DNA from: Asparagopsis taxiformis
Taxonomy: Eukaryota; Rhodophyta; Florideophyceae; Bonnemaisoniales; Bonnemaisoniaceae
Reading direction: 5' to 3'
Assembly (NCBI GenBank): GCA_030407315.1
Contig: JALQPE010001878.1
Location: 62,001-126,000 of the forward strand
DNA length: 64,000 nucleotides
Below, piece after piece: positions 1-64,000 of the stretch; positions within the stretch are counted from its first letter, which is position 1, and every line of letters starts with the position of its first letter. The notes under the pieces were generated by a model. It was not told the DNA's origin and ran no database searches. It saw only the letters and a program-made list of their open reading frames with translations. The translations under genes were made by a program, and so were the position numbers.

Positions 1-187
1 ATAGATACGAGACATCAGGAAACCAGCCAGACGATAGTGTCAAGTCGAAGGAATAGCGCAGAGACAGGTAGTGGAATAGTCGAAGTAGGAAGGGGCGAGG
101 GTATCCGTCTTTACTAGAAATTGATGGCCACAGGAGCTCTAGAATGGAATACCCAGGAACAGGATAACTACGGATAGGTGTGCTTTA
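1..187. other. Window edge, non-coding
   Basis: Sequence downstream (3') of the first leftward gene. I see no gene, repeat or palindrome in it. The left boundary of module A may lie here or outside the window; no terminal inverted repeat could be identified. Confidence 0.5.
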
Positions 188-1549
188 TCATTTTTGCTCC
201 GGACTGCAGGTGGCAGGTGGAGGAGAGGGAGGGTGGGTAGTGTCTGAATCCGCATTGAAGCCAAGACGAGAGATAGCCTCATAGCCAATGTCTTCAAGCT
301 CCTGGCATGTAATAGTACCACTGAAAATACAGCAAGGTAAGCGTAGATGTAGTGTACCAAACGTCTCTGCGGTTGAAAGAGGCTGGAAAGTGCTGTAACA
401 AGCTCGGCGCTGAATACGTCTCCACAGTAACGAAAACGTTGCTCCATAGGTAACAGTAGCCTTATCACGTAGGTGGAAAGAGTCCACGATGCTAGACTGT
501 GATAGTTGGCTAAGACATAGGGGATGTAAAAATGTATTGTTGACGTGGTCAAACTCGTAGGAGTCTCTGCAAAGAACTGTCATACGTTGGTCTGGGCTGG
601 ACAGGACGTAAGCAGATGAGCCGACGAGAAATGCGGAAGAAGGAGCATCATGAGAGCAATCAACGTCGACTAGATTTCCTAAAATTCGGACAATCGATGA
701 GCTGCCTCCATCGCGTTCCGCCCTGCTCTTCACCAATATTTTCTGGAACCCGTGTTGCGAGGTACCTATGGAGTCACATAGTGCCTGAAAGGTGGGGAAA
801 ATGATGGAAAGATCCGACTCATTTGCAGAGGGAAAGGTGATGTCCTCAAAGGACGGCTGGAAGAGAACGTCACGATTCTCTTTCGCCTTGCATTGAATGG
901 CAATAGTGCGGAATTGAGCAAGGGAGCAGTCGGCCTGTACTCTGACTTCTTCTTGCGATGTTTGTCGCATTCCCCTGGAGTGCTCGGATTTCGTCATCCG
1001 GAGGGAGAGGGGCTTGTCTGTGTACACACCAAGCTTCTGAAACAGAATGCTACATACAGTCAGAGCAGAGGAGGTCATGGAACTGTTGGAATCGAATGGA
1101 GGGGGTAGAGGATGTTTGGCAGCTGATTCCAGCTTTTCCAATCTTGCCAGCATTTCTGCTACGGTCTTCTTCATTTGATCCGCAGTGCAATCTTGAAGGA
1201 TGCCGCGGTGGCGGTGGCGAGTGTGGTCAATGCCGTAGTCCGGGTCTCTCTCTGCTGGGGATGGAGGTGAGTCCATACTGCGAAGCTCACCACTTCGCCA
1301 CGGGAGAACCCTTCCGGAATCCTTGTCGACGAGCTCGTTACGATCTGAAATCTTGACTTGAGAAAGGGTAGAGTCGAAACCATATTCAGCTTTGTATTCG
1401 AGCAATGCATGGAGGAATGGGTCTGTTTCAGTCTTGACCTGAGTAATTTCCTTGACGATTGCAGACCACCAGACAATTTTTCGTTTCCTCCCAAACGGCC
1501 GAAGTTGCCATTGAACTTCTATAACGTCGTTGGGAGCGAGAGGAAGCAT
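188..1549 (-). CDS. Conserved protein with possible SH3/Tudor-like N-terminal barrel (module A copy)
   Basis: A 453-aa ORF starting at an ATG on the minus strand. It is clearly homologous along its length to the 462-aa protein at 43,839-45,227. Shared N-terminal blocks are VIEV-W-LR--GRK-K-VWW-A-V (about residues 9-32), an E(Y/H)GFD block near residue 55, and a DSG--L-WR-GE block near residue 77. This tight run of beta-like, aromatic-rich segments resembles a Tudor/SH3-type barrel, but no signature is strong enough to name the family. The rest carries shared blocks such as a 'KPLS-K-TKSE' stretch, 'ADCSL-QF' and a C-terminal 'LP-CIFSG--C-ELE-IG' block. It faces away from the ParB-methyltransferase-SET gene, with about 0.5 kb of shared upstream DNA, as in module B. 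A reader or adaptor role is inference only. Confidence 0.7.
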   Translation of the reverse strand: MLPLAPNDVIEVQWQLRPFGRKRKIVWWSAIVKEITQVKTETDPFLHALLEYKAEYGFDSTLSQVKISDRNELVDKDSGRVLPWRSGELRSMDSPPSPAERDPDYGIDHTRHRHRGILQDCTADQMKKTVAEMLARLEKLESAAKHPLPPPFDSNSSMTSSALTVCSILFQKLGVYTDKPLSLRMTKSEHSRGMRQTSQEEVRVQADCSLAQFRTIAIQCKAKENRDVLFQPSFEDITFPSANESDLSIIFPTFQALCDSIGTSQHGFQKILVKSRAERDGGSSSIVRILGNLVDVDCSHDAPSSAFLVGSSAYVLSSPDQRMTVLCRDSYEFDHVNNTFLHPLCLSQLSQSSIVDSFHLRDKATVTYGATFSLLWRRIQRRACYSTFQPLSTAETFGTLHLRLPCCIFSGTITCQELEDIGYEAISRLGFNADSDTTHPPSPPPATCSPEQK

Positions 1550-2063
1550 GTTGGGATAGCTATGGAATGGAATTGTTGTAGTAGTGGAAGCCTAACCGTT
1601 ACCTTCTGCTAAAGAGTAGTATATACTAGGAGGATTGGAAAGGTCGAGAAGAGATGTTTAGGTGGTGTCGAAATAGAATGGACAATTGACAAAATTGACA
1701 CGTCAGTGTGGATGATGTCTGCCATGACCTGATTGCAGCATAAAATTGGATGCGAATAGTCGTTCTAGAATTGAATGTCGGATGCATACGATTGGACTAC
1801 AAATATACGTTTAGAGATGTTACGGGGCCCAATAAATTGCATGGAAACAATATTTTGAGTATTACTTTAGTATTACATTGAATATTGAGCTAACAGTCGA
1901 TATAGTTAACTTGTAAAGGTTCGGAAAGGGGTGGAAAGGAAACAGCCACCGAAGTGCTACCACTCGCTGACACTTTCTTTTAAACAACCAACTTCTGCTT
2001 TGCGCCACCCTGGTCAAGCAGCAACCAACTATCCCTTTCTTAAAAACTCTACCTTTGTTCGCC
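1550..2063. promoter_or_regulatory. Divergent intergenic region between Tudor-like gene and ParB-MTase-SET gene
   Basis: About 510 bp separate two divergently read genes, so both promoters must lie here. It is AT-rich in the middle (1,740-1,900), with a weak inverted repeat, CAATATT...AATATTG, around 1,847-1,888. The ATG at 2064 sits in a good Kozak-like context (GCCATGG). None of the TACC(C/G)GGTA palindromes found at gene 3' ends occur here. The exact promoters cannot be placed. Confidence 0.45.
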
Positions 2064-3917
2064 ATGGAAGGAACGTTCCACAATCACGGTGAAAAGCACG
2101 ACGGATGGGTGTTCATCGACCCCAATCAAGTCAGCAAATTCGTATCGATTCGCGATGTCGATGGAAGTCATGTGGAAGCGCTCATGGAGAGCATTCGTGA
2201 CAGCGGTTATGAAACAGCTCATCCCGTCACTGGCAGGTTTCGAGAAGGCGTTCTGGAGATATTGGGTGGAGCGCACCGCTGCATGGCAATTGTACGTGGA
2301 ATGGAGAAGGGCGTCTTTCCTCCTGGCGTTACGATTCCTATGCGAGAAGAGTCTATCGTGGCGGACACCAACAGCAGTACTGCTGTTGTGCTGGACCGTG
2401 TGAGAGCGACGACATCCAACGACATTGCAGGCCTGCAAAGGCGCATGATGTTTTTGGAGTATCTGATGATCGCCGTTGATCTCAGAGACGAGTACTGGGT
2501 CCAAAACGGGAAAGACAAGTACGCTCATATTTCGTCTGTGAGGATGGCTGATGTGCTGGGCTGGATCAAATCCTGCGATCCAAGCGGCCAAATTGCTTCA
2601 AGCCTGAGTAGTAAACCGCAGTACAGCTCATGCATGTCTATCCTGGCTGTGCTTCGGCCGTATCACCGAGCTGAAGATTCGAGTGCAATTGATTTGCGTC
2701 TGTGGCAAATGTTTTGTCATGCATGGGGACTCAATGCAGAGATGGGTGATTCTCCGAGGATGGTTGAGTTTCCGAAACAGGTGGGGGTGACTAGTTCTCG
2801 TGCCGTCGAAATGTTTGGCAAGACACCCCGCGGAGGATTGTCCTCTCCACTGAACCGTGAACTGCTTTCGAGCAGGTACTTTCTGGACGGCGCTACATCC
2901 GACATGCAAGATTCTTTGCAGGCTAGCCAGAAGCGGTTCAGGAGGCTGATGGCTATGATGTGCCAGTGTATCTTGGCTATTCGCAGTAAGGAGATGGGTA
3001 GTGTGCCATCTAGGCGGGCCAGAGCCACATCCAGGGCCATTGGTGGTGGTGGTGGAATGGTTGGAATTGCAACATCCAGTGCGCAAGCCAACCGGCTTGG
3101 ATTTGTTGTCGACCGTGTGTTAGCTGCGTGGGATACCGGGGCAAGAGTGTTGGGGTATGAGGATGTTGAATCGATGTGCTGGCCGTTCATGGTATTCGAT
3201 CCTGCGAGCCTTTGCTTCAGGTCACTCCCGAATCGGTCTGATGGCTGTGCGGTCGAGGAGCATCGAAAAAACCTGACCGTTGCCCCGAAAACTGTAGACA
3301 GTGAAAACGGGTTCTGTGCCGACCTTCCAGTGGCTGTGGATGCAAGGCTGCGATCATTGACAAGCGCCTTCCTGCTGTCGATACGCCAATGTGTCACTGA
3401 GGTGAATGTTTTCGCCGAGCGTGGTCAGCTGATGCAGAGACTTCGAGCCTTGCTTTTCGACACTCCTGACAAGTTCGGATTGAACTCGTTCATGCGAGCC
3501 AAGTTGAACACGTCTCATGCCCTGGATGGTCAGAGGAGGCTGAAAGCTTGGTTATTGCGAACCCGAGAGCAACGAAAGCTTCCTCTGACCATGGATGAGT
3601 TACACAGTCTTGAGGATACGCCCGAGCCTGGCATCCTTGAAGGTGCACCTGCGCAGATGGAAATATCCGCAGCAGTGCCAAACAATGGCAGCGAAGATAT
3701 AGAAGAGGATAGTCTGGAGCCACAGAGGAAGAAGGCTAGGCTGGAGCGCGGTGGTGGAGAGGACGATAATGCGGCGGTTGCTAGCGAAACAGCAACAAGA
3801 GAAGGTGCGGCCGAGGATAACGCTATGGAGGTTGACACTGTGTCGCCTACAGAAGCACCGCTCGTTGACATCGGAAGGAAACCAAGCCAGAATATGTCAC
3901 CAAGCTGGAAGCTGTGA
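2064..3917 (+). CDS. ParB-like N-terminal half of a ParB-methyltransferase-SET protein (module A, frame-split)
   Basis: Start chosen at ATG 2064 (Kozak-like GCCATGG; the next upstream in-frame codon candidate is not ATG). It encodes about 617 aa. The N-terminus matches the ParB/Srx fold: a 'V-IRDVDGSHVEALMESI' helix block, then 'LGGAHRCMAIVRGM', the equivalent of the ParB GERRxRA box II (the module B copy has LDGAHR). A helical middle region follows, then a charged linker with a basic stretch (PQRKKARLE) near residue 553 that could be a nuclear signal. It ends in TGA at 3915-3917. The module B homologue continues without interruption into the methyltransferase, and homology in this locus continues in the +2 frame from about 3,869. 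The stop therefore results from a frame change at about 3,869-3,890: mutation, assembly error or programmed shift. Confidence 0.85.
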   Translation: MEGTFHNHGEKHDGWVFIDPNQVSKFVSIRDVDGSHVEALMESIRDSGYETAHPVTGRFREGVLEILGGAHRCMAIVRGMEKGVFPPGVTIPMREESIVADTNSSTAVVLDRVRATTSNDIAGLQRRMMFLEYLMIAVDLRDEYWVQNGKDKYAHISSVRMADVLGWIKSCDPSGQIASSLSSKPQYSSCMSILAVLRPYHRAEDSSAIDLRLWQMFCHAWGLNAEMGDSPRMVEFPKQVGVTSSRAVEMFGKTPRGGLSSPLNRELLSSRYFLDGATSDMQDSLQASQKRFRRLMAMMCQCILAIRSKEMGSVPSRRARATSRAIGGGGGMVGIATSSAQANRLGFVVDRVLAAWDTGARVLGYEDVESMCWPFMVFDPASLCFRSLPNRSDGCAVEEHRKNLTVAPKTVDSENGFCADLPVAVDARLRSLTSAFLLSIRQCVTEVNVFAERGQLMQRLRALLFDTPDKFGLNSFMRAKLNTSHALDGQRRLKAWLLRTREQRKLPLTMDELHSLEDTPEPGILEGAPAQMEISAAVPNNGSEDIEEDSLEPQRKKARLERGGGEDDNAAVASETATREGAAEDNAMEVDTVSPTEAPLVDIGRKPSQNMSPSWKL

Positions 3918-5533
3918 TGGGGCGTTACATTCACACTGTGAATTGTGACGCCACTGATGTAGCCAAAGAGGTGGAGGACAAAATTAGTTTCCTGGAAGAT
4001 GGCGTGTTGGAGGACAGTGTTCAGCTTGTGCTCACTGATCCTCCATTCCACACGAGGCGGGAAGGCGGCAGAGAAAACTCAGAGTACGATATTCTAGAGC
4101 CGGAAGAGTTGGCGAGTGTTGCGTGTGAAATAGTTCGAGTTCTTCGGCCTGGCGGTCATGCTCTGATCTATTCCAGCGTGCGCCAACTCGTGGCATGGAT
4201 GGATGCAATCAGAAATGCCGAGCCTGGCAAGATGATTGTGGACAGTGTTCCAGTCGTGTTATCTCGCCGACCACACAGCTTTACGTCCAATCCATCGACG
4301 AAAACGTGCACACTGCATAATATGCACGATTTCGTTATCCATGCGTATAAGCGGGGGAAGGGTATGGCTGCGTACGATATGGTGGATTACAGGTTGCACA
4401 ATCCGGACATATCGAGGCACCCTGGGTTCACCAACGCGATTGACAACGTTCCGAGGTTGTCGGCTGGTGAAGCTCAATATGATGGGCAGAACAACCGACT
4501 GCGCCATGAGCAGAAGGCGTTGACCACTCTTCGTGAGCTTCTGGAACGATTTTCGAAGCAGAACGATATCGTGATGGATTTCTTCTCGGGAACGTACAGC
4601 ACAGCCATAGCGTGTATGACGTTGAGGGATGGTACATATCGTCGGTTCATTGGGTGTGAGAAGGAAAAAAGGTGCCACGATGCATCGCAGGAGTGGATAC
4701 TGCATGCTTTCGTCAGTGAGGTGAAAGCCGGGCGATATGGGGGGATCTTGCAGCGTGAGGTGGAGAGTATTCTTGGGGACGAGTTGGTACCGGTCACAGG
4801 AAAAGCTCCAAGGCTTCGTCAGAAGCACATCTCAGATGCACCAGAAGGATTCCCTGCTGTGACAGCATTGCCAAACCATCTGCTTGTGTTCGTTGCGTCA
4901 ATGAAGAAGGACGGGTCTATGCTTCACAGATTGAGCGGGGTGCCTATGGACCAGTGGCCGGCCGAGGACATGCACTCTTTTTGGAGCATAGACCCGGACG
5001 CGATTCTGGTTGCTGATGCCGCATTCTACGGTGTCTATGTTTCGCAATCGGAGGTAAGAGGTGGTGGGTTTGGCGTATTCGCGGCGAAGAAACTGAAGAA
5101 GGGGACGGTCATTGGCTGGTACAACGGGACGATTTTCTATGCGAAGATTCGAGACTCGGAACCGCAGAGATCAGTGATGTACGGCCCGGAAGGATTTGGG
5201 TGCACAGGAGAGAGGTTCCAGGACTACAACATGGAATTTGAAACCACGTACATAGGGAGGGGTGCACCTGTTCGGAAGGTTTGGCTCGTTCCAGCGGTCT
5301 ATAATTGTACCAGCTACCTCAATGATTGTCGGGTCATTGACGGAACGGAGAAAGCGACCGAGATGAGTCGAACACAGTCAGCCGAGTCTCGACAAGGCGA
5401 TGCCATATACAAACCGGACTTTGCTTCAAATATCAAGAATCCCCATGCTGTCAAGGTCGTTCTGACCAGAGACGTTGAAGCTGATGAGGAGATATTTGCT
5501 GACTATGGTAGAAAATATTGGCCAGCCAACTGA
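3917..5533 (+). CDS. DNA methyltransferase plus SET-domain half of the frame-split ParB-MTase-SET protein (module A)
   Basis: The first in-frame ATG is 3917, overlapping the upstream TGA as ATGA. The frame is open from 3,869, and residues upstream of the ATG (a YVTKLEAVMGRY stretch) still align to the module B protein, so this is probably not an independent start. Beta-class amino-methyltransferase order is visible: motif IV TDPPFHTRR at about 4,034, then motif I-like 'VMDFFSGTYSTAIAC' and 'FIGCEKE' at about 4,570-4,665. A SET domain follows: GFGVFAAKKLKKG with 'GWYNG' (about 5,068-5,130), 'CTGERFQDYN', 'CTSYLNDCR' in place of the usual NHSC segment, and the terminal 'EEIFADYGRKYW'. The expected activities are N6-adenine or N4-cytosine DNA methylation and protein-lysine methylation. 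Neither specificity can be read from sequence. Confidence 0.85.
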   Translation: MGRYIHTVNCDATDVAKEVEDKISFLEDGVLEDSVQLVLTDPPFHTRREGGRENSEYDILEPEELASVACEIVRVLRPGGHALIYSSVRQLVAWMDAIRNAEPGKMIVDSVPVVLSRRPHSFTSNPSTKTCTLHNMHDFVIHAYKRGKGMAAYDMVDYRLHNPDISRHPGFTNAIDNVPRLSAGEAQYDGQNNRLRHEQKALTTLRELLERFSKQNDIVMDFFSGTYSTAIACMTLRDGTYRRFIGCEKEKRCHDASQEWILHAFVSEVKAGRYGGILQREVESILGDELVPVTGKAPRLRQKHISDAPEGFPAVTALPNHLLVFVASMKKDGSMLHRLSGVPMDQWPAEDMHSFWSIDPDAILVADAAFYGVYVSQSEVRGGGFGVFAAKKLKKGTVIGWYNGTIFYAKIRDSEPQRSVMYGPEGFGCTGERFQDYNMEFETTYIGRGAPVRKVWLVPAVYNCTSYLNDCRVIDGTEKATEMSRTQSAESRQGDAIYKPDFASNIKNPHAVKVVLTRDVEADEEIFADYGRKYWPAN

Positions 5534-6383
5534 GCTACTTTGATAGATTTGAGTAAACACGCATTGGCAGAGACAATAGACTGTGCATCATCTTCCAAGA
5601 GCGCTAGATATTATAGACTACACTACAACAAACGTGATATGACTGCAGGAAGGCATCTGCGGCCTGGAGTGCAAACTACGTACTTTTCTACTGCTATACC
5701 TATGGGTACGACTAGAAGAGAAACTAGAAAGATGTGGGCGAGAAATTGCGTAGCAACACAGCATGTAGAACACCAGGAAGAGAGTAATGTAGGAGAAGCA
5801 GTCACACCATTACAGTGCGGGCCGTTTACCGGGGATGCTGACAGCAAAGTCATCGTAACGATGACTTTGCTGTAAGGAACCCTGGTAAACGGCTTCGGCT
5901 GTAAGCAGCAGGGAGTTTCGTCCTTCTCCCACATCTTGGTAAAGGTGAGAAGCGAAGTTGGAAGTCGGGAAAATTGCTCAGCAAAGGTCTGTACGGCTGT
6001 GAGCAGCTCTCAGGAGTATTTTACCTCACGTGGTCTCTGTTCAGGGGTATACCCTGTATATATATAGGTAGCCTAGTGTAGGTGGGAAGATAGACGAAAA
6101 TGCTACCAATAATTTATCACAGTGACGGCTCTCGTAGTCGAAATCTGCGCGTTGTCAAGGGTTGAAACTAGTCTCCCCCTACGGCCTAGCTAGTAAAATC
6201 ATACAACGTTGTAGACTAATATTAAAAAGTAGCAAGCAATCTGCTGAGTAGCACTAAACTATGAGATGAAGGACAGATGTATAGATGGAAATTGAAAAGT
6301 GGGCTAAGATAACAATGTTGAGATGAGAAAGACATAACTTTATAGCAGGGAACAGTAGTATAGGTTTTAATACTTCTGATATG
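5534..6383. other. Convergent intergenic region with palindrome
   Basis: 850 bp between the 3' ends of the methyltransferase gene and the first dioxygenase gene. It holds the fold-back at 5,810-5,904 (separate entry) and an AT-rich tail (6,050-6,380) with no supported gene. Small ORFs over the hairpin are palindrome shadows. Confidence 0.6.
5810..5904. repeat. Nested hairpin repeat (module A palindrome type, single unit)
   Basis: Three nested inverted arms: outer TTACAG...CTGTAA, then GCCGTTTACC...GGTAAACGGC, then a central near-perfect stem with arm ACAGCAAAGTCATCGT and its complement. The same architecture recurs, enlarged, at 10,223-10,430 and 10,959-11,192, and truncated at 39,853-40,005. 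The position, between the 3' ends of the methyltransferase and first dioxygenase genes, equals that of the 114-bp array in module B. Confidence 0.9.
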
Positions 6384-9300
6384 CTATCTATTGCTCCTAT
6401 CGTACTTGTAATATTCGACGGTGTGGATGTGGTCCGTGAGGACGTCCTTCTCCGTCTTCAAGTAGATGTGGCCGCGCGTGGGCAGGCCATAGACTAACTT
6501 CTCGCCTGCAGGAAGATCTCCTCGGCTGAAGCCGACCCCGTAATGGTAAAGGTCACCGCGACCAACCAATACGGAATAGGGTGGCACATAAAGCCTATGA
6601 ATGGGAACCTTCCACATATCGGCGTCCGGATTGGCCAGGCATACATGACTATAAGGGGCAGCTACTATAGAGAATCCATCTGCTCCGCTCGACATCATGA
6701 AATATGATGGAGACTCGGTAGGTCCTGCAACACGACTCGTTGATACCTTGAAGTCCGTGTGCCCATCCTGGTCCGCAGCCTCATCTGCTGTAAGAAGCAG
6801 CCGCAATCCTGTCTTCGGGAAGAAGACAGGATCATCACCCTCCATTCCCAACTTCAAGAACTCCGCACAAACACCAAGAGCAAGCTCTGCCACCAACTTG
6901 TTCTTATACATCTCCAAATTTCCCTCCTCCAGCTTGTCGCACAACTCACGCCGCGGCAGAGTGAGGCGCCCACGACCACCATCGATGCGGTCCTTCGCGT
7001 CACCCACGTTGTGGATAAACTGCCACGGCGAAGGATCGAAGCCGGGCTTTGCGAAAGCTGGCGGCTCGTCCTGTGGCTCCCTGTCGTCATCATTAGAATC
7101 AGACTGCTGGGAGGGTTTTTCAACCTCCTCAACCAGCACGAACTGCCTAGCGAAGTGACCGAACAACTCATGCGTCGCACTACCAGCCGTGGACGATGCC
7201 AACAGGCCTTCCATAACAATAACCCCCAAGTTTTCCAACAATGCCTTCTTCACCGCAAAGTACCTGTCCACCACCGTATCCTCAGCACCCGGCGATGCAG
7301 CTGCCTGGAATGCTGCTGCCCTCATTTCCGCCCGAACCGTCTCCACCGTCGTACTTTCCATATAGTACTTCATCCGGCTGCCAGACGCAATTGCGCTGGG
7401 GAGAACGGCGGCCACATTCTCATCGACGATACTGTCGGGAATGGGATTCTCCTGGGCGTCGTCGAACTGGAGAACCGGCTCCCGAGAGCGACCTCGGGAA
7501 GCCGATTTGGATTTCTTTGACGACGACTTTGATGAAGTCTCACCGAGCCTTCTCTTTTTGGTAGAAGGCTCGGGCGTCGCAGAAGCGGCTTCCAAGTTAC
7601 GCTTCCCGAGGATGGAGTTTTCACCCGCATCCTCGGGGGCGCTCTCCAGCTCGACGACCTCCACAGCAGCACCAGCCGTTCCACCACGACCGGAACGACT
7701 CGATTGCAGACGGGTACTCCTTCTGGGCATCACTTTCCTCCCAGAAGTTTCCACTCCGGACGGTGCAGAATCACTGACTTCGATAACATCCCCGTCAGGA
7801 TCTGCACCGCCCTTCGCACTGCTGCCCTCGACCACATTCTCGGGAGTAGGGCCCTCCGTCGAAATCCTCGCAACCGTCTTCTGTCCAGCCCCACCGGATG
7901 GTGAAGGGACGAAACTGTCATCGCTGGAGCTTCCCGAACTGCTAGCAGATGCAGAACGGGAAGCTTCGACAGCGAGGGCCGGAGCAGCAGGGTGCTGCTC
8001 GGCAGCAGGAGTCGCAGGCTCAGGCTGCGAAGCCGGTGAGACCTGCTCCTGCGCGGCTTGGACAGGACGGTTGGGGGCACCAGTCCCGGCGTGGGAAACT
8101 GGACCAGAGCGTTCGCTGCCATCCTGGGGACCACGCGCAGTCGGCTTGACCGGGGTCACCGCAGGGGAGGATGCAGACACGGCAGGGGTAGAGCCAGGAA
8201 CAGGGTAAACCTCGGAATCGCTGGAAGATTCCAGTTGAGGTGGTGGGGGCAAAGGAATGGAGGATGAAGGGATGGGCAAGGAAATGGAAGAGGAAGGGAT
8301 GGGGGCATCATCACCACATGTGGCTGGGAGCGCAGCGTGTGGGATGTCTGGGTACATCGCGTGAAAGCGTTTCCGCATAAGCATGTCGCGGTACCCAGTG
8401 ACGCGCAGGAGCATTTTCCTGGCGTCCTTCCCGAAGACAGACTTCTTACGGGGAAAAATGTTCTCCGACTTGTAACCATCGGGGGGACCTTCCTTGGGAC
8501 GGAAGTCTGCCCAGCACCCCTTCTTGGGGACCATCTGAGCAAGAACATCGACAACGCGCGAGCGAATGTCGAAGCTCTTGCTCGGGTCACCCACGCTGGG
8601 AATTGAGCCATCCAGCATCCTCATCACATCCGAAACGTTCCAATACTCCGCCACCTCCTTCACGTACCCGAAGATTTCCAACAAACCAGCAATCCATTCC
8701 TGCCCAATGGTACCAACCGAGTACGGTTTGAGCCCGACCGACCGACGGTTACAAGTGTAGCGCGCCGTCATCTCCAGGATGAAACACTTCTGTACATCCG
8801 GAGCACTCCTGAACGACCCATTGAACAACAAGTTCACCCTACATCCAGCCAGATCCTCCGTCGAAGACAACTGCACGAACTCCGGCCTGTTCGGAATACT
8901 CGACCAGTACTTGAAAGCAGGGCTTTCAATGGTCTTGAAACCTCGGGCGATGGAGACGTAGCGCATGAGCTGTCTCGGACGAATCCAGCTCAGCGCTTTC
9001 CGTTCTTTAATGTATTGAACGGTCGGCTCGATCTTCTTCTTTCCCAGGCGGTGGATATTGATGAACTCCATCACAGAGCACACATTGTCAGCAACTGTTA
9101 CCTCGCTGACATTGTGGGTGTGGAAGTTCATCAGCCGTGAAAGCGGGAGTACTTCTTCGGAGCAGAAGACATCCCGGCCAAGCCGAGTCGGTGGGAGGAG
9201 AAAGTCGACTGGAATAGTTCCAAATCGACGGTAAATGTCTGAACTGACAAACTCCTCCCATTCTGGACTGTCCTTCGCAGGAGCAGGTCCAGCCGACTCG

Positions 9301-9695
9301 AGAATGGCCTTCAACGCGGTCACTCGGTGAGATCCATCGACGTATTGCAGTCGGACTTTGGCATTGGAATCAATCACCTCGCAGACGGACACGCGTGAAG
9401 CAATCACGGAAAATCCCTGAGTGAGAAACGTTTTCTTCAACTCATCAACGCGATGCGGCCTGACCACCCTGGACACGACTGCCGGAGGAGAAACATCCAG
9501 GGGGGAAATGAAGACTGGAATGTTTCGGCAGCTCTCCGGACTTATGTCGTAGTCCACATCCACCGGGATGGGCACTGTGCCAGGGTAGGCCAGCCTGGTG
9601 CTGCGGAGAGGCTTGTTCGGTACGATGTCACGAGCGTTGTGATCATCGACCTTCTCCGCAACCTCTGCCAAGTAGCTGCCGGACGCGATGATCAT
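6384..9695 (-). CDS. ParB-like / 2-oxoglutarate-Fe(II) dioxygenase-like fusion protein, type I (module A)
   Basis: A 1,103-aa intron-free ORF. The N-terminal ParB-like domain has 'SRVVRPHRVDELKKTFLTQG' near residue 75 and box II 'DGSHRVTALKAIL' near residue 119, then the ParB-like 'HTHNVSEVTVADNVCSVMEF' segment. A helical region follows, then a roughly 300-residue Ser/Pro/Ala-rich disordered linker with basic patches (KKRRLGETSSKSSSKKSK). The C-terminal region begins at 'SRMKYY' and carries features of the double-stranded beta-helix oxygenase fold: HTD (about residues 979-981), a PPYSVLVGRGDLYHYGVGF strand with distal His at about 1,051, and a following Arg in PTRGH at about 1,074. That gives the HxD...H...R set for Fe(II) and 2-oxoglutarate. 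The closest relative in the window is 55,588-59,112. Substrate unknown; a DNA or histone demethylase/hydroxylase is plausible from its neighbours. Confidence 0.82.
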   Translation of the reverse strand: MIIASGSYLAEVAEKVDDHNARDIVPNKPLRSTRLAYPGTVPIPVDVDYDISPESCRNIPVFISPLDVSPPAVVSRVVRPHRVDELKKTFLTQGFSVIASRVSVCEVIDSNAKVRLQYVDGSHRVTALKAILESAGPAPAKDSPEWEEFVSSDIYRRFGTIPVDFLLPPTRLGRDVFCSEEVLPLSRLMNFHTHNVSEVTVADNVCSVMEFINIHRLGKKKIEPTVQYIKERKALSWIRPRQLMRYVSIARGFKTIESPAFKYWSSIPNRPEFVQLSSTEDLAGCRVNLLFNGSFRSAPDVQKCFILEMTARYTCNRRSVGLKPYSVGTIGQEWIAGLLEIFGYVKEVAEYWNVSDVMRMLDGSIPSVGDPSKSFDIRSRVVDVLAQMVPKKGCWADFRPKEGPPDGYKSENIFPRKKSVFGKDARKMLLRVTGYRDMLMRKRFHAMYPDIPHAALPATCGDDAPIPSSSISLPIPSSSIPLPPPPQLESSSDSEVYPVPGSTPAVSASSPAVTPVKPTARGPQDGSERSGPVSHAGTGAPNRPVQAAQEQVSPASQPEPATPAAEQHPAAPALAVEASRSASASSSGSSSDDSFVPSPSGGAGQKTVARISTEGPTPENVVEGSSAKGGADPDGDVIEVSDSAPSGVETSGRKVMPRRSTRLQSSRSGRGGTAGAAVEVVELESAPEDAGENSILGKRNLEAASATPEPSTKKRRLGETSSKSSSKKSKSASRGRSREPVLQFDDAQENPIPDSIVDENVAAVLPSAIASGSRMKYYMESTTVETVRAEMRAAAFQAAASPGAEDTVVDRYFAVKKALLENLGVIVMEGLLASSTAGSATHELFGHFARQFVLVEEVEKPSQQSDSNDDDREPQDEPPAFAKPGFDPSPWQFIHNVGDAKDRIDGGRGRLTLPRRELCDKLEEGNLEMYKNKLVAELALGVCAEFLKLGMEGDDPVFFPKTGLRLLLTADEAADQDGHTDFKVSTSRVAGPTESPSYFMMSSGADGFSIVAAPYSHVCLANPDADMWKVPIHRLYVPPYSVLVGRGDLYHYGVGFSRGDLPAGEKLVYGLPTRGHIYLKTEKDVLTDHIHTVEYYKYDRSNR

Positions 9696-10222
9696 GTCCG
9701 GAGCAGGCGAGCTAGGCAGAGGAGCACCAGATCCCTCGACGGCTGGCGCCGCTTCGGCAGATTGAGCCGGAAGCGGAGTTGCGGGAACGCCAGCGTCGAT
9801 TTTCGGGACAACCGCGGGATCGGAAGCGGAAGGGGGGAAGGGACGGGCTTAGGTGCTGGGCTGAGCTGGGTCAGCGCTGCAGCAGCTTCGAAAACGTCCA
9901 TGGGGCCTGGGGGGCCAGAGAAGGAGAAGGACAGGGAGAAGGAGTGGGAGAATCGTTGTCACGGCGGCTGGCAGAGCGCACCTGGCGGTCGAAAGCGCTG
10001 GAGGATTGTTGAGCCATTGCTTTGATGAGAGATTGACAAACGAAGAGTGAAAGATTGAGAAAGAGAGAAGAAGATCTGAACAACAAGCTGTTTTGCTGCG
10101 TAAGCTGAGTAGGATAGGAGAAACTCAGACAGTTAACACATTCCCATTAGTATACACCCTAGTAATGATATTCAGCGGTTGACCAATCCGAACCTTCCAC
10201 ATCACTTCTCGTTGTCCGACAA
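9696..10222. other. 5' region of the type I dioxygenase gene
   Basis: Immediately upstream of ATG 9695 the frame stays open (Pro/Ala-rich) back to a TAA near 9,848 without another ATG. A separate Ser/Pro-rich ORF (9,871-10,017) lies further upstream. From 10,018 to 10,222 I see nothing coding. Confidence 0.4.
9871..10017 (-). CDS. Short Ser/Pro-rich ORF, possible original N-terminus of the type I dioxygenase gene
   Basis: A 48-codon ORF beginning MAQQSSSAFDRQ, in a different frame from the main ORF. The other family members (50,957-53,929 and 55,588-59,112) begin MA- with a basic or Ser-rich leader before the ParB domain, whereas the main ORF here starts abruptly at MIIASG. The leader could be joined by a short intron (a CAG/GTGCGC donor-like site lies inside it) or have been split off by a frame change. 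It could also be chance. Confidence 0.25.
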   Translation of the reverse strand: MAQQSSSAFDRQVRSASRRDNDSPTPSPCPSPSLAPQAPWTFSKLLQR

Positions 10223-10430
10223 TTACAGCTCAGGCAGTTTACCAAGGATCCTTACAGCAAAGCCATCGTTAAGATGACTTTGCTGTAAGAAAACGTTTTC
10301 ATTACAGTGGCCAGGAATTTTTTACCGGGTAAAGAAATCATGGCCACTGTAATGATTTGATTTCTTACAGCAAAGTCATCGTAACGATGACTTTTCTGTA
10401 AGCATCCCTGGTAAACTGCTCCATCTGTAA
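10223..10430. repeat. Large nested fold-back (module A type)
   Basis: 208 bp with nested arms: outer TTACAG/CTGTAA, then GCAGTTTACC (10,234) with GGTAAACTGC (10,410), then two hairpins each built on TTACAGCAAAGTCATCGT and its complement. At the centre ATTACAGTGGCCA/TGGCCACTGTAAT flanks a TTTACCGGGTAAA palindrome (10,321-10,333). The left hairpin has small mismatches. It lies between the two dioxygenase genes, where module B has its 117-bp array. Confidence 0.9.
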
Positions 10431-10958
10431 GACGTTTTTCTCAACCTTCGCTCTCATGTCTGTTGTCCTCCTTCATCATCTTCACCTCCCTTCCCCCTAC
10501 GCACCACGTCTCTACTGTCGCTCTGCCCGCCCCTTTGGTGCATGAAATATTTTCTTACCTCTCCCATAGTCTACACATACTGCTGCCTTCATACTTCGGC
10601 ATGCCTACCCTTCCATCTTTCTCTCCGGTGCTAGGCCTAGAGCACATCTTACTTACTTAATATCATTGTATAGTTAGAAACTAGAGAATAATAATTACAT
10701 CACTAGAGTACACTGCAAATGCTAGTCACTATGGTTAGTGTGGTATACAACACCCTACCTCCTTCATGAGTAAACTTTGCGCGCAGAACCGTTCAATACC
10801 AGGTAGTGCAGCCAGCACAGACCAGCTAGGTGTGCACGACGCAGAGTGCTCCCTAGAGCCGTCAACAGCCGTCCAAACCATCGTTGTACGATGTTCCCGC
10901 CTCCACACTTCCCTTCTCACCTTTCCCAAGGTGGGAGACGGACGAAACTCCCAACCGC
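10431..10958. other. Non-coding spacer between two fold-backs
   Basis: About 530 bp, pyrimidine-rich at 10,440-10,640. I see no supported gene, RNA or repeat in it. Confidence 0.5.
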
Positions 10959-11192
10959 TTACAGCCGAAGCCGTTTACCTGGGATGCTTACAGCAAAGTC
11001 ATCGTTACGATGAATTTGCTGTAAGGAAAGGTTTGATTACAGTGGTGAGAAAATTTTACCGGGTAAAAAAATCAGCAAGAAATTTTTACCCGGTAAAAAT
11101 CGTGGCAGCTGTAATGATTTGATTTCTTACAGCAAAGTCATCGTAACGATGACTTTGCTGTCAGCACCCCAGCGAAACTGCATCATCTGTAA
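10959..11192. repeat. Second large nested fold-back (module A type)
   Basis: 234 bp with the same plan as the 10,223 element: TTACAG/CTGTAA outer arms, GCCGTTTACC on the left, two hairpins of the ACAGCAAAGTCATCGT family, and two core palindromes (ACCGGGT at 11,058 and ACCCGGT at 11,088). The right GTTTACC partner is degenerate. A further 222 bp to 11,414 hold nothing recognised. Confidence 0.88.
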
Positions 11193-11414
11193 GCCTTCCT
11201 CACCTCAATGTTGCAGCCGAAGACGACTGCGACATTACCTTGTTCTATTCTAGTAGTGCCCGCCATAGTTTCCTCCCCTTCTCATATTAAATTGAATATT
11301 GTATATCTCCTGACCCGTCTACATACCCAAACGTCATGTACTAGCCTAAGTTTCATCGTTTACTTGAAGGCGGCCTTGATGCCTGCCATAGAATGCTATT
11401 AAGAACTAATTCCA

Positions 11415-13758
11415 TCAGATATCTAAACGCTCCCAGTAGTTGACATTGAAGGGAGGCTGTAGCAACTTCTCCCTGGAAGTTCGAAGTGATAGATGTGACC
11501 AGATGGGATGCTGGTACCCCACCGAAGAACGACCCTCCGCGAATCCCATTCCTCCGTGATACACGTCCGTTCGGCATACAAGCAAGGAATACGGTGGGAT
11601 GCGCACGTTCGTCACTGGCACGCGGTACTTGTCTTTCGCTGGATGGCTTAGGCACACATGGCTGAACTTGGTGATACGAATGATGAACCCATCCGCACCA
11701 GCAGCCATCATAAAATATGATGGCGAGCTGAGAGGACCAGTTCCAGTTCCCTCACGGACGGGAACATCGGTATGCATAAGTTGCTCCTGACTACCTTCTG
11801 CGGTCAAAATCAGACGAAGACCCGTTTCTGGAAAAACCACCGCTTCTTCTCGTCCAGACCCGAGCTTCAGGTTCTCCGCACAAATCGCCTTACCTAGCTC
11901 CAGAATCAGCTTGTTCCTGTACTGCCGCGCGTTTTCTTGCTCAAGGTCATCACAGATGCTTTTCCGGTCCGTCTTGAATACACCAGTGCTGTCTTTCGGT
12001 CGAAGTGGTTTCCACGGGTTCTTCTCACTTGCACTTGAGCCACTTGTAGTACCTTGGAATGTGCTGGCCATCTGTGTGAATAACTCGTACGTAGCTGCTC
12101 CCACTGTAGTAGAGAGAAAATGTCTTGCAACACCACGTAACCAAGCTCGTCGATCATTCTTCTCTGGTAGCTGAAATTTTGCTGGCTTTCACAAGAACCG
12201 AGGGGACAAACCAAAGTAGAGTAGCCTGCAGCTGCTTCCATTATCTCCGTCCGAATTGTATCAATGACTTCTTCTGTGATATAATACTTCATTCTCGAGT
12301 TGGAAGGAACGCATAAAGGCAGCTTCTCAGGTATCTCCTCTGCGAATTTGCGGTCCGGAAGGGAGTTTTCTTGCTCGTCAGTGAAGAGTGGTGCTTCTTC
12401 TCCAGTCGTTCGTTTTCTTGCATTGACTCTACTCTTCTTTTCCCGGGGAGACCCAATCTCAATGTTGTCATCCGGCGTATTGGGCTCAGAAAACTTCGCG
12501 CTAGTATCTTCCCTTCTTCGCTTCTTATCCAACCTGGACTCGTTTCCATCGCCGCTTCCACCAGAACTCCCGCTTCTTCCCGAATTCTCCTTGTCCGCTT
12601 CGGCCGGGCTAGTGCTGTTAGTTTCTAGTGTCCTGATTCGAAGTTTCAATAGCACAGAGCGGTTCTGCGCATCTCCAGCTTGTTTTCCATTCGTGTCTAT
12701 GTCCATGCGACCACTATTGTCCAAGTTGATATCCAGACTTTGTGTATCGCCGCTTGGTTTCCTTCCCTGAGGACGATCTTCTCTGACAATCCTTCCCGGC
12801 GAATTATCCCTGGCACGGCTTTCCCGCTCTGCCCTTGAAGCTGAAAGACGTTCCTGTTCTTTTTGGAGAACAGCAAGACGTTCTGCTTCCCTCTTCTGAG
12901 CTGCTGCAAGACGCGTGGCAGGACGTTCCTGTCCTCCCTCTTTTGCTGCGGCAGGACGGTCTTCTGCTTCTTTCGGGGTGCTTAGAGGTGCCTCTTCTAT
13001 TGCTTTCGTCGCGACAGCAGGAATCACTTCTTCAGCCACCACATTTGGAGTAATTTCCTGTTCTTCTTCCACAACAGCAGAATCTTCCTGCTCTACTTGG
13101 GCTTCGGCAGATATTCCTTCTTCTGCTTGAAGAGGACCAGGAGTTTCCATCGCAGTATTTCCCTGTTCTGCGGCAGTAGGTGCTTCTTCCTCCTCTTCTG
13201 CTTTGGCGCCAGCAACAAGTGCTTTTTCTATTTCTCCAGGGGTCATACGATTCCGTTCCCTCTCCTCCTCCGCTTTCGTCTCCTGCATTGCCTTTGTCCC
13301 GGTAGCATATTCCAGTTTGTCGTAAAAACTGTTTGTAAACATCCCGTTCTTGGTTCTCGTACTGCTTCTGTCTATCACGTCGTCATGAAAGTCGACAAGG
13401 ACGAATACAATGCGCTCTCCAATGCGATGATCATTATCCCCGACCTCCTTCGCGTTTTCTGCTGCTAAATCCGTTCGCACGAATTCCTCCATCGTTGCAG
13501 AGTTCAATCACTTGCGGACGACCTCTGCCATATCATAGATGGCCAACAGAGCCAGTAGCCAAGTGCGCATCGTGAACGGACTTCCGCTTCCGATATTTCT
13601 GACAAGTCCTCTCTTCCTCCTCATCCTTGTCCACGACGCTGTCATCTCGAGCACAAACCACTGGAACCACTCCTTATCGCGCGTCCCGCGTCAGTCCGTG
13701 CCATTGCGGAATATTGCGTTATTGACAAGATCGAGCACGCACCCGTACATATCGGCAG
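11415..13758 (-). pseudogene. ParB-dioxygenase type II pseudogene, 3' segment (middle and C-terminal part)
   Basis: Read leftward from the edge of retrotransposon element A. It resumes at 'DMYGC', matching the intact homologue at 50,957-53,929. Defects: in-frame TGA codons at 13,691-13,693 and 13,508-13,510, and a frameshift near 12,105-12,115, just before 'VGAATYELFTQM'. Visible parts are a helical segment, a Glu/Ala-rich disordered linker, 'SRMKYYITEEVIDTIRTE', then the oxygenase region with HTD, 'PPYSLLVCRTDVYHGGMGF' and the C-terminal NYWERLDI. The Arg that follows the distal His in intact paralogues is replaced (HPIWSH). With the other two segments the gene totals about 1,036 codons, normal for the family. 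Confidence 0.9.
13754..13758. repeat. Target-site duplication of element A, left copy (GGCAG)
   Basis: GGCAG directly precedes the left LTR end (TGTGGAAC). The same five bases follow the right LTR at 27,190-27,194. A 5-bp duplication is normal for Ty3/gypsy integration. Confidence 0.93.
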
Positions 13759-14416
13759 TGTGGAACAACGTTAGTTCTAGATAGCTGGTACGAGCTACGG
13801 ACACGCTGTCCTTAACGAAACGAACGAACAGTCCACCCGCTGGTGTTTGACTGTATGTTAGGTAGAAAGGTAGAGATAGGTTAGCGAGTAGACACGAGCG
13901 TCACGACGCAACAATCCACGTGAGGATTACGTTCGGTAAACGAGGTGGCACGTCACCGGAGGCGCTCTCAACCAAGCCCGGAGGCACTACACGCAATCAG
14001 CCTTACGTGCGGCGATGGGTAGGGAGTACGCAGCTCGACGGAGACGAAGCCTCGCTAGGCAAAACGTAAACGTAAAACGTAGAAGTCAGTCGTAGACTAG
14101 AGCCGTTGCTCGTTCGATCGAATGTCCCCTTTCCCTCCCGGCACGATGCCAATACCTATATGGCCACGATGGCATCGCTTTACAGTGTAAACACAGCTCG
14201 TAACGTCCCCGAATGGGAAAGGACCTTGTGGGTCACACGTAGGGACCCGTTGGTCCGTTGGCCGTTGCCAGTACGTTCGTTGCACACGTGTGCCGGTTGC
14301 GCGCGCGCATGCGCCAGCAATGTTCGTGCATTGCTGTCGCCGGTCGTGTCCGCCGAAATTCGAATTCCGCGGAAAACGTAAATATTTGCAATTTCGGAAT
14401 TGCCACGTATACTACA
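13759..14416 (-). repeat. 3' LTR of element A
   Basis: 658 bp, the same length as the partner at 26,532-27,189. On the plus strand it runs from TGTGGAAC to TACTACA, giving TG...CA ends. One difference was noticed between copies (GTGAGG here against GCGAGG in the other). Confidence 0.95.
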
Positions 14417-14434
14417 CAGCCCCACCCCCACACG
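14417..14434 (-). other. Polypurine tract of element A
   Basis: Read on the minus strand it is CGTGTGGGGGTGGGGCTG, abutting the 3' LTR: the purine-rich plus-strand primer expected there. The identical tract abuts the 3' LTR of element B. Confidence 0.85.
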
Positions 14435-14797
14435 TGGACGTCCCGGCCACGCGAGGCCCGTTAGGACGCGCCTGAGACACGGGGCCGTGGCGCCTTTTCG
14501 GGTACAACTGCGGACGTGGCAGTTGTCCCGGAAAATCTCGTTTAAACGTACGCGGCCCGGTTGGCTGATCGAATCGCCACGGCGCCGGAGCGCGCGCGTG
14601 CGCTCCGGCTCTTTCGTAATCATCAAGGCCCGCCCGTTGGCACCGTTCGTCAATGCCTCGCTTAGGCGTTTCCCTGCAACGAATGCAGTGTCCAATTCCA
14701 CCACGCGGGTGTGCTTCAATTCAGCGCGATACGTGCGTAGGCCGCGGCCCTTTCGTGAATCTGCCAGCGGGCATTACGACAACGGTCGTCCGAAGGT

Positions 14798-14804
14798 TAT
14801 TTAA
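14798..14804 (+). promoter_or_regulatory. Possible TATA-like box of the antisense ORF
   Basis: TATTTAA about 200 bp upstream of the ATG at 15,012, in otherwise GC-rich DNA. Suggestive only. Confidence 0.25.
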
Positions 14805-15011
14805 GCCGCGGCTTAACGTGATAGCGATCGTCGCTCACCCTTCCTCTCACCATCGTCATCCAGGCCGTTGCCTTTCGTTCTCCCTTACCTCTTTCCCCCG
14901 CTGGGTACTGCTACCTCCGTTCCTTTCGTTCTCTTGTTTCGTCTAGCCCGCGTGGCTCTCGTCGTCGTGCTCGTTGCACTCGTCGTAATTATCGTGTACA
15001 GCGTAACCACG

Positions 15012-17252
15012 ATGGTTAGGACTCGTAGTACCGATGCTAACACTCCGCGGCCCGCCGGCTCTGCTGGAGGTGGAGCGAGGAACCCTTCGCAGGGCGCTCC
15101 CTCCCTCGTCGGAGCCGGTGCGCCGCCAGCGACGGAAGCGCCCGTCGCTCCCGCCCCATCCGTTAGGGCGGGAGAAGCCGTTGCTCCTCAGGCCGTCGCC
15201 TCTTCGTCTCGCCCGATGGCTCCGTCTTGCCTGGTGGCTTCCGTGACGCCTGCCGAGGCTGCTAGGGCCGATGCCCCACGTGATGATGACGCAACGGCGT
15301 CCGACTCGGGGAATTCGTCACCCATCATCCCGGATGTCGCGTCCCCATCGAGGGGCGTAGCCGCGATGGCAGCAGCCGTTCGTTCGCGTCGTGGTGTGGC
15401 GGCGGCCCGCACGGGCGTGCCTCGTCGTGACGGTTCGCCTCGTTCTCCTCGTCAGGATCCCTCGCCGGAGGGTGGTGACCCCGTTGGGACAGTCGGCACC
15501 GCCTCACGTGGCGGTGTGGCGCTCAACGTAGGCGTCCTGACCCACGCGTGGGCTGCGTTGCCCCGCGTGGGCATTACGGATGACGATCTCGCCACGTTGG
15601 CAAAAGATCGTCTGGACGCCCGCGCGGTTGTCGACTACATGCGCTCCGCTGAGGATACGTGGGGGCGTAAAGCCGGGCATCGTTTTGCCGTCGGGCCGCC
15701 GGGATCGGAACGTTACCAGATCCCGGCGTCGATACGTTGCGACCGCTCGTGGTTGCGTGACGTCAACGACGCGATCTACGTGGACCGCATGGACGCGTTC
15801 CTATGGAAGAGGACGCCCGAGGAGCCGCCGTTCATCTCGGTGGCGTCCGTCTTCGTGTGTCCGCGGACACTTTCCGAAAGGCAACGTGCCGAATGGAAGA
15901 CTGCTCTTTCATTGAGCGTCATCTCCAAGAGCGTGGTGTCGTACGACGACCATTTCGCGCTCCGTCACGTGAACGCGGACGATTACCGCGTATCGCACGC
16001 GTCGGCTCCGTGGGTCGTCCCGAGCGAGCTCTACTTCCCGCCGTTGCCGGAAGTAGTGGAGGAGTTCCCGTACCCCCGTGGGTCGTCCACGTTGCTACCA
16101 CGCGTGGTGCACTACTTTACCGATGCCGTGAAGGACGCGCCTGCCCCCGTGAAGGAACGTTTCCTCATGGCCGTGGATATCGAACACGCAGCGATGCTCG
16201 CGTGCTCGCTGTTCGTGGAACGTCGTGTGTTCGGGCGCGCGTGCCTGCTGCCGGAGTCCACGTTGGACATCCTGGCCGACTACGAGATGCTTCGTGCAAT
16301 CCCGGTGGACGGTTCCGATACGTTCGTCTCCGTTACCAGCGCGTTGGCTGAGGCTCGCGGCGCCCTTGCGTTGGGGCCGGAGTATCGGGTTATACGTCCC
16401 GATTACGCAAGCGGCGATAACCAGGAGTTCGTCTCCGTGCGTAGCGATGGGGCTTACGTGCCGCGGGTCGCTTCCCGTTCCGAACGCCGTCGTGGCAATC
16501 GTACCGGTTATTTCGGTGGCCTCGGGGGCAACGAGCGCCCCCGCGGGACGCGTTCTGGCCGTCGTGGCCATCAAAACGAAGCGCCGCGTGCGCCGGATCC
16601 TCGAGAGATCGTGCCACGCGAGGCTACGGGAGGGGGCAACGTTGCCCGCGTCGGTCGTCCGGATGTGGCCACGCCGGCCGAGCGCGCGCCACGGTTCGTG
16701 AGCCTGGACGACCGCGTCTCCGATGAGGATGCCCGTCGGCTTCTCGGTACGTCGATGGCCGCTCCGACTCGTGCGGACGGCTGGGTTATTCGTTCCCTCA
16801 TCTCGTCCGTGGCTCGCGCAGCCGAAGATTTCAGAGCCCAGACGTTGGACCTGACTGCCCGCTTGGCAACGGAGCGCGCGATTTCGGAACGTCTTGCCGC
16901 GGCGACTCGTGGTTACGCACCGCCCGTTGGTGGTCGTAACGATCCTTACGCATTTGCGAGTGGCGGCGGCTTCGGCGACCCCGTCGGGTATGGTCACGCA
17001 GCGGCGTACCTGCCACGCGACCCCGCTTCGGCGCGCCCTTCGGATACGCGCAGTCACGGGACTGCGGACCCTTACGCCAGGGATCCCGCGTCGCGTCGCG
17101 AGCGAGCCCCCGTGGTCACACAGACCGTCGATCCGTACGCGCCGGGCTTCGTTCAGCCCAGTCGCAGCCGCAGCCACGATAGCCGCGGCGAAGGCCCTGG
17201 TCCGTATGACCCTGCGGGCAAGCGTTCTCGTCGCTATCTAGGTCGTTCCTAG
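15012..17252 (+). CDS. Antisense accessory ORF of element A (746 aa), function unknown
   Basis: It reads opposite to gag-pol, between pol and the 3' LTR. Start chosen at ATG 15,012 (ACCACGATGG context); the frame is open upstream without an ATG. It begins MVRTRSTDANTPRPAGSAGG, followed by an Ala/Pro/Ser/Arg-rich region to about residue 190. A compact-looking segment (about residues 200-500) contains WGRKAGHRF, 'RYQIPASIRCDRSWLRDV' and 'YFPPLPEVVEEFPYPRG', and then comes an Arg/Gly/Asp-rich tail. No known domain, zinc knuckle or enzymatic motif was recognised. The basic, disordered ends are Gag-like in style only. Element B lacks this region: its sequence jumps from the counterpart of about 14,650 to that of about 17,255. 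Antisense ORFs in 3' regions are known in some plant gypsy elements. Confidence 0.6.
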   Translation: MVRTRSTDANTPRPAGSAGGGARNPSQGAPSLVGAGAPPATEAPVAPAPSVRAGEAVAPQAVASSSRPMAPSCLVASVTPAEAARADAPRDDDATASDSGNSSPIIPDVASPSRGVAAMAAAVRSRRGVAAARTGVPRRDGSPRSPRQDPSPEGGDPVGTVGTASRGGVALNVGVLTHAWAALPRVGITDDDLATLAKDRLDARAVVDYMRSAEDTWGRKAGHRFAVGPPGSERYQIPASIRCDRSWLRDVNDAIYVDRMDAFLWKRTPEEPPFISVASVFVCPRTLSERQRAEWKTALSLSVISKSVVSYDDHFALRHVNADDYRVSHASAPWVVPSELYFPPLPEVVEEFPYPRGSSTLLPRVVHYFTDAVKDAPAPVKERFLMAVDIEHAAMLACSLFVERRVFGRACLLPESTLDILADYEMLRAIPVDGSDTFVSVTSALAEARGALALGPEYRVIRPDYASGDNQEFVSVRSDGAYVPRVASRSERRRGNRTGYFGGLGGNERPRGTRSGRRGHQNEAPRAPDPREIVPREATGGGNVARVGRPDVATPAERAPRFVSLDDRVSDEDARRLLGTSMAAPTRADGWVIRSLISSVARAAEDFRAQTLDLTARLATERAISERLAAATRGYAPPVGGRNDPYAFASGGGFGDPVGYGHAAAYLPRDPASARPSDTRSHGTADPYARDPASRRERAPVVTQTVDPYAPGFVQPSRSRSHDSRGEGPGPYDPAGKRSRRYLGRS

Positions 17253-19443
17253 GTTAGTTCGTAGGCCACGTAGGCTTCTAGCATCGTGTTGCTTTCGTAA
17301 ACTTTCGTCTTGTTTCTTTGCGTAATCGCATGGCTCCGTTGAGCTTCGTAATTCGAGGTCGTCTGCAGCGGGGGAGGGGTAAGCGTTAAGCCCCTCCCCA
17401 CAATTTTTTGTTGTGGCGTCTACCCCGTCGGGTGTCGTATGGCTTACGTAGCCCGTGCTTCGAGTTCGCGGCGGCGCTTGCCCGTTGGCGGGTTCGTGAC
17501 ATTCGTGACTATTCGGCTAAGCGGCGGCGCGTAGCGGCGGCTTTTCACTGCGAGTGGTACGTTAACCTCGATCGTTTAGCCCGTTGGCGTGCGTATCATT
17601 TAGTAACTAACTCGAAAACCGTTTCCGCCGTCGTTTCTCGTTCGGATAACCCCGTCGGGTGTCGAATTCCGTTGAGCATTCGAGCTCTTTAGCGCGTAGC
17701 ACGTCGGTGCCAATTTTAATTTGCTCCGATGAGCTAGGTGAAAAATCCATCGAACGTCAGACCGACTCGCACGTGAGTCGGTTTGACGTTCTACGCCGTG
17801 GCGTGTACGCGGCAATTCGTCGTAGTACGTTGCGGTTCCGTTGACGACGTGATTGCCGGCGTGCTTGGCATTTCGTATAGCCATTGACGTCATTAGCGCC
17901 GTCGCGCTTCACGTTGGCCAGTGGCGTTATCATTTTGTAAGTAACTCGGAAGTCGTTTCCTCCGCCGCGCCCTGTGAGATTAACCCCGTCGGGTGTCGAA
18001 TTTCGTTGAGCGTTCGAGCTCTTTGGCACGTAGCACGTCGGTGCCAATTTTAATTTGCTCCGATGAGCTGGACGGAAAATTCGTTAAACGTCAGGCCGAC
18101 TCGCGCGTGAGTTGGCTTGACGTTTCACGCCGTTGCGTATTTTCATTTATTCGACTTGCGAACCCGGCGGGGACGCGGTTGACGAAGTCGTTTCGCCTTC
18201 CCGCGGGCGTTTGAGGCTGTTACGTGAACCAGTTTCTTCGGCTAACGTTGCCTTCAGCTGTGCCGTTTACGTTGGCTACCAGCTTGTACGCCGTTGCGTA
18301 TTCGTATTTCGTTTCGTGCGTTCGACCCGTTGGCGTGCGTCGTTATCGTTAGCGACGTCCGCGTACGCGCTCGTATCCTGGCCGACGTGGCAGGTGGCGC
18401 GCGCGCGTCTGAATGCGAACGGAGTTTAAGCTTCGTCGGCTTACTCTTTTACCGCGCGGACGTGCGCGTGTTAATCTACGTGACCGTACGTGGTCAACCC
18501 CTTTCGGGTTTGCTCGCATCGTTATGGGTAGCCCGCGGTCACGTTGTTATTGCGCTTCAATCGTTGCGCCCGCGTGGCAGGACACCGTTGTGTCGTTCCG
18601 TGGTTGCCGTACGTGGCTACCGTGTTCGGCGTCGTGCCTCACGATGGCGATAACGGTTCGCCGTCACATCGCATTCGAGACGTCCGCGTTTTCGTTCGTC
18701 GTCCGTCGTTGCGGCCTCGTTGGCTCTTTCGTTTCGCACGTTTTCGCGCGCGCTTCGTGCGCTGAGACCCGTTGGTCTGGCTCGTTTAGCTATCGTACAG
18801 CTTCGTTCCGCTTCGTGCGTGAAGTTTCGTGATGAGGCCGTTACCATCTTCGTTGGGGACGCGTCCGTCGTTTCTCCGCCTTCCGGCGTCACGTTGCCGT
18901 TAGCTCGCGAGCTTGGCGTTGACCTCGTTGGTCGATGCGACTCGTTGTCAGCGGTTGTCCACGGGGACGTACGATGGCTCACACGTCATGCCAAAATTTG
19001 GCCAGGCTAGCGCACTGTAATCGGCCCGATTTTTCGTACCGTGGGTCCATGGCCCGTTGGCCCTAAAATAATTTTCGCGCGAAAAATCTGACGTGATGTC
19101 CGTCCGTGGCCCGTGATGTTGTCATCGATGCCTGTGGGACGGACAACACTGTCGAGCCAGTCGTGGCTCTTCACATCGTGTGAATCGTCCGCGCGTGGAC
19201 TCGTCGTCCTATTTTTCGTTGGCGCTCGTGCCTCCACCAACGTATGGTGTCGAAAACGAAAAGAGCGACGGCTCTAGCACGCATCGCGCCCCCCCAACGC
19301 AAGGGTGGACGTCCCGGCCACTCGTTGTGCCTTCGCTTCTCGTTCGTGCGGCTCGTCGCCTTCGTTTGTTGCATCGTGCAACGTCGCGCACGCGTGCGCT
19401 TAACTCGACGCTCGTGTGCGTTTTCGGGGGCCCTTGTGGCCTT
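17253..19443. other. 3' non-coding region of element A
   Basis: About 2.2 kb between the antisense ORF stop and the pol stop. Short ORFs are present on the plus strand, but their codon content looks like background and is not conserved in frame with element B, which keeps a diverged version at 35,039-37,530. It contains the internal duplication at 17,640-18,130. Confidence 0.55.
17640..18130. repeat. Partial tandem duplication in the element A 3' region
   Basis: A block starting AACCCCGTCGGGTGTCGAAT (17,648), through a conserved 'TTTTAATTTGCTCCGATGAG' stretch, to a hairpin of the form CGTCAGACCGACTCGC...GAGTCGG, recurs about 334 bp later (17,982). Element B carries the same two copies at about 36,640-36,780 and 36,975-37,115, so the duplication predates both insertions. 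Confidence 0.8.
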
Positions 19444-22400
19444 TCACGTTGTTGCTCGTCGCACGCGTGCGAAGTATCGAGAGACGCTCTCTTCAGATAC
19501 GTTCCGGCGGGGCTCCCACGTAGGGTTACGATACCCGACCCACTTCACGAGGAAGTCTAGGGTGCCGTCATCGTTTACGCGATGGTTGAGTAGGTCGTCT
19601 ACTACGTACGCCGGACCGTCGCGGTTCTTGTCGAGATCTGCCTCGGTGGCATCGTATGGCTCCGGCGGGGGCGCGTTCGCCGGCGTTGGCGCGTACGCAA
19701 CGCGGTCCGAGTTGACACGTTCAACTACGTCTCCTCGATGGATGACGAACGTTCGTACGTCGTTACGTAGTACGCGGAACGGTCCCAACGCGTGGTTGCC
19801 GAGCTTCGTGCCCTTCGTGGTCCCGTCCGTCGGGTCGATGAATACGTATTCTCCCGCGCGGATGTTTCGATTCGAGACACGGACTCGTTTGTCGAAATTT
19901 CGTTTATAACGTGCCTGCGCGGCCTTCAGCGTTCGATACGCGTTATCCATCGTTGTGGCGAGCTCACGAACGTAAGTGGCTCGCCCTCCCCCGTCGGGTA
20001 GTTCGCGGTTCGTTACCGACGTGTGTAGCGCCAACGGTGGCGGTGGATTCGTGAGAATCAAATCGAAGGGCGTCGTGCCCGTGCTCGAATGCACATGCGT
20101 GTTGTACGCAAACGTTAACGCCGATGCGTATCGATCCCAGTCGTTCTGGTTTTCGTTCACGTAATTGCGCAGCATCGCCAGGATCGTTCTGTTGTAGCGC
20201 TCCACCTGCCCGTTCGTTTGGGGGTGGTACGTCGACGTAAAGACGTTCGTTACGCCAATCTCGTTGCAAACGCGCTGAAAGAACTTAGCAGCGAACTGCT
20301 TTCCGTTGTCGCTTATGAGCGTCCGTGGGGGTCCATACGAGAAGACCCACGCGTTGACGAACGCGCTCGCCACGTTGGCGGAATCGATATTACGTAGAGG
20401 TACGACTCTAGTCAGCTTCGTGAAGCGGTCCGTTATAACGAGAATAAATCGGTTGCCACGCGTGGTCTTCGTAAGCGGACCTAGTATGTCGATACATAGG
20501 TCTCGCAACGGCTCCGTAGCCGGAAATAAACGTAACGGGTTCGTCCGTTTGCGCAGCTTCACGCGGTTCTTCGCACATCCAACGCAGTTTCGTACCGTTG
20601 CGTGGATGTCGGCGGCCATCGCGGGCCAGTAGTACGTCCTCCGTAGGGTATAGTACATACGCGTTTGTCCGGGATGTCCAGCGAGGACCGGGATGTCCAG
20701 CGAGGTCCGGGATGTCCAGCGAGGTCCGGGATGTCCAGCGAGGACGTGGTGGTGCGTTAACTCCAGCAGCCTCGGGCGTAACGAGGCCGGCACAACGATT
20801 TGTGTACGTTCCTCGTCGTGAGGGTTCCGGCGTCGGAGTAAGCCATCGTGGCCTTCGAAGAATGCAGCGTCCTGCGTTTCGGACTGTCGTGTCAGTATCG
20901 TTTGACAGAACGCGTCCTCGCGTTGAGCTTCGATAAGGTCGTCCCTCGTAATGGGAAGCTGAACGTCAGCTGGTGGCACGCGTGCCGAATCGTCTTCAGC
21001 AGCGCGCTGTTCGTCGAGGAAATCCGGTTCCTCGTCGAGAACGTCATCGAGCGACGCGTCGCGGTTGAAATCGAGTCCCTCGTTGCCAGCCGTCGCGGCT
21101 GGTGTCCGTTCGTCACGAGTCTCGTTCGACGGGTCGTCGTGACCCCTGGCATTCGTTGCCTTTTTACGTACGGACGTCGTTCGTCCTTGCCCATTTCGTG
21201 TGGGTTGTCGACGACTGCGAGTCGTCACGAGGACCGCGTCCCCGTACGATGGTACGTCATCGTCGACGGGTCGACCGTCGTCATACGTAGATATCACACG
21301 TGATAAAGCGTCAGGTACCTGGTGCACGCGCCCAGGCCTGTACGTAACTTCGAAATCGAATTCGGCAACGCGTAGCCTCCATCGTAGTAGTCGTCCGGAC
21401 GCGTCCGTCAACGTCATCAGCCAACGTAAGGCTTCGTGGTCCGTACGTACGGTGAACCGCTGACCCTCTACGTAGGGTCGGAGCGACGTTATCGCCCAGA
21501 CGACGGAGTAGCACTCGCGCTCGGTCGCCGAGTAACCGCGTTCGGTTTCGTTGAGGGTCTTCGACCAGTACCCAATCGGCACCCATTCGTTGGGCTTGTC
21601 TTCGTTCTGCTGCTGGAGCAACGTAGCTCCCAGCTGATACGCCGACGCGTCGGTATCGATCATGAACGGACGTCCCGCCTTCGGAAGGTGCAATACTGGT
21701 GGCGACACCAGTATTGTCTTCAACGTTTCGAACGCATTCGTTTGCGCGTCAGTTGGATTCGTCCAATCGGGGGAAGCGTCCTTCTTCAACATCGTGAGTG
21801 GTCGAGCGATCTCGGCATACGCCTTTACGAAGCGGCGGTAAACGTTGGCCGCGCCCAAAAACGATCGGCACTGCGTCTTATCTCGCGGGAACGTAGCCGT
21901 ACGAAAGGCTTCCTTGTTCCGAGCTGCGACGTGCAGCTTCCCTGGGGTAATCACGTGCCCCAGGTAGTCAACTCGTGGTTGAAAGAACGAGCACTTCGTG
22001 AGCTTTAACGTGACTTCTGCTGCGCGTAGCAGGGAAAGCACCTGGTCAACGTGACCCAGGTGAGACTCGAGGTCTTTCGAAAAGACGATTACGTCGTCTA
22101 AGTAGACCAGGCACGATTGCCAACGTACTCCGGAGAGGATTATGTCCAACGTCCGCTGAAACGTAGCGGGGGCATTTCGTAGCCCGAATGGCATTCGCAC
22201 GTAGCGATACGTTCCCATGAAAGACGTAAACGTTGTCTTATCACGGTCCTCGGCGGAGACGGGCACTTGCCAGTAACCGGCGTTACAATCGAGTGTCGTA
22301 AAGATGGCCGCGTCGCCAAGCGAATCTAGACAATCTTCCATACGCGGAAGTGGATACGAATCGGCGATCGTTTTCGCGTTCAAACGTCTGTAATCGACAC

Positions 22401-24087
22401 AGAAACGTAAGGATCCGTCCTTCTTTGGCACCAACACGATTGGTGACGCCCATTCGCTGGACGCGGGTTCGATAACCCGTTCGTTGAGCATCTTCGTGAT
22501 CTGCTCCTCGGCTATCGTACGTAGAGCCGGACCCTGACGATAGGGCATTGAACGTATGGGCCGCGTGCCCGGTTCGAGTTCGATTCGAAGCTCCGTAGCA
22601 TTGATTTCGCCGAGGCGTCCGCTCGTCCACATTGACGAATGTGTGGCTAACATCTCGTTGATGCGCTTTCGTAAATCCTCGTCGTCGAGGTGCGACAAAT
22701 CGATTGTCGACTGCCAATCCGTGGCGGGGTCGTTCCCCTTTTCGTTGACCAACGGGTCTGGCGTTTCGTTGCCCAACCCGTTAGCATTCGTTCGTTTCGT
22801 CGCGTCGACTAGCGGTAGGTTCAAAACCTTCGCGAGGGCTTCGCCGCCCTCACGCTTGAGTGGGACGATTCCCAGCGGGGAGCGTACCGCGTACGCAATC
22901 GTCGCGCCTTTCGGCAGCTCGCGGTCCTTCTTCGTGAAGTTAGATACGATAATAGAGAACGTCTCTCTGGGTCCTACGTCGACCACTCCGTTGGCTATAC
23001 GAAGCCCATGCCGGAATTGCACCGACGCTTTCGGTTCGAGGAACACGAGTCCGGTCGCATCCGTCGTCACGTTGACGGTCCGTTGCGACATCGCCGGTAC
23101 ACGCGTGTACTTCGTCAGGCGAACCGAAAACGTTCGGCTTGGCCGATTCGAGGCCGCGTTACGCTCGCGGCGTTTCGGGTGTTCCACGTTTGGATTCGTC
23201 TCTTCCCCCTCCTCGTATGGAGTCGTCGTATCACCCTCCGCGATAATGGGTATCGTATCTCCTCGGTGGAGCTCGATCGTTTGCGCTCGACAGCGTATAG
23301 CATCGACATGCTTCGACATGAACGACGTGCCCATTATGACGGGGACAGCCAGCGTGTTGGCTATGAAGAATTTTACGCGGAACAGCGAGTTCCCAAGCCT
23401 GACACGAAGCAGGATGGCGCCTTCGATAGGCAAGCGTCGCCCGTTGGCGTCTCCGAGCTTCGGTAGCTCTTCTTCACGTAGACAGCGGTCAACCCAGTCG
23501 TAGGGTAGCAAACTTGTTCGTATCAAGTTGTAGCCGCTGCACGTATCCATCGCGATGGTAATCGCCCTCATCACGTTGAGGTCTAGTCCGATCGTTCCGG
23601 ACACGATGTAATGCTTCGAAGCAAGTAGGCACGTGTGCCCGTCGAGAACCAACGGTTCGGTTCTGACCGGCGCGCGGTCTCCGTCTCCGTTGACGGTTCG
23701 TTGCTTCACCGTATGAGCCCGTATGGCTTCTTTTGCGTCGACACGCTTCGTATAAGCCGCGTGCTTGGCTTTCTCGCGCTCGGAAGCGTCATGCTTCCGG
23801 GTAGCGCGTCTCGCTCGTCTGCGAGACTTCCTCTTCGTGTGAAGTTCGTTCGTCCCGTTGGACTTCGTGTCTCTCCCCACGTCGGGTATCGTTTGACTCG
23901 AGTTGGCCTTCGCGGCCGTGAGCTTTTCGTAACTCTCGTTCGTCGGTGAGCCTGCGGAGGACCAATCATCGACGTCGGTCGTCCCCCTTTCACGTAAAGG
24001 TTCAGGCGATGTGGGTGGCTCGTGACCTACATCGCCTGGTCGTTTTCCGGTGCGAGGCCGTTCGACACGTCGTCGTCGTGAGCCCAC
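19444..24087 (-). CDS. pol: Pol polyprotein of element A (protease-RT-RNase H-integrase-chromodomain)
   Basis: An open frame of 1,547 codons overlapping the 3' end of gag by about 60 bp in another frame, so expression by frameshifting is expected; the first codon of the frame is not ATG. Motifs in order: protease AMDTCSGYNLI, RT 'RFCVDYRRLNAKTI' and 'LVYLDDVIVFSKD', RNase H FMIDTDASAYQLGATL, integrase HHCC and DDE residues (DILGPL, ISDNGKQF, HPQTNGQVERYN), and a C-terminal chromodomain ending in LVKWVGYRNPTWEPRRNV. Relative to element B it has a 19-residue insertion in the integrase zinc-binding region, from a 19-bp minisatellite, and lacks one Asn (RPLTMLKKD). Integrase function is therefore doubtful. 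Confidence 0.92.
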   Translation of the reverse strand: MGSRRRRVERPRTGKRPGDVGHEPPTSPEPLRERGTTDVDDWSSAGSPTNESYEKLTAAKANSSQTIPDVGRDTKSNGTNELHTKRKSRRRARRATRKHDASEREKAKHAAYTKRVDAKEAIRAHTVKQRTVNGDGDRAPVRTEPLVLDGHTCLLASKHYIVSGTIGLDLNVMRAITIAMDTCSGYNLIRTSLLPYDWVDRCLREEELPKLGDANGRRLPIEGAILLRVRLGNSLFRVKFFIANTLAVPVIMGTSFMSKHVDAIRCRAQTIELHRGDTIPIIAEGDTTTPYEEGEETNPNVEHPKRRERNAASNRPSRTFSVRLTKYTRVPAMSQRTVNVTTDATGLVFLEPKASVQFRHGLRIANGVVDVGPRETFSIIVSNFTKKDRELPKGATIAYAVRSPLGIVPLKREGGEALAKVLNLPLVDATKRTNANGLGNETPDPLVNEKGNDPATDWQSTIDLSHLDDEDLRKRINEMLATHSSMWTSGRLGEINATELRIELEPGTRPIRSMPYRQGPALRTIAEEQITKMLNERVIEPASSEWASPIVLVPKKDGSLRFCVDYRRLNAKTIADSYPLPRMEDCLDSLGDAAIFTTLDCNAGYWQVPVSAEDRDKTTFTSFMGTYRYVRMPFGLRNAPATFQRTLDIILSGVRWQSCLVYLDDVIVFSKDLESHLGHVDQVLSLLRAAEVTLKLTKCSFFQPRVDYLGHVITPGKLHVAARNKEAFRTATFPRDKTQCRSFLGAANVYRRFVKAYAEIARPLTMLKKDASPDWTNPTDAQTNAFETLKTILVSPPVLHLPKAGRPFMIDTDASAYQLGATLLQQQNEDKPNEWVPIGYWSKTLNETERGYSATERECYSVVWAITSLRPYVEGQRFTVRTDHEALRWLMTLTDASGRLLRWRLRVAEFDFEVTYRPGRVHQVPDALSRVISTYDDGRPVDDDVPSYGDAVLVTTRSRRQPTRNGQGRTTSVRKKATNARGHDDPSNETRDERTPAATAGNEGLDFNRDASLDDVLDEEPDFLDEQRAAEDDSARVPPADVQLPITRDDLIEAQREDAFCQTILTRQSETQDAAFFEGHDGLLRRRNPHDEERTQIVVPASLRPRLLELTHHHVLAGHPGPRWTSRTSLDIPVLAGHPGQTRMYYTLRRTYYWPAMAADIHATVRNCVGCAKNRVKLRKRTNPLRLFPATEPLRDLCIDILGPLTKTTRGNRFILVITDRFTKLTRVVPLRNIDSANVASAFVNAWVFSYGPPRTLISDNGKQFAAKFFQRVCNEIGVTNVFTSTYHPQTNGQVERYNRTILAMLRNYVNENQNDWDRYASALTFAYNTHVHSSTGTTPFDLILTNPPPPLALHTSVTNRELPDGGGRATYVRELATTMDNAYRTLKAAQARYKRNFDKRVRVSNRNIRAGEYVFIDPTDGTTKGTKLGNHALGPFRVLRNDVRTFVIHRGDVVERVNSDRVAYAPTPANAPPPEPYDATEADLDKNRDGPAYVVDDLLNHRVNDDGTLDFLVKWVGYRNPTWEPRRNVSEESVSRYFARVRRATT
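20669..20744. repeat. 19-bp minisatellite inside element A integrase
   Basis: Four copies of CCGGGATGTCCAGCGAGGT (last base T or A); element B has one. Three extra 19-bp copies give 57 bp, so the frame is kept and 19 residues are added immediately after the first HH...H of the HHCC zinc-binding motif. Confidence 0.93.
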
Positions 24088-26432
24088 GAAGCTCGTTCGT
24101 CATCGTGACTCGTTCCCACCTCGAGTGGTGTCTCGTCAGCGGAAGTCGTCACGTAGACTCCGCTGCGGCCATTACGCTGGCCATTTCGTTCGTTCGCCCA
24201 CGGGCGGAGATCACGTCGGTCATTACGAAAGTCGCCGCGGCGCCTGTCGAAGGGCCTTCCCCCGTCACGATTGGGGTTTCGGAGTATCGTAGGCGGCGTG
24301 CCGTACCTCCGCGGGGTTACGTTCCCTCGCTCACCAGGTCGTTCCTGGTTTCGTTTAGCCATTCGTTGGCGGAAGTACTCAGCCTGACGTGGGTTGCTCT
24401 TCACGTGGAAGAGGTAGTACTTGTACGCGAAAAAGATCCGTTGATCTGGCGTCAGACGCGGACACGTAAACGTCGAGTGGCCATCTTCGCGGCATGACCA
24501 ACACGATAGCGTCCAGTAATCATTCGGGATTACGGAGTGCGCTAATTGTGTCTGCTCGCTCGTGAGCTTCGGCACGTCCTCGCATGGACGGTTCAATCGA
24601 GCTTCGAGCTCGTCCGGCTTTTCGTTTGCCGTTTTCGTATCGTTGGGCGGCGGCCCGTTCGTGAAGAGTATCGCCTCTAAGTTTTCGGCAACGTGAGCCG
24701 CAGCGAGCGATACGTCGTCATCGTCCCTCGCGGGGATGTTCGGGTTACCGTCGTGGTAACTGGGCTCGTTAGCCCGTTCATTACGTAAGTACGCGGACTC
24801 ATCGTAGTCCGCGAACTTCTTCGACTCGTGGTCGGAAATAGCCAACGTAGGCTTCACCGGAAACCGCACTTTCGGTTTCGCGGCTGACGCGACAGCTGCC
24901 GTACGTGCACGGAAGGTCGTTCCTTCGGCCGTCGCCAATCGTCTCACAACGGTGAGGTCGTTCCTCTCTCGTTCGGGGAGTGACCGGAGTCGTTCCGTCA
25001 CGGCTGCCCGCGCCGAGGGCAGTAAACCACGCACGTAGTGGTGAACGAGGAGTCGATCCGTAAACACGTAGTTGCATGCCCGCGTGGCAGTGTCGAGTCT
25101 ATCAGCGTACTGATTCTCGTCCTCGTTAGGACTCTGCGTGATCATCGTGACCTTTTCGTAGGCCTCCTGCAGCACGTCGTCTTGCAGGTACCGTTTAATC
25201 AACGCGTTGATTACGTGAGGCCACGAGAACCTCTTCGTCGGATCAGTCGTGATCACGCCAGTCGTACACTGGGAATCGTAGAACCGTCGGGCGTCCCCGT
25301 CGAGGAAGAAGTGCAGCGCACGTACTGCCACTCCCTCGCACACTCCGAGTGTGCTGAACCCATCACGTATTTGGGCGAGGAATCCGAGCAACGTAATCGG
25401 ATTCCGACCGGAGAACGGTCTCAACGTAGGGAAAAGTCCCTCCAGCTCACGTTTGAGCTTATGTACGCTTTGACTCTCGTTCACGTAGAGATGTTCACGT
25501 ACATCGTTAAGTCGGTACATGCGGTACGAGACTACGTTCGCGAATGCGTCGAGCATTGTCGTGTGCTCTGCCAACGCGTGGCAAACGGGTCAGAGGGTGT
25601 TCCCTGGTAAGCGTACCGCGTCGGCACGTTCGTTTTCGTGGACTCGCGTGTCCGTCGTGCCGAACGTACCCAGCCACGGAATGTACGTCTCACGTGGCGG
25701 GGGAGCTCTCGTATCAAATTGCGCAGCTCGTGCTGCGTCCGCCGACCGCGCGTGGTCTGGCGTATCGTTAAAACGCAATTGCCTTCGTGGCGTCTCGTCG
25801 GGGTTGGCGATGGCTCGTTGCACTGTCGCCCCCCTTCCGTATGTTGTCGGGGTCGTCAGACCGGGTGTTGGAGGGTATCCTCCCGGAACGGCCGGGGAGG
25901 ATTGCGAGTTATAGGCGCGAGAGCCTTCTTCGTAATTCGGAACGCTTCCGCTCGGCGGAGCGGAACGTCCGGCGACGATTTCGTTGAATACTACGACAAA
26001 CGAGTCGAGTCTTCCCTCCACGGCGGAGAGGCGGTTTCGTAAATCTTCGTTTTCCCGTTCGAGGGTTGCTGAGCGTTCACGTAACGCACGAGCTTCGCGC
26101 TCCGAGACTCCGAGTCTCTGCCTTACGGCTTCGTCGACGGCCGCGTCGCTCGCCCTTTCGATGTGACCTCGAAGGTCTTCGTACACTACACGTAGTGCCG
26201 TGGGAGTCACGTTCCCTTCGTTGAGCTGACCGCGCGTTGCGGGGTCCATACTCACGGACTCAAACGGGCTTACCGTACGTGGTAGCTGGCCGATCGCCTC
26301 GATATCCGGCGGGATAGATCGATCAGTCGCGAAGATCGCTTCTGCTGACAAGGCCACGTCGGCTTCGGCGTCCGCTGACGTTGGCAACGGTTGCCTGGGC
26401 GACGCGCTGGAATTCGACACAGCGTAATTCAT
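24027..26432 (-). pseudogene. gag: gag of element A, interrupted by one nonsense codon
   Basis: Same frame and near-identical sequence to the intact 801-aa gag of element B. A single GGA-to-TGA change (TGA on the minus strand at 25,590-25,592) splits it into a 280-aa N-terminal part and a C-terminal part open from 25,589. The C-terminal part keeps the capsid-like region and the zinc knuckle CWSCREDGHSTFTC (CX2CX4HX4C). As written the element cannot make full-length Gag or Gag-Pol unless the stop is read through. Confidence 0.92.
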
Positions 26433-26517
26433 AGACCGTCGTCTGTAGCACGTAGCTTTTCGTTAACGTAAAAGAGCTCAACCTCGTTGGTTGTCGTTAT
26501 GCTCGTAGCAACTTCTA

Positions 26518-26530
26518 GGTCGAGAGACCA
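26518..26530 (-). other. Primer-binding site of element A
   Basis: On the minus strand, one base inside the 5' LTR, TGGTCTCTCGACC begins with the TGG complementary to a tRNA CCA end. It is identical to element B. The tRNA cannot be named from here. Confidence 0.7.
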
Positions 26531-26531
26531 G

Positions 26532-27189
26532 TGTGGAACAACGTTAGTTCTAGATAGCTGGTACGAGCTACGGACACGCTGTCCTTAACGAAACGAACGA
26601 ACAGTCCACCCGCTGGTGTTTGACTGTATGTTAGGTAGAAAGGTAGAGATAGGTTAGCGAGTAGACACGAGCGTCACGACGCAACAATCCACGCGAGGAT
26701 TACGTTCGGTAAACGAGGTGGCACGTCACCGGAGGCGCTCTCAACCAAGCCCGGAGGCACTACACGCAATCAGCCTTACGTGCGGCGATGGGTAGGGAGT
26801 ACGCAGCTCGACGGAGACGAAGCCTCGCTAGGCAAAACGTAAACGTAAAACGTAGAAGTCAGTCGTAGACTAGAGCCGTTGCTCGTTCGATCGAATGTCC
26901 CCTTTCCCTCCCGGCACGATGCCAATACCTATATGGCCACGATGGCATCGCTTTACAGTGTAAACACAGCTCGTAACGTCCCCGAATGGGAAAGGACCTT
27001 GTGGGTCACACGTAGGGACCCGTTGGTCCGTTGGCCGTTGCCAGTACGTTCGTTGCACACGTGTGCCGGTTGCGCGCGCGCATGCGCCAGCAATGTTCGT
27101 GCATTGCTGTCGCCGGTCGTGTCCGCCGAAATTCGAATTCCGCGGAAAACGTAAATATTTGCAATTTCGGAATTGCCACGTATACTACA
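26532..27189 (-). repeat. 5' LTR of element A
   Basis: 658 bp with TG...CA ends, partner of 13,759-14,416. It is followed on the plus strand by the GGCAG target duplication. Confidence 0.95.
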
Positions 27190-27339
27190 GGCAGAGTCAA
27201 TTCGAGAAAAGTCCGGATCTCTTCCCTCGGTTCTTGCATCCTCGATTTCTCTGTTCCTATCCAAAGCATTGTAAACGCTAGGGATAGAGCTCCAGTACAC
27301 GAAAGCAACGCTGTCTGTGCGATTGAACCCCTTCGCAAT
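27190..27339 (-). pseudogene. Stranded 150-bp middle segment of the ParB-dioxygenase type II pseudogene
   Basis: The only host DNA between the two retrotransposons. Read leftward it encodes 'AKGFNRTDSVAFVYWSSIPS' and onward to RIDSA, aligning with 'AAKGFRTVNNKALEFWSSVPS' of the intact gene at 50,957-53,929. Its two ends are target duplications: GCAAT at 27,335-27,339 (element B) and GGCAG at 27,190-27,194 (element A). Joining across both duplications keeps the frame exactly, proving that these are pieces of one gene. Confidence 0.95.
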
Positions 27340-28004
27340 TGTAGTATACGTGGCAATTCCGAAATTGCAAATATTTACGTTTTTCCGCGGAATTCGAATC
27401 TCGGCGGACACGACCGGCGACAGCAATGCACGAACATTGCTGGCGCATGCGCGCGCGCAACCGGCACACGTGTGCAACGAACGTACTGGCAACGGCCAAC
27501 GGACCAACGGGTCCCTACGTGTGACCCACAAGGTCCTTTCCCATTCGGGGACGTTACGAACAGTGTTTACACTGTAAAGCGATGCCATCGTGGCCATATA
27601 GGTATTGGCATCGTGCCGGGAGGGAAAGGGGACAATTCAACGATCGAGCAACGGCTCTAGTCTACGACTGACTTCTACGTTTTACGTTTACGTTCTGCCT
27701 AACGAGGCTTCGTCTCCGTCGAGCTGCGTACTCCCTACCCATCGCCGCACGTAAGGCTGATTGCGTGTAGTGCCTCCGGGCTTGGTCGAGAGCGCCTCCG
27801 GTGACGTACCACCTCGTGTGCTAACGTAATCCTCGCGTGGATTGTTGCGTCGTGACGCTCGTGTCTACTCGCTAACCACTCTACCTTCTACCGTTCTACC
27901 AATACAGTCACACCCCAGCGGGTGGACTGCTCGTTTCGTTTCGTAAGGACAGCGTGTCCACTGGCTCGTACCAGCTACTACGTCTAACGAACTATCGTTC
28001 CACA
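27340..28004 (+). repeat. 5' LTR of element B
   Basis: 665 bp, TGTAGTATACG...GTTCCACA. It is homologous to the element A LTR with scattered substitutions and small indels. Differences from the 3' LTR are confined to a short stretch near its end (CTACCAATACAGTCACACCC here). Confidence 0.96.
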
Positions 28005-28005
28005 C

Positions 28006-28018
28006 TGGTCTCTCGACC
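28006..28018 (+). other. Primer-binding site of element B
   Basis: TGGTCTCTCGACC, one base after the 5' LTR; same as element A. Confidence 0.7.
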
Positions 28019-28103
28019 TAGAAGTTGCTACGAGCATAACGACAACCAACGAGGTTGAGCTCTTTTACGTTAACGAAAAGCTACGTGCTACAGACGACGG
28101 TCT

Positions 28104-30509
28104 ATGAATTACGCTGTGTCGAATTCCAGCGCGTCGCCCAGGCAACCGTTGCCAACGTCAGCGGACGCCGAAGCCGACGTGGCCTTGTCAGCAGAAGCGA
28201 TCTTCGCGACTGATCGATCTATCCCGCCGGATATCGAGGCGATCGGCCAGCTACCACGTACGGTAAGCCCGTTTGAGTCCGTGAGTATGGACCCCGCAAC
28301 GCGCGGTCAGCTCAACGAAGGGAACGTGACTCCCACGGCACTACGCGTAGTGTACGAAGACCTTCGAGGTCACATCGAAAGGGCGAGCGACGCGGCCGTC
28401 GACGAAGCCGTAAGGCAGAGACTCGGAGTCTCGGAGCGCGAAGCTCGTGCGTTACGTGAACGCTCAGCGACCCTCGAACGGGAAAACGAAGATTTACGAA
28501 ACCGCCTCTCCGCCGTGGAGGGAAGACTCGACTCGTTTGTCGTAGTATTCAACGAAATCGTCGCCGGACGTTCCGCTCCGCCGAGCGGAAGCGATCCGAA
28601 TTACGAAGAAGGCTCGCGCGCCTATAACTCGCAATCCTCCCCGGCCGTTCCGGGAGGATACCCACCAACACCCGGTCCGACGACCCCGACAACGTACGGA
28701 AGGGGGGCGACAGTGCAACGAGCCATCGCCAACCCCAACGAGACGCCACGAAGGCAATTGCGTTTTAACGATACGCCAGACCACGCGCGGTCGGCGGACG
28801 CAGCACGAGCTGCGCAATTCGATACGAGAGCTCCCCCGCCACGTGAGACGTACATTCCGTGGCTGGGTACGTTCGGCACGACGGACACGCGAGTCCACGA
28901 AAACGAACGTGCCGACGCGGTACGCTTACCAGGGAACGCCCTCGGACCCGTTTGCCACGCGTTGGCAGAGCACACGACAATGCTCGACGCATTTGCGAAC
29001 GTGGTGTCGTACCGCATGTACCGACTTAACGATGTACGTGAACATCTCTACGTGAACGAGAGTCAAAGCGTACATAAGCTCAAACGTGAGCTGGAGGGAC
29101 TTTTCCCTACGTTGAAGCCGTTCTCCGGCCGGAATCCGATTACGTTACTCGGATTCCTCGCCCAAATACGTGATGGGTTCAGCACACTCGGAGTGTGCGA
29201 GGGAGTGGCAGTACGTGCGCTGCACTTCTTCCTCGACGGGGACGCCCGACGGTTCTACGATTCCCAGTGTACGACTGGTGTGATCACGACTGATCCGACG
29301 AAGAGGTTCTCGTGGCCTCACGTGATCAACGCGTTGATCAAACGGTACCTGCAAGACGACGTGCTGCAGGAGGCCTACGAAAAGGTCACGATGATCACGC
29401 AGAGTCCTAACGAGGACGAGAATCAGTACGCTGATAGACTCGACACTGCCACGCGGGCGTGCAACTACGTGTTTACGGATCGACTCCTCGTTCACCACTA
29501 CGTACGTGGATTGCTGCCCTCGACGCGGGCAGCCGTGACGGAACGACTCCGGTCACTCCCCGAACGAGAGAGGAACGACCTCACCGTTGTGAGACGATTG
29601 GCGACGGCCGAAGGAACGACCTTCCGTGCACGTACGGCAGCTGTCGCGTCAGCCGCGAAACCGAAAGTGCGGTTTCCGGTGAAGCCTACGTTGGCTATTT
29701 CCGACCACGAGTCGAAGAAGTTCGCGGACTACGATGAGTCCGCGTACTTACGTAATGAACGGGCTAACGAGCCCAGTTACCACGACGGTAACCCGAACAT
29801 CCCCGCGAGGGACGATGACGACGTATCGCTCGCTGCGGCTCACGTTGCCGAAAACTTAGAGGCGATACTCTTCACGAACGGGCCGCCGCCCAACGATACG
29901 AAAACGGCAAACGAAAAGCCGGACGAGCTCGAAGCTCGATTGAACCGTCCATGCGAGGACGTGCCGAAGCTCACGAGCGAGCAGACGCAATTGGCGCACT
30001 CCGTAATCCCGAATGATTACTGGACGCTGTCGTGTTGGTCATGCCGCGAAGATGGCCACTCGACGTTTACGTGTCCGCGTCTGACGCCAGATCAACGGAT
30101 CTTTTTCGCGTACAAGTACTACCTCTTCCACGTGAAGAGCAACCCACGTCAGGCTGAGTACTTCCGCCAACGAATGGCTAAACGAAACCAGGAACGACCT
30201 GGTGAGCGAGGGAACGTAACCCCGCGGAGGTACGGCACGCCGCCTACGATACTCCGAAACCCCAATCGTGACGGGGGAAGGCCCTTCGACAGGCGCCGCG
30301 GCGACTTTCGTAATGACCGACGTGATCTCCGCCCGTGGGCGAACGAACGAAATGGCCAGCGTAATGGCCGCAGCGGAGTCTACGTGACGACTTCCGCTGA
30401 CGAAACACCACTCGAGGTGGGAACGAGTCACGATGACGAACGAGCTTCGTGGGCTCACGACGACGACGTGTCGAACGGCCTCGCACCGGAAAACGACCAG
30501 GCGATGTAG
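28104..30509 (+). CDS. gag: Gag polyprotein of element B (801 aa)
   Basis: Start at ATG 28,104, 99 bp after the LTR. A Ser/Ala-rich N-terminus is followed by a coiled-coil-like stretch (about residues 95-150, rich in Glu/Arg/Leu), a Pro-rich spacer, and a capsid-like central region (about residues 285-480) including 'GFLAQIRDGFSTLGVCEGVA'. The nucleocapsid-type zinc knuckle CWSCREDGHSTFTC lies near residue 640, and an Arg/Asn/Gly-rich basic tail near residues 690-760 probably binds RNA. It overlaps the pol frame by about 60 bp. Confidence 0.93.
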   Translation: MNYAVSNSSASPRQPLPTSADAEADVALSAEAIFATDRSIPPDIEAIGQLPRTVSPFESVSMDPATRGQLNEGNVTPTALRVVYEDLRGHIERASDAAVDEAVRQRLGVSEREARALRERSATLERENEDLRNRLSAVEGRLDSFVVVFNEIVAGRSAPPSGSDPNYEEGSRAYNSQSSPAVPGGYPPTPGPTTPTTYGRGATVQRAIANPNETPRRQLRFNDTPDHARSADAARAAQFDTRAPPPRETYIPWLGTFGTTDTRVHENERADAVRLPGNALGPVCHALAEHTTMLDAFANVVSYRMYRLNDVREHLYVNESQSVHKLKRELEGLFPTLKPFSGRNPITLLGFLAQIRDGFSTLGVCEGVAVRALHFFLDGDARRFYDSQCTTGVITTDPTKRFSWPHVINALIKRYLQDDVLQEAYEKVTMITQSPNEDENQYADRLDTATRACNYVFTDRLLVHHYVRGLLPSTRAAVTERLRSLPERERNDLTVVRRLATAEGTTFRARTAAVASAAKPKVRFPVKPTLAISDHESKKFADYDESAYLRNERANEPSYHDGNPNIPARDDDDVSLAAAHVAENLEAILFTNGPPPNDTKTANEKPDELEARLNRPCEDVPKLTSEQTQLAHSVIPNDYWTLSCWSCREDGHSTFTCPRLTPDQRIFFAYKYYLFHVKSNPRQAEYFRQRMAKRNQERPGERGNVTPRRYGTPPTILRNPNRDGGRPFDRRRGDFRNDRRDLRPWANERNGQRNGRSGVYVTTSADETPLEVGTSHDDERASWAHDDDVSNGLAPENDQAM

Positions 30510-33500
30510 GTCACGAGCCACCCACATCGCCTGAACCTTTACGTGAAAGGGGGACGACCGACGTCGATGATTGGTCCTCCGCAGGCTCACCGACGAACGA
30601 GAGTTACGAAAAGCTCACGGCCGCGAAGGCCAACTCGAGTCAAACGATACCCGACGTGGGGAGAGACACGAAGTCCAACGGGACGAACGAACTTCACACG
30701 AAGAGGAAGTCTCGCAGACGAGCGAGACGCGCTACCCGGAAGCATGACGCTTCCGAGCGCGAGAAAGCCAAGCACGCGGCTTATACGAAGCGTGTCGACG
30801 CAAAAGAAGCCATACGGGCTCATACGGTGAAGCAACGAACCGTCAACGGAGACGGAGACCGCGCGCCGGTCAGAACCGAACCGTTGGTTCTCGACGGGCA
30901 CACGTGCCTACTTGCTTCGAAGCATTACATCGTGTCCGGAACGATCGGACTAGACCTCAACGTGATGAGGGCGATTACCATCGCGATGGATACGTGCAGC
31001 GGCTACAACTTGATACGAACAAGTTTGCTACCCTACGACTGGGTTGACCGCTGTCTACGTGAAGAAGAGCTACCGAAGCTCGGAGACGCCAACGGGCGAC
31101 GCTTGCCTATCGAAGGCGCCATCCTGCTTCGTGTCAGGCTTGGGAACTCGCTGTTCCGCGTAAAATTCTTCATAGCCAACACGCTGGCTGTCCCCGTCAT
31201 AATGGGCACGTCGTTCATGTCGAAGCATGTCGATGCTATACGCTGTCGAGCGCAAACGATCGAGCTCCACCGAGGAGATACGATACCCATTATCGCGGAG
31301 GGTGATACGACGACTCCATACGAGGAGGGGGAAGAGACGAATCCAAACGTGGAACACCCGAAACGCCGCGAGCGTAACGCGGCCTCGAATCGGCCAAGCC
31401 GAACGTTTTCGGTTCGCCTGACGAAGTACACGCGTGTACCGGCGATGTCGCAACGGACCGTCAACGTGACGACGGATGCGACCGGACTCGTGTTCCTCGA
31501 ACCGAAAGCGTCGGTGCAATTCCGGCATGGGCTTCGTATAGCCAACGGAGTGGTCGACGTAGGACCCAGAGAGACGTTCTCTATTATCGTATCTAACTTC
31601 ACGAAGAAGGACCGCGAGCTGCCGAAAGGCGCGACGATTGCGTACGCGGTACGCTCCCCGTTGGGAATCGTCCCACTCAAGCGTGAGGGCGGCGAAGCCC
31701 TCGCGAAGGTTTTGAACCTACCGCTAGTCGACGCGACGACGCGGATAAATACGAACGGGTTGGGCGACGAAACGCCAGACCCGTTGGTCAACGAAAAGGG
31801 GAACGACCCCGCCACGGATTGGCAGTCGACAATCGATTTGTCGCACCTCGACGACGAGGACTTACGAAAGCGCATCAACGAGATGCTAGCTACACATTCG
31901 TCAATGTGGACGAGCGGACGCCTCGGCGAAATCAATGCTACGGAGCATCGAATCGAACTCGAACCGGGCACGCGGCCCATACGTTCAATGCCCTATCGTC
32001 AGGGTCCGGCTTTACGTACGATAGCCGAGGAGCAGATCACGAAGATGCTCAACGAAGGGGTTATCGAACCCGCGTCCAGCGAATGGGCGTCACCAATCGT
32101 GTTGGTGCCGAAGAAGGACGGATCCTTACGTTTCTGTGTCGACTACAGGCGTTTGAACGCGAAAACGATCGCTGATTCGTACCCGCTTCCTCGTATGGAA
32201 GACTGCCTGGATTCGTTGGGCGACGCCGCCATCTTCACGACACTCGACTGTAACGCCGGTTACTGGCAAGTGCCCGTCTCCGCCGAGGACCGTGATAAGA
32301 CAACGTTTACGTCTTTCATGGGAACGTATCGCTACGTGCGAATGCCATTCGGGCTACGAAATGCCCCCGCTACGTTTCAGCGGACGTTGGACATCATCCT
32401 CTCCGGAGTACGTTGGCAATCGTGCCTTGTTTACTTAGACGACGTAATCGTCTTTTCGAAAGACCTCGAGTCTCACCTGGGTCACGTTGACCAGGTGCTT
32501 TCCCTGCTACGCGCAGCGGGAGTAACGTTAAAGCTCACGAAGTGCTCGTTCTTTCAACCACGAGTTGACTACCTGGGGCACGTGATTACCCCAGGGAAGC
32601 TGCACGTCGCAGCACGGAACAAGGAAGCCTTTCGTACGGCTACGTTCCCGCGAGACAAGACGCAATGTCGATCGTTTTTGGGCGCGGCCAACGTTTACCG
32701 CCGTTTCGTAAAGGCGTATGCCGAGATCGCTCGGCCACTCAACACGATGTTGAAGAAGGACGCTTCCCCCGATTGGACGAATCCAACTGACGCGCAAACG
32801 AATGCGTTCGAAACGTTGAAGACAATACTGGTGTCGCCACCAGTATTGCACCTTCCGAAGGCGGGACGTCCGTTCATGATCGATACCGACGCGTCGGCGT
32901 ATCAGCTGGGAGCTACGTTGCTCCAGCAGCAAAACGAAGATAAGCCCAACGAATGGGTGCCGATTGGGTACTGGTCGAAGACCCTCAACGAAACCGAACG
33001 CGGTTACTCGGCGACCGAGCGCGAGTGCTACTCCGTCGTCTGGGCGATAACGTCGCTCCGACCCTACGTAGAGGGTCAGCGGTTCACCGTACGTACGGAC
33101 CACGAAGCCTTACGTTGGCTGATGACGTTGACGGACGCGTCCGGACGACTACTACGATGGAGGCTACGCGTTGCCGAATTCGATTTCGAAGTTACGTACA
33201 GGCCTGGGCGCGTGCACCAGGTACCTGACGCTTTATCACGTGTGATATCTACGTATGACGACGGTCGACCCGTCGACGATGACGTACCATCGTACGGGGA
33301 CGCGGTCCTCGTGACGACTCGCAGTCGTCGACAACCCACACGAAATGGGCAAGGACGAACGACGTCCGTACGTAAAAAGGCAACGAATGCCAGGGGTCAC
33401 GACGACCCGTCGAACGAGACTCGTGACGAACGGACACCAGCCGCGACGGCTGGCAACGAGGGACTCGAGTTCAACCGCGACGCGTCGCTCGATGACGTTC

Positions 33501-35038
33501 TCGACGAGGAACCGGATTTCCTCGACGAACAGCGCGCTGCTGAAGACGATTCGGCACGCGTGCCACCAGCTGACGTTCAGCTTCCCATTACGAGGGACGA
33601 GCTTATCGAAGCTCAACGCGAGGACGCGTTCTGTCAAACGATACTGACACGACAGTCCGAGACGCAGGACGCTGCATTCTTCGAAGGCCACGATGGCCTA
33701 CTCCGACGCCGGAACCCTCACGACGAGGAACGTACACAAATCGTTGTGCCGGCTTCGTTGCGGCCGCGGCTGCTGGAGTTAACGCACCACCACGTCCTCG
33801 CTGGACACCCCGGACAAACGCGTATGTACTACACCCTACGGAGGACGTACTACTGGCCCGCGATGGCCGCCGACATCCACGCAACGGTACGAAACTGCGT
33901 TGGATGTGCGAAGAACCGCGTGAAGCTTCGCAAACGGACGAACCCGTTACGTTTATTTCCGGCTACGGAGCCGTTGCGAGACCTATGTATCGACATACTA
34001 GGTCCGCTTACGAAAACCACGCGTGGTAACCGATTTATCCTCGTGATAACGGACCGCTTCACGAAGCTGACTAGAGTCGTACCTCTACGTAATATCGATT
34101 CCGCCAACGTGGCGAGTGCGTTCGTCAACGCGTGGGTCTTCTCGTATGGACCCCCACGGACGCTCATAAGCGACAACGGAAAGCAGTTCGCTGCTAAGTT
34201 CTTCCAGCGCGTTTGCAACGAGATTGGCGTAACGAACGTCTTTACGTCGACGTACCACCCCCAAACGAACGGGCAGGTGGAGCGCTACAACAGGACGATC
34301 CTGGCGATGCTGCGCAATTACGTGAACGAAAACCAGAACGACTGGGATCGATACGCATCGGCGTTAACGTTTGCGTACAACACGCATGTGCATTCGAGCA
34401 CGGGCACGACGCCCTTCGATTTGATTCTCACGAATCCACCGCCACCGCTGGCGCTACACACGTCGGTAACGAACCGCGAACTACCCGACGGGGGAGGGCG
34501 AGCCACTTACGTGCGTGAGCTCGCCACAACGATGGATAACGCGTATCGAACGCTGAAGGCCGCGCAGGCACGTTATAAACGAAATTTCGACAAACGAGTC
34601 CGTGTCTCGAATCGAAACATCCGTGCGGGAGAATACGTATTCATCGACCCGACGGACGGGACCACGAAGGGCACGAAGCTCGGCAACCACGCGTTGGGAC
34701 CGTTCCGCGTACTACGTAACGACGTACGAACGTTCGTCATCCAACGAGGAGACGTAGTTGAACGTGTCAACTCGGACCGCGTTGCGTACGCGCCAACGCC
34801 GGCGAACGCGCCCCCGCCGGAGCCATACGATGCCACCGAGGCAGACCTCGACAAGAACCGCGACGGTCCGGCGTATGTAGTAGACGACCTACTCAACCAC
34901 CGCGTGAACGAGGACGGAACGTTAGACTTCCTCGTGAAGTGGGTCGGGTATCGTACCCCTACGTGGGAGCCCCGCCGGAACGTATCTGAAGAGAGCGTCT
35001 CTCGATACTTCGCACGCGTGCGACGAGCAACAACGTGA
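30449..35038 (+). CDS. pol: Pol polyprotein of element B with C-terminal chromodomain
   Basis: 1,529 codons in the -1 frame relative to gag. The frame opens at a GTG, not ATG, so production as a Gag-Pol frameshift product is likely. Approximate residue positions: protease DTCSG 179; RT YLDD 661-664; RNase H DTDAS 809; integrase zinc-binding HHHVLAGHPG...CVGC from 1,112; integrase catalytic D 1,180, D 1,240, E 1,276; chromodomain 1,474-1,529 (VVDDLLNHRV, LVKWVGYRTPTWEPRRNV). This order and the chromodomain place it with Ty3/gypsy chromoviruses, whose chromodomain is known to help steer integration to marked chromatin. No stops or frameshifts were seen. Confidence 0.95.
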   Translation: MGSRRRRVERPRTGKRPGDVGHEPPTSPEPLRERGTTDVDDWSSAGSPTNESYEKLTAAKANSSQTIPDVGRDTKSNGTNELHTKRKSRRRARRATRKHDASEREKAKHAAYTKRVDAKEAIRAHTVKQRTVNGDGDRAPVRTEPLVLDGHTCLLASKHYIVSGTIGLDLNVMRAITIAMDTCSGYNLIRTSLLPYDWVDRCLREEELPKLGDANGRRLPIEGAILLRVRLGNSLFRVKFFIANTLAVPVIMGTSFMSKHVDAIRCRAQTIELHRGDTIPIIAEGDTTTPYEEGEETNPNVEHPKRRERNAASNRPSRTFSVRLTKYTRVPAMSQRTVNVTTDATGLVFLEPKASVQFRHGLRIANGVVDVGPRETFSIIVSNFTKKDRELPKGATIAYAVRSPLGIVPLKREGGEALAKVLNLPLVDATTRINTNGLGDETPDPLVNEKGNDPATDWQSTIDLSHLDDEDLRKRINEMLATHSSMWTSGRLGEINATEHRIELEPGTRPIRSMPYRQGPALRTIAEEQITKMLNEGVIEPASSEWASPIVLVPKKDGSLRFCVDYRRLNAKTIADSYPLPRMEDCLDSLGDAAIFTTLDCNAGYWQVPVSAEDRDKTTFTSFMGTYRYVRMPFGLRNAPATFQRTLDIILSGVRWQSCLVYLDDVIVFSKDLESHLGHVDQVLSLLRAAGVTLKLTKCSFFQPRVDYLGHVITPGKLHVAARNKEAFRTATFPRDKTQCRSFLGAANVYRRFVKAYAEIARPLNTMLKKDASPDWTNPTDAQTNAFETLKTILVSPPVLHLPKAGRPFMIDTDASAYQLGATLLQQQNEDKPNEWVPIGYWSKTLNETERGYSATERECYSVVWAITSLRPYVEGQRFTVRTDHEALRWLMTLTDASGRLLRWRLRVAEFDFEVTYRPGRVHQVPDALSRVISTYDDGRPVDDDVPSYGDAVLVTTRSRRQPTRNGQGRTTSVRKKATNARGHDDPSNETRDERTPAATAGNEGLEFNRDASLDDVLDEEPDFLDEQRAAEDDSARVPPADVQLPITRDELIEAQREDAFCQTILTRQSETQDAAFFEGHDGLLRRRNPHDEERTQIVVPASLRPRLLELTHHHVLAGHPGQTRMYYTLRRTYYWPAMAADIHATVRNCVGCAKNRVKLRKRTNPLRLFPATEPLRDLCIDILGPLTKTTRGNRFILVITDRFTKLTRVVPLRNIDSANVASAFVNAWVFSYGPPRTLISDNGKQFAAKFFQRVCNEIGVTNVFTSTYHPQTNGQVERYNRTILAMLRNYVNENQNDWDRYASALTFAYNTHVHSSTGTTPFDLILTNPPPPLALHTSVTNRELPDGGGRATYVRELATTMDNAYRTLKAAQARYKRNFDKRVRVSNRNIRAGEYVFIDPTDGTTKGTKLGNHALGPFRVLRNDVRTFVIQRGDVVERVNSDRVAYAPTPANAPPPEPYDATEADLDKNRDGPAYVVDDLLNHRVNEDGTLDFLVKWVGYRTPTWEPRRNVSEESVSRYFARVRRATT

Positions 35039-37743
35039 AAGGCCACGACGGCCCCCGAAAACGCACACGAGCGTCGGGTTAAGCGCACGCGTGCGCGACG
35101 TTGCACGATGCAACAAACGAAGGCGACGAGCCGCACGAACGAGAAGCGAAGGCACAACGAGTGGCCGGGACGTCCACCCTTGCGTTGGGGGGGCGCGATG
35201 CGTGCTAGAGCCGTCGCTCTTTTCGTTTTCGACACCATACGTTGGTGGAGGCACGAGCGCCAACGAAAGATTGGACGACGAGTCCACGCGCGGACGATTC
35301 ACACGATGTGAAGAGCCACGACTGGCTCGACAGTGTTGACCGCCCCACGGGCAAAGGTGACGACACCACGGGCCACGGACGGACAACACGTCAGATTTTT
35401 CGCGCGAAAAATTATACTTGGGCCAGCGGGCCATGGGCGCACGGTACGAAACATCGGGCCGATTACAGTGCGCTAATCCGGCCAAATCTCGGGACACGCG
35501 TGCCCCGAAAATTTCGTAATTTTGGCACGTCACGTGAGCCATCGCACGTCCCCGTGGACAGCCGCTGACAACGAGTCGCATCGACCAACGAGGTCAACGC
35601 CAAACAGCTCGCGAGCTAACGGCAACGTGACGCCGGAAGGCGGAGAAACGACGTAGGACGGACGCGTCCCCAACGAAGATGGCAACGGCCTCATTACGAA
35701 ACTTCCCGCACGAAGCGGAACGAAGCTATACGTTAGCCGACGAATTAGACCAACGGGTCTCAGCGCACGAAGCGCGCGAGTGAAGCGTGCGAACGACGAG
35801 CCAACGAGGCCGCGACGACGGACGGCGAACCGAATCGCCATCGTGAGGCACGACGCCGAACACGGTAGCCACGTACGGCAACCACGGAACGACACAACGG
35901 TGTCCTGCCACGCGGGCATAGCGAATGACGCGCGAAAGCGAAAAGCCCGCCGGCTAGTCGAGACGCACGAGCAAACCCGAAAGGGGTTGACCACGTACGG
36001 TCACGAAGGCTAAGACGCGCACGTCCGCATCGCAAAACGAGAAGCTAACGAGCTTAGACCCCGTTCGAATTCGAAGGCGCGCGCGGCACCGGCCACGTCG
36101 GCCAGGATACGAGCGCGTACGCGGACGTCGCTAACGATAACGACGCACGCCAACGGGCCGAACGTACGAAACGAAATACGAATACGCAACGGCGTACAAG
36201 CTGGTAGCCAACGTAAACGGCACAGCTGAAGGCAACGTCTGCCGACGAACCTGGCTCACGTAACAGCCTCAAACGCCCGCGGGCGTGCGAAACGACTTCG
36301 TCAATCGCGTCCCCGTCGGGTTCGCAAGTCGAATAAACTAAATTACGCAACGGCGTAGAGGGCGAGCATTACGTATGCCCAAGTGCACGTCGCACCACAT
36401 AACGGATGAGCTAACGAAACGCTCCTCGGACGCCGCGGCGAACGACGCCACCACGCGAAGCGGACTAGCGCAACGGTTGCGCCACCGGCTAACGTGAAGC
36501 CGCGGGAACGTAAAGCGCGACGGCGCTAACGGTGTTAACGGCTATACGAAAAGCCAAGCCCGCCGGCAAAGACGTTGTGAACGGAACTGCGACGCACCAC
36601 GACGCACCGCCGCGTACACGCAACGGCGTGAAACGTCAAGCCAACTCACGCGCGAGTCGGCCTGACGTTTGGCGAATTTTCCGTCCAGCTCATCGGAGCA
36701 AATTAAAATTGGCACCGACGTGCTACGTGCCAAAGAGCTCGAATGCTCAACGGAATTCGACACCCGACGGGGTTATCCGCACGAGGAACGACGGCGGAAA
36801 CGAATTCCGAGATAGTTACAAAATGATAACGCCACTGGCCAACGTGAAGCCGCGGGAACGTGAAGCGCGACGGCGCTAATGACGTCAATGGCTATACGAA
36901 AAGCCAAGCCCGCCGGCCACCACGTCGTCAGCGAAACCGCAACGTACTGCGACGAATTGCTGCGTACACGCCACGGCGTAGAACGTCAAACCGACTCACG
37001 TGCGAGTCGGTCTGACGTTCGATGAAATTTTCACCTAGCTCATCGGAGCAAATTAAAATTAGCACCGACGTGCTACGCGCTAAAGAGCTCGAATGCTCAA
37101 CGGAATTCGACACCCGACGGGGTCATTCGAACGAGAAGCGACGGCGGAAACGATTTCCGAGTTAGTTACTAAATGATACGCACGCCAACGGGCTAAACGA
37201 TCGAGGTTAACGTACCACTCGCAGTGAAAAGCCGCCGCTACGCGCCGCCGCTTAGCCGAATAGTTACGATTTGTACGAACCTGCCAACGGGCACACGCCG
37301 CTGCGAACGCGGAAGACGGGCTACGTAAGCCTTACGACACCCGACGGGGTAGACGCCACAACAAAAAAAATTGTGGGGAGGGGCTTAACGCTAACCCCTC
37401 CCCCGCTGCAGACGACCTGCCAACACGTATTACGAAGCTCAACGGAGCCATGCGATTACGCAAAGAAACAAACGAAGGTTTACGAAGCAGCTCGATGCTA
37501 AAAGCCTACGAGGCCTACGACTAACCACGGAACGATGCCAACGGGCGGGCCGCGATGATTACGAAAGAGCCGGAGCGCACGCGCGCGCTCCGGCGCCGTG
37601 GCGATTCGATCAGCCAACCGGGCCGCGTACGTTTAAACGAGATTTTTCGGGACAACTGCCACGTCCGCAGTTGTACCCGAAAAGGCGCCACGGCCCCGTG
37701 TCTCAGGCGCGTCCTGAAGGGCCTCGCGTGGCCGGGACGTCCA
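35039..37743. other. 3' non-coding region of element B
   Basis: 2.7 kb between the pol stop and the polypurine tract. It is homologous to the reverse complement of element A 14,417-14,650 and 17,255-19,443 but lacks the segment that holds the antisense ORF. It contains the same ~335-bp partial duplication as element A. No gene supported. Confidence 0.7.
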
Positions 37744-37761
37744 CGTGTGGGGGTGGGGCTG
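37744..37761 (+). other. Polypurine tract of element B
   Basis: CGTGTGGGGGTGGGGCTG ending at the 3' LTR boundary; identical to the element A tract. Confidence 0.85.
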
Positions 37762-38426
37762 TGTAGTATACGTGGCAATTCCGAAATTGCAAATATTTAC
37801 GTTTTTCCGCGGAATTCGAATCTCGGCGGACACGACCGGCGACAGCAATGCACGAACATTGCTGGCGCATGCGCGCGCGCAACCGGCACACGTGTGCAAC
37901 GAACGTACTGGCAACGGCCAACGGACCAACGGGTCCCTACGTGTGACCCACAAGGTCCTTTCCCATTCGGGGACGTTACGAACAGTGTTTACACTGTAAA
38001 GCGATGCCATCGTGGCCATATAGGTATTGGCATCGTGCCGGGAGGGAAAGGGGACAATTCAACGATCGAGCAACGGCTCTAGTCTACGACTGACTTCTAC
38101 GTTTTACGTTTACGTTCTGCCTAACGAGGCTTCGTCTCCGTCGAGCTGCGTACTCCCTACCCATCGCCGCACGTAAGGCTGATTGCGTGTAGTGCCTCCG
38201 GGCTTGGTCGAGAGCGCCTCCGGTGACGTACCACCTCGTGTGCTAACGTAATCCTCGCGTGGATTGTTGCGTCGTGACGCTCGTGTCTACTCGCTAACCA
38301 CTCTACCTTCTACCGTTCTAACAATACAGTCAAACACCAGCGGGTGGACTGCTCGTTTCGTTTCGTAAGGACAGCGTGTCCACTGGCTCGTACCAGCTAC
38401 TACGTCTAACGAACTATCGTTCCACA
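37762..38426 (+). repeat. 3' LTR of element B
   Basis: 665 bp, equal in length to the 5' LTR. It is followed directly by GCAAT (38,427-38,431), the second copy of the target duplication. Confidence 0.96.
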
Positions 38427-39052
38427 GCAATGTTGATGTACTGCCTATACGAGTTCTCCGAACGGTTCCTGTCGGACGGCAGAATATAGCTCACTTCTTT
38501 CAGAATAGGAATAAGCCGGACAACAGGAAGATACATCTGGTTGGAAAACCTGAGAAACTCTATGACCGCACAGACATTGTCGGCAATGCTCACAGAAGCG
38601 ACATCGTGAGTTTGTATATTGGCTTCGAGAGACAGTTTCAGAACCTCCAGTGCATCGAAAATTAGACGCCCGTTCGGCGCAATCAACTGTTGTACCCAAA
38701 CCAATTCCAAGGAATCCCTGTTCTTTCCTGAGTACTTCTCCAGGCATAGTTGCAGAGCAGCTATGGGATGAGAGCCATCGATGCAGTAAAACTCGTCTCC
38801 TTCGTTATCTTCCATTTTGCAGACTGTAATCATAGTTCCAGTAGTAGAGAAACCTCTATCCATGAAAATGCTGGCCAGTTCATTTACACGACCCGGTCGC
38901 ACCAAACGGGAGGTCACTGTCGGAAACTTCACTTTGCGAGGATCAACTTGCACTTTAGAAGAGATGTACTGAGCAATAGTGATGCTTTTCTCTTCAGCAG
39001 AAGGAGAATTGCTCTTCTCCGCTGTAGTATTCATGATACTATTGTCTCCCAT
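38427..39052 (-). pseudogene. ParB-dioxygenase type II pseudogene, 5' segment (ParB-like domain)
   Basis: The coding start is probably ATG at 39,050-39,052 (MGDNSIMNTTAEK); upstream in-frame sequence to 39,139 has no ATG. It contains the ParB-like N-domain: 'SRLVRPGRVNELASIFMDRG', then box II reading DGSHPIAALQLC, where every intact paralogue has DG(G/S)HR. The conserved Arg is thus replaced by Pro. The 'THDVASVSIADNVCAVIEFL' segment follows. It ends at 'YRQYINIA', where element B is inserted at GCAAT. Confidence 0.9.
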
Positions 39053-39852
39053 TGTAATCCCAGCAATCTCAGTTCGTTCAATCGGTTCTCTGTTCAAATG
39101 TTGTGTAGACGATGAAATCCACAATTGTGGTACCTCCAAGTGCGCTACCCGTCTCTCGGCTTCCTCTCATATACTGTCCGGACAAGACATCCCCTACGTA
39201 CCTTCAGTCCTGATGAACCTTACGCTGCAGCCACTCAGCACCTCTGACTCTGATCCTGATACCTTCACAAAGCGTTTAGCCCTTTCCATCAATCTACACC
39301 TAATAGTATGTACCTCTAGCGCATATAATGCAATCGAACCCGTTTAGCTCACCACGTCAATTATCATGCATATTCAAACAACCTATTTCATCCACACTCT
39401 CCACCTCGCTTCTTCTTCCATACCATTGATTCCTATCAATCGATTCTACGTGAGTTTTATACATTTACTATGATCCACCTCTTCTACAAGTCTGAAAAAT
39501 TCATTTCTACACTAACTTTTGCTACTCACAAATAAATGGTTCCCGTCCAGGCCGCTGCCTGAATTTCTTCCTATTGGCGTACTCGGCAGGAAAGGATTCA
39601 TGGGCTATTTAAACGGTGATCATATGAATGGTTTTCAATGTGCTCCAATGGACCATTCACCAATGAACATCAATATGAATTCATTTCAACTACCTATTCA
39701 CTACTACGATTCAGTTTTCTTGCATACCAAATCTCATTGCCTTCCTACCCTAGTCGATTCAAAATGCTTCCTCCTCGTCAGTTGATCAATATTCCTTACA
39801 ACGAGCAGGTCCTCTGGACATCCTAAAGTTGGTTACTTAACCTTAACTATTG
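39053..39852. other. AT-rich intergenic region
   Basis: About 800 bp upstream of the pseudogene start and downstream of the transposase remnant. Short ORFs on the plus strand have no recognisable content. The promoter of the pseudogene would lie here; nothing specific is seen. Confidence 0.5.
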
Positions 39853-40005
39853 ATGAATTTGCTGTAAGAAAACAAATCATTACAGCAGCCACAATTTTAC
39901 CCGGTAAAAATTCTTACTGATGTTTTACCGGGTAAAAAAATCGTCGGCCACTGCAAGGAAACGGTTCCTTACAGCAAAGTCATCGTAACGATGACTTTGC
40001 TGTAA
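39853..40005. repeat. Truncated module A fold-back
   Basis: The right half is a perfect hairpin of TTACAGCAAAGTCATCGT with its complement (39,970-40,005). The centre has two opposing core palindromes (ACCCGGT 39,899; ACCGGGT 39,927), each flanked by TTTT/AAAA. The left hairpin is reduced to GATGAATTTGCTGTAAG. It lies between the type II dioxygenase 5' end and the transposase 3' end, matching the 59,375 array of module B. Confidence 0.88.
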
Positions 40006-40126
40006 GCATACCTCCCTCCATCCTCTCAGATCCGCTCCCCACTACTTCGCACCAATCCACCATCGCCCTAGAGTGTACAATTCATATGTGATGCATCTGG
40101 TTATTCATTTTATTCTTCTCTAAAAA

Positions 40127-41030
40127 TCATGCAGCCCTCGGTGGAAATCCGTCTTGCCTACATAGTGCGTATATCTCTCCGCCCCCCAGCACTCCGAATC
40201 CGTGCCTTACCTCCCTCATGTTCTCATCATATTCGCATACACTCCCATTGCAATAGTGCATAGCAAACACCTCAGTGACTCCCTCACTCATCTCCACAAT
40301 TACTGTTCGTCGCCTCTCTTCGACCTTGAACACTCCTTCATCAGTTTTTTGCAAACCCAGGCAAACTCCATAAGCTGTACCTTGCTCATCTCTCGCACTC
40401 TCGTTCCTCAGGATAAAGAACAATAAAAAACCGCGGTTCATAATTAATTCTTCCCCGCATTGTCTCTGATGTGAGACGAGACGCCGGGTACAGAATCGCT
40501 TGTGAAGTTGCACCATCCTCACATGTCCTCTGTTCAGGGCAAACAGCATGGATGATAGCTCCTGATTCTAGAGAGCCAGACCTCTGCACTGTTTTCCTTC
40601 CCCACTCTGTCGTAGTGCTTCTAGAAACTCTTCTCACCCATTCGGCATACTTTCCACACCCGCTTGTTCTGCTTCCGTACCTTTCGGTAAAGAACCGTTT
40701 GAAAACACCTACAGCGCCCTCTGCCATATCACATTTTCCATTCATGTACTCCTTGACCTCGTCAATAGATATACCTCCATGCCCTCTCCACGTCACAATT
40801 TCACCATCCGCCGACAATATCTTTCCTCGACGCTGGGAGAGAAGCTGGAGAACCGGTTCCTGGAAGCAGTTTTTCACTACCTCGTCTTCCACATCTATTT
40901 CTCTCCCTAGCTCCTGTGAAAGAACATTGACCATTTGAGAGCATTCGGACGAGGACCAATGTTGTGGCTCCATACCGATTTCGCGCAAAACAATGGCCAC
41001 TCTCGTCTGCCCACTACCGAGTTTGAGGTT
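40127..41030 (-). pseudogene. 3' remnant of a CACTA/TNP2-like transposase gene (module A)
   Basis: About 300 codons homologous to the C-terminal quarter of the 1,233-aa transposase at 60,029-63,730. Shared blocks include 'VAIVLREIG---QHWSSSEC', 'CF--PV--L-S-R', 'ITRWRG'-like WRG, 'PGSIIQAVC'-like SGAIIHAVC, and the ending CRQDGFPPRAA against TREDGYPPRSA. A frameshift near 40,395-40,410 switches frames. Homology stops near 41,010-41,030, where the GGCAGT repeat cluster begins, so the catalytic part is missing. The gene is dead. Confidence 0.85.
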
Positions 41031-41040
41031 AAAAAATGTA

Positions 41041-41400
41041 GTAAATTTACTGCCTGAGGCAGTAAAAATCACTGCCTGAGCAATGTAGTGCCTGAGGCAG
41101 TAAAATTACTATTTTAATTTTTTCAGTTCTAGTGCCGCAGGCAGTAAAATACAAAATTTCCTGGCAGTACGGTATGTAGCAGAATTCAGTACTGTACGAT
41201 AGCAAATTCTAGTAATTTTTGCTGGTACCACAGGGCAGTAGTGCAATGCAGTGATTTTTGATGATTTCTGCAATGGAATGTACTGCCGTACAGTACTGCC
41301 CTGGCAAATGACCTGGCATTAGAATCAGGCAGTAAAATATACTGGCTCCGGCAGTGAATTGTACTGCCTGCAAGTACTGCCTTGATAGTAATTGGTGATT
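41041..41400. repeat. Cluster of ACTGCC/GGCAGT palindromes
   Basis: About a dozen ACTGCC or GGCAGT motifs in both orientations in 360 bp of AT-rich DNA, including the perfect palindrome TTACTGCCTGAGGCAGTAA near 41,048 and ACTGCCGTACAGTACTGCC near 41,281. They sit exactly at the breakpoint of the truncated transposase and upstream of the coiled-coil gene. Distinct from the TACC(C/G)GGTA family. Confidence 0.85.
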
Positions 41401-41709
41401 GGTATTTTCTGAGATTCAATGTTGCAATAGTTGTCCAGGATAGGGTTGTACAATGTGTTCGCATGTGAGTTCAAGTAGAGAAGAGAGGAAACTATTCTGA
41501 AGCTACTAGTAGTGAGAAGTGTAGAGGATGCATGGTCACATGGAAATGACCGTTACAAAAAAGGTAGGAGAAAATCGGTCGTTTTCCGAGGATATGAGTA
41601 GAGTAGTTGGCATTATTTGTTACTATTGCTAGCATTCTAGTTCCAGGAAAAGCGTTTGGAGTGACACTCTGCGATTGGAACGAGAGGCGAAGGCGAATTT
41701 TGACGGAAG

Positions 41710-43233
41710 ATGGAATCTCAGCGTCGTGAGGAAAATCCAAATGACTGCCTAGCAGGGATTATTCGAGAGGGATTCAGGACAGTGACTGGGGAAGTTCGTC
41801 GTATTGGGGAGAGGATGGATGAAATCGACGATGATCGAACGTCCCAACGCCAGCAAATCGAAAAGCTGATGAGTCGCGTCGAGTTTATTGTAACGGAACT
41901 ACAGGGTGTGAAAGACATCTGTGATGGTTTATTACAGCAGAGTCAGGGCACTTCGAAGAAGGGGATGACTGACAAGGACAGGGACCGTTTGCGCATCTCG
42001 CAGTCAGCAGAACTATCGTTTTCTTACAATTTTCTGTGTGCAGTATTTGGAACTGTTGTACCTTTGCTGGTCGACAAGATTGATGCTGGGGCGACAATTT
42101 ACACCAACCAAGGAATCTACGACCTCCGTGGTTGCAGGTTGCTCTCTGCAATGATGTTTGCGAAGCAGAGCAATGACAAGAGGGATGTGTTCCAATCAAA
42201 CACCGGGAAGAACAACATCGAGCTTCGATTCCAAGTGGTGATGTCTCTCCTGCGGAACATTCAGAAGGAAAAGTCGGGTACAGGCCGTACAGTGGAAGGC
42301 TCGAGCTCTGGACGCGATTCGAATGCGTTCAACGTCTGGAAGGAGAACAAGTACATTCCGGACAAAATAATCGAAGAAGTTGTTTATGGTGCCACTGGCG
42401 ATGGCCGAAACCAGCCTGCAGGAAGCATTGACGGAGGGGCTAGGAAGCGGAGGAAAACAGATGGAAATGGTGGACAGTTGAGCAAGCGTGAAATATCTTT
42501 GGCTGTTACGAAAGTTGCGCTGACAAAGGTGCTCGGTTTCCTGAACAAGTCTAGAGAGCAGGTGCGCCATCGATTCCTTGTCGAACTGGGGTTCGCTCTA
42601 GTGTTGGAAACGGACGCCTCTATCACTTTCGAGTTTCCAACTCACGATCTCATTCGAGATATGGATGTTATCCCCGATACCCGTGTGACCAACGGAAATC
42701 TAAGGCCTGAGGAACGGAAAGTTGTGGATGACAAGAATTCCGAGATCTTGATACAATTCATCGCTGAGCGGAAAGAGATGGTTGTCATCATTCAGTACGA
42801 AGTCGAGATATCGGGATGTGTGGCCAAAAGGATGATTCGAAGGAGAATCAATATCCTGGAGGTAGCCCTGAACACTGCAATTGCTTTCCTTCAATGCACG
42901 AGTAGAATGGTTTTCCTGCGACGTTCCTGCAATTCACTCAGATTTGTCTATGCAATCGCTTCCGGGATTCTAGGAATTTTCAAGGTACAATCAGGTCAGA
43001 CCTTCGAAGAAAGTGTACAAGACGAGCTCAAACAATTAGGAAAGGCGATGTTGCCGAGTGACCGAATCTGTAAGAGGCATCTCTGTGAAGATGTACTGAC
43101 AATTACTAACGAAAAATTCGATGAACAACACTTGGAACAGCGTAGTACCGCGTTTGAGGAGGATAGCGGACATGGAAATGAAGAAGATGGGAGTGAAAGC
43201 TACGTTGAAGTTTTCCTTGATGAGGAAGATTGA
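41710..43233 (+). CDS. Coiled-coil-like protein of unknown function (507 aa)
   Basis: ATG at 41,710. Residues about 15-75 (RTVTGEVRRIGERMDEIDDD and following) have heptad-like hydrophobics with many charges and probably form a coiled coil. A mid-protein basic segment, GGARKRRKTDGN (about residue 243), could be a nuclear localisation signal. The C-terminus is acidic (EEDSGHGNEEDGSE). No enzymatic or DNA-binding motif was recognised. It is divergent from the transposase remnant and so may be the module's second transposition protein, by analogy with the two-protein TNPA/TNPD arrangement of CACTA elements. That is inference; the equivalent place in module B lies beyond 64,000. The only copy in this window. 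Confidence 0.7.
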   Translation: MESQRREENPNDCLAGIIREGFRTVTGEVRRIGERMDEIDDDRTSQRQQIEKLMSRVEFIVTELQGVKDICDGLLQQSQGTSKKGMTDKDRDRLRISQSAELSFSYNFLCAVFGTVVPLLVDKIDAGATIYTNQGIYDLRGCRLLSAMMFAKQSNDKRDVFQSNTGKNNIELRFQVVMSLLRNIQKEKSGTGRTVEGSSSGRDSNAFNVWKENKYIPDKIIEEVVYGATGDGRNQPAGSIDGGARKRRKTDGNGGQLSKREISLAVTKVALTKVLGFLNKSREQVRHRFLVELGFALVLETDASITFEFPTHDLIRDMDVIPDTRVTNGNLRPEERKVVDDKNSEILIQFIAERKEMVVIIQYEVEISGCVAKRMIRRRINILEVALNTAIAFLQCTSRMVFLRRSCNSLRFVYAIASGILGIFKVQSGQTFEESVQDELKQLGKAMLPSDRICKRHLCEDVLTITNEKFDEQHLEQRSTAFEEDSGHGNEEDGSESYVEVFLDEED

Positions 43234-43838
43234 TAATGGAGGCGTAGAAGTAAAGTTTCATAGCCTTTGAAGGGAACCGACTACTACGAGAGACTTAAGA
43301 GAAATAAAAACCTTTAGATGTGAAACTGTCTAGGATGTGCGTGGAAAAGGTGCACCGCAGCATGCTACGTACTACATGGTGTACTGGAAACAATAGCTAT
43401 CGTTCTTTTTTTTCAGCTCACTCTGCGACTAGAAAGCGTCATGTCTACTACGGTTAAGAGTTTTACCCTGTCATTGAGCACGCCTCTAGTACCTTCGGGG
43501 CCTGTGCAGTCCCATCCAATGCCGTAGCTCCACCTGGCAGAGTAGTGCGGAAAATAATACCGGGTATTATTTTGAGGAATATTTTGCCAAGTGGAGGGCA
43601 ATCATTCGTACCGACTACAGGCGATCCCTGGACGAAACCTAAGAATAATACCCGGTATTATTTTCAGGGATATTTTGCCAAGTGGAGAGCAATCATTGTT
43701 ACAGAATGCAGACAGTCCCTGGACGAAGGAACAGGCCAGAAAGATACGGAGCATGTATCGATGGATACCATCGACTTAATCGAGGTTGACTAACTCTAAA
43801 CAGTCTTGTAGACCCATCTAGAAAAGATAGAAAACGTT
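43234..43838. other. Convergent intergenic region at the module A/B boundary
   Basis: About 600 bp between two gene 3' ends. It holds two core palindromes (43,552-43,740) and otherwise nothing recognised. If the modules are separate elements their junction should be here, but I find no terminal inverted repeats. Confidence 0.5.
43552..43740. repeat. Two-copy palindromic repeat (module B type)
   Basis: AATAATACCGGGTATTATT (core at 43,559) and AATAATACCCGGTATTATT (core at 43,650), 91 bp apart. Each is followed by related sequence containing ATATTTTGCCAAGTGGAG and 'GCAATCATT'. The central base is flipped between copies (CGG against CCG). Confidence 0.9.
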
Positions 43839-45227
43839 TTACTCGGAGGCGACATTGTGTACGGTAGGATGAGGTGCATCGACAGGGGAACTATTCTGTC
43901 CAACGATAACGTCATGTCCAATTGTGTCTAGCTCGCTGCAGATGGTGTGTCCACTGAAAATGCATGCTGGGAGGTTCAAGTATGCAGTTCCCAACACAAC
44001 ATTCTTGAGAACGCGCTCGAAAGTTCCATATGGACGAGGGCCTTGAACAGGTTTCCAGGTCAGTGAGAACGAGTTGGCCAGTTTGAAATTTTTGCTGTCC
44101 GGCAGCTCAAAGTTCTCTTGCATTTCTCGACTTGAGAGGAAGCGAGCTTCCAAAGGATACGAATAGCTGCAATTGACATAGTCGTACTCATCAGATTCTC
44201 GAGTAAGAACGACAGTACTACTCATGTTTTCAGATCTCCTGTATAAAGAGGAACCAACAAGAACAGCCTTTGTAGATGGAATAGAATCTTCTGAAGCACT
44301 GTCTGCTAGAGTTCCCAAAACTCTAATGACAGAAGACCCAGAATCGTGTCGTGTTTTCTTCCACTTGAGGATAGTAGAGTTCGTGCATGTAGACATGGAA
44401 GGAGCTAAAGTATTGCAGAGGTCATAGTATGTTCCAAAGTGGATCGATAGCTCTTTATCTCTCCCAGTTGAAATTCGAACCGCCTCGACGCTCGGCAGGA
44501 AAATTGTGTTTGGGTTGTTCTTCTCTTCGCATAGCCTGGAAAGTTGTAAAAACTGTTCAAGCGAGCAATCTGCTCTTGCCGTCACATAGTCTTGCACCAA
44601 GGAGCTCACTTCCCGGCCTGTTTCAGACTTCGTGATTTTGGAGGACAGGGGTTTGTCCAGTTTTAAGCCAACTCTCTGGAACAGGTAGTCGCACACAATG
44701 TTTCCGAAGATGGGTCCAGTAGCGCTTGATGAACCGCGACAGTTGAAAATCTGCCTTTCGAGGTAGGATACCTTTTGAAACAGCTTGGATATGTCCTCAT
44801 TGATGTTAGGACCAGGAGGACTCTCATCGCAAACTAAGCGCGGCTCGGACTTAGATCGACTCAACATGTTTTCTTTGCAGTCTTTTTTATGGAAACTGTC
44901 TTCACCCGCCGACGAGATCGTCTGCTCTAGTGCTAGTTGCTCTCCAAACCTCCAACGTAGCATGTTTCCAGAGTCAATGTCCAGCAGCGAATTGTTCTTG
45001 AATAATTTTGCTGTAGAGACTGACTGGTCGAAACCGTGTTCAGATTGATATTGCAGCGTAACAAACAAGTTTCCAGTCAAACGATGTTCTCCGGACGCGT
45101 CCGGCTTGGCAGTACTCAAAACTTTGGCGCCCCACCAAACCTTTTTCTGTTTCCTTCCTCTCGTTCGTAAACTCCATTCTACTTCAATGACTGATCCTTC
45201 GGAGACAAACTCTGTTGGGTCTTGCAT
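43839..45227 (-). CDS. Conserved protein with possible SH3/Tudor-like N-terminal barrel (module B copy)
   Basis: 462 aa from an ATG at 45,227. Homologue of 188-1549. N-terminal SVIEVEWSLRTRGRKQKKVW continues into WGAKV, then a SEHGFD block and 'DIDSGNMLRWRFGEQ'. The similarity between copies is spread over the whole length, with substitutions rather than breaks, which argues for selection on the protein. The partner gene is the divergent ParB-MTase-SET gene, 731 bp away. A chromatin-reader role is only a suggestion from the fold-like pattern and the company it keeps. Confidence 0.72.
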   Translation of the reverse strand: MQDPTEFVSEGSVIEVEWSLRTRGRKQKKVWWGAKVLSTAKPDASGEHRLTGNLFVTLQYQSEHGFDQSVSTAKLFKNNSLLDIDSGNMLRWRFGEQLALEQTISSAGEDSFHKKDCKENMLSRSKSEPRLVCDESPPGPNINEDISKLFQKVSYLERQIFNCRGSSSATGPIFGNIVCDYLFQRVGLKLDKPLSSKITKSETGREVSSLVQDYVTARADCSLEQFLQLSRLCEEKNNPNTIFLPSVEAVRISTGRDKELSIHFGTYYDLCNTLAPSMSTCTNSTILKWKKTRHDSGSSVIRVLGTLADSASEDSIPSTKAVLVGSSLYRRSENMSSTVVLTRESDEYDYVNCSYSYPLEARFLSSREMQENFELPDSKNFKLANSFSLTWKPVQGPRPYGTFERVLKNVVLGTAYLNLPACIFSGHTICSELDTIGHDVIVGQNSSPVDAPHPTVHNVASE

Positions 45228-45958
45228 AATGGGTATTCCCAGGAAAAGAATGGAAGAGGTATCGACTGAGGAAACAGGAAAGATGACGAAACTGTACAGC
45301 TTGTATCCGTGTGGAATGATAGAGAGAAAATTGGTAGGTTACTATTTTTATACTTGCATAACTCGTAACGGTTATAAATTACTAACACCTGTCCCAAGCG
45401 ACATGGGAGACCAACATCGTGATGATCATCTCTCTTGAACATTCATCACCATATAATAAAGATCTTATTCCGAGCTGCTCGAAGCCATTACCAGTAGATT
45501 GGGTGTATTTTTCGCTGTGGCAATATAACGGAACCTAGACGTGTATGTATAAAGAGACGCAGGGATCGAGAATGATGCAGTGAAATCAATGTGTATATTT
45601 ATATACTGGTTGTAAGAACGAGTCTACAAGTTCGAACAGAAGATGAAGTCCTCTCAAGAGATTGGTTTTGAAATCTCCGATGGCAGATTTCAAACTCAAT
45701 CTCTCGAGGGGACTTCAAATTCAAAACAAAAATGGAAATGTCCGTTGGCGAAATAATTGTATTGAAAGGCCGCCGAAGAACCTAATTATTCCTCATTACG
45801 TACCCTACCTAGCCAAAGTATACCTGAAAATATTCAGGTTAACTCTTTAACTGTGCATTTAAGGTTTATCAAGATTGTTGCCGAAGGTTTTTAACGCCAG
45901 GTAGGAGAGAAGATTGTTTTCTGCTGGTGGCTGATTGAGGTGAAGAATCTATTTCTCG
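45228..45958. promoter_or_regulatory. Divergent intergenic region with a fold-back
   Basis: 731 AT-rich bp containing the promoters of both flanking genes. No TACC(C/G)GGTA palindrome. It contains the inverted repeat at 45,645-45,716. The ATG at 45,959 (CGATGGCC) follows about 50 bp of sequence without an upstream ATG. Confidence 0.45.
45645..45716. repeat. 72-bp inverted repeat in the divergent promoter
   Basis: Left arm begins GAAGTCCTCTCAAGAGATTG and right arm ends CAATCTCTCGAGGGGACTTC. The arms are about 32 bp with few mismatches and an ~8-bp loop. Could be an operator-like or hairpin element, or a small MITE remnant. Confidence 0.75.
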
Positions 45959-48900
45959 ATGGCCTCTGAGAAGAGAAATCCAGCGAGCACCTCTGGGCGT
46001 CCCCTTCATGGTGAGCGGCGCAATGGGCTATTGCACATCGACCCATTCAAGATCAAAAGATATGTCGAGATTCGAGAAATCGACTACAGGCACGTCGATG
46101 TTATTGCCGAGAGCATTCAGGTTTACGGCTACAATGACAACAACCCAATTACCGGTCGGATCATTGACGGTGATGTACAGGTGCTGGATGGTGCGCATCG
46201 TTCGAAAGCTGTAATCAAGCTCATAGAGAACGGTGAGCTTCCGCGTGATTTCACTGTTCCTATGATTGAAGAAGAAGTCGACATATCTCCGATTACAAGT
46301 GCTGCTTTCCTTCTAGATAGTGTGAAAGCATCAAACGCGAACGATATGGCATCCAGGCAGAAGAGGATGACTTTCATTGAGTACCTGAATCTTACTTTGG
46401 ATCTTAGAGATGGGTACTGGGAGCGAAACGCAGGTGAAAAACAAGGGAGCTCAAGCATGGTTACAATTCGCGACGTGAATATGCCATCCATTAGGCGATG
46501 GCTCGCCGTGGGATCTCAGCGCGAAGATTTGGCAGAAACTGTGCTGAGGCAGCCACAGTACGAGAGTTGCTTGTCAATTCTTCGTGTGCTTCGCCCCTAC
46601 AGTCGCATAGAAGAACCCAATCCCAAAATGGTTCGCTGTCTGTGGCAGTTGTTCTGTATTGTATGGGGAAGGCCGGTTGAAGTTCAGAACAATTTTGCGA
46701 TGAAGGAGTTTCCCACATCTCTCGAGAAAAGAGCATCAGTCGGCGAGCAGTTGTTTGGGATGTCTACAAGTGGTGAAATTGCTTCTCCATTGTGTCGCGA
46801 AGTCCTCACCTGTGAGTATTTTCGTTCTGGAAGAAGTGCACAGGGTAGAACATTAACAGAAGAAGACAAAGTATTTGGAAGGCTGATGTTTATGATTTCA
46901 TTTGTGCACATTGCCCTCACTAGACGCAGAAATGCACCCATTCGCCGGGGTAGGAAGCGTCGTAGAACTGGGAGGGATACAGAGACTTCTACATTCGCCC
47001 CTTTCCAGCGCACAAGAGCAAACGGAGAGTCTGTGGGTGTCGTTTTGGAAAGGGTCATGTCTGCCTGGGATACAACAGCGATGATTCTGGGCTTCGAAAG
47101 CGCCTACATGATGTGTCGCCCATACATGGTTTTCGACTCTGAGAAATTCCAATTCATCTGTCTTGCTAATCGTACTGACGGGTGGGCACATCCTGACCAC
47201 TACTCAGATCTTCTGCTTCCGTCCCCGGTAGTGAAACTCCGCGAGAATGCAGGTTATCCAGGCACTTTGGATATCTCTGTTGATGCAAGGTTGAGGTCTT
47301 TGACAGAAGCCGTACTAGTGTCTGTGTATGACTGTATGATAGGCATTGATGTATTCGGATCAAGTACGAACCAGATGGAAGGGCTGCGCACTAAATTTTT
47401 CCATCAGCCTGACCGGTTCGGATTGAACGCCTTCATCGAAGCAAGAATAGAACAATCCATCGCATTGGATGGTCACGAAAGACTCAAGGTATGGAAGAAC
47501 TGGAACCGTGAAATGCGTGTGAAGCCAGTTGATGTCTGCGACTTGAAAATTCTCTACGAGACTGAACAGCGCAACGCAGCATCCAGATCTCTTTCTCGAG
47601 AAAGAGATCGTCTTGAGTCGAATGAATCAATGCAGCACAGCACTCGCCGTTTAGGTACAGGTGGAAGGAAACCTACCAATGACTCTGGATCCCAGTATAC
47701 ATCCAGCATGGATGGGAGGGCTTCGTCCGCAGTGGACACGGTTATGCAAGATGTTGCGGAGGATACACCGTCAGCGGAGGCAGTGGGTGAGGAAGAGGGG
47801 GTACCGGATCATATTGTGCAATTGAAAAAGGTCATGAAGAGATTTTGCGTGGCTTACAACTGTACAGCCTCGAGGTTAGTGCACCGGGTTAACACTGATT
47901 CCATTGGCATGCTTTCAGGGAATACTATTGATGGACAAGCACAACTTGTGCTCACCGATCCACCCTTCAACACGCGGAGGGAGAAAGGCAAGACCAATTC
48001 AGACTATGATGACATCAATAGCGCACAAATGTTTCGTACTGGAAAGGACATTTCTCGAATGCTGCGCCCTGGAGGACATGCCCTGATATTTTCCAGTATC
48101 AAACAGTTGGTTGGGTGGGGAGAAGCTCTTCAAAATGCAGAAAGCGGGGAACAATCCATGCGTACAGACGATGTTCCTCTCATTCTAAGCCGTCGTCCCT
48201 ACGTATTCATCCAAAACCCAATGAACAAATCGTGTTCATTACACAACATTCACGAGTTTGTTGTGCACAGTTTCAAACGTGGGATGGGAGCTGCCGCGTT
48301 TGAAATGGTTGATTATTCTTTGCATAACCGTGACCTTTCACGACATCCAGGGTACGTGAACGCAATCGACAACTGCCCAAAGCTCGGACCTGGTGAGTCA
48401 TTGAACTTCGAAGACAAAAGGCTACGTGCGGAGCAGAAGCCTCTGTCCATACTTCGAGAGCTTATTTCAAGGTTTTCAAAGCCAGGAGACATTGTGGTAG
48501 ATCTATTCTCCGGAACGTATTCTACTGCAATAGCTTGCATGACAATGAGAGATGGTCTGTATCGCAAGTTTATTGGATGTGAAAAAGACGCCACATGCCA
48601 TGGATCAGCTCAGCCGTTGTTGCTGGATTGCTTTGTTAGGCAAGGTCGAGATGGAGTTTTTGGGGAGGCAACCAAAAATGACATATCGAGTATTCTCGCT
48701 AACAAAGAATGGAATTACTCGATAAGGAGCAATGTAGGAAGTGAAAGACTTCGACATCGAAGTGATGCGCCTGATGGATTCCCGTCGGTATCTTCACTAC
48801 CACTGCATATGTTGCGATTTGTCTCCTCTGTTGCGCGGGATCAAAGCATGCTCCGAAGACTTGCCGAAGTCCCAATGAATGAATGGGGCGTAGAAGATTT

Positions 48901-49468
48901 AGGCAAGGTTTTCTCCGTTGACCCTGAGATGATGCTTGCAGTAGATGCCTCCTTTCACAACGTTATTGTTGCTGCATCGACAGTTCGAGAGGGAGGATTG
49001 GGGGTTTTTGCCGCAGAAGATTTAGAGAGGGGCTCTGTTGTTGGATGGTATAATGGGACAATTTTATACGGGAAGATTGGGGAGAATGAACCGCAACGCA
49101 GTCGCTTGTACGGACCGGACGGGTTCGGTTGTACTGGTGAAAGATTCCAAAACTTCAACATGGAGATGGAGACCAGTGTCATCGGAGAAGAAGCACCGGT
49201 CGACAAGATATATCTTGTACCAGCGGAATACAATGTCTGCAGCTACCTCAACGACAGTAGGACCATTGACGGAATGGAGAGAGTTGCAAATGTGCAACGC
49301 AGAAAAAATGCAGAGTTCCGAGTTCACAAAGACGTCAATCCTACTTGCGACTTCAAGTATGCAGTAGCAAAACCTGATCTCATCCTAGCGCAGGTTGTAG
49401 TAGATGTTCGAGCTGGGGAAGAGATATTCGTTGACTATGGATCGCGCTACTGGACTGCAGAGAAGTAG
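45959..49468 (+). CDS. ParB-like / DNA methyltransferase / SET-domain fusion protein (intact, 1,169 aa)
   Basis: A single uninterrupted ORF. ParB-like domain: 'YVEIREIDYRHVDVIAESI' (about residues 35-55) and box II LDGAHRSKAV (about 76). A helical middle region follows (about 140-540), then a Ser/Arg/Glu-rich linker (about 540-620). Beta-class amino-methyltransferase: motif IV TDPPFNTRR with D at about 667, then motif I-like VVDLFSGTYSTAIAC with D at about 847 and 'FIGCEKD'. The IV-before-I order is the beta permutation. SET domain: GLGVFAAEDLERG (about 1,012), GWYNG, CTGERFQNFN, CSYLNDSR (about 1,094), 'GEEIFVDYGSRYW' (end). ParB-methyltransferase fusions are known in bacteria and phages; the eukaryotic SET addition is what stands out. 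Likely nuclear, modifying DNA and histones at a shared site. N6A versus N4C is undecided. Confidence 0.9.
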   Translation: MASEKRNPASTSGRPLHGERRNGLLHIDPFKIKRYVEIREIDYRHVDVIAESIQVYGYNDNNPITGRIIDGDVQVLDGAHRSKAVIKLIENGELPRDFTVPMIEEEVDISPITSAAFLLDSVKASNANDMASRQKRMTFIEYLNLTLDLRDGYWERNAGEKQGSSSMVTIRDVNMPSIRRWLAVGSQREDLAETVLRQPQYESCLSILRVLRPYSRIEEPNPKMVRCLWQLFCIVWGRPVEVQNNFAMKEFPTSLEKRASVGEQLFGMSTSGEIASPLCREVLTCEYFRSGRSAQGRTLTEEDKVFGRLMFMISFVHIALTRRRNAPIRRGRKRRRTGRDTETSTFAPFQRTRANGESVGVVLERVMSAWDTTAMILGFESAYMMCRPYMVFDSEKFQFICLANRTDGWAHPDHYSDLLLPSPVVKLRENAGYPGTLDISVDARLRSLTEAVLVSVYDCMIGIDVFGSSTNQMEGLRTKFFHQPDRFGLNAFIEARIEQSIALDGHERLKVWKNWNREMRVKPVDVCDLKILYETEQRNAASRSLSRERDRLESNESMQHSTRRLGTGGRKPTNDSGSQYTSSMDGRASSAVDTVMQDVAEDTPSAEAVGEEEGVPDHIVQLKKVMKRFCVAYNCTASRLVHRVNTDSIGMLSGNTIDGQAQLVLTDPPFNTRREKGKTNSDYDDINSAQMFRTGKDISRMLRPGGHALIFSSIKQLVGWGEALQNAESGEQSMRTDDVPLILSRRPYVFIQNPMNKSCSLHNIHEFVVHSFKRGMGAAAFEMVDYSLHNRDLSRHPGYVNAIDNCPKLGPGESLNFEDKRLRAEQKPLSILRELISRFSKPGDIVVDLFSGTYSTAIACMTMRDGLYRKFIGCEKDATCHGSAQPLLLDCFVRQGRDGVFGEATKNDISSILANKEWNYSIRSNVGSERLRHRSDAPDGFPSVSSLPLHMLRFVSSVARDQSMLRRLAEVPMNEWGVEDLGKVFSVDPEMMLAVDASFHNVIVAASTVREGGLGVFAAEDLERGSVVGWYNGTILYGKIGENEPQRSRLYGPDGFGCTGERFQNFNMEMETSVIGEEAPVDKIYLVPAEYNVCSYLNDSRTIDGMERVANVQRRKNAEFRVHKDVNPTCDFKYAVAKPDLILAQVVVDVRAGEEIFVDYGSRYWTAEK

Positions 49469-49619
49469 GACAGTATACGCGTCCAATTACAGATATCAAG
49501 AGTACCATCAGCAATAAAAAGTCTTGCATCTGAACTCGTACAACGTTGTAGTACTACAATCTACCTGAGCGATAATAACAGACTTTCATTTGCTGAGCGG
49601 TGCCAGTCAGCCCACGCCC
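49469..49619. other. 3' flank of the ParB-MTase-SET gene
   Basis: Short non-coding stretch before the tandem array. It includes a CAACGTTG palindrome (49,541-49,548) also seen in module A at 6,205-6,212 (ACAACGTTGTAG in both), at the equivalent intergenic position. Confidence 0.5.
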
Positions 49620-50630
49620 AATGATAGTGCTGCACCTGGGCTTTGCCATACCAAAATAATACCGGGTATTATTTCGGGTGTGGCCAGCCCAAGTGCAGCT
49701 CTGCCATTGGCTGTCATGAACGCAGCGGCAGCCAATGGAATTGCTGCACCTGGGCTTTGCCATGCCAAAATAATACCGGGTATTATTTTGGGTGTGGCCA
49801 GCCCAAGTGCAGCTCTGCCATTGGCTGTCATGAACGCAGCGGCAGCCAATGGAATTGCTGCACCTGGGCTTTGCCATGCCAAAATAATACCGGGTATTAT
49901 TTTGGGTGTGGCCAGCCCAAGTGCAGCTCTGCTATTGGCTGTCATGAACGCAGCGGCAGCCAATGGAATTGCTGCACCTGGGCTTTGCCATGCCAAAATA
50001 ATACCGGGTATTATTTTGGGTGTGGCCAGCCCAAGTGCAGCTCTGCTATTGGCTGTCATGAACGCAGCGGCAGCCAATGGAATTGCTGCACCTGGGCTTT
50101 GCCATGCCAAAATAATACCGGGTATTATTTTGGGTGTGGCCAGCCCAAGTGCAGCTCTGCTATTGGCTGTCATGAACGCAGCGGCAGCCAATGGAATTGC
50201 TGCACCTGGGCTTTGCCATGCCAAAATAATACCGGGTATTATTTTGGGTGTGGCCAGCCCAAGTGCAGCTCTGCTATTGGCTGTCATGAACGCAGCGGCA
50301 GCCAATGGAATTGCTGCACCTGGGCTTTGCCATGCCAAAATAATACCGGGTATTATTTTGGGTGTGGCCAGCCCAAGTGCAGCTCTGCTATTGGCTGTCA
50401 TGAACGCAGCGGCAGCCAATGGAATTGCTGCACCTGGGCTTTGCCATGCCAAAATAATACCGGGTATTATTTTGGGTGTGGCCAGCCCAAGTGCAGCTCT
50501 GCTATTGGCTGTCATGAACGCAGCGGCAGCCAATGGAATTGCTGCACCTGGGCTTTGCCATGCCAAAATAATACCGGGTATTATTTTGGGTGTGGCCAGC
50601 CCAAGTGCAGCTCTGCCATTGGCTGCCAGG
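49620..50630. repeat. 114-bp tandem array, nine core palindromes (module B)
   Basis: Cores ACCGGGT at 49,661, 49,775, 49,889, 50,003, 50,117, 50,231, 50,345, 50,459 and 50,573: an exact 114-bp period. Each unit alternates two dyads. One is AATAATACCGGGTATTATT flanked by GCCATGCC/GGGTGTGGC. The other is an imperfect inverted repeat around TCATGAACGCAGCGG with arms GCCCAAGTGCAGCTCTGC and GCTGCACCTGGGC plus CCATTGGCTG/CAGCCAATGG. Units 3-8 read GCTATTGG where the outer ones read GCCATTGG, a sign of homogenisation. Because 114 is divisible by 3, long repetitive ORFs appear on both strands; I regard these as by-products. Confidence 0.97.
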
Positions 50631-50956
50631 TTTGCATCTCAACTACAGTTAGTATACTAAGAAGAACAATTCAAGACCTTGGTTACTCGAGTGATGTGGA
50701 ATTGTGGCAGTCTTGCAAAACTGTGCCATGCATGTAGGAAAGGAAAAGAGATCAGTCTGTACGATGTAGGGTGTAGAAGCTATGCGGGGTGAGAGGTAGA
50801 GGAACTCTAATAGTGCAGTAGACTGACCGTGCTAATATTTTCAAAGTCGTGAATAGGAGTAGATTTAGTTGTGGTAAAGGAAGTATACTACCGAAGCTAG
50901 CTTAGGATTGGCAGATGCTGCCTGTAGAGGGAGAGGCAAAGCAGTATTCTTGCAGA
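50631..50956. other. Non-coding spacer
   Basis: About 325 bp between the array and the dioxygenase 3' end. No gene or repeat seen. Confidence 0.5.
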
Positions 50957-53929
50957 TTATCGCGCACTAGGTGCATCCCAGTAGTTGACTGTTTCGATAG
51001 CATCCGCCAATTCTTCTTCGTCACTTAAAAGGTAGAGATGAGAACGAACCGGAAGACCATATGTTAGGCGATTTTCCGCTGAACTACTGAATCCCTTGCC
51101 TCCATGGTAGAAGTCACCACGACCGATGAAGAGAGAATACGGTGGCACGTAGATGTCCATAACAGGCGTCTTGTACTTCTCAGCGTCTGCACGCGTCAAA
51201 CAGACGTGGCTGAAATACGCTCCACGAAGCCAGAACCCATCAGCCGCGCTTGCCATCAGAAAGTACGATCTTCCAGGTGGGAAATCGGAATCATTGATGA
51301 CCACCGGTAGGTCTGTGTGCAAGTCTTGATCTGGAGCACCATCAGAGGTCAGCAAAAGACGTAAACCGGTTTTAGGAAAGGCCACAGGCTCATGGATTCC
51401 TAGGCCCAAGTACATTAGCTCGGCACAGATTGCTTTGCCGACCTCGAGAATCATCTTGTTCTTGAATTGATGTTCATCCATCTGCTCGAGATCGTCGCAA
51501 ATCTTCTTCCTTGAGATAGAGAACCTTCCCAAACGAGAGGCCTGTTGCTCTGCTGTTACCTCACCCTTGTTTCGAATCTGATGCCAGGGATCATTGGAAC
51601 TGTCTTCAGCAGAAGAATGAACAGGTTTGAACTTCTGGGCGTAGAACGTGAACAGTTCATGTGCTGCGTTGCCCACAGTCGAAGAACGGAAGATACCACT
51701 GAGTACATGGGCACCCAAGAGATTGAGAGTTGACCTAGCTGTTGCAAAGAACTTCTCTGCACAGCAAGCTGGACCACTGCACGCTATACAATTCATATCG
51801 GCAGCAGCTGCACTCAAAATCTCCTGTCGGATTGTTTCGTACAGCTTGCTGTCGATATAGTACTTGACCCTAGAGTCTGACGGTATGGTGTTCGGGAGAA
51901 TATCCATAATCCGTTCATCGACTACCCTGTCGGGGAGGGGATTTTCCTGCTCATCGCTGAACAATGGAATCTCCTCGGTTGAACGTTTCACCGTACGGTT
52001 AGCTTCCAGTCTTCCGCGCTTCGGAAGGGGCTCTTCGGACTCTTCTTCTACCTCCGACTCTGCCTGACTGTCGCCGCCAACCCGTAGACTCTCCGTTCTC
52101 TGCCGTTTCGACCTGCGAAGTGTCTCGACTGGCTCATTCACCGCAAGCGGTGGTGCATTGAGAGGGAGACGGAGGAGAACAGATCCCAATTGCTTCTCAG
52201 AACCTGCCACAGTGGCATCAGGGGTTCCTTGAGCCTGCTCAACTGCAGGAACGGAAGTGGCAGGAGCAGGAGGGGTAGCAGGAGGGGTGGAAGGGGCGGG
52301 AACGGAAGCGGCAGGAGGAGGGGTAGCAGGAGGGGTGGAAGGGGCGGGAACGGAAGTGGCAGGAGGAGGAGGGGTAGTAGGAGCAGGAGTAGAAGGGGTA
52401 GAAGGGGTAGTAGAAGGGGTAGAAGGGGTAGAAGGAGTAGAAGGGGTAGAATGAGCACGAGGAGCAGGAGGGGTAGAAGGAGCAGGAGGGGTAGAAGGGG
52501 CAGGAGGAGTAGGACCAGAACGGGTAGAAGGGGTAGAAGGCTCATCTGATTGGGGCGTAGATGGCTTCGGCGCATCTTCAGATGGCTGTTCATTGTGAAC
52601 AATGACCCTTTGGTCTTCTTCCATGTCCACAACGCCCGTGGAAAAGCGAAGCTGCTCATACATTTCGTCGGAGACGAGAGCATGCTTCGTACCGCTGTTA
52701 TCGTCGGTATTGAAGTGCAGGAGGGTCTCCGCGATACTGTTCGCAATAACAGTCTCCTTTCCTGACCCAGTGTTCTTGAGCTCGGAGTAGAAATGGTCGA
52801 GCGGAGGCTCCATCATTTTGTGAGCAGCAACCGGCTCGGACATCTTGAACACTTCAATCAAAACACGAACGAAAGGATTACCAAATCCTCTTGTCGTCCT
52901 ACTCAACTGACGCAGATCTCGCATGCGTGTCCAGAGAGCTGTTATGAGCAAGATGAACCTTTGCTGATACTCCGAGCCGCGACGGAAGTCTGCCATGAAA
53001 ACGAGATCCATGTTGCAGCCATACATGTCTACGGACTGCTTGAAGACATCGTCGTTGATGTCACGGCCTTCTTTAACGGCCCTTTCCTGTTCCGCAGCGA
53101 GAATTTCCTTGGTGAACATGCTCGGTACGGAACTCCAGAACTCAAGCGCTTTGTTGTTCACAGTCCGGAAGCCTTTCGCAGCAGTCACGTGCTTGTTGAT
53201 GGCTTGGTAGCCCAGTTTCGATATCGACAACTGGCTGTCCATGATGACCTGAATGCACTTCCGATTCGGTTCACCCAACATGTCCTTGGTCGTGAGCAGT
53301 TGGACCACAGAACACACTCGGTCTGCCAAAGAAACAAGGGCAACATCATGCGTGAGTGTGTTTGCTTGAATGGACAGCCCGAGTACTTCAAAAGGTGTGA
53401 AGTACTCATCGGAAACTTCTTCTGTCCCTGGGCGCCTGATCAAAGCCACATCGATGTTCCTGAATGACGCAGCATACGGATGTTGCCCTTCCGGGTCTTC
53501 ACGAATGCACTTCTGGAGAGCCGCAACGCGATGGCCACCATCGATGTAGAACGTTTGAAGGGTGGGGGTTGTGCTGCCTTCACTGGGAAGGAGCATTTTG
53601 CAGGCAAGGATTCGGGAGATTGAGGAGGTGAATCCTTCCCTCAGGAACTTCTCCTTCAGCTCAAGCACTCTCCCTTCCCTAATATGACGAGAGAATAGGG
53701 GGGGTCTGTGCAAATCCAAGGGAGACAGCCTGTGGTCAGCTTTGGGACAGTCTGACAACTGAACCTCGGCGGTGACAGAGTTATCGTGACCAGGGCTGCG
53801 AGAAGGGGCGCGAGAGCGAGAAGGGGCGCGAGAGCGAGAAGGGGCGCGAGAGCGAGCGGAGGCCCGACCGCGAGTCGAAGCGCGAGCAGGGGCGGGGGCA
53901 GAGGGTTTGGAGCGAGTGCGAGGAGCCAT
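50957..53929 (-). CDS. ParB-like / 2-oxoglutarate-Fe(II) dioxygenase-like fusion protein, type II (module B)
   Basis: 990 aa from ATG at 53,929. The N-terminus is basic, with RAPSRS repeats encoded by a small minisatellite. ParB-like domain: 'SRHIREGRVLELKEKFLREG', box II DGGHRVAALQKC (about residue 129), then 'THDVALVSLADRVCSVVQLL'. A helical segment includes DMYGCNMDLVFMADF. A Pro/Ser/Thr repeat linker follows (about 470-590, PSTP-type minisatellite at about 52,240-52,530), then basic clusters (RRSKRQR). The C-terminal oxygenase-like region runs from 'LFSDEQENPLPDRVVDE': HTD at about 871-873, 'PPYSLFIGRGDFYHGGKGF' with distal His about 941, and Arg in PVRSH. All putative Fe/2-oxoglutarate ligands are kept. 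It is the intact counterpart of the retrotransposon-interrupted pseudogene in module A (shared DMYGC, AKGF and VNYW endings). Confidence 0.82.
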   Translation of the reverse strand: MAPRTRSKPSAPAPARASTRGRASARSRAPSRSRAPSRSRAPSRSPGHDNSVTAEVQLSDCPKADHRLSPLDLHRPPLFSRHIREGRVLELKEKFLREGFTSSISRILACKMLLPSEGSTTPTLQTFYIDGGHRVAALQKCIREDPEGQHPYAASFRNIDVALIRRPGTEEVSDEYFTPFEVLGLSIQANTLTHDVALVSLADRVCSVVQLLTTKDMLGEPNRKCIQVIMDSQLSISKLGYQAINKHVTAAKGFRTVNNKALEFWSSVPSMFTKEILAAEQERAVKEGRDINDDVFKQSVDMYGCNMDLVFMADFRRGSEYQQRFILLITALWTRMRDLRQLSRTTRGFGNPFVRVLIEVFKMSEPVAAHKMMEPPLDHFYSELKNTGSGKETVIANSIAETLLHFNTDDNSGTKHALVSDEMYEQLRFSTGVVDMEEDQRVIVHNEQPSEDAPKPSTPQSDEPSTPSTRSGPTPPAPSTPPAPSTPPAPRAHSTPSTPSTPSTPSTTPSTPSTPAPTTPPPPATSVPAPSTPPATPPPAASVPAPSTPPATPPAPATSVPAVEQAQGTPDATVAGSEKQLGSVLLRLPLNAPPLAVNEPVETLRRSKRQRTESLRVGGDSQAESEVEEESEEPLPKRGRLEANRTVKRSTEEIPLFSDEQENPLPDRVVDERIMDILPNTIPSDSRVKYYIDSKLYETIRQEILSAAAADMNCIACSGPACCAEKFFATARSTLNLLGAHVLSGIFRSSTVGNAAHELFTFYAQKFKPVHSSAEDSSNDPWHQIRNKGEVTAEQQASRLGRFSISRKKICDDLEQMDEHQFKNKMILEVGKAICAELMYLGLGIHEPVAFPKTGLRLLLTSDGAPDQDLHTDLPVVINDSDFPPGRSYFLMASAADGFWLRGAYFSHVCLTRADAEKYKTPVMDIYVPPYSLFIGRGDFYHGGKGFSSSAENRLTYGLPVRSHLYLLSDEEELADAIETVNYWDAPSAR

Positions 53930-54367
53930 TGAAGGATGATGGAAAGCAGGAATGGAGAGAAGCTTGATTGAGTGTACGACCCCGATAACGACGATACAGA
54001 GACGATTAAGATAGATTTATTTCGCTACTGCAGTCTGATAAAGGATCAAACGTGAACAATCCGTTTCAACTCTGATTTCAATTTTTTGTTTATTTCTAGA
54101 CCACTTGACTCAGATCAAGAGTAATACTCGAAATTCAGTTAATTTCTGCGGCCAAATACAATCGCTATACGACGAGTTCACACTCAAAGTGGCTAAACAG
54201 GTACGAGTTGGTCATGGTGATTACCCCAAAACCACTCAAGTAATAACTACATAATGCTGAAGTCACATACTTCCCAGCATTTTGCACCAACTCGTGGAGC
54301 TGATGCGTACATACCAAATGCATCTGTATTCAACATGAACCACGAATAAGTGGGCTTCGGCCAATGA
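53930..54367. other. 5' flank of the type II dioxygenase gene
   Basis: About 440 AT-rich bp that must contain its promoter. No specific element recognised. Confidence 0.45.
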
Positions 54368-55262
54368 GTGCACTGCACCTGGCTTGAGAAACTAGGAATA
54401 ATACCCGGTATTATTTTGGCCTCCCAAACGCCAGGTGCACCAACGCCATTGGCCGGTGGTAGTTTGGACAACCTCGGCCAATGGGGTTGGTGCACTTGGT
54501 CTATACCGACCCAAAATAATACCGGGTATTATTTTGGCCTCCCAAACGCCAGGTGCACCAACGCCATTGGCCGAGGGTATCCGGCTACCACCGGCCAATG
54601 GGGTTGGTGCACTTGGTCTATACCGACCCAAAATAATACCGGGTATTATTTTGGCCTCCCAAACCAGGTGCACCAACGCCATTGGCCGGTGCAACCAACA
54701 CTTGGTCTATACCGACCCAAAATAATACCGGGTATTATTTTGGCCTCCCAAACGCCAGGTGCACCAACGCCATTGGCCGAGGGTATCCGGCTACCACCGG
54801 CCAATGGGGTTGGTGCACTTGGTCTATACCGACCCAAAATAATACCGGGTATTATTTTGGCCTCCCAAACGCCAGGTGCACCAACGCCATTGGCCGAGGG
54901 TATCCGCACCACCGGCCAATGGGGTTGGTGCACTTGGTCCGGGCCGCCAGTGCACCAACGCCATTGGCCGGTGGTAGTTTGGACAACCTCGGCCAATGGG
55001 GTTGGTGCACTTGGTCTATACCGACCCAAAATAATACCGGGTATTATTTTGGCCTCCCAAACGCCAGGTGCACCAACGCCATTGGCCGAGGGTATCCGGC
55101 TACCACCGGCCAATGGGGTTAGTGCACTTGGTCTATACCGACCCAAAATAATACCGGGTATTATTTTGGCCTCCCAAAAGCCAGGTGCACCAACGCCATT
55201 GGCTGAGGTTATCCGGAGTACCCCCAGGCAATGGGGTTGGTGCACTTGGTCTACACCCACCC
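54368..55262. repeat. ~117-bp tandem array, seven core palindromes (module B)
   Basis: Cores at 54,403 (ACCCGGT), 54,521, 54,638, 54,727, 54,844, 55,036 and 55,153; spacings 118, 117, 89, 117, 192 and 117. Each unit has AATAATACCGGGTATTATT flanked by GACCCAAA/TTTTGGCCTC, and a second dyad CACCAACGCCATTGGCC/GGCCAATGGGGTTGGTG. The 89-bp unit has an internal deletion. The 192-bp interval has lost one palindrome near 54,940. The second dyad resembles the CCATTGGCTG dyad of the 114-bp array, so the arrays share both parts. Confidence 0.96.
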
Positions 55263-55587
55263 AACTTTATACCCGGCCAGACTCCTGTTCTCAGGAACTG
55301 AAAATTTTACCGGGGATAGTAAACGATGTATTATAATACCAGGTTTTACTATCTGCTATCGTTTCTCGCATCTAATGAAGAGGTTTAGAATTTGCAGCTC
55401 TTGTAGCTAGAGCTTTCTGTGGAGAATAGCTTTCTGCATGTGGTGTTTGTTACATTTGTGAAGTTGATCTGACTATATAAAGAATCCATGCAGTATCTCT
55501 TTTATCATGTTCTATTGGAATTGTGTTTATTACTCTACGGATTCATACCCAACTAAGGCTTCAACACGGCTGGACAGATGCCCTTCA
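55263..55587. other. Non-coding spacer with degenerate palindrome halves
   Basis: It contains TTTTACCGGGGATAGTAAAC (about 55,302) and ACCAGGTTTTACTATC (about 55,339), which look like decayed or split TTTACC/GGTAAA half-sites. Otherwise AT-rich with no gene. Confidence 0.45.
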
Positions 55588-58500
55588 TCACTTCAATTTC
55601 GAATTGCCCTCCCAATGTCCAACGACATATTCTCCTTCTTCACTTTGATGCTGCTCAGTTTTGAGGAATATGTGAGATCGGATCGGGAACTTGTATTGAA
55701 GACCCTTATTGCTCTCAAATCCTTCCTCGTGGTGATAAACATCCCCTCGGCAGACAAGAACAGAATATGGTGGTACTTCACACCTCTTCATTGGAACTCT
55801 GTATAACTCTCTGTTGGGATGGGATAAACAGACATGACTGTAGGGTGCAAGCACGAGGCCGAATCCATCTGCGCCGCTTGACATCATGAAGTAGGATGGC
55901 GGAGAAGGGGGACTGTTAACTTCATCGATTCCCACTTCATAGTCTGTATGTCCAGCACGAGGTTTAGTCCGCTCTCCAGTCAGCACTAAAGTAGTTCCAG
56001 TGCTGGGGAAGGCCATCGGGTCCTTCCCACTAGTCCTCAATTCCAAACATTCCGCACAAATACCTAGACCGAGCTCAACAATCATCTTCTTCCGATAGAG
56101 ATTATTATTGTTATCCTCGAGGTCATCACATAAGCTCTTCCGCTTTGTTATAAAGATTCCTCTGCCCTTCTCACCTTCTTCATCAGAGTTTTTCCCATCC
56201 ATCATAGCCATGCACCACGGTGTCCAGTCCGGATCTCTGCGGGTGTCACCGGATTCAGAGTTCTTCTTGGCATCCTCGAGACGTTCCTCAAACAACGCAG
56301 AAAAATGAAGGAGCAGTTCGTGGATCGCATCTGCAGTAGTAGAAGACTTGAATATTCCGTCCAGAATTGTAAACCCAACCAAGTCTATTTCATTTCGTTT
56401 CTCTCGGAAATAAGCCCTCGAGAGAAACTCAGCGGAAACATTTTGTGCCGAATAGGCACTCGCTGCTGCTTCAGCGACCTCGGCTCGAAGCGTATCGACC
56501 AGTTTCCCATTCACATAGTATTTCATTCGACTGTCGGGATGAATGATAACAGGCAGTTTCGCTTCTATACCTTCCTCCACATCTTTGTCAGGGACATCAT
56601 TTTGTTGCCTGTCCGAATACTGACCTCCTTGAACCGCGTGGACTGCAGCGTCTTTGCCGGATTGCAAATTTGCGTCTTCACGCATCTTTTGCTTCTTCTT
56701 CTGCCGCGGCCTGCTGGTATCCTCTCCCACCAGGTCAATAACCTCTTGAGGGGTGACATCCACCAATTTCCGTTTGGATCGTAGAATCATTGGCGGCGTC
56801 TCCGTATTCCTCGGCTTTGCCTTTAAGGGCACGAAACCACTGCTGTGCTTGGCTGTCATCAACTTCCTAGGCGTAGAACTGGTAACAGGTGTTTCCGTGT
56901 CCTCCAGCTCAGGTAAAACAGGTAGGCCGACATCCGCTGTAGATAACATAGCGTCTCCAGTGCCATCACCCTGATTTCGTACACCTTTCATCGGGTCCTC
57001 CGTTGTCCTTCCAGAAGAATGTTCGGGACATTCTTCGCGGACATCTTTCGTTCCAGACCCATCGCTCTTCCTAGATTCAGGACCTCCTTCACCATCTCGA
57101 CCAGTTCTTGGATGACCAACTGACATATTCGCCGGCGACTTTCCACCCTGCTCTGGTCTGAGCGTGGCACTTCCGGCTGCCACTGGGCTAGGTGATTGTT
57201 GCAGGTCATTTTCATCACCGTGGTCATTTCTTCCTCGATTTGCACCAGCTGGTTCAAGCTCTGGAGTTCCTACGTTCTTCTGCAACACATCCCCAACTTC
57301 ACAATCTCCAGGTTTCGAAGAATTGTTCTCGGTAGGCGCAGTAGGCACTGCGCGGTCCGTTGTAACCTGCTTTGCGCTTTCGGAATCTGCCGCTTTCCCT
57401 GTCGCCTCTTCACCAACCTGTGTTGCAGCACCGACCTCAGCGTTAACACGATCCGATATTTCCAGACTGCCCTGTGTCTGCTGTTGGGTAAGTACATTTG
57501 GACTCTGTACCACGTCCGAGCGATCAATGGCAGCATTTGAAGTATCACCATACGATGCGGATTGTTGTCGTGGTTGAGGTGCAGTATTCCCTTCCAAGGA
57601 TTTTCGCCTAGTCCGCCTTTCCTGCACACCTATTTCAGGCGCGACGGAATGGTCGAGAGAGTCATCCGATAGAATTGGGCCGTTGAAAACCACATAACGG
57701 ATTTCTTTCATCATAGACCGCGTCAATGCTGCACGTATACCTCTCCCAGTTGGTGCGTCGGAAGGATAGAAATCTTTGAGGACAGTCAAAATGCGATATC
57801 GTATGGTTTTTCGTGTTCGTCCACCTGGCTCCGGTACTTCATGTAACTTCCTGAAACATGGATGAGGTGAGGAATGCCAGGAGTTTTCTTTCCGTACAGC
57901 TTTCTCAAGTATGTCATATATTTCACACATGCTGTAGCACCACTTTTGCGCGCATGTCTTTAGACTTATACCACCATCTCCTTTCCTACGTTTCCACATC
58001 GTCCACATTGCAGTGAGCTCTAGAATGACAAGTTTGGTGTCCACCGAAGCTTTTCGAAACGCAGAAGCGAATAGGACGTCCACAGTGCATCCCTGCATAT
58101 TCTTCGAGTCTGGCGGACTAGTTTCAGTTGCAAATCGACTTGGGATAGCTGACCAATGTTCGAACGCCGGGTTATTTACGTCTCCGAAGCCCTGCGCAAT
58201 CGAAACGTACTTCATCATGATTCCTTCCTGACAACCTGGAATGACCTTGTTCTCGACTACAACTTTTGTGCACACATTTACCTTCGCCTTCATCAAGCCC
58301 TTCATCATCATGAACTTCATGACCGTACAGACGTGGTCAGCAATAGAAACTTCTATCACGTCATGAGTCTTTTCGTTCAGCTTCTGCGATATTCGCATCA
58401 CTTCAAGAGGATGAAACATTTCACGGGTTCCAGGTGGTCGGATGAAGTCAACGCTAATGCTCCTCAGTCTCCATCGATCAGCAACTGTCGGTTTGTTTTC

Positions 58501-59112
58501 CACAATCGACTGCAAAGCGCTGATACGATGACCTCCATCAATGCACTGCAGTTTCTTCCGTCCGTCTGACCCCATTGTTTCACAGATGGTCATTCGGGTG
58601 CCAGTTTCCAGAAACCCCTCGGTAGATATTTTGCTGACCAGATCGCGCACTCTGGCCTCCTGCACAAGACGAGAAGTTGATTCCGGTTTGGCAACATCTA
58701 GCGGATTGATCATTTTAGGTTCAGTCCTGCATTCGACAATGTTGATGTCAATCCCCATCACAGACTCTTCTGATGCTTCCATGCCAGCAGGACTCCCCTC
58801 GCCTTCACGGACGTTAGACCTCTCCCTGTTTTTCGATTTCACCGTCCCAGGAGTAGATGGAAAGCGTAGAGTGTTTTTCCCAGATGGTGATATATCACCA
58901 AGGGTTTTTGCTGCCTCTATCATGGCAGCGTCTGCTCCCTGAATGGGTGTCTGGCTATCTGCCGTCTCCCTTCCCGCTGCAGACGGAGTCCCTCCATCAC
59001 CAGAACCTCCGGAGGGTGTTTTATCACCGCCTACCGTCGTTGCAAGTCTCTCTGCAACGCTTTCGACGGTATCCTTTGGTTCCGCAGCGCGCTCAGTGTC
59101 GCTTCCGGCCAT
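55588..59112 (-). CDS. ParB-like / 2-oxoglutarate-Fe(II) dioxygenase-like fusion protein, type I (module B)
   Basis: 1,174 aa from ATG at 59,112. An acidic/Ser-rich leader precedes the ParB-like domain: 'TSRLVQEARVRDLVSKISTE', box II DGGHRISALQSI (about residue 191), and 'THDVIEVSIADHVCTVMKFM'. A helical region follows (AEHW-type 'FEHWSAIPSR', 'ILELTAMWTMWKRR'). A roughly 400-residue disordered linker carries basic patches (RPRQKKKQKM). The C-terminal region starts at SRMKYYVNGK: 'GHTDYEVG' (HTD about 1,055), 'MMSSGADGFGLVLAPYSHVC', 'PPYSVLVCRGDVYHHEEGF' (distal His about 1,127), and Arg in PIRSH. Closest relative here is 6384-9695 (shared 'PSYFMMSSGADGF', 'APYSHVCL'). The reaction is unproven; hydroxylation of methylated DNA or of a histone is the obvious hypothesis. 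Confidence 0.82.
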   Translation of the reverse strand: MAGSDTERAAEPKDTVESVAERLATTVGGDKTPSGGSGDGGTPSAAGRETADSQTPIQGADAAMIEAAKTLGDISPSGKNTLRFPSTPGTVKSKNRERSNVREGEGSPAGMEASEESVMGIDINIVECRTEPKMINPLDVAKPESTSRLVQEARVRDLVSKISTEGFLETGTRMTICETMGSDGRKKLQCIDGGHRISALQSIVENKPTVADRWRLRSISVDFIRPPGTREMFHPLEVMRISQKLNEKTHDVIEVSIADHVCTVMKFMMMKGLMKAKVNVCTKVVVENKVIPGCQEGIMMKYVSIAQGFGDVNNPAFEHWSAIPSRFATETSPPDSKNMQGCTVDVLFASAFRKASVDTKLVILELTAMWTMWKRRKGDGGISLKTCAQKWCYSMCEIYDILEKAVRKENSWHSSPHPCFRKLHEVPEPGGRTRKTIRYRILTVLKDFYPSDAPTGRGIRAALTRSMMKEIRYVVFNGPILSDDSLDHSVAPEIGVQERRTRRKSLEGNTAPQPRQQSASYGDTSNAAIDRSDVVQSPNVLTQQQTQGSLEISDRVNAEVGAATQVGEEATGKAADSESAKQVTTDRAVPTAPTENNSSKPGDCEVGDVLQKNVGTPELEPAGANRGRNDHGDENDLQQSPSPVAAGSATLRPEQGGKSPANMSVGHPRTGRDGEGGPESRKSDGSGTKDVREECPEHSSGRTTEDPMKGVRNQGDGTGDAMLSTADVGLPVLPELEDTETPVTSSTPRKLMTAKHSSGFVPLKAKPRNTETPPMILRSKRKLVDVTPQEVIDLVGEDTSRPRQKKKQKMREDANLQSGKDAAVHAVQGGQYSDRQQNDVPDKDVEEGIEAKLPVIIHPDSRMKYYVNGKLVDTLRAEVAEAAASAYSAQNVSAEFLSRAYFREKRNEIDLVGFTILDGIFKSSTTADAIHELLLHFSALFEERLEDAKKNSESGDTRRDPDWTPWCMAMMDGKNSDEEGEKGRGIFITKRKSLCDDLEDNNNNLYRKKMIVELGLGICAECLELRTSGKDPMAFPSTGTTLVLTGERTKPRAGHTDYEVGIDEVNSPPSPPSYFMMSSGADGFGLVLAPYSHVCLSHPNRELYRVPMKRCEVPPYSVLVCRGDVYHHEEGFESNKGLQYKFPIRSHIFLKTEQHQSEEGEYVVGHWEGNSKLK

Positions 59113-59374
59113 TGCAAAGATTTGGACGCGTAGAGAAGCCGTTCAGGATGACAAAGACACCTTTTCTCTCCGACTACACGATCAAGAGATATTCCTCTTT
59201 CAAGGTGGTATTTGGCGGGAAACGATCTCCCTACACGTTTAAACGTGAAATATCAGTTATTGATTCACCTTCCACGCGCTCCAATTGTATTCGGCCATCT
59301 GTCATTCCTCGACGAAGGACTTCCCACACACAATTCCTTCGTTCCCAAAACCATCCCATTGCCATGAATCATAG
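59113..59374. other. 5' flank of the type I dioxygenase gene
   Basis: About 260 bp, promoter expected. It includes the palindrome ACGTTTAAACGT at about 59,235. No other element recognised. Confidence 0.45.
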
Positions 59375-59770
59375 TACTCCACTTGTCACTGGAGCCAGAA
59401 AACTATACCGGGTATTATTTTCCACTGCATTGGCCAGGTGCCGGCTCCCCATTGGCAGCAGACAGCAATCAGTCACAATACTCCACTTGTCACTGGAGCC
59501 AGAAAACTATACCGGGTATTATTTTCCACTGCATTGGCCAGGTGCCGGCTCCCCATTGGCAGCAGACAGCCATCAGTCACAATACTCCACTTGTCACTGG
59601 AGCCAGAAAACTTATACCGGGTATTATTTTCCACTGCATTGGCCAGGTGCCGGCTCCCCATTGGCCAGCAGACAGCCATCAGTCACAATACTCCACTTGT
59701 CACTGGAGCCAGAAAATTATACCGGGTATTATTTTCCACTTCATTGGCCAGGTGCCAGCTCTCCATTGGA
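59375..59770. repeat. ~105-bp tandem array, four core palindromes (module B)
   Basis: Cores ACCGGGT at 59,407, 59,511, 59,616 and 59,721 (spacing 104, 105, 105), each as TATACCGGGTATTATTTTCC. A second dyad in each unit pairs GCATTGGCCAGG with CCCATTGGCAG-type sequence, again a CCATTGG box as in the other arrays. The last unit is diverging. It lies between the type I dioxygenase start and the transposase stop. Confidence 0.95.
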
Positions 59771-60028
59771 TTATGCGAACTCAACTTTGTGGAACTAGGA
59801 GTCCTGCAACTCGCGGCTCCATCTCTAGTACCAATGGCATCATACGTACGTAAGTGCGTACGCTCTTCGCAAAACACACTTTATTTGTGCGCATGGAACA
59901 AAATCCCACACTATTCTTCAAACGACATGTACAAATTTTGTATAGCATTTGTTGGAAGACTTGATCAGGACTGCTGCTAAATGAATTACGAAAGTTTACT
60001 GATGTATTAAACACTGTGCTGGAACACT

Positions 60029-63000
60029 CTATGCTGAACGTGGTGGGTATCCATCTTCTCTAGTTAAGACGCTCACTTCACCACCAGAAAGAATATCACT
60101 ATTGTGCTCTACAATGCCACTTTGTCTATCGTATGAACAAACTCCTGACTCGCAGTTATGTACGTGCAAAACTTCTCGGACCCCGTCGTTCATTTCAACG
60201 TGAACTATAGTATCATTCCCACCTTTCCGGTACATACCGTCTCCAGTGCATGTCAAGGGAATGCAGACAGCATATGGAGTTTTCTGCTTCCATTTCTTTG
60301 CCTTCTTCTCCTCTCCTTGCCCTACCACAATAAAAAAGGACAATGTGACGAAAAGGACACGTCTGGAACATGTGAATTCCTCCATGCTCGTCCTGCTATG
60401 GGCGGGTACTACTATACCAGCATCATACCATCCATCTTTGCACACTGCTTGAATGATGCTTCCAGGTTCAGCACGCCCTAACCTCGATTCGCTCTCAGAT
60501 CCCTCATGACTAGTGCGCACTCTTTGTGCAGCAGTGAGCCACCATAGTCGTTCACCATGTTGAGACCCGTTTACCTGTCTGGTTCTGAGAAAAGTTTCAG
60601 AAGCTTTACGTATCCTTGCCATCATGACGGTTTCTTCTGCCGGAACATTTTTCGCGTCTTCAACAGATTCCCCTCGCCACCGCGTGATTGGACAGTGGGT
60701 GCTCACCATAGTACTGCTCCTCTCTGATATGAGATGGAATACAGGACTTAAGAAGCATCTTTTTGCTGCCTCTTCTGTCGCATGTGGACTCTCCGAAATT
60801 CCTTTTCCTAGTGCAAAATACACGCGTCTGCAATCGGCAGACGTCCATTGTTTTGTATTGTGACCTACCGCACCCAGCGTGATGGCTATTCGTGCGAGCC
60901 AGTCATCGGCCATGATGAGCTCCATTGATGACAGATGTTCATTCTTATGGTTCGAGTTTCGAACCCCTCTTTTAAGAGGCTGGTGCATTCTCTCGAATAA
61001 AAGCTCTTCCACATGTTTCGCAGCTCCAAAAGCTGGTAATGTATGTACGCAAAATTCTATCAACCGATGCATGTTCGGTTTGTCCAGATGTTTCATTGCA
61101 ATAGGATCCTTCTTGCATACCTCATGCAGTTCTTTCATATAGTCTGAAACAAGAGCTAGAATGTGGTCATGACGTCCGCCATTCTCGGCCTCGAACCTCC
61201 TGGTTGACTCAAGTCCATCTATCCACCATGTTGGGATGAATCGAATGCTGGCAACAACCATTTGAAACTTTTTCAGCAAACGAAGAATACGTTCAAGTTT
61301 TTCATACCCGTCCCAAGAGTTCCCGATGACGATACGAAATGCCGAATAAAATGCTTGGGGAGCTACAACGAGAACAGCGAATATATCGCTCATGTTCATC
61401 GATAATAGGTAGTTCTGCCCGAATACCTGACTCTGACTACTCAAACAGAACATTCGGAGGGTATTCAGTAGAACTGTTTCCGCAACATTTCGAAGTACAG
61501 GTGTTGCTGCGGTGATTGTGGCATTCATCACATCTTGAGCCAGTCCGGAGAGCAGATGGTCTGGGGCAACTACAGCAGAGCGATATGGATCGAATTGACA
61601 AGGAACAACTGGAACTCCTTCTTCGTTTGTAGGAACTCCTCTCCGCACACGATTAAGGGATTCACTCAAATTATGGAGTGCCTTATTCTCAATCGGATCT
61701 AGGCTTAGTCCAAGAACTTTGAGCTGATCTTGCGATGCGACTTCCCTCACAAGCTTGTTTCGGTGCATTCCTCGGGCATGCGTACTCATCTGACTGTTTA
61801 GCAATGCTGTGTATGCATTTCGTGAACCTCCACTGCTGCTCATATCTTGCTTTTCGAAAATGCAGCTATGGCATGGTGTATTACTGGTGTGACCACGGAC
61901 ATCCAGAGTATGCGAAACAGCTGGGTAATCTCCGATAAATCCAACAGGATCCAGGAATATGACCACATCTTCTCCATTTGCATCTTTCGCTGGAAAACCG
62001 TCTGTACTTCCCTTCACAATGTCGGGTACAACTCTCTCAATTACAACATTTGTTGAAACTCCCGGGGGAACGAATCCAAGAACGCGGACTGCGTGGAAGC
62101 TTTCTCTCTTGCTTGGCTGTATGCCTAATGGAAGCATATAGCAGCCACCAAAACTTCCTTTCCGGCTTGTGAACGGCTGGAAGTCATCAGCATATAGCAG
62201 AAATCGGTATACGATATATTTCCTGCCATCTGAAAGATTCCCCTCACTGCAGGCATCCATACGTTTAGAGCCGGGGTGCCATCTAGACCTCTTGTCTGGA
62301 GCTCCTATGAGCTGGACGTCTTTCACCCGAATTTGTTCGCGATGTAGCTGCCCAGTTGCTCCCCTTGTGGAGCAAATGAGAAAAGTCGCATGTTCAGAGC
62401 GTCCCTTTTTCAGATGTCTGTTCACGAGTAGTAACTCTTCAAATGTGCTCCCATCAGACTTACTTTTTGGCCGAAACAGAGTGATAGCGTCACCTGCCCG
62501 AATATCATTGTTGCAATGTTCTCCGTCGAGCGTTGTGGTGGAGACGACACGCCTCGCATTTCTTTTCTCAGTTTCTTCCATTGCATCGATTTGCGGGTCT
62601 ATCACATCTTCCATATTTGATTCTTGTTGTTCTTCTCCGGTTGCAAGATAACTTGCAATGATGATAGCTTCAATTCTCCAGTCACTCCTTGCTGTAAAAC
62701 TTCTTCTGCTCCTAGAATTCTTTCCAGTTTCGATGTTCTTTCCCTGTTTCGTTCTGGCTCCTCCCAGCTTAGCCACCAGGGCCTCTTGATTTGTCGTCGG
62801 CATACATATGATCCTCAACTCGTCTCCATGTCGGGCGTATACCTTTCTGTGCATCTTGTGACCGTCATGATCTGATGCACTTACCGAAATGCGATGGAAT
62901 GGGTCATTCAGAACAGCTGAACGGCATTTGACAATGAAAGAGTTTTCAATACTTTCTGAAGCAATTTGATATGCTTCATCTTCTCTTTCATCACTACTAT

Positions 63001-63730
63001 CCCTTTTACTAGACTTTATGCAGTCCAGAATGGGTCCGGTCTGTATATCCCTTTCCGCCCATGTGCTCGGTAGCACGACTCGTACCGATGTAGTACAATG
63101 AGCTCTACGGCTACTAGACAGTCCTGGAGACATCTTTCCAAGCCTAGAGCCGCTTTTTGTTACATCTATTTCACACGTTGTATCCATGCTTTGTGGGAAA
63201 CATGTTTTCAGAATGAACGGTAAAATGACTTTCCTCATGTACGAGTCGCTAGGTGCTTGATCCGAAATGTCCCGCTTGAAATTAGACATCTCACGCATAC
63301 CTTCATAGTCCTTGCGTTTCATCCGTAGCGTTCCACTAAGCAATATTATTGCAGAGAATACTGGCCAGGTCAGCAGTTTATCCACAAGTCTGCGGTCATC
63401 TTCCGCTGCCTCTTCTCCGTCGTGGTCATCACAGCTCTCGGCCGAGCTTTCCTCAGAGCCTATAGTTTCTTCTTCTCTCGTAACTTTTCCAGCCTCAAAA
63501 AATGCAATGTGCTCTTCTCCATTGCCACTAGAAATATTCTCGTCTTCAGCAGATGCTTTTCCGACGTTTTCGTCCGGTATATCGGCGTGAACCTCGAATG
63601 TTTCGTTCGAAACTAGCGGGGTTTCCCCATTTTCGTGCCTTGTCCCACTTTCGTATGGGATTGGCAATGATTCAAACCTTCTCCGGGTTCTTCGAGGTGT
63701 ACCTTTCTTCCGAACAGCTGTTCGTTTCAT
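60029..63730 (-). CDS. CACTA/TNP2-like (KDZ/Plavaka-like) DDE transposase
   Basis: 1,233 aa, ATG at 63,730, intact. An acidic, disordered N-terminus (about 1-110) precedes a core resembling TNP2-family (Transposase_21-type) transposases: 'LLYADDFQPF' (about residue 513; compare the family's TDGFxPF), 'SFGGCYMLPLGI', 'RVLGFVPPG', then 'GFIGDYPAVSHTLDVRGHTS' continuing to NTPCHSC (about 595-620; compare DxPA...GH/GW...CPxC). A possible zinc-binding CxxC lies in that segment. The third acidic catalytic residue could not be placed with confidence. The C-terminal quarter is what survives as the remnant in module A. It would excise and insert the module; nothing here shows activity. The residues between motifs are unusual enough that the exact clade is uncertain. 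Confidence 0.8.
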   Translation of the reverse strand: MKRTAVRKKGTPRRTRRRFESLPIPYESGTRHENGETPLVSNETFEVHADIPDENVGKASAEDENISSGNGEEHIAFFEAGKVTREEETIGSEESSAESCDDHDGEEAAEDDRRLVDKLLTWPVFSAIILLSGTLRMKRKDYEGMREMSNFKRDISDQAPSDSYMRKVILPFILKTCFPQSMDTTCEIDVTKSGSRLGKMSPGLSSSRRAHCTTSVRVVLPSTWAERDIQTGPILDCIKSSKRDSSDEREDEAYQIASESIENSFIVKCRSAVLNDPFHRISVSASDHDGHKMHRKVYARHGDELRIICMPTTNQEALVAKLGGARTKQGKNIETGKNSRSRRSFTARSDWRIEAIIIASYLATGEEQQESNMEDVIDPQIDAMEETEKRNARRVVSTTTLDGEHCNNDIRAGDAITLFRPKSKSDGSTFEELLLVNRHLKKGRSEHATFLICSTRGATGQLHREQIRVKDVQLIGAPDKRSRWHPGSKRMDACSEGNLSDGRKYIVYRFLLYADDFQPFTSRKGSFGGCYMLPLGIQPSKRESFHAVRVLGFVPPGVSTNVVIERVVPDIVKGSTDGFPAKDANGEDVVIFLDPVGFIGDYPAVSHTLDVRGHTSNTPCHSCIFEKQDMSSSGGSRNAYTALLNSQMSTHARGMHRNKLVREVASQDQLKVLGLSLDPIENKALHNLSESLNRVRRGVPTNEEGVPVVPCQFDPYRSAVVAPDHLLSGLAQDVMNATITAATPVLRNVAETVLLNTLRMFCLSSQSQVFGQNYLLSMNMSDIFAVLVVAPQAFYSAFRIVIGNSWDGYEKLERILRLLKKFQMVVASIRFIPTWWIDGLESTRRFEAENGGRHDHILALVSDYMKELHEVCKKDPIAMKHLDKPNMHRLIEFCVHTLPAFGAAKHVEELLFERMHQPLKRGVRNSNHKNEHLSSMELIMADDWLARIAITLGAVGHNTKQWTSADCRRVYFALGKGISESPHATEEAAKRCFLSPVFHLISERSSTMVSTHCPITRWRGESVEDAKNVPAEETVMMARIRKASETFLRTRQVNGSQHGERLWWLTAAQRVRTSHEGSESESRLGRAEPGSIIQAVCKDGWYDAGIVVPAHSRTSMEEFTCSRRVLFVTLSFFIVVGQGEEKKAKKWKQKTPYAVCIPLTCTGDGMYRKGGNDTIVHVEMNDGVREVLHVHNCESGVCSYDRQSGIVEHNSDILSGGEVSVLTREDGYPPRSA

Positions 63731-64000
63731 CTCTTCTCTTTGGATTCGAGAGAACTTTGCACAAATTGTAGATTAATGTCAACTAGTAGGCAACTAATGA
63801 GATGGTATCCGTCTCTTTTTAACCAGGCCACTGTAATAGTTTATAGTACCTATATTTTCTTACCGTTACATCTTATCGAAAACTTCACACTGAATAGTGT
63901 CCTACCTAACTCAAGGAACAGGTGACTTGATTTCCCATGTTGGGTTCTTCAGCGATCTTTAATGCCTCCAACGATTCCTGCTTCCTTTTCTGAATGAAAT
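63731..64000. other. 5' flank of the transposase gene, window end
   Basis: 270 AT-rich bp with no gene. It contains GGCCACTGTAAT (63,826), a half-copy of the arm seen inside the module A fold-back at 10,340. By analogy with module A, a rightward coiled-coil gene should follow beyond the window. Confidence 0.45.

Follow-up and report, generated by a model that had tools for sequence, protein, structure and literature searches.

The 64-kb window analysed here (the whole stretch of DNA under study), from the genome of the florideophyte red alga Asparagopsis taxiformis, raises the question of why genes for methyltransferase, SET and oxygenase-like proteins occur twice, in the same order, each time beside a transposase, and what such genes could do for an element that moves. 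When each protein was compared by tblastn with an 84-kb stretch of the contig, the claims of a preliminary description of this DNA were confirmed: partner genes are homologous, and they follow one another in the same order and orientation in both modules. Six genes are shared: an unknown ORF, a "Tudor-like" gene, a fusion of ParB-like, amino-methyltransferase and SET domains, two genes whose ParB-like products bear a 2OG-oxygenase-like motif, and the transposase gene. One of the six (41710-43233 in E2, -1571 to -109 in E1) had been missed, and the spans of the two same-order modules had been drawn too short, E2 reaching 66339 and E1 beginning at -2520. The features of E2 are as follows.

41012 to window-equivalent 66339 (contig C1754:128339, beyond the window): element E2, transposon, 25,328 bp, limits shared with other copies
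41012..41071, plus strand: left terminal inverted repeat CACTACCGAGTTTGAG..., then subterminal ACTGCCTGAGGCAGT-type repeats
41710..43233, plus: gene 1, 507 aa, with a homologue in E1
43528..43727: array A1, in the spacer of the convergent pair of genes 1 and 2; two palindromic composite sites
43839..45227, minus: gene 2, "Tudor-like", 462 aa
45959..49468, plus: gene 3, 1169 aa, ParB-like N-domain, helical region, beta-class amino-methyltransferase and SET
49618..50630: array A2, in the spacer of the convergent pair of genes 3 and 4; nine 114-bp units with composite dyad site
50957..53929, minus: gene 4, 990 aa, ParB-like N-domain, Pro/Ser/Thr-rich linker and C-terminal HTD...YH...R domain (putative 2OG-Fe(II) oxygenase)
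54397..55264: array A3, 7 composite dyad sites, period ~117 bp
55588..59112, minus: gene 5, 1174 aa, a paralogue with the same architecture as gene 4
59343..59769: array A4, four 104-bp units carrying the composite dyad site
60029..63730, minus: gene 6, transposase, 1233 aa, Plavaka/CACTA type

Those of E1, some of which lie to the left of the window (negative positions), are the following.

1..41011, starting to the left of the window at -2520 (contig C1754:59480): element E1, a second family, right part cut off by E2
-1571 to -109, plus: gene 1, 39-42% identity to E2 gene 1
188..1549, minus: "Tudor-like" gene
2055..5533, plus: ParB-methyltransferase-SET gene, here two ORFs (2055-3917 and 3914-5533)
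5810..5904: nested palindrome, core TTACAGCAAAGTCATCGTWACGATGACTTTGCTGTAA, between convergent genes
6384..9695, minus: first ParB/oxygenase-like gene, 1103 aa
10214..11193: palindrome cluster with four cores of varying perfection
11418..13777, minus: second ParB/oxygenase-like gene, C-terminal part; P0038 aligns in pieces
13756..38239: a pair of near-identical Gypsy LTR retrotransposons facing opposite ways, within an E1 gene and outside the transposon's own gene set
38426..39190, minus: second ParB/oxygenase-like gene, N-terminal part (ParB-like domain)
39931..40009: palindrome between the oxygenase-like gene and the transposase 3' end
40130..41011, minus: transposase remnant, ~last 300 residues, truncated by E2

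The two elements lie side by side because E2 sits within E1. E1 stops at 41011, its transposase being ~97% identical to a relative up to that point with no match beyond, and it is damaged: its transposase is truncated, its fusion gene is split, and its second oxygenase-like gene survives in pieces (11.4-13.8 kb, ~27.2 kb and 38.4-39.2 kb) around the Gypsy insertions. Protein P0002 (1155 aa) is an uninterrupted version of the E1 fusion, to which it is 97-98% identical. By tblastn, E1 and E2 share 32.5% identity in the "Tudor-like" proteins, 35% in the ParB part and 51% in the methyltransferase-SET part of the fusion, 29-46% in the oxygenase-like proteins and 28-36% in the transposases. Local segmental duplication of one gene block, to which the like gene order of two neighbours would point, has next to no probability when set against this 28-51% identity, the separate termini, the separate dispersed families and the exact end of E2 inside E1; it is refuted by the shared ends of dispersed copies. 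The modules, initially taken for duplicates of one block, belong to two families that have diverged from each other, E2 being nested in E1.

The ends themselves were followed through the genome. The left limit of E2 is identical in five of six other copies and its right end in all three other long copies; the termini CACTACCGAG...CACAGTAGTG occur in 12/12 left/right pairs (exact CACTAC...GTAGTG), and CACTA-type termini, CACTACCGAGTT...GACACAGTAGTG, were found on all 12 paired copies, which are dispersed in the genome. The first 27 bases of E2 (one position R) have 34 exact copies genome-wide and none in a reversed control. For E1, whose CACTA-type end is defined on the left only (that of E2 on both sides), the left end has 811 genomic matches at up to 2 mismatches. 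A 2-bp target duplication matches at only 4 of 11 E2 end pairs and a 3-bp one at a single pair (contig C2588), the other six showing neither; the chance of at least 4/11 matching 2-bp duplications is P 0.0035. One E2 insertion, in contig C582, has a recoverable empty site and a 2-bp duplication: its flanks, with the AT collapsed, give a sequence that occurs 834 times (at most 3 mismatches) and is exact among the matches listed. Genes scattered singly without common ends, or a simple segmental duplication, which the preliminary description had put forward as contrary outcomes, were not encountered, copies sharing their ends.

Elements of the CACTA/EnSpm-Plavaka group carry termini CA(C)...(G)TG, 2-5 bp target site duplications, and a DDE transposase with C(2)C between the second D and E and an H(3-4)H motif (PMC12730594). 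Judged by its sequence, the E2 transposase sits with Plavaka/CACTA: D515 (34/34), D601 (35/35), C620 and C623 (35/35) and E913 (34/34) are conserved among aligned members, and C620-x2-C623 falls between the presumed second catalytic D and the presumed catalytic E, as in this group. H725, H888, H896 and H916 are also conserved, with no conserved H pair at 3-4 spacing found, and the Plavaka profile PF18759 matches 2 of 35 members (best E 5.2e-4), E2's own transposase not among them. The suggestion that this is a large DNA transposon, with ends of CACTA type and a transposase like those of Plavaka and TNP2, is borne out by shared ends and by the one empty site with its 2-bp duplication.

Copies are also young in appearance. 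Full length and 98-100% identity characterise all 92 scored genomic copies of the E2 "Tudor-like" gene (best 92 of 1266 candidates) and all 93 of the E1 gene, the latter without stops (best 93 of 1191); as only the best candidates were scored, these counts are lower bounds that leave out decayed copies. Such full-length copies place the pattern of E1 and E2 beyond chance. Genes are almost unchanged among E2 copies, and E2 looks autonomous. E1 and E2 are almost certainly two related families of giant Plavaka/CACTA-type DNA transposons that were recently active. An integrated virus or virophage-like element, which would suit the large size and the prokaryote-like methyltransferase and ParB domains, is very improbable given the transposase and the CACTA ends; among 131 loci with relatives of the fusion profile (80 of 107 viral, 51 prokaryotic), none reaches SET or has a match to any further element protein tested, and the oxygenase-like domain had no viral match.

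Among the accessory proteins, the fusion is a beta-class amino DNA methyltransferase by N6_N4_Mtase profile, DPP[YF] motif and fold. Its SET domain lies above the Pfam cut-off in both window proteins and is detected at E<=0.1 in 33 of 36 fusion members, with catalytic residues N1098 (34/36) and Y1160 (32/36) conserved. The usual SET motif is NHxC; since this position reads ND in the fusion, SET activity is not assured. The "ParB" label is supported: phrog_1033 (ParB) matches at residues 38-131 with E 1.3e-5, and with E 6.9e-4 on the L009 ORF, and a GxHR-type ParB box is invariant in 5/5 aligned ParB-like N-parts, but the label is weak by profile. Only 2 of 36 fusion members match phrog_1033, the box is present in just 6 of the 36, two of these six being from A. 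taxiformis itself (the 36 include several short proteins), and Pfam ParB gave no match in the proteins scanned. The ParB parts of fusion and oxygenase-like proteins align with an hhalign probability of 9.4%, though with E 0.0035; the structure search of the fusion covered regions outside the ParB-like N-domain.

The 2-oxoglutarate/Fe(II) oxygenase signature is HxD...H...R on a double-stranded beta-helix, and HTD, YH and R are invariant in all four oxygenase-like proteins. The dioxygenase identity of the products of genes 4 and 5 is putative, coming from this motif only; their proteins had no Pfam match and no PDB profile match, and a fold model of the domain reached pLDDT 36. TET/JBP membership is unsupported: no Tet_JBP match was obtained by Pfam in the proteins scanned, nor by a genome search in which control genomes were silent too. 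A search of the host genome for C5-cytosine methylase (PF00145) gave 0 hits, so that a 5mC-erasing role lacks an obvious substrate. For the "Tudor-like" proteins of both elements no Pfam family at E<=1 and no PHROG match were obtained, and for the E2 gene 1 protein no Pfam family above cut-off.

Extra genes are frequent on giant transposons (PMC12477816), and the accessory genes could be captured passengers without a role for the transposon. This is improbable, given that the six-gene order is kept in two families at 28-51% identity, that methyltransferase-SET and transposase are apparently together on the same metagenome contig in two cases, and that the E2 "Tudor-like" gene (the sole accessory gene scored, computed without a tree) is under purifying selection.

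The space between the genes provides further indications. Each family has its own palindrome, placed between genes, and in E2 the core (22 of 22 intergenic) lies inside a dyad-symmetric composite site present in the four arrays, with conserved half-sites CACYTGG and CCARGTG, in most cases at a distance of 13 nt from it; the spacers are unconserved and show no mutual pairing on inspection by eye. Array length differs between E2 copies whose genes scarcely differ, and the arrays match a VANC-type feature, a family-specific motif in non-coding tandem repeats. By this analogy, the palindromic motif may be the target of an element protein. The arrays could instead be bidirectional transcription terminators, poly(A) regions or insulators, with the enzymes acting elsewhere (on host chromatin, or on donor DNA during transposition), as the presence of an array on the 3' side of all six E2 genes and its absence from the divergent spacer of genes 2 and 3 would suggest. 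This explanation is unlikely: dyad half-sites at fixed distances with non-pairing spacers suit multimeric protein binding over a hairpin, and in E1 three of the four corresponding positions hold another palindrome, with none in the spacer of genes 1 and 2.

A self-targeted chromatin or epigenetic control system is the best reading of the accessory proteins, one with roughly equal odds of being right or wrong, and the same even balance applies to sequence-specific self-targeting through the arrays. The transposase would move the element via its ends, while ParB-like domains on three proteins would bind the family's own palindromic composite sites in the intergenic arrays; there, the fusion protein would methylate both histones and DNA, the latter with an amino-methyl mark (6mA or 4mC), and a methyl mark may in turn be oxidised or taken off by the two oxygenase-like proteins. 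The earlier term "self-modifying" is plausible for such an element. Somewhat short of even odds stands the fuller proposal of a complete self-aimed epigenetic system, with parS-like three-tier dyad sites in arrays, a shared ParB-like aiming domain on a DNA-and-histone methyl writer and two possible erasers, and co-change of site and aiming domain between families. The net effect would most likely be that the element is marked as its own and kept expressible in the manner of VANDAL/VANC, anti-silencing being a direction that we suggest tentatively. Silencing of own or related copies, as copy-number restraint or as marking to evade a host nuclease, would fit the fusion of a SET histone methyltransferase to a DNA methyltransferase (heterochromatin-type marking) and the H3K27me3 found on repeats in the red alga Cyanidioschyzon (PMC8566409); it is rather unlikely, as activity fits better with the presence of possible erasers and with a recent amplification that left copies nearly identical.

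If the self-targeting reading is true, a transposon in an alga has assembled a chromatin state of its own out of prokaryotic (ParB, amino-methyltransferase) and eukaryotic (SET) parts, aimed by family-specific DNA sites. This would offer a direct test system for the transposon-host contest over silencing in a genome with no C5-cytosine methylase found, and would bear on whether 6mA or 4mC is a real eukaryotic mark and on how giant elements fill red algal genomes. The sites of the two palindromes (1786 and 9734 in the genome) would then predict the exact places of marks and proteins.

Among known systems, VANDAL/VANC of Arabidopsis resembles E1 and E2 in combining an element-encoded protein with non-coding repeat motifs, a functional likeness for which no homology is claimed. 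VANC is not known to carry methyltransferase, SET or oxygenase-type enzyme domains. Its motifs lie in non-coding tandem repeats, differ between related elements and change rapidly in copy number (PMC5735166). In VANC-type anti-silencing the encoded protein binds the motif and strips methylation; there the binding was shown, whereas binding in E1 and E2 is deduced from sequence. The bdelloid rotifer N4C methyltransferase N4CMT (structures 8s9m/n/o) is also among the closest known systems. The genome of the red alga Bostrychia moritziana has reportedly been expanded by giant Plavaka transposons (Petroll et al. 2025). Red algal like E1 and E2, and likened to them by citation only, these are the main threat to novelty.

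Transposons of green, red and brown algae are known to carry ParB-methyltransferase proteins (PMC12477816, citing Petroll et al. 2025 and Iyer 2011 for similar proteins in green and red algae), and the authors suggest that such proteins may bind and modify their own transposon. Their Ectocarpus example, Sola1-1_Ec32, is a 21.5 kb transposon with a 1104 aa ParB-like and N4C/N6A methyltransferase protein; it belongs to another transposase superfamily, and a SET fusion, oxygenase-like genes and cis arrays go unmentioned in the available text. Fungal TET+ DNA transposons (Plavaka/EnSpm among others) captured a dioxygenase proposed to counter silencing (Kojima 2025, PMC12730594), and are TET/JBP, whereas E1 and E2 gave no Tet_JBP match in the proteins scanned and have an attached ParB-like domain and a host in which no C5-methyltransferase was found. 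In Chondrus crispus, enlarged EnSpm/CACTA families (Kojima et al. 2013, via PMC6431247) are, like E2, red algal, very long and equipped with extra ORFs; known here by size and ORF count, they hold 4-5 ORFs in 16-20 kb, as against six genes in 25.3 kb. The earlier statement that no such element had been described holds only in part, since algal ParB-methyltransferase transposons (PMC12477816) and enlarged Chondrus CACTA elements (PMC6431247) are in print; new here are the family-specific palindromes kept between the transposon genes.

The giant CACTA/Plavaka-type transposon E2 is a mobile element with its own ends, family-specific palindromic sites, open enzyme genes and selection on one accessory gene. 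Its relationship to E1, the diverged relative that lies beside it, was examined by comparing every protein of one module with 84 kb of contig spanning both modules. The preliminary description had reported two modules with the same gene order, orientation and homology, and this holds for all pairs, with identities of 39-42% for gene 1, 32.5% for the tudor-like protein, 35% and 51% for the ParB-like and methyltransferase (MTase)-SET parts of the fusion protein, 29-46% for the oxygenase-like proteins and 28-36% for the transposase. The gene pairs in that description stand, and one gene had been overlooked:

41710-43233, plus strand: gene 1 of E2, whose E1 counterpart lies outside the window

The local duplication of a single block, which would also generate two modules of identical order, is ruled out by the separate ends of E1 and E2, by their low identity and by the dispersal of both families in the genome searched (141.5 Mb, 3156 contigs). 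The window occupies positions 62001-126000 of contig C1754. This genome encodes a plastid-type RbcL, for which the best solved relative is 8bdb, from Griffithsia monilis, and the host is accordingly taken to be a florideophyte red alga.

The left end of E2 falls within the transposase gene of E1, and a related protein, P0040, matches the E1 transposase at ~97% up to 41009-41012 and not past that point. The right-hand flank of E2 contains no transposase match, and as assembled here the insertion junction is therefore not clean. The second oxygenase-like gene of E1 is interrupted by two Gypsy elements, and its uninterrupted relative P0038 aligns to E1 piecewise (38426-39190, about 27.2 kb, and 11418-13777). 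These LTR elements (13756-38239) lie in opposite orientation within the one gene, ~0.2 kb apart; they are nearly identical (98-99% over long arms), and their C-termini appear chromodomain-like by eye.

The ends of E2 were mapped with six other copies, taken in long pieces. The left limit, 41012, is common to the window copy and five of the six, while in the sixth (contig C107) the alignment begins at 42521 and the exact left end lies ~12.6 kb upstream of there, in the same orientation. At the right limit three further copies could be compared; two of their alignments end at window-equivalent 66339 and the third 6 bases further, with identical terminal bases; the mapped limits therefore give the window E2 a length of 25,328 bp. 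The transposon proposed in the preliminary description is borne out by the alignment of copies, since the termini, CACTACCGAGTT...GACACAGTAGTG, are the same in 12/12 paired copies, and the flanks of these are all different, bar a left flank common to C582 and C1984. The exact left end occurs 34 times genome-wide.

The left end of E1, CACTACGGTGTTGGG..., lies at -2520 (upstream of the window), and has 811 genomic matches with up to two mismatches (reversed control, 0). Among the matches listed, the distance from this end to the tudor-like gene is 2.71-2.72 kb in the window and in nine further cases (C228, C356, C374 twice, C411, C427, C452, C667 and C671), and is unrelated in C116, C123, C278, C615 and others. 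The right end of E1 was not found, the single copy traced (C436) continuing into a more distant third MTase-SET family, whose MTase part is 34-37% identical to those of E1 and E2; the piece in question (C436:180001-188000) seems frame-broken. The E1 left end cuts a separate ParB-like ORF of 480 aa (L009:6057-7499, plus strand, upstream of the window), which matches phrog_1033 and presumably belongs to yet another element, an indication that ParB-like proteins are carried by one more family.

Target duplications, for which the preliminary description had proposed a search, were recovered in part. Of 11 testable E2 pairs (C2257 was left out, its left flank stopping at the contig end), four have a 2-bp flank match (C107, C582, C337 and C718; P 0.0035), one a 3-bp match (C2588), and six have neither, perhaps because the copies concerned were mis-joined or have recombined. 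When the flanks of C582 are joined and their common AT collapsed, the resulting sequence has 834 genomic matches with up to three mismatches, every listed match being exact; C582 is an insertion whose empty site is recovered in a high-copy repeat. Copies C582, C1983 and C1984 have nearly identical left flanks in this same repeat, which suggests either a target preference or the duplication of one insertion.

Copies of E2 are closely similar, as suits recent activity. Each gene differs by 0-11 substitutions from 3 to 6 other copies, some of which cover the gene partly, and indels are confined to gene 4, where their total length within any one copy is divisible by three. Among 1266 first-look candidates for the E2 tudor-like gene, the best 92 were scored; their identity is 98-100%, and one has a stop. 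Substitutions were counted in 20 copies from the lower part of this scored list, with L053 dropped for being 3 bases longer; the 19 remaining, more diverged copies, one of which has a stop, carry 90 distinct changes, 39 of them synonymous, where the observed spectrum predicts 23.5 (P about 1e-4). The dN/dS of about 0.46, from changes relative to the window copy and without a tree, makes this the accessory gene that shows purifying selection.

The sites that could link the ParB-like proteins to the element are palindromic. E2 holds 22 cores of the form TACC[CG]GGTATTA, which are confined to four intergenic arrays; none is present in coding DNA, in the divergent spacer between genes 2 and 3, or elsewhere in the 84 kb, and in three other copies 16/16, 36/36 and 26/26 cores lie within the same arrays.

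Intergenic palindrome arrays of the window E2
A1: 2 cores, unit of about 91 bp
A2: 9 cores, unit of about 114 bp
A3: 7 cores, unit of about 117 bp
A4: 4 cores, unit of about 104 bp

The units of the four arrays differ in sequence and have a dyad layout in common, CCAATGG-N8-CACYTGG-N13-AAAATAATACCSGGTATTATTTT-N13-CCARGTG-N8-CCATTGG. The right CCARGTG stands 13 nt from the core in 17/22 sites and 11-13 nt in all 22, the left CACYTGG 13 nt away in 16/22; the outer CCAATGG is found at 28 nt in 13/22 and CCATTGG at 26-28 nt in 14/22, some outer half-sites being missing from A1 and A4. Since units within one array are not independent, four arrays is a fairer count than 22 cores. Across E2 copies the genes barely change while the arrays vary (A2, 5-16 sites in six copies; A3, 2-11 and A4, 3-14 in four copies each; A1 always 2), a variation that may stem partly from tandem-repeat collapse or expansion in assembly. 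The 23-nt core of E2 occurs 1786 times in the genome (reversed control, 0); one stretch, C19:27456-30065, holds 22 exact cores spaced at about 118 bp, the seven-site array of the window being much shorter. The E1 palindrome, CTTACAGCAAAGTCATCGTWACGATGACTTTGCTGTAAG, is unlike that of E2, is present at three of the four equivalent places and is partly nested within larger inverted repeats; its 31-nt core has 9734 genomic matches with up to two mismatches (reversed control, 0). A role for the arrays as subterminal transposase-binding sites is ruled out by their internal position, the ends of E2 carrying ACTGCC repeats of their own.

With regard to the proteins, MTase-SET fusions recur among metagenome proteins (36 relatives, P0001-P0036). 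The ParB box is confined to the closer 6/36, and the SET motif reads ND at a position where NH is usual. A structure search with the fusion model returned a list filled by methyltransferases, covering neither the ParB-like part nor SET; among the chains listed there was no ParB, which speaks neither for nor against a ParB fold. A fragment of the N-terminal part aligned poorly with full-length relatives and was left out of the analysis. Alignments of the oxygenase, the ParB region and the transposase, used as profiles against the PDB, yielded no informative match, and the predicted model of the oxygenase-like domain failed (pLDDT 36.1). Viral origin is ruled out on the loci examined for the fusion-protein profile, 80 of them viral (from 107 relatives) and 51 prokaryotic: the match always falls within the MTase or close to it, and never extends to SET; the oxygenase-like profile had no match in viral contigs.

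A search for the C5-cytosine methylase PF00145, limited both by its exon-by-exon procedure and by assembly gaps, gave no genome hits, with 10/14 prokaryotic control genomes positive, and this weakens the erasure of 5mC as the main role. Another red alga, Gracilariopsis chorda, is reported to be methylated (PMC8566409), and red algae are therefore not uniform in this respect. Because a C5-methylase was undetected in the host, any mark that is laid down would more probably be amino-methylation or histone methylation than 5mC.

The preliminary description knew of no such element, which has to be qualified. Algal transposons with ParB-MTase proteins, including the idea of self-modification (PMC12477816), enlarged CACTA elements of Chondrus (PMC6431247) and fungal Plavaka/EnSpm elements with a dioxygenase (PMC12730594) are in print. 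Neither the full gene set nor family-specific composite arrays were found described in the literature surveyed, which did not include a paper on Bostrychia that is the most relevant for priority.

Taken together with the arrays, the gene content suggests that ParB-like domains could direct a DNA/histone methyl writer and two candidate erasers to the arrays of the element that encodes them, and such a targeting scheme is the favoured reading. The outcome may be either to resist silencing or to impose it. The closest working analogue is VANC, the anti-silencing system of Arabidopsis, and in the VANDAL elements, according to PMC5735166, VANC motifs are fast-changing tandem repeats located in non-coding parts.
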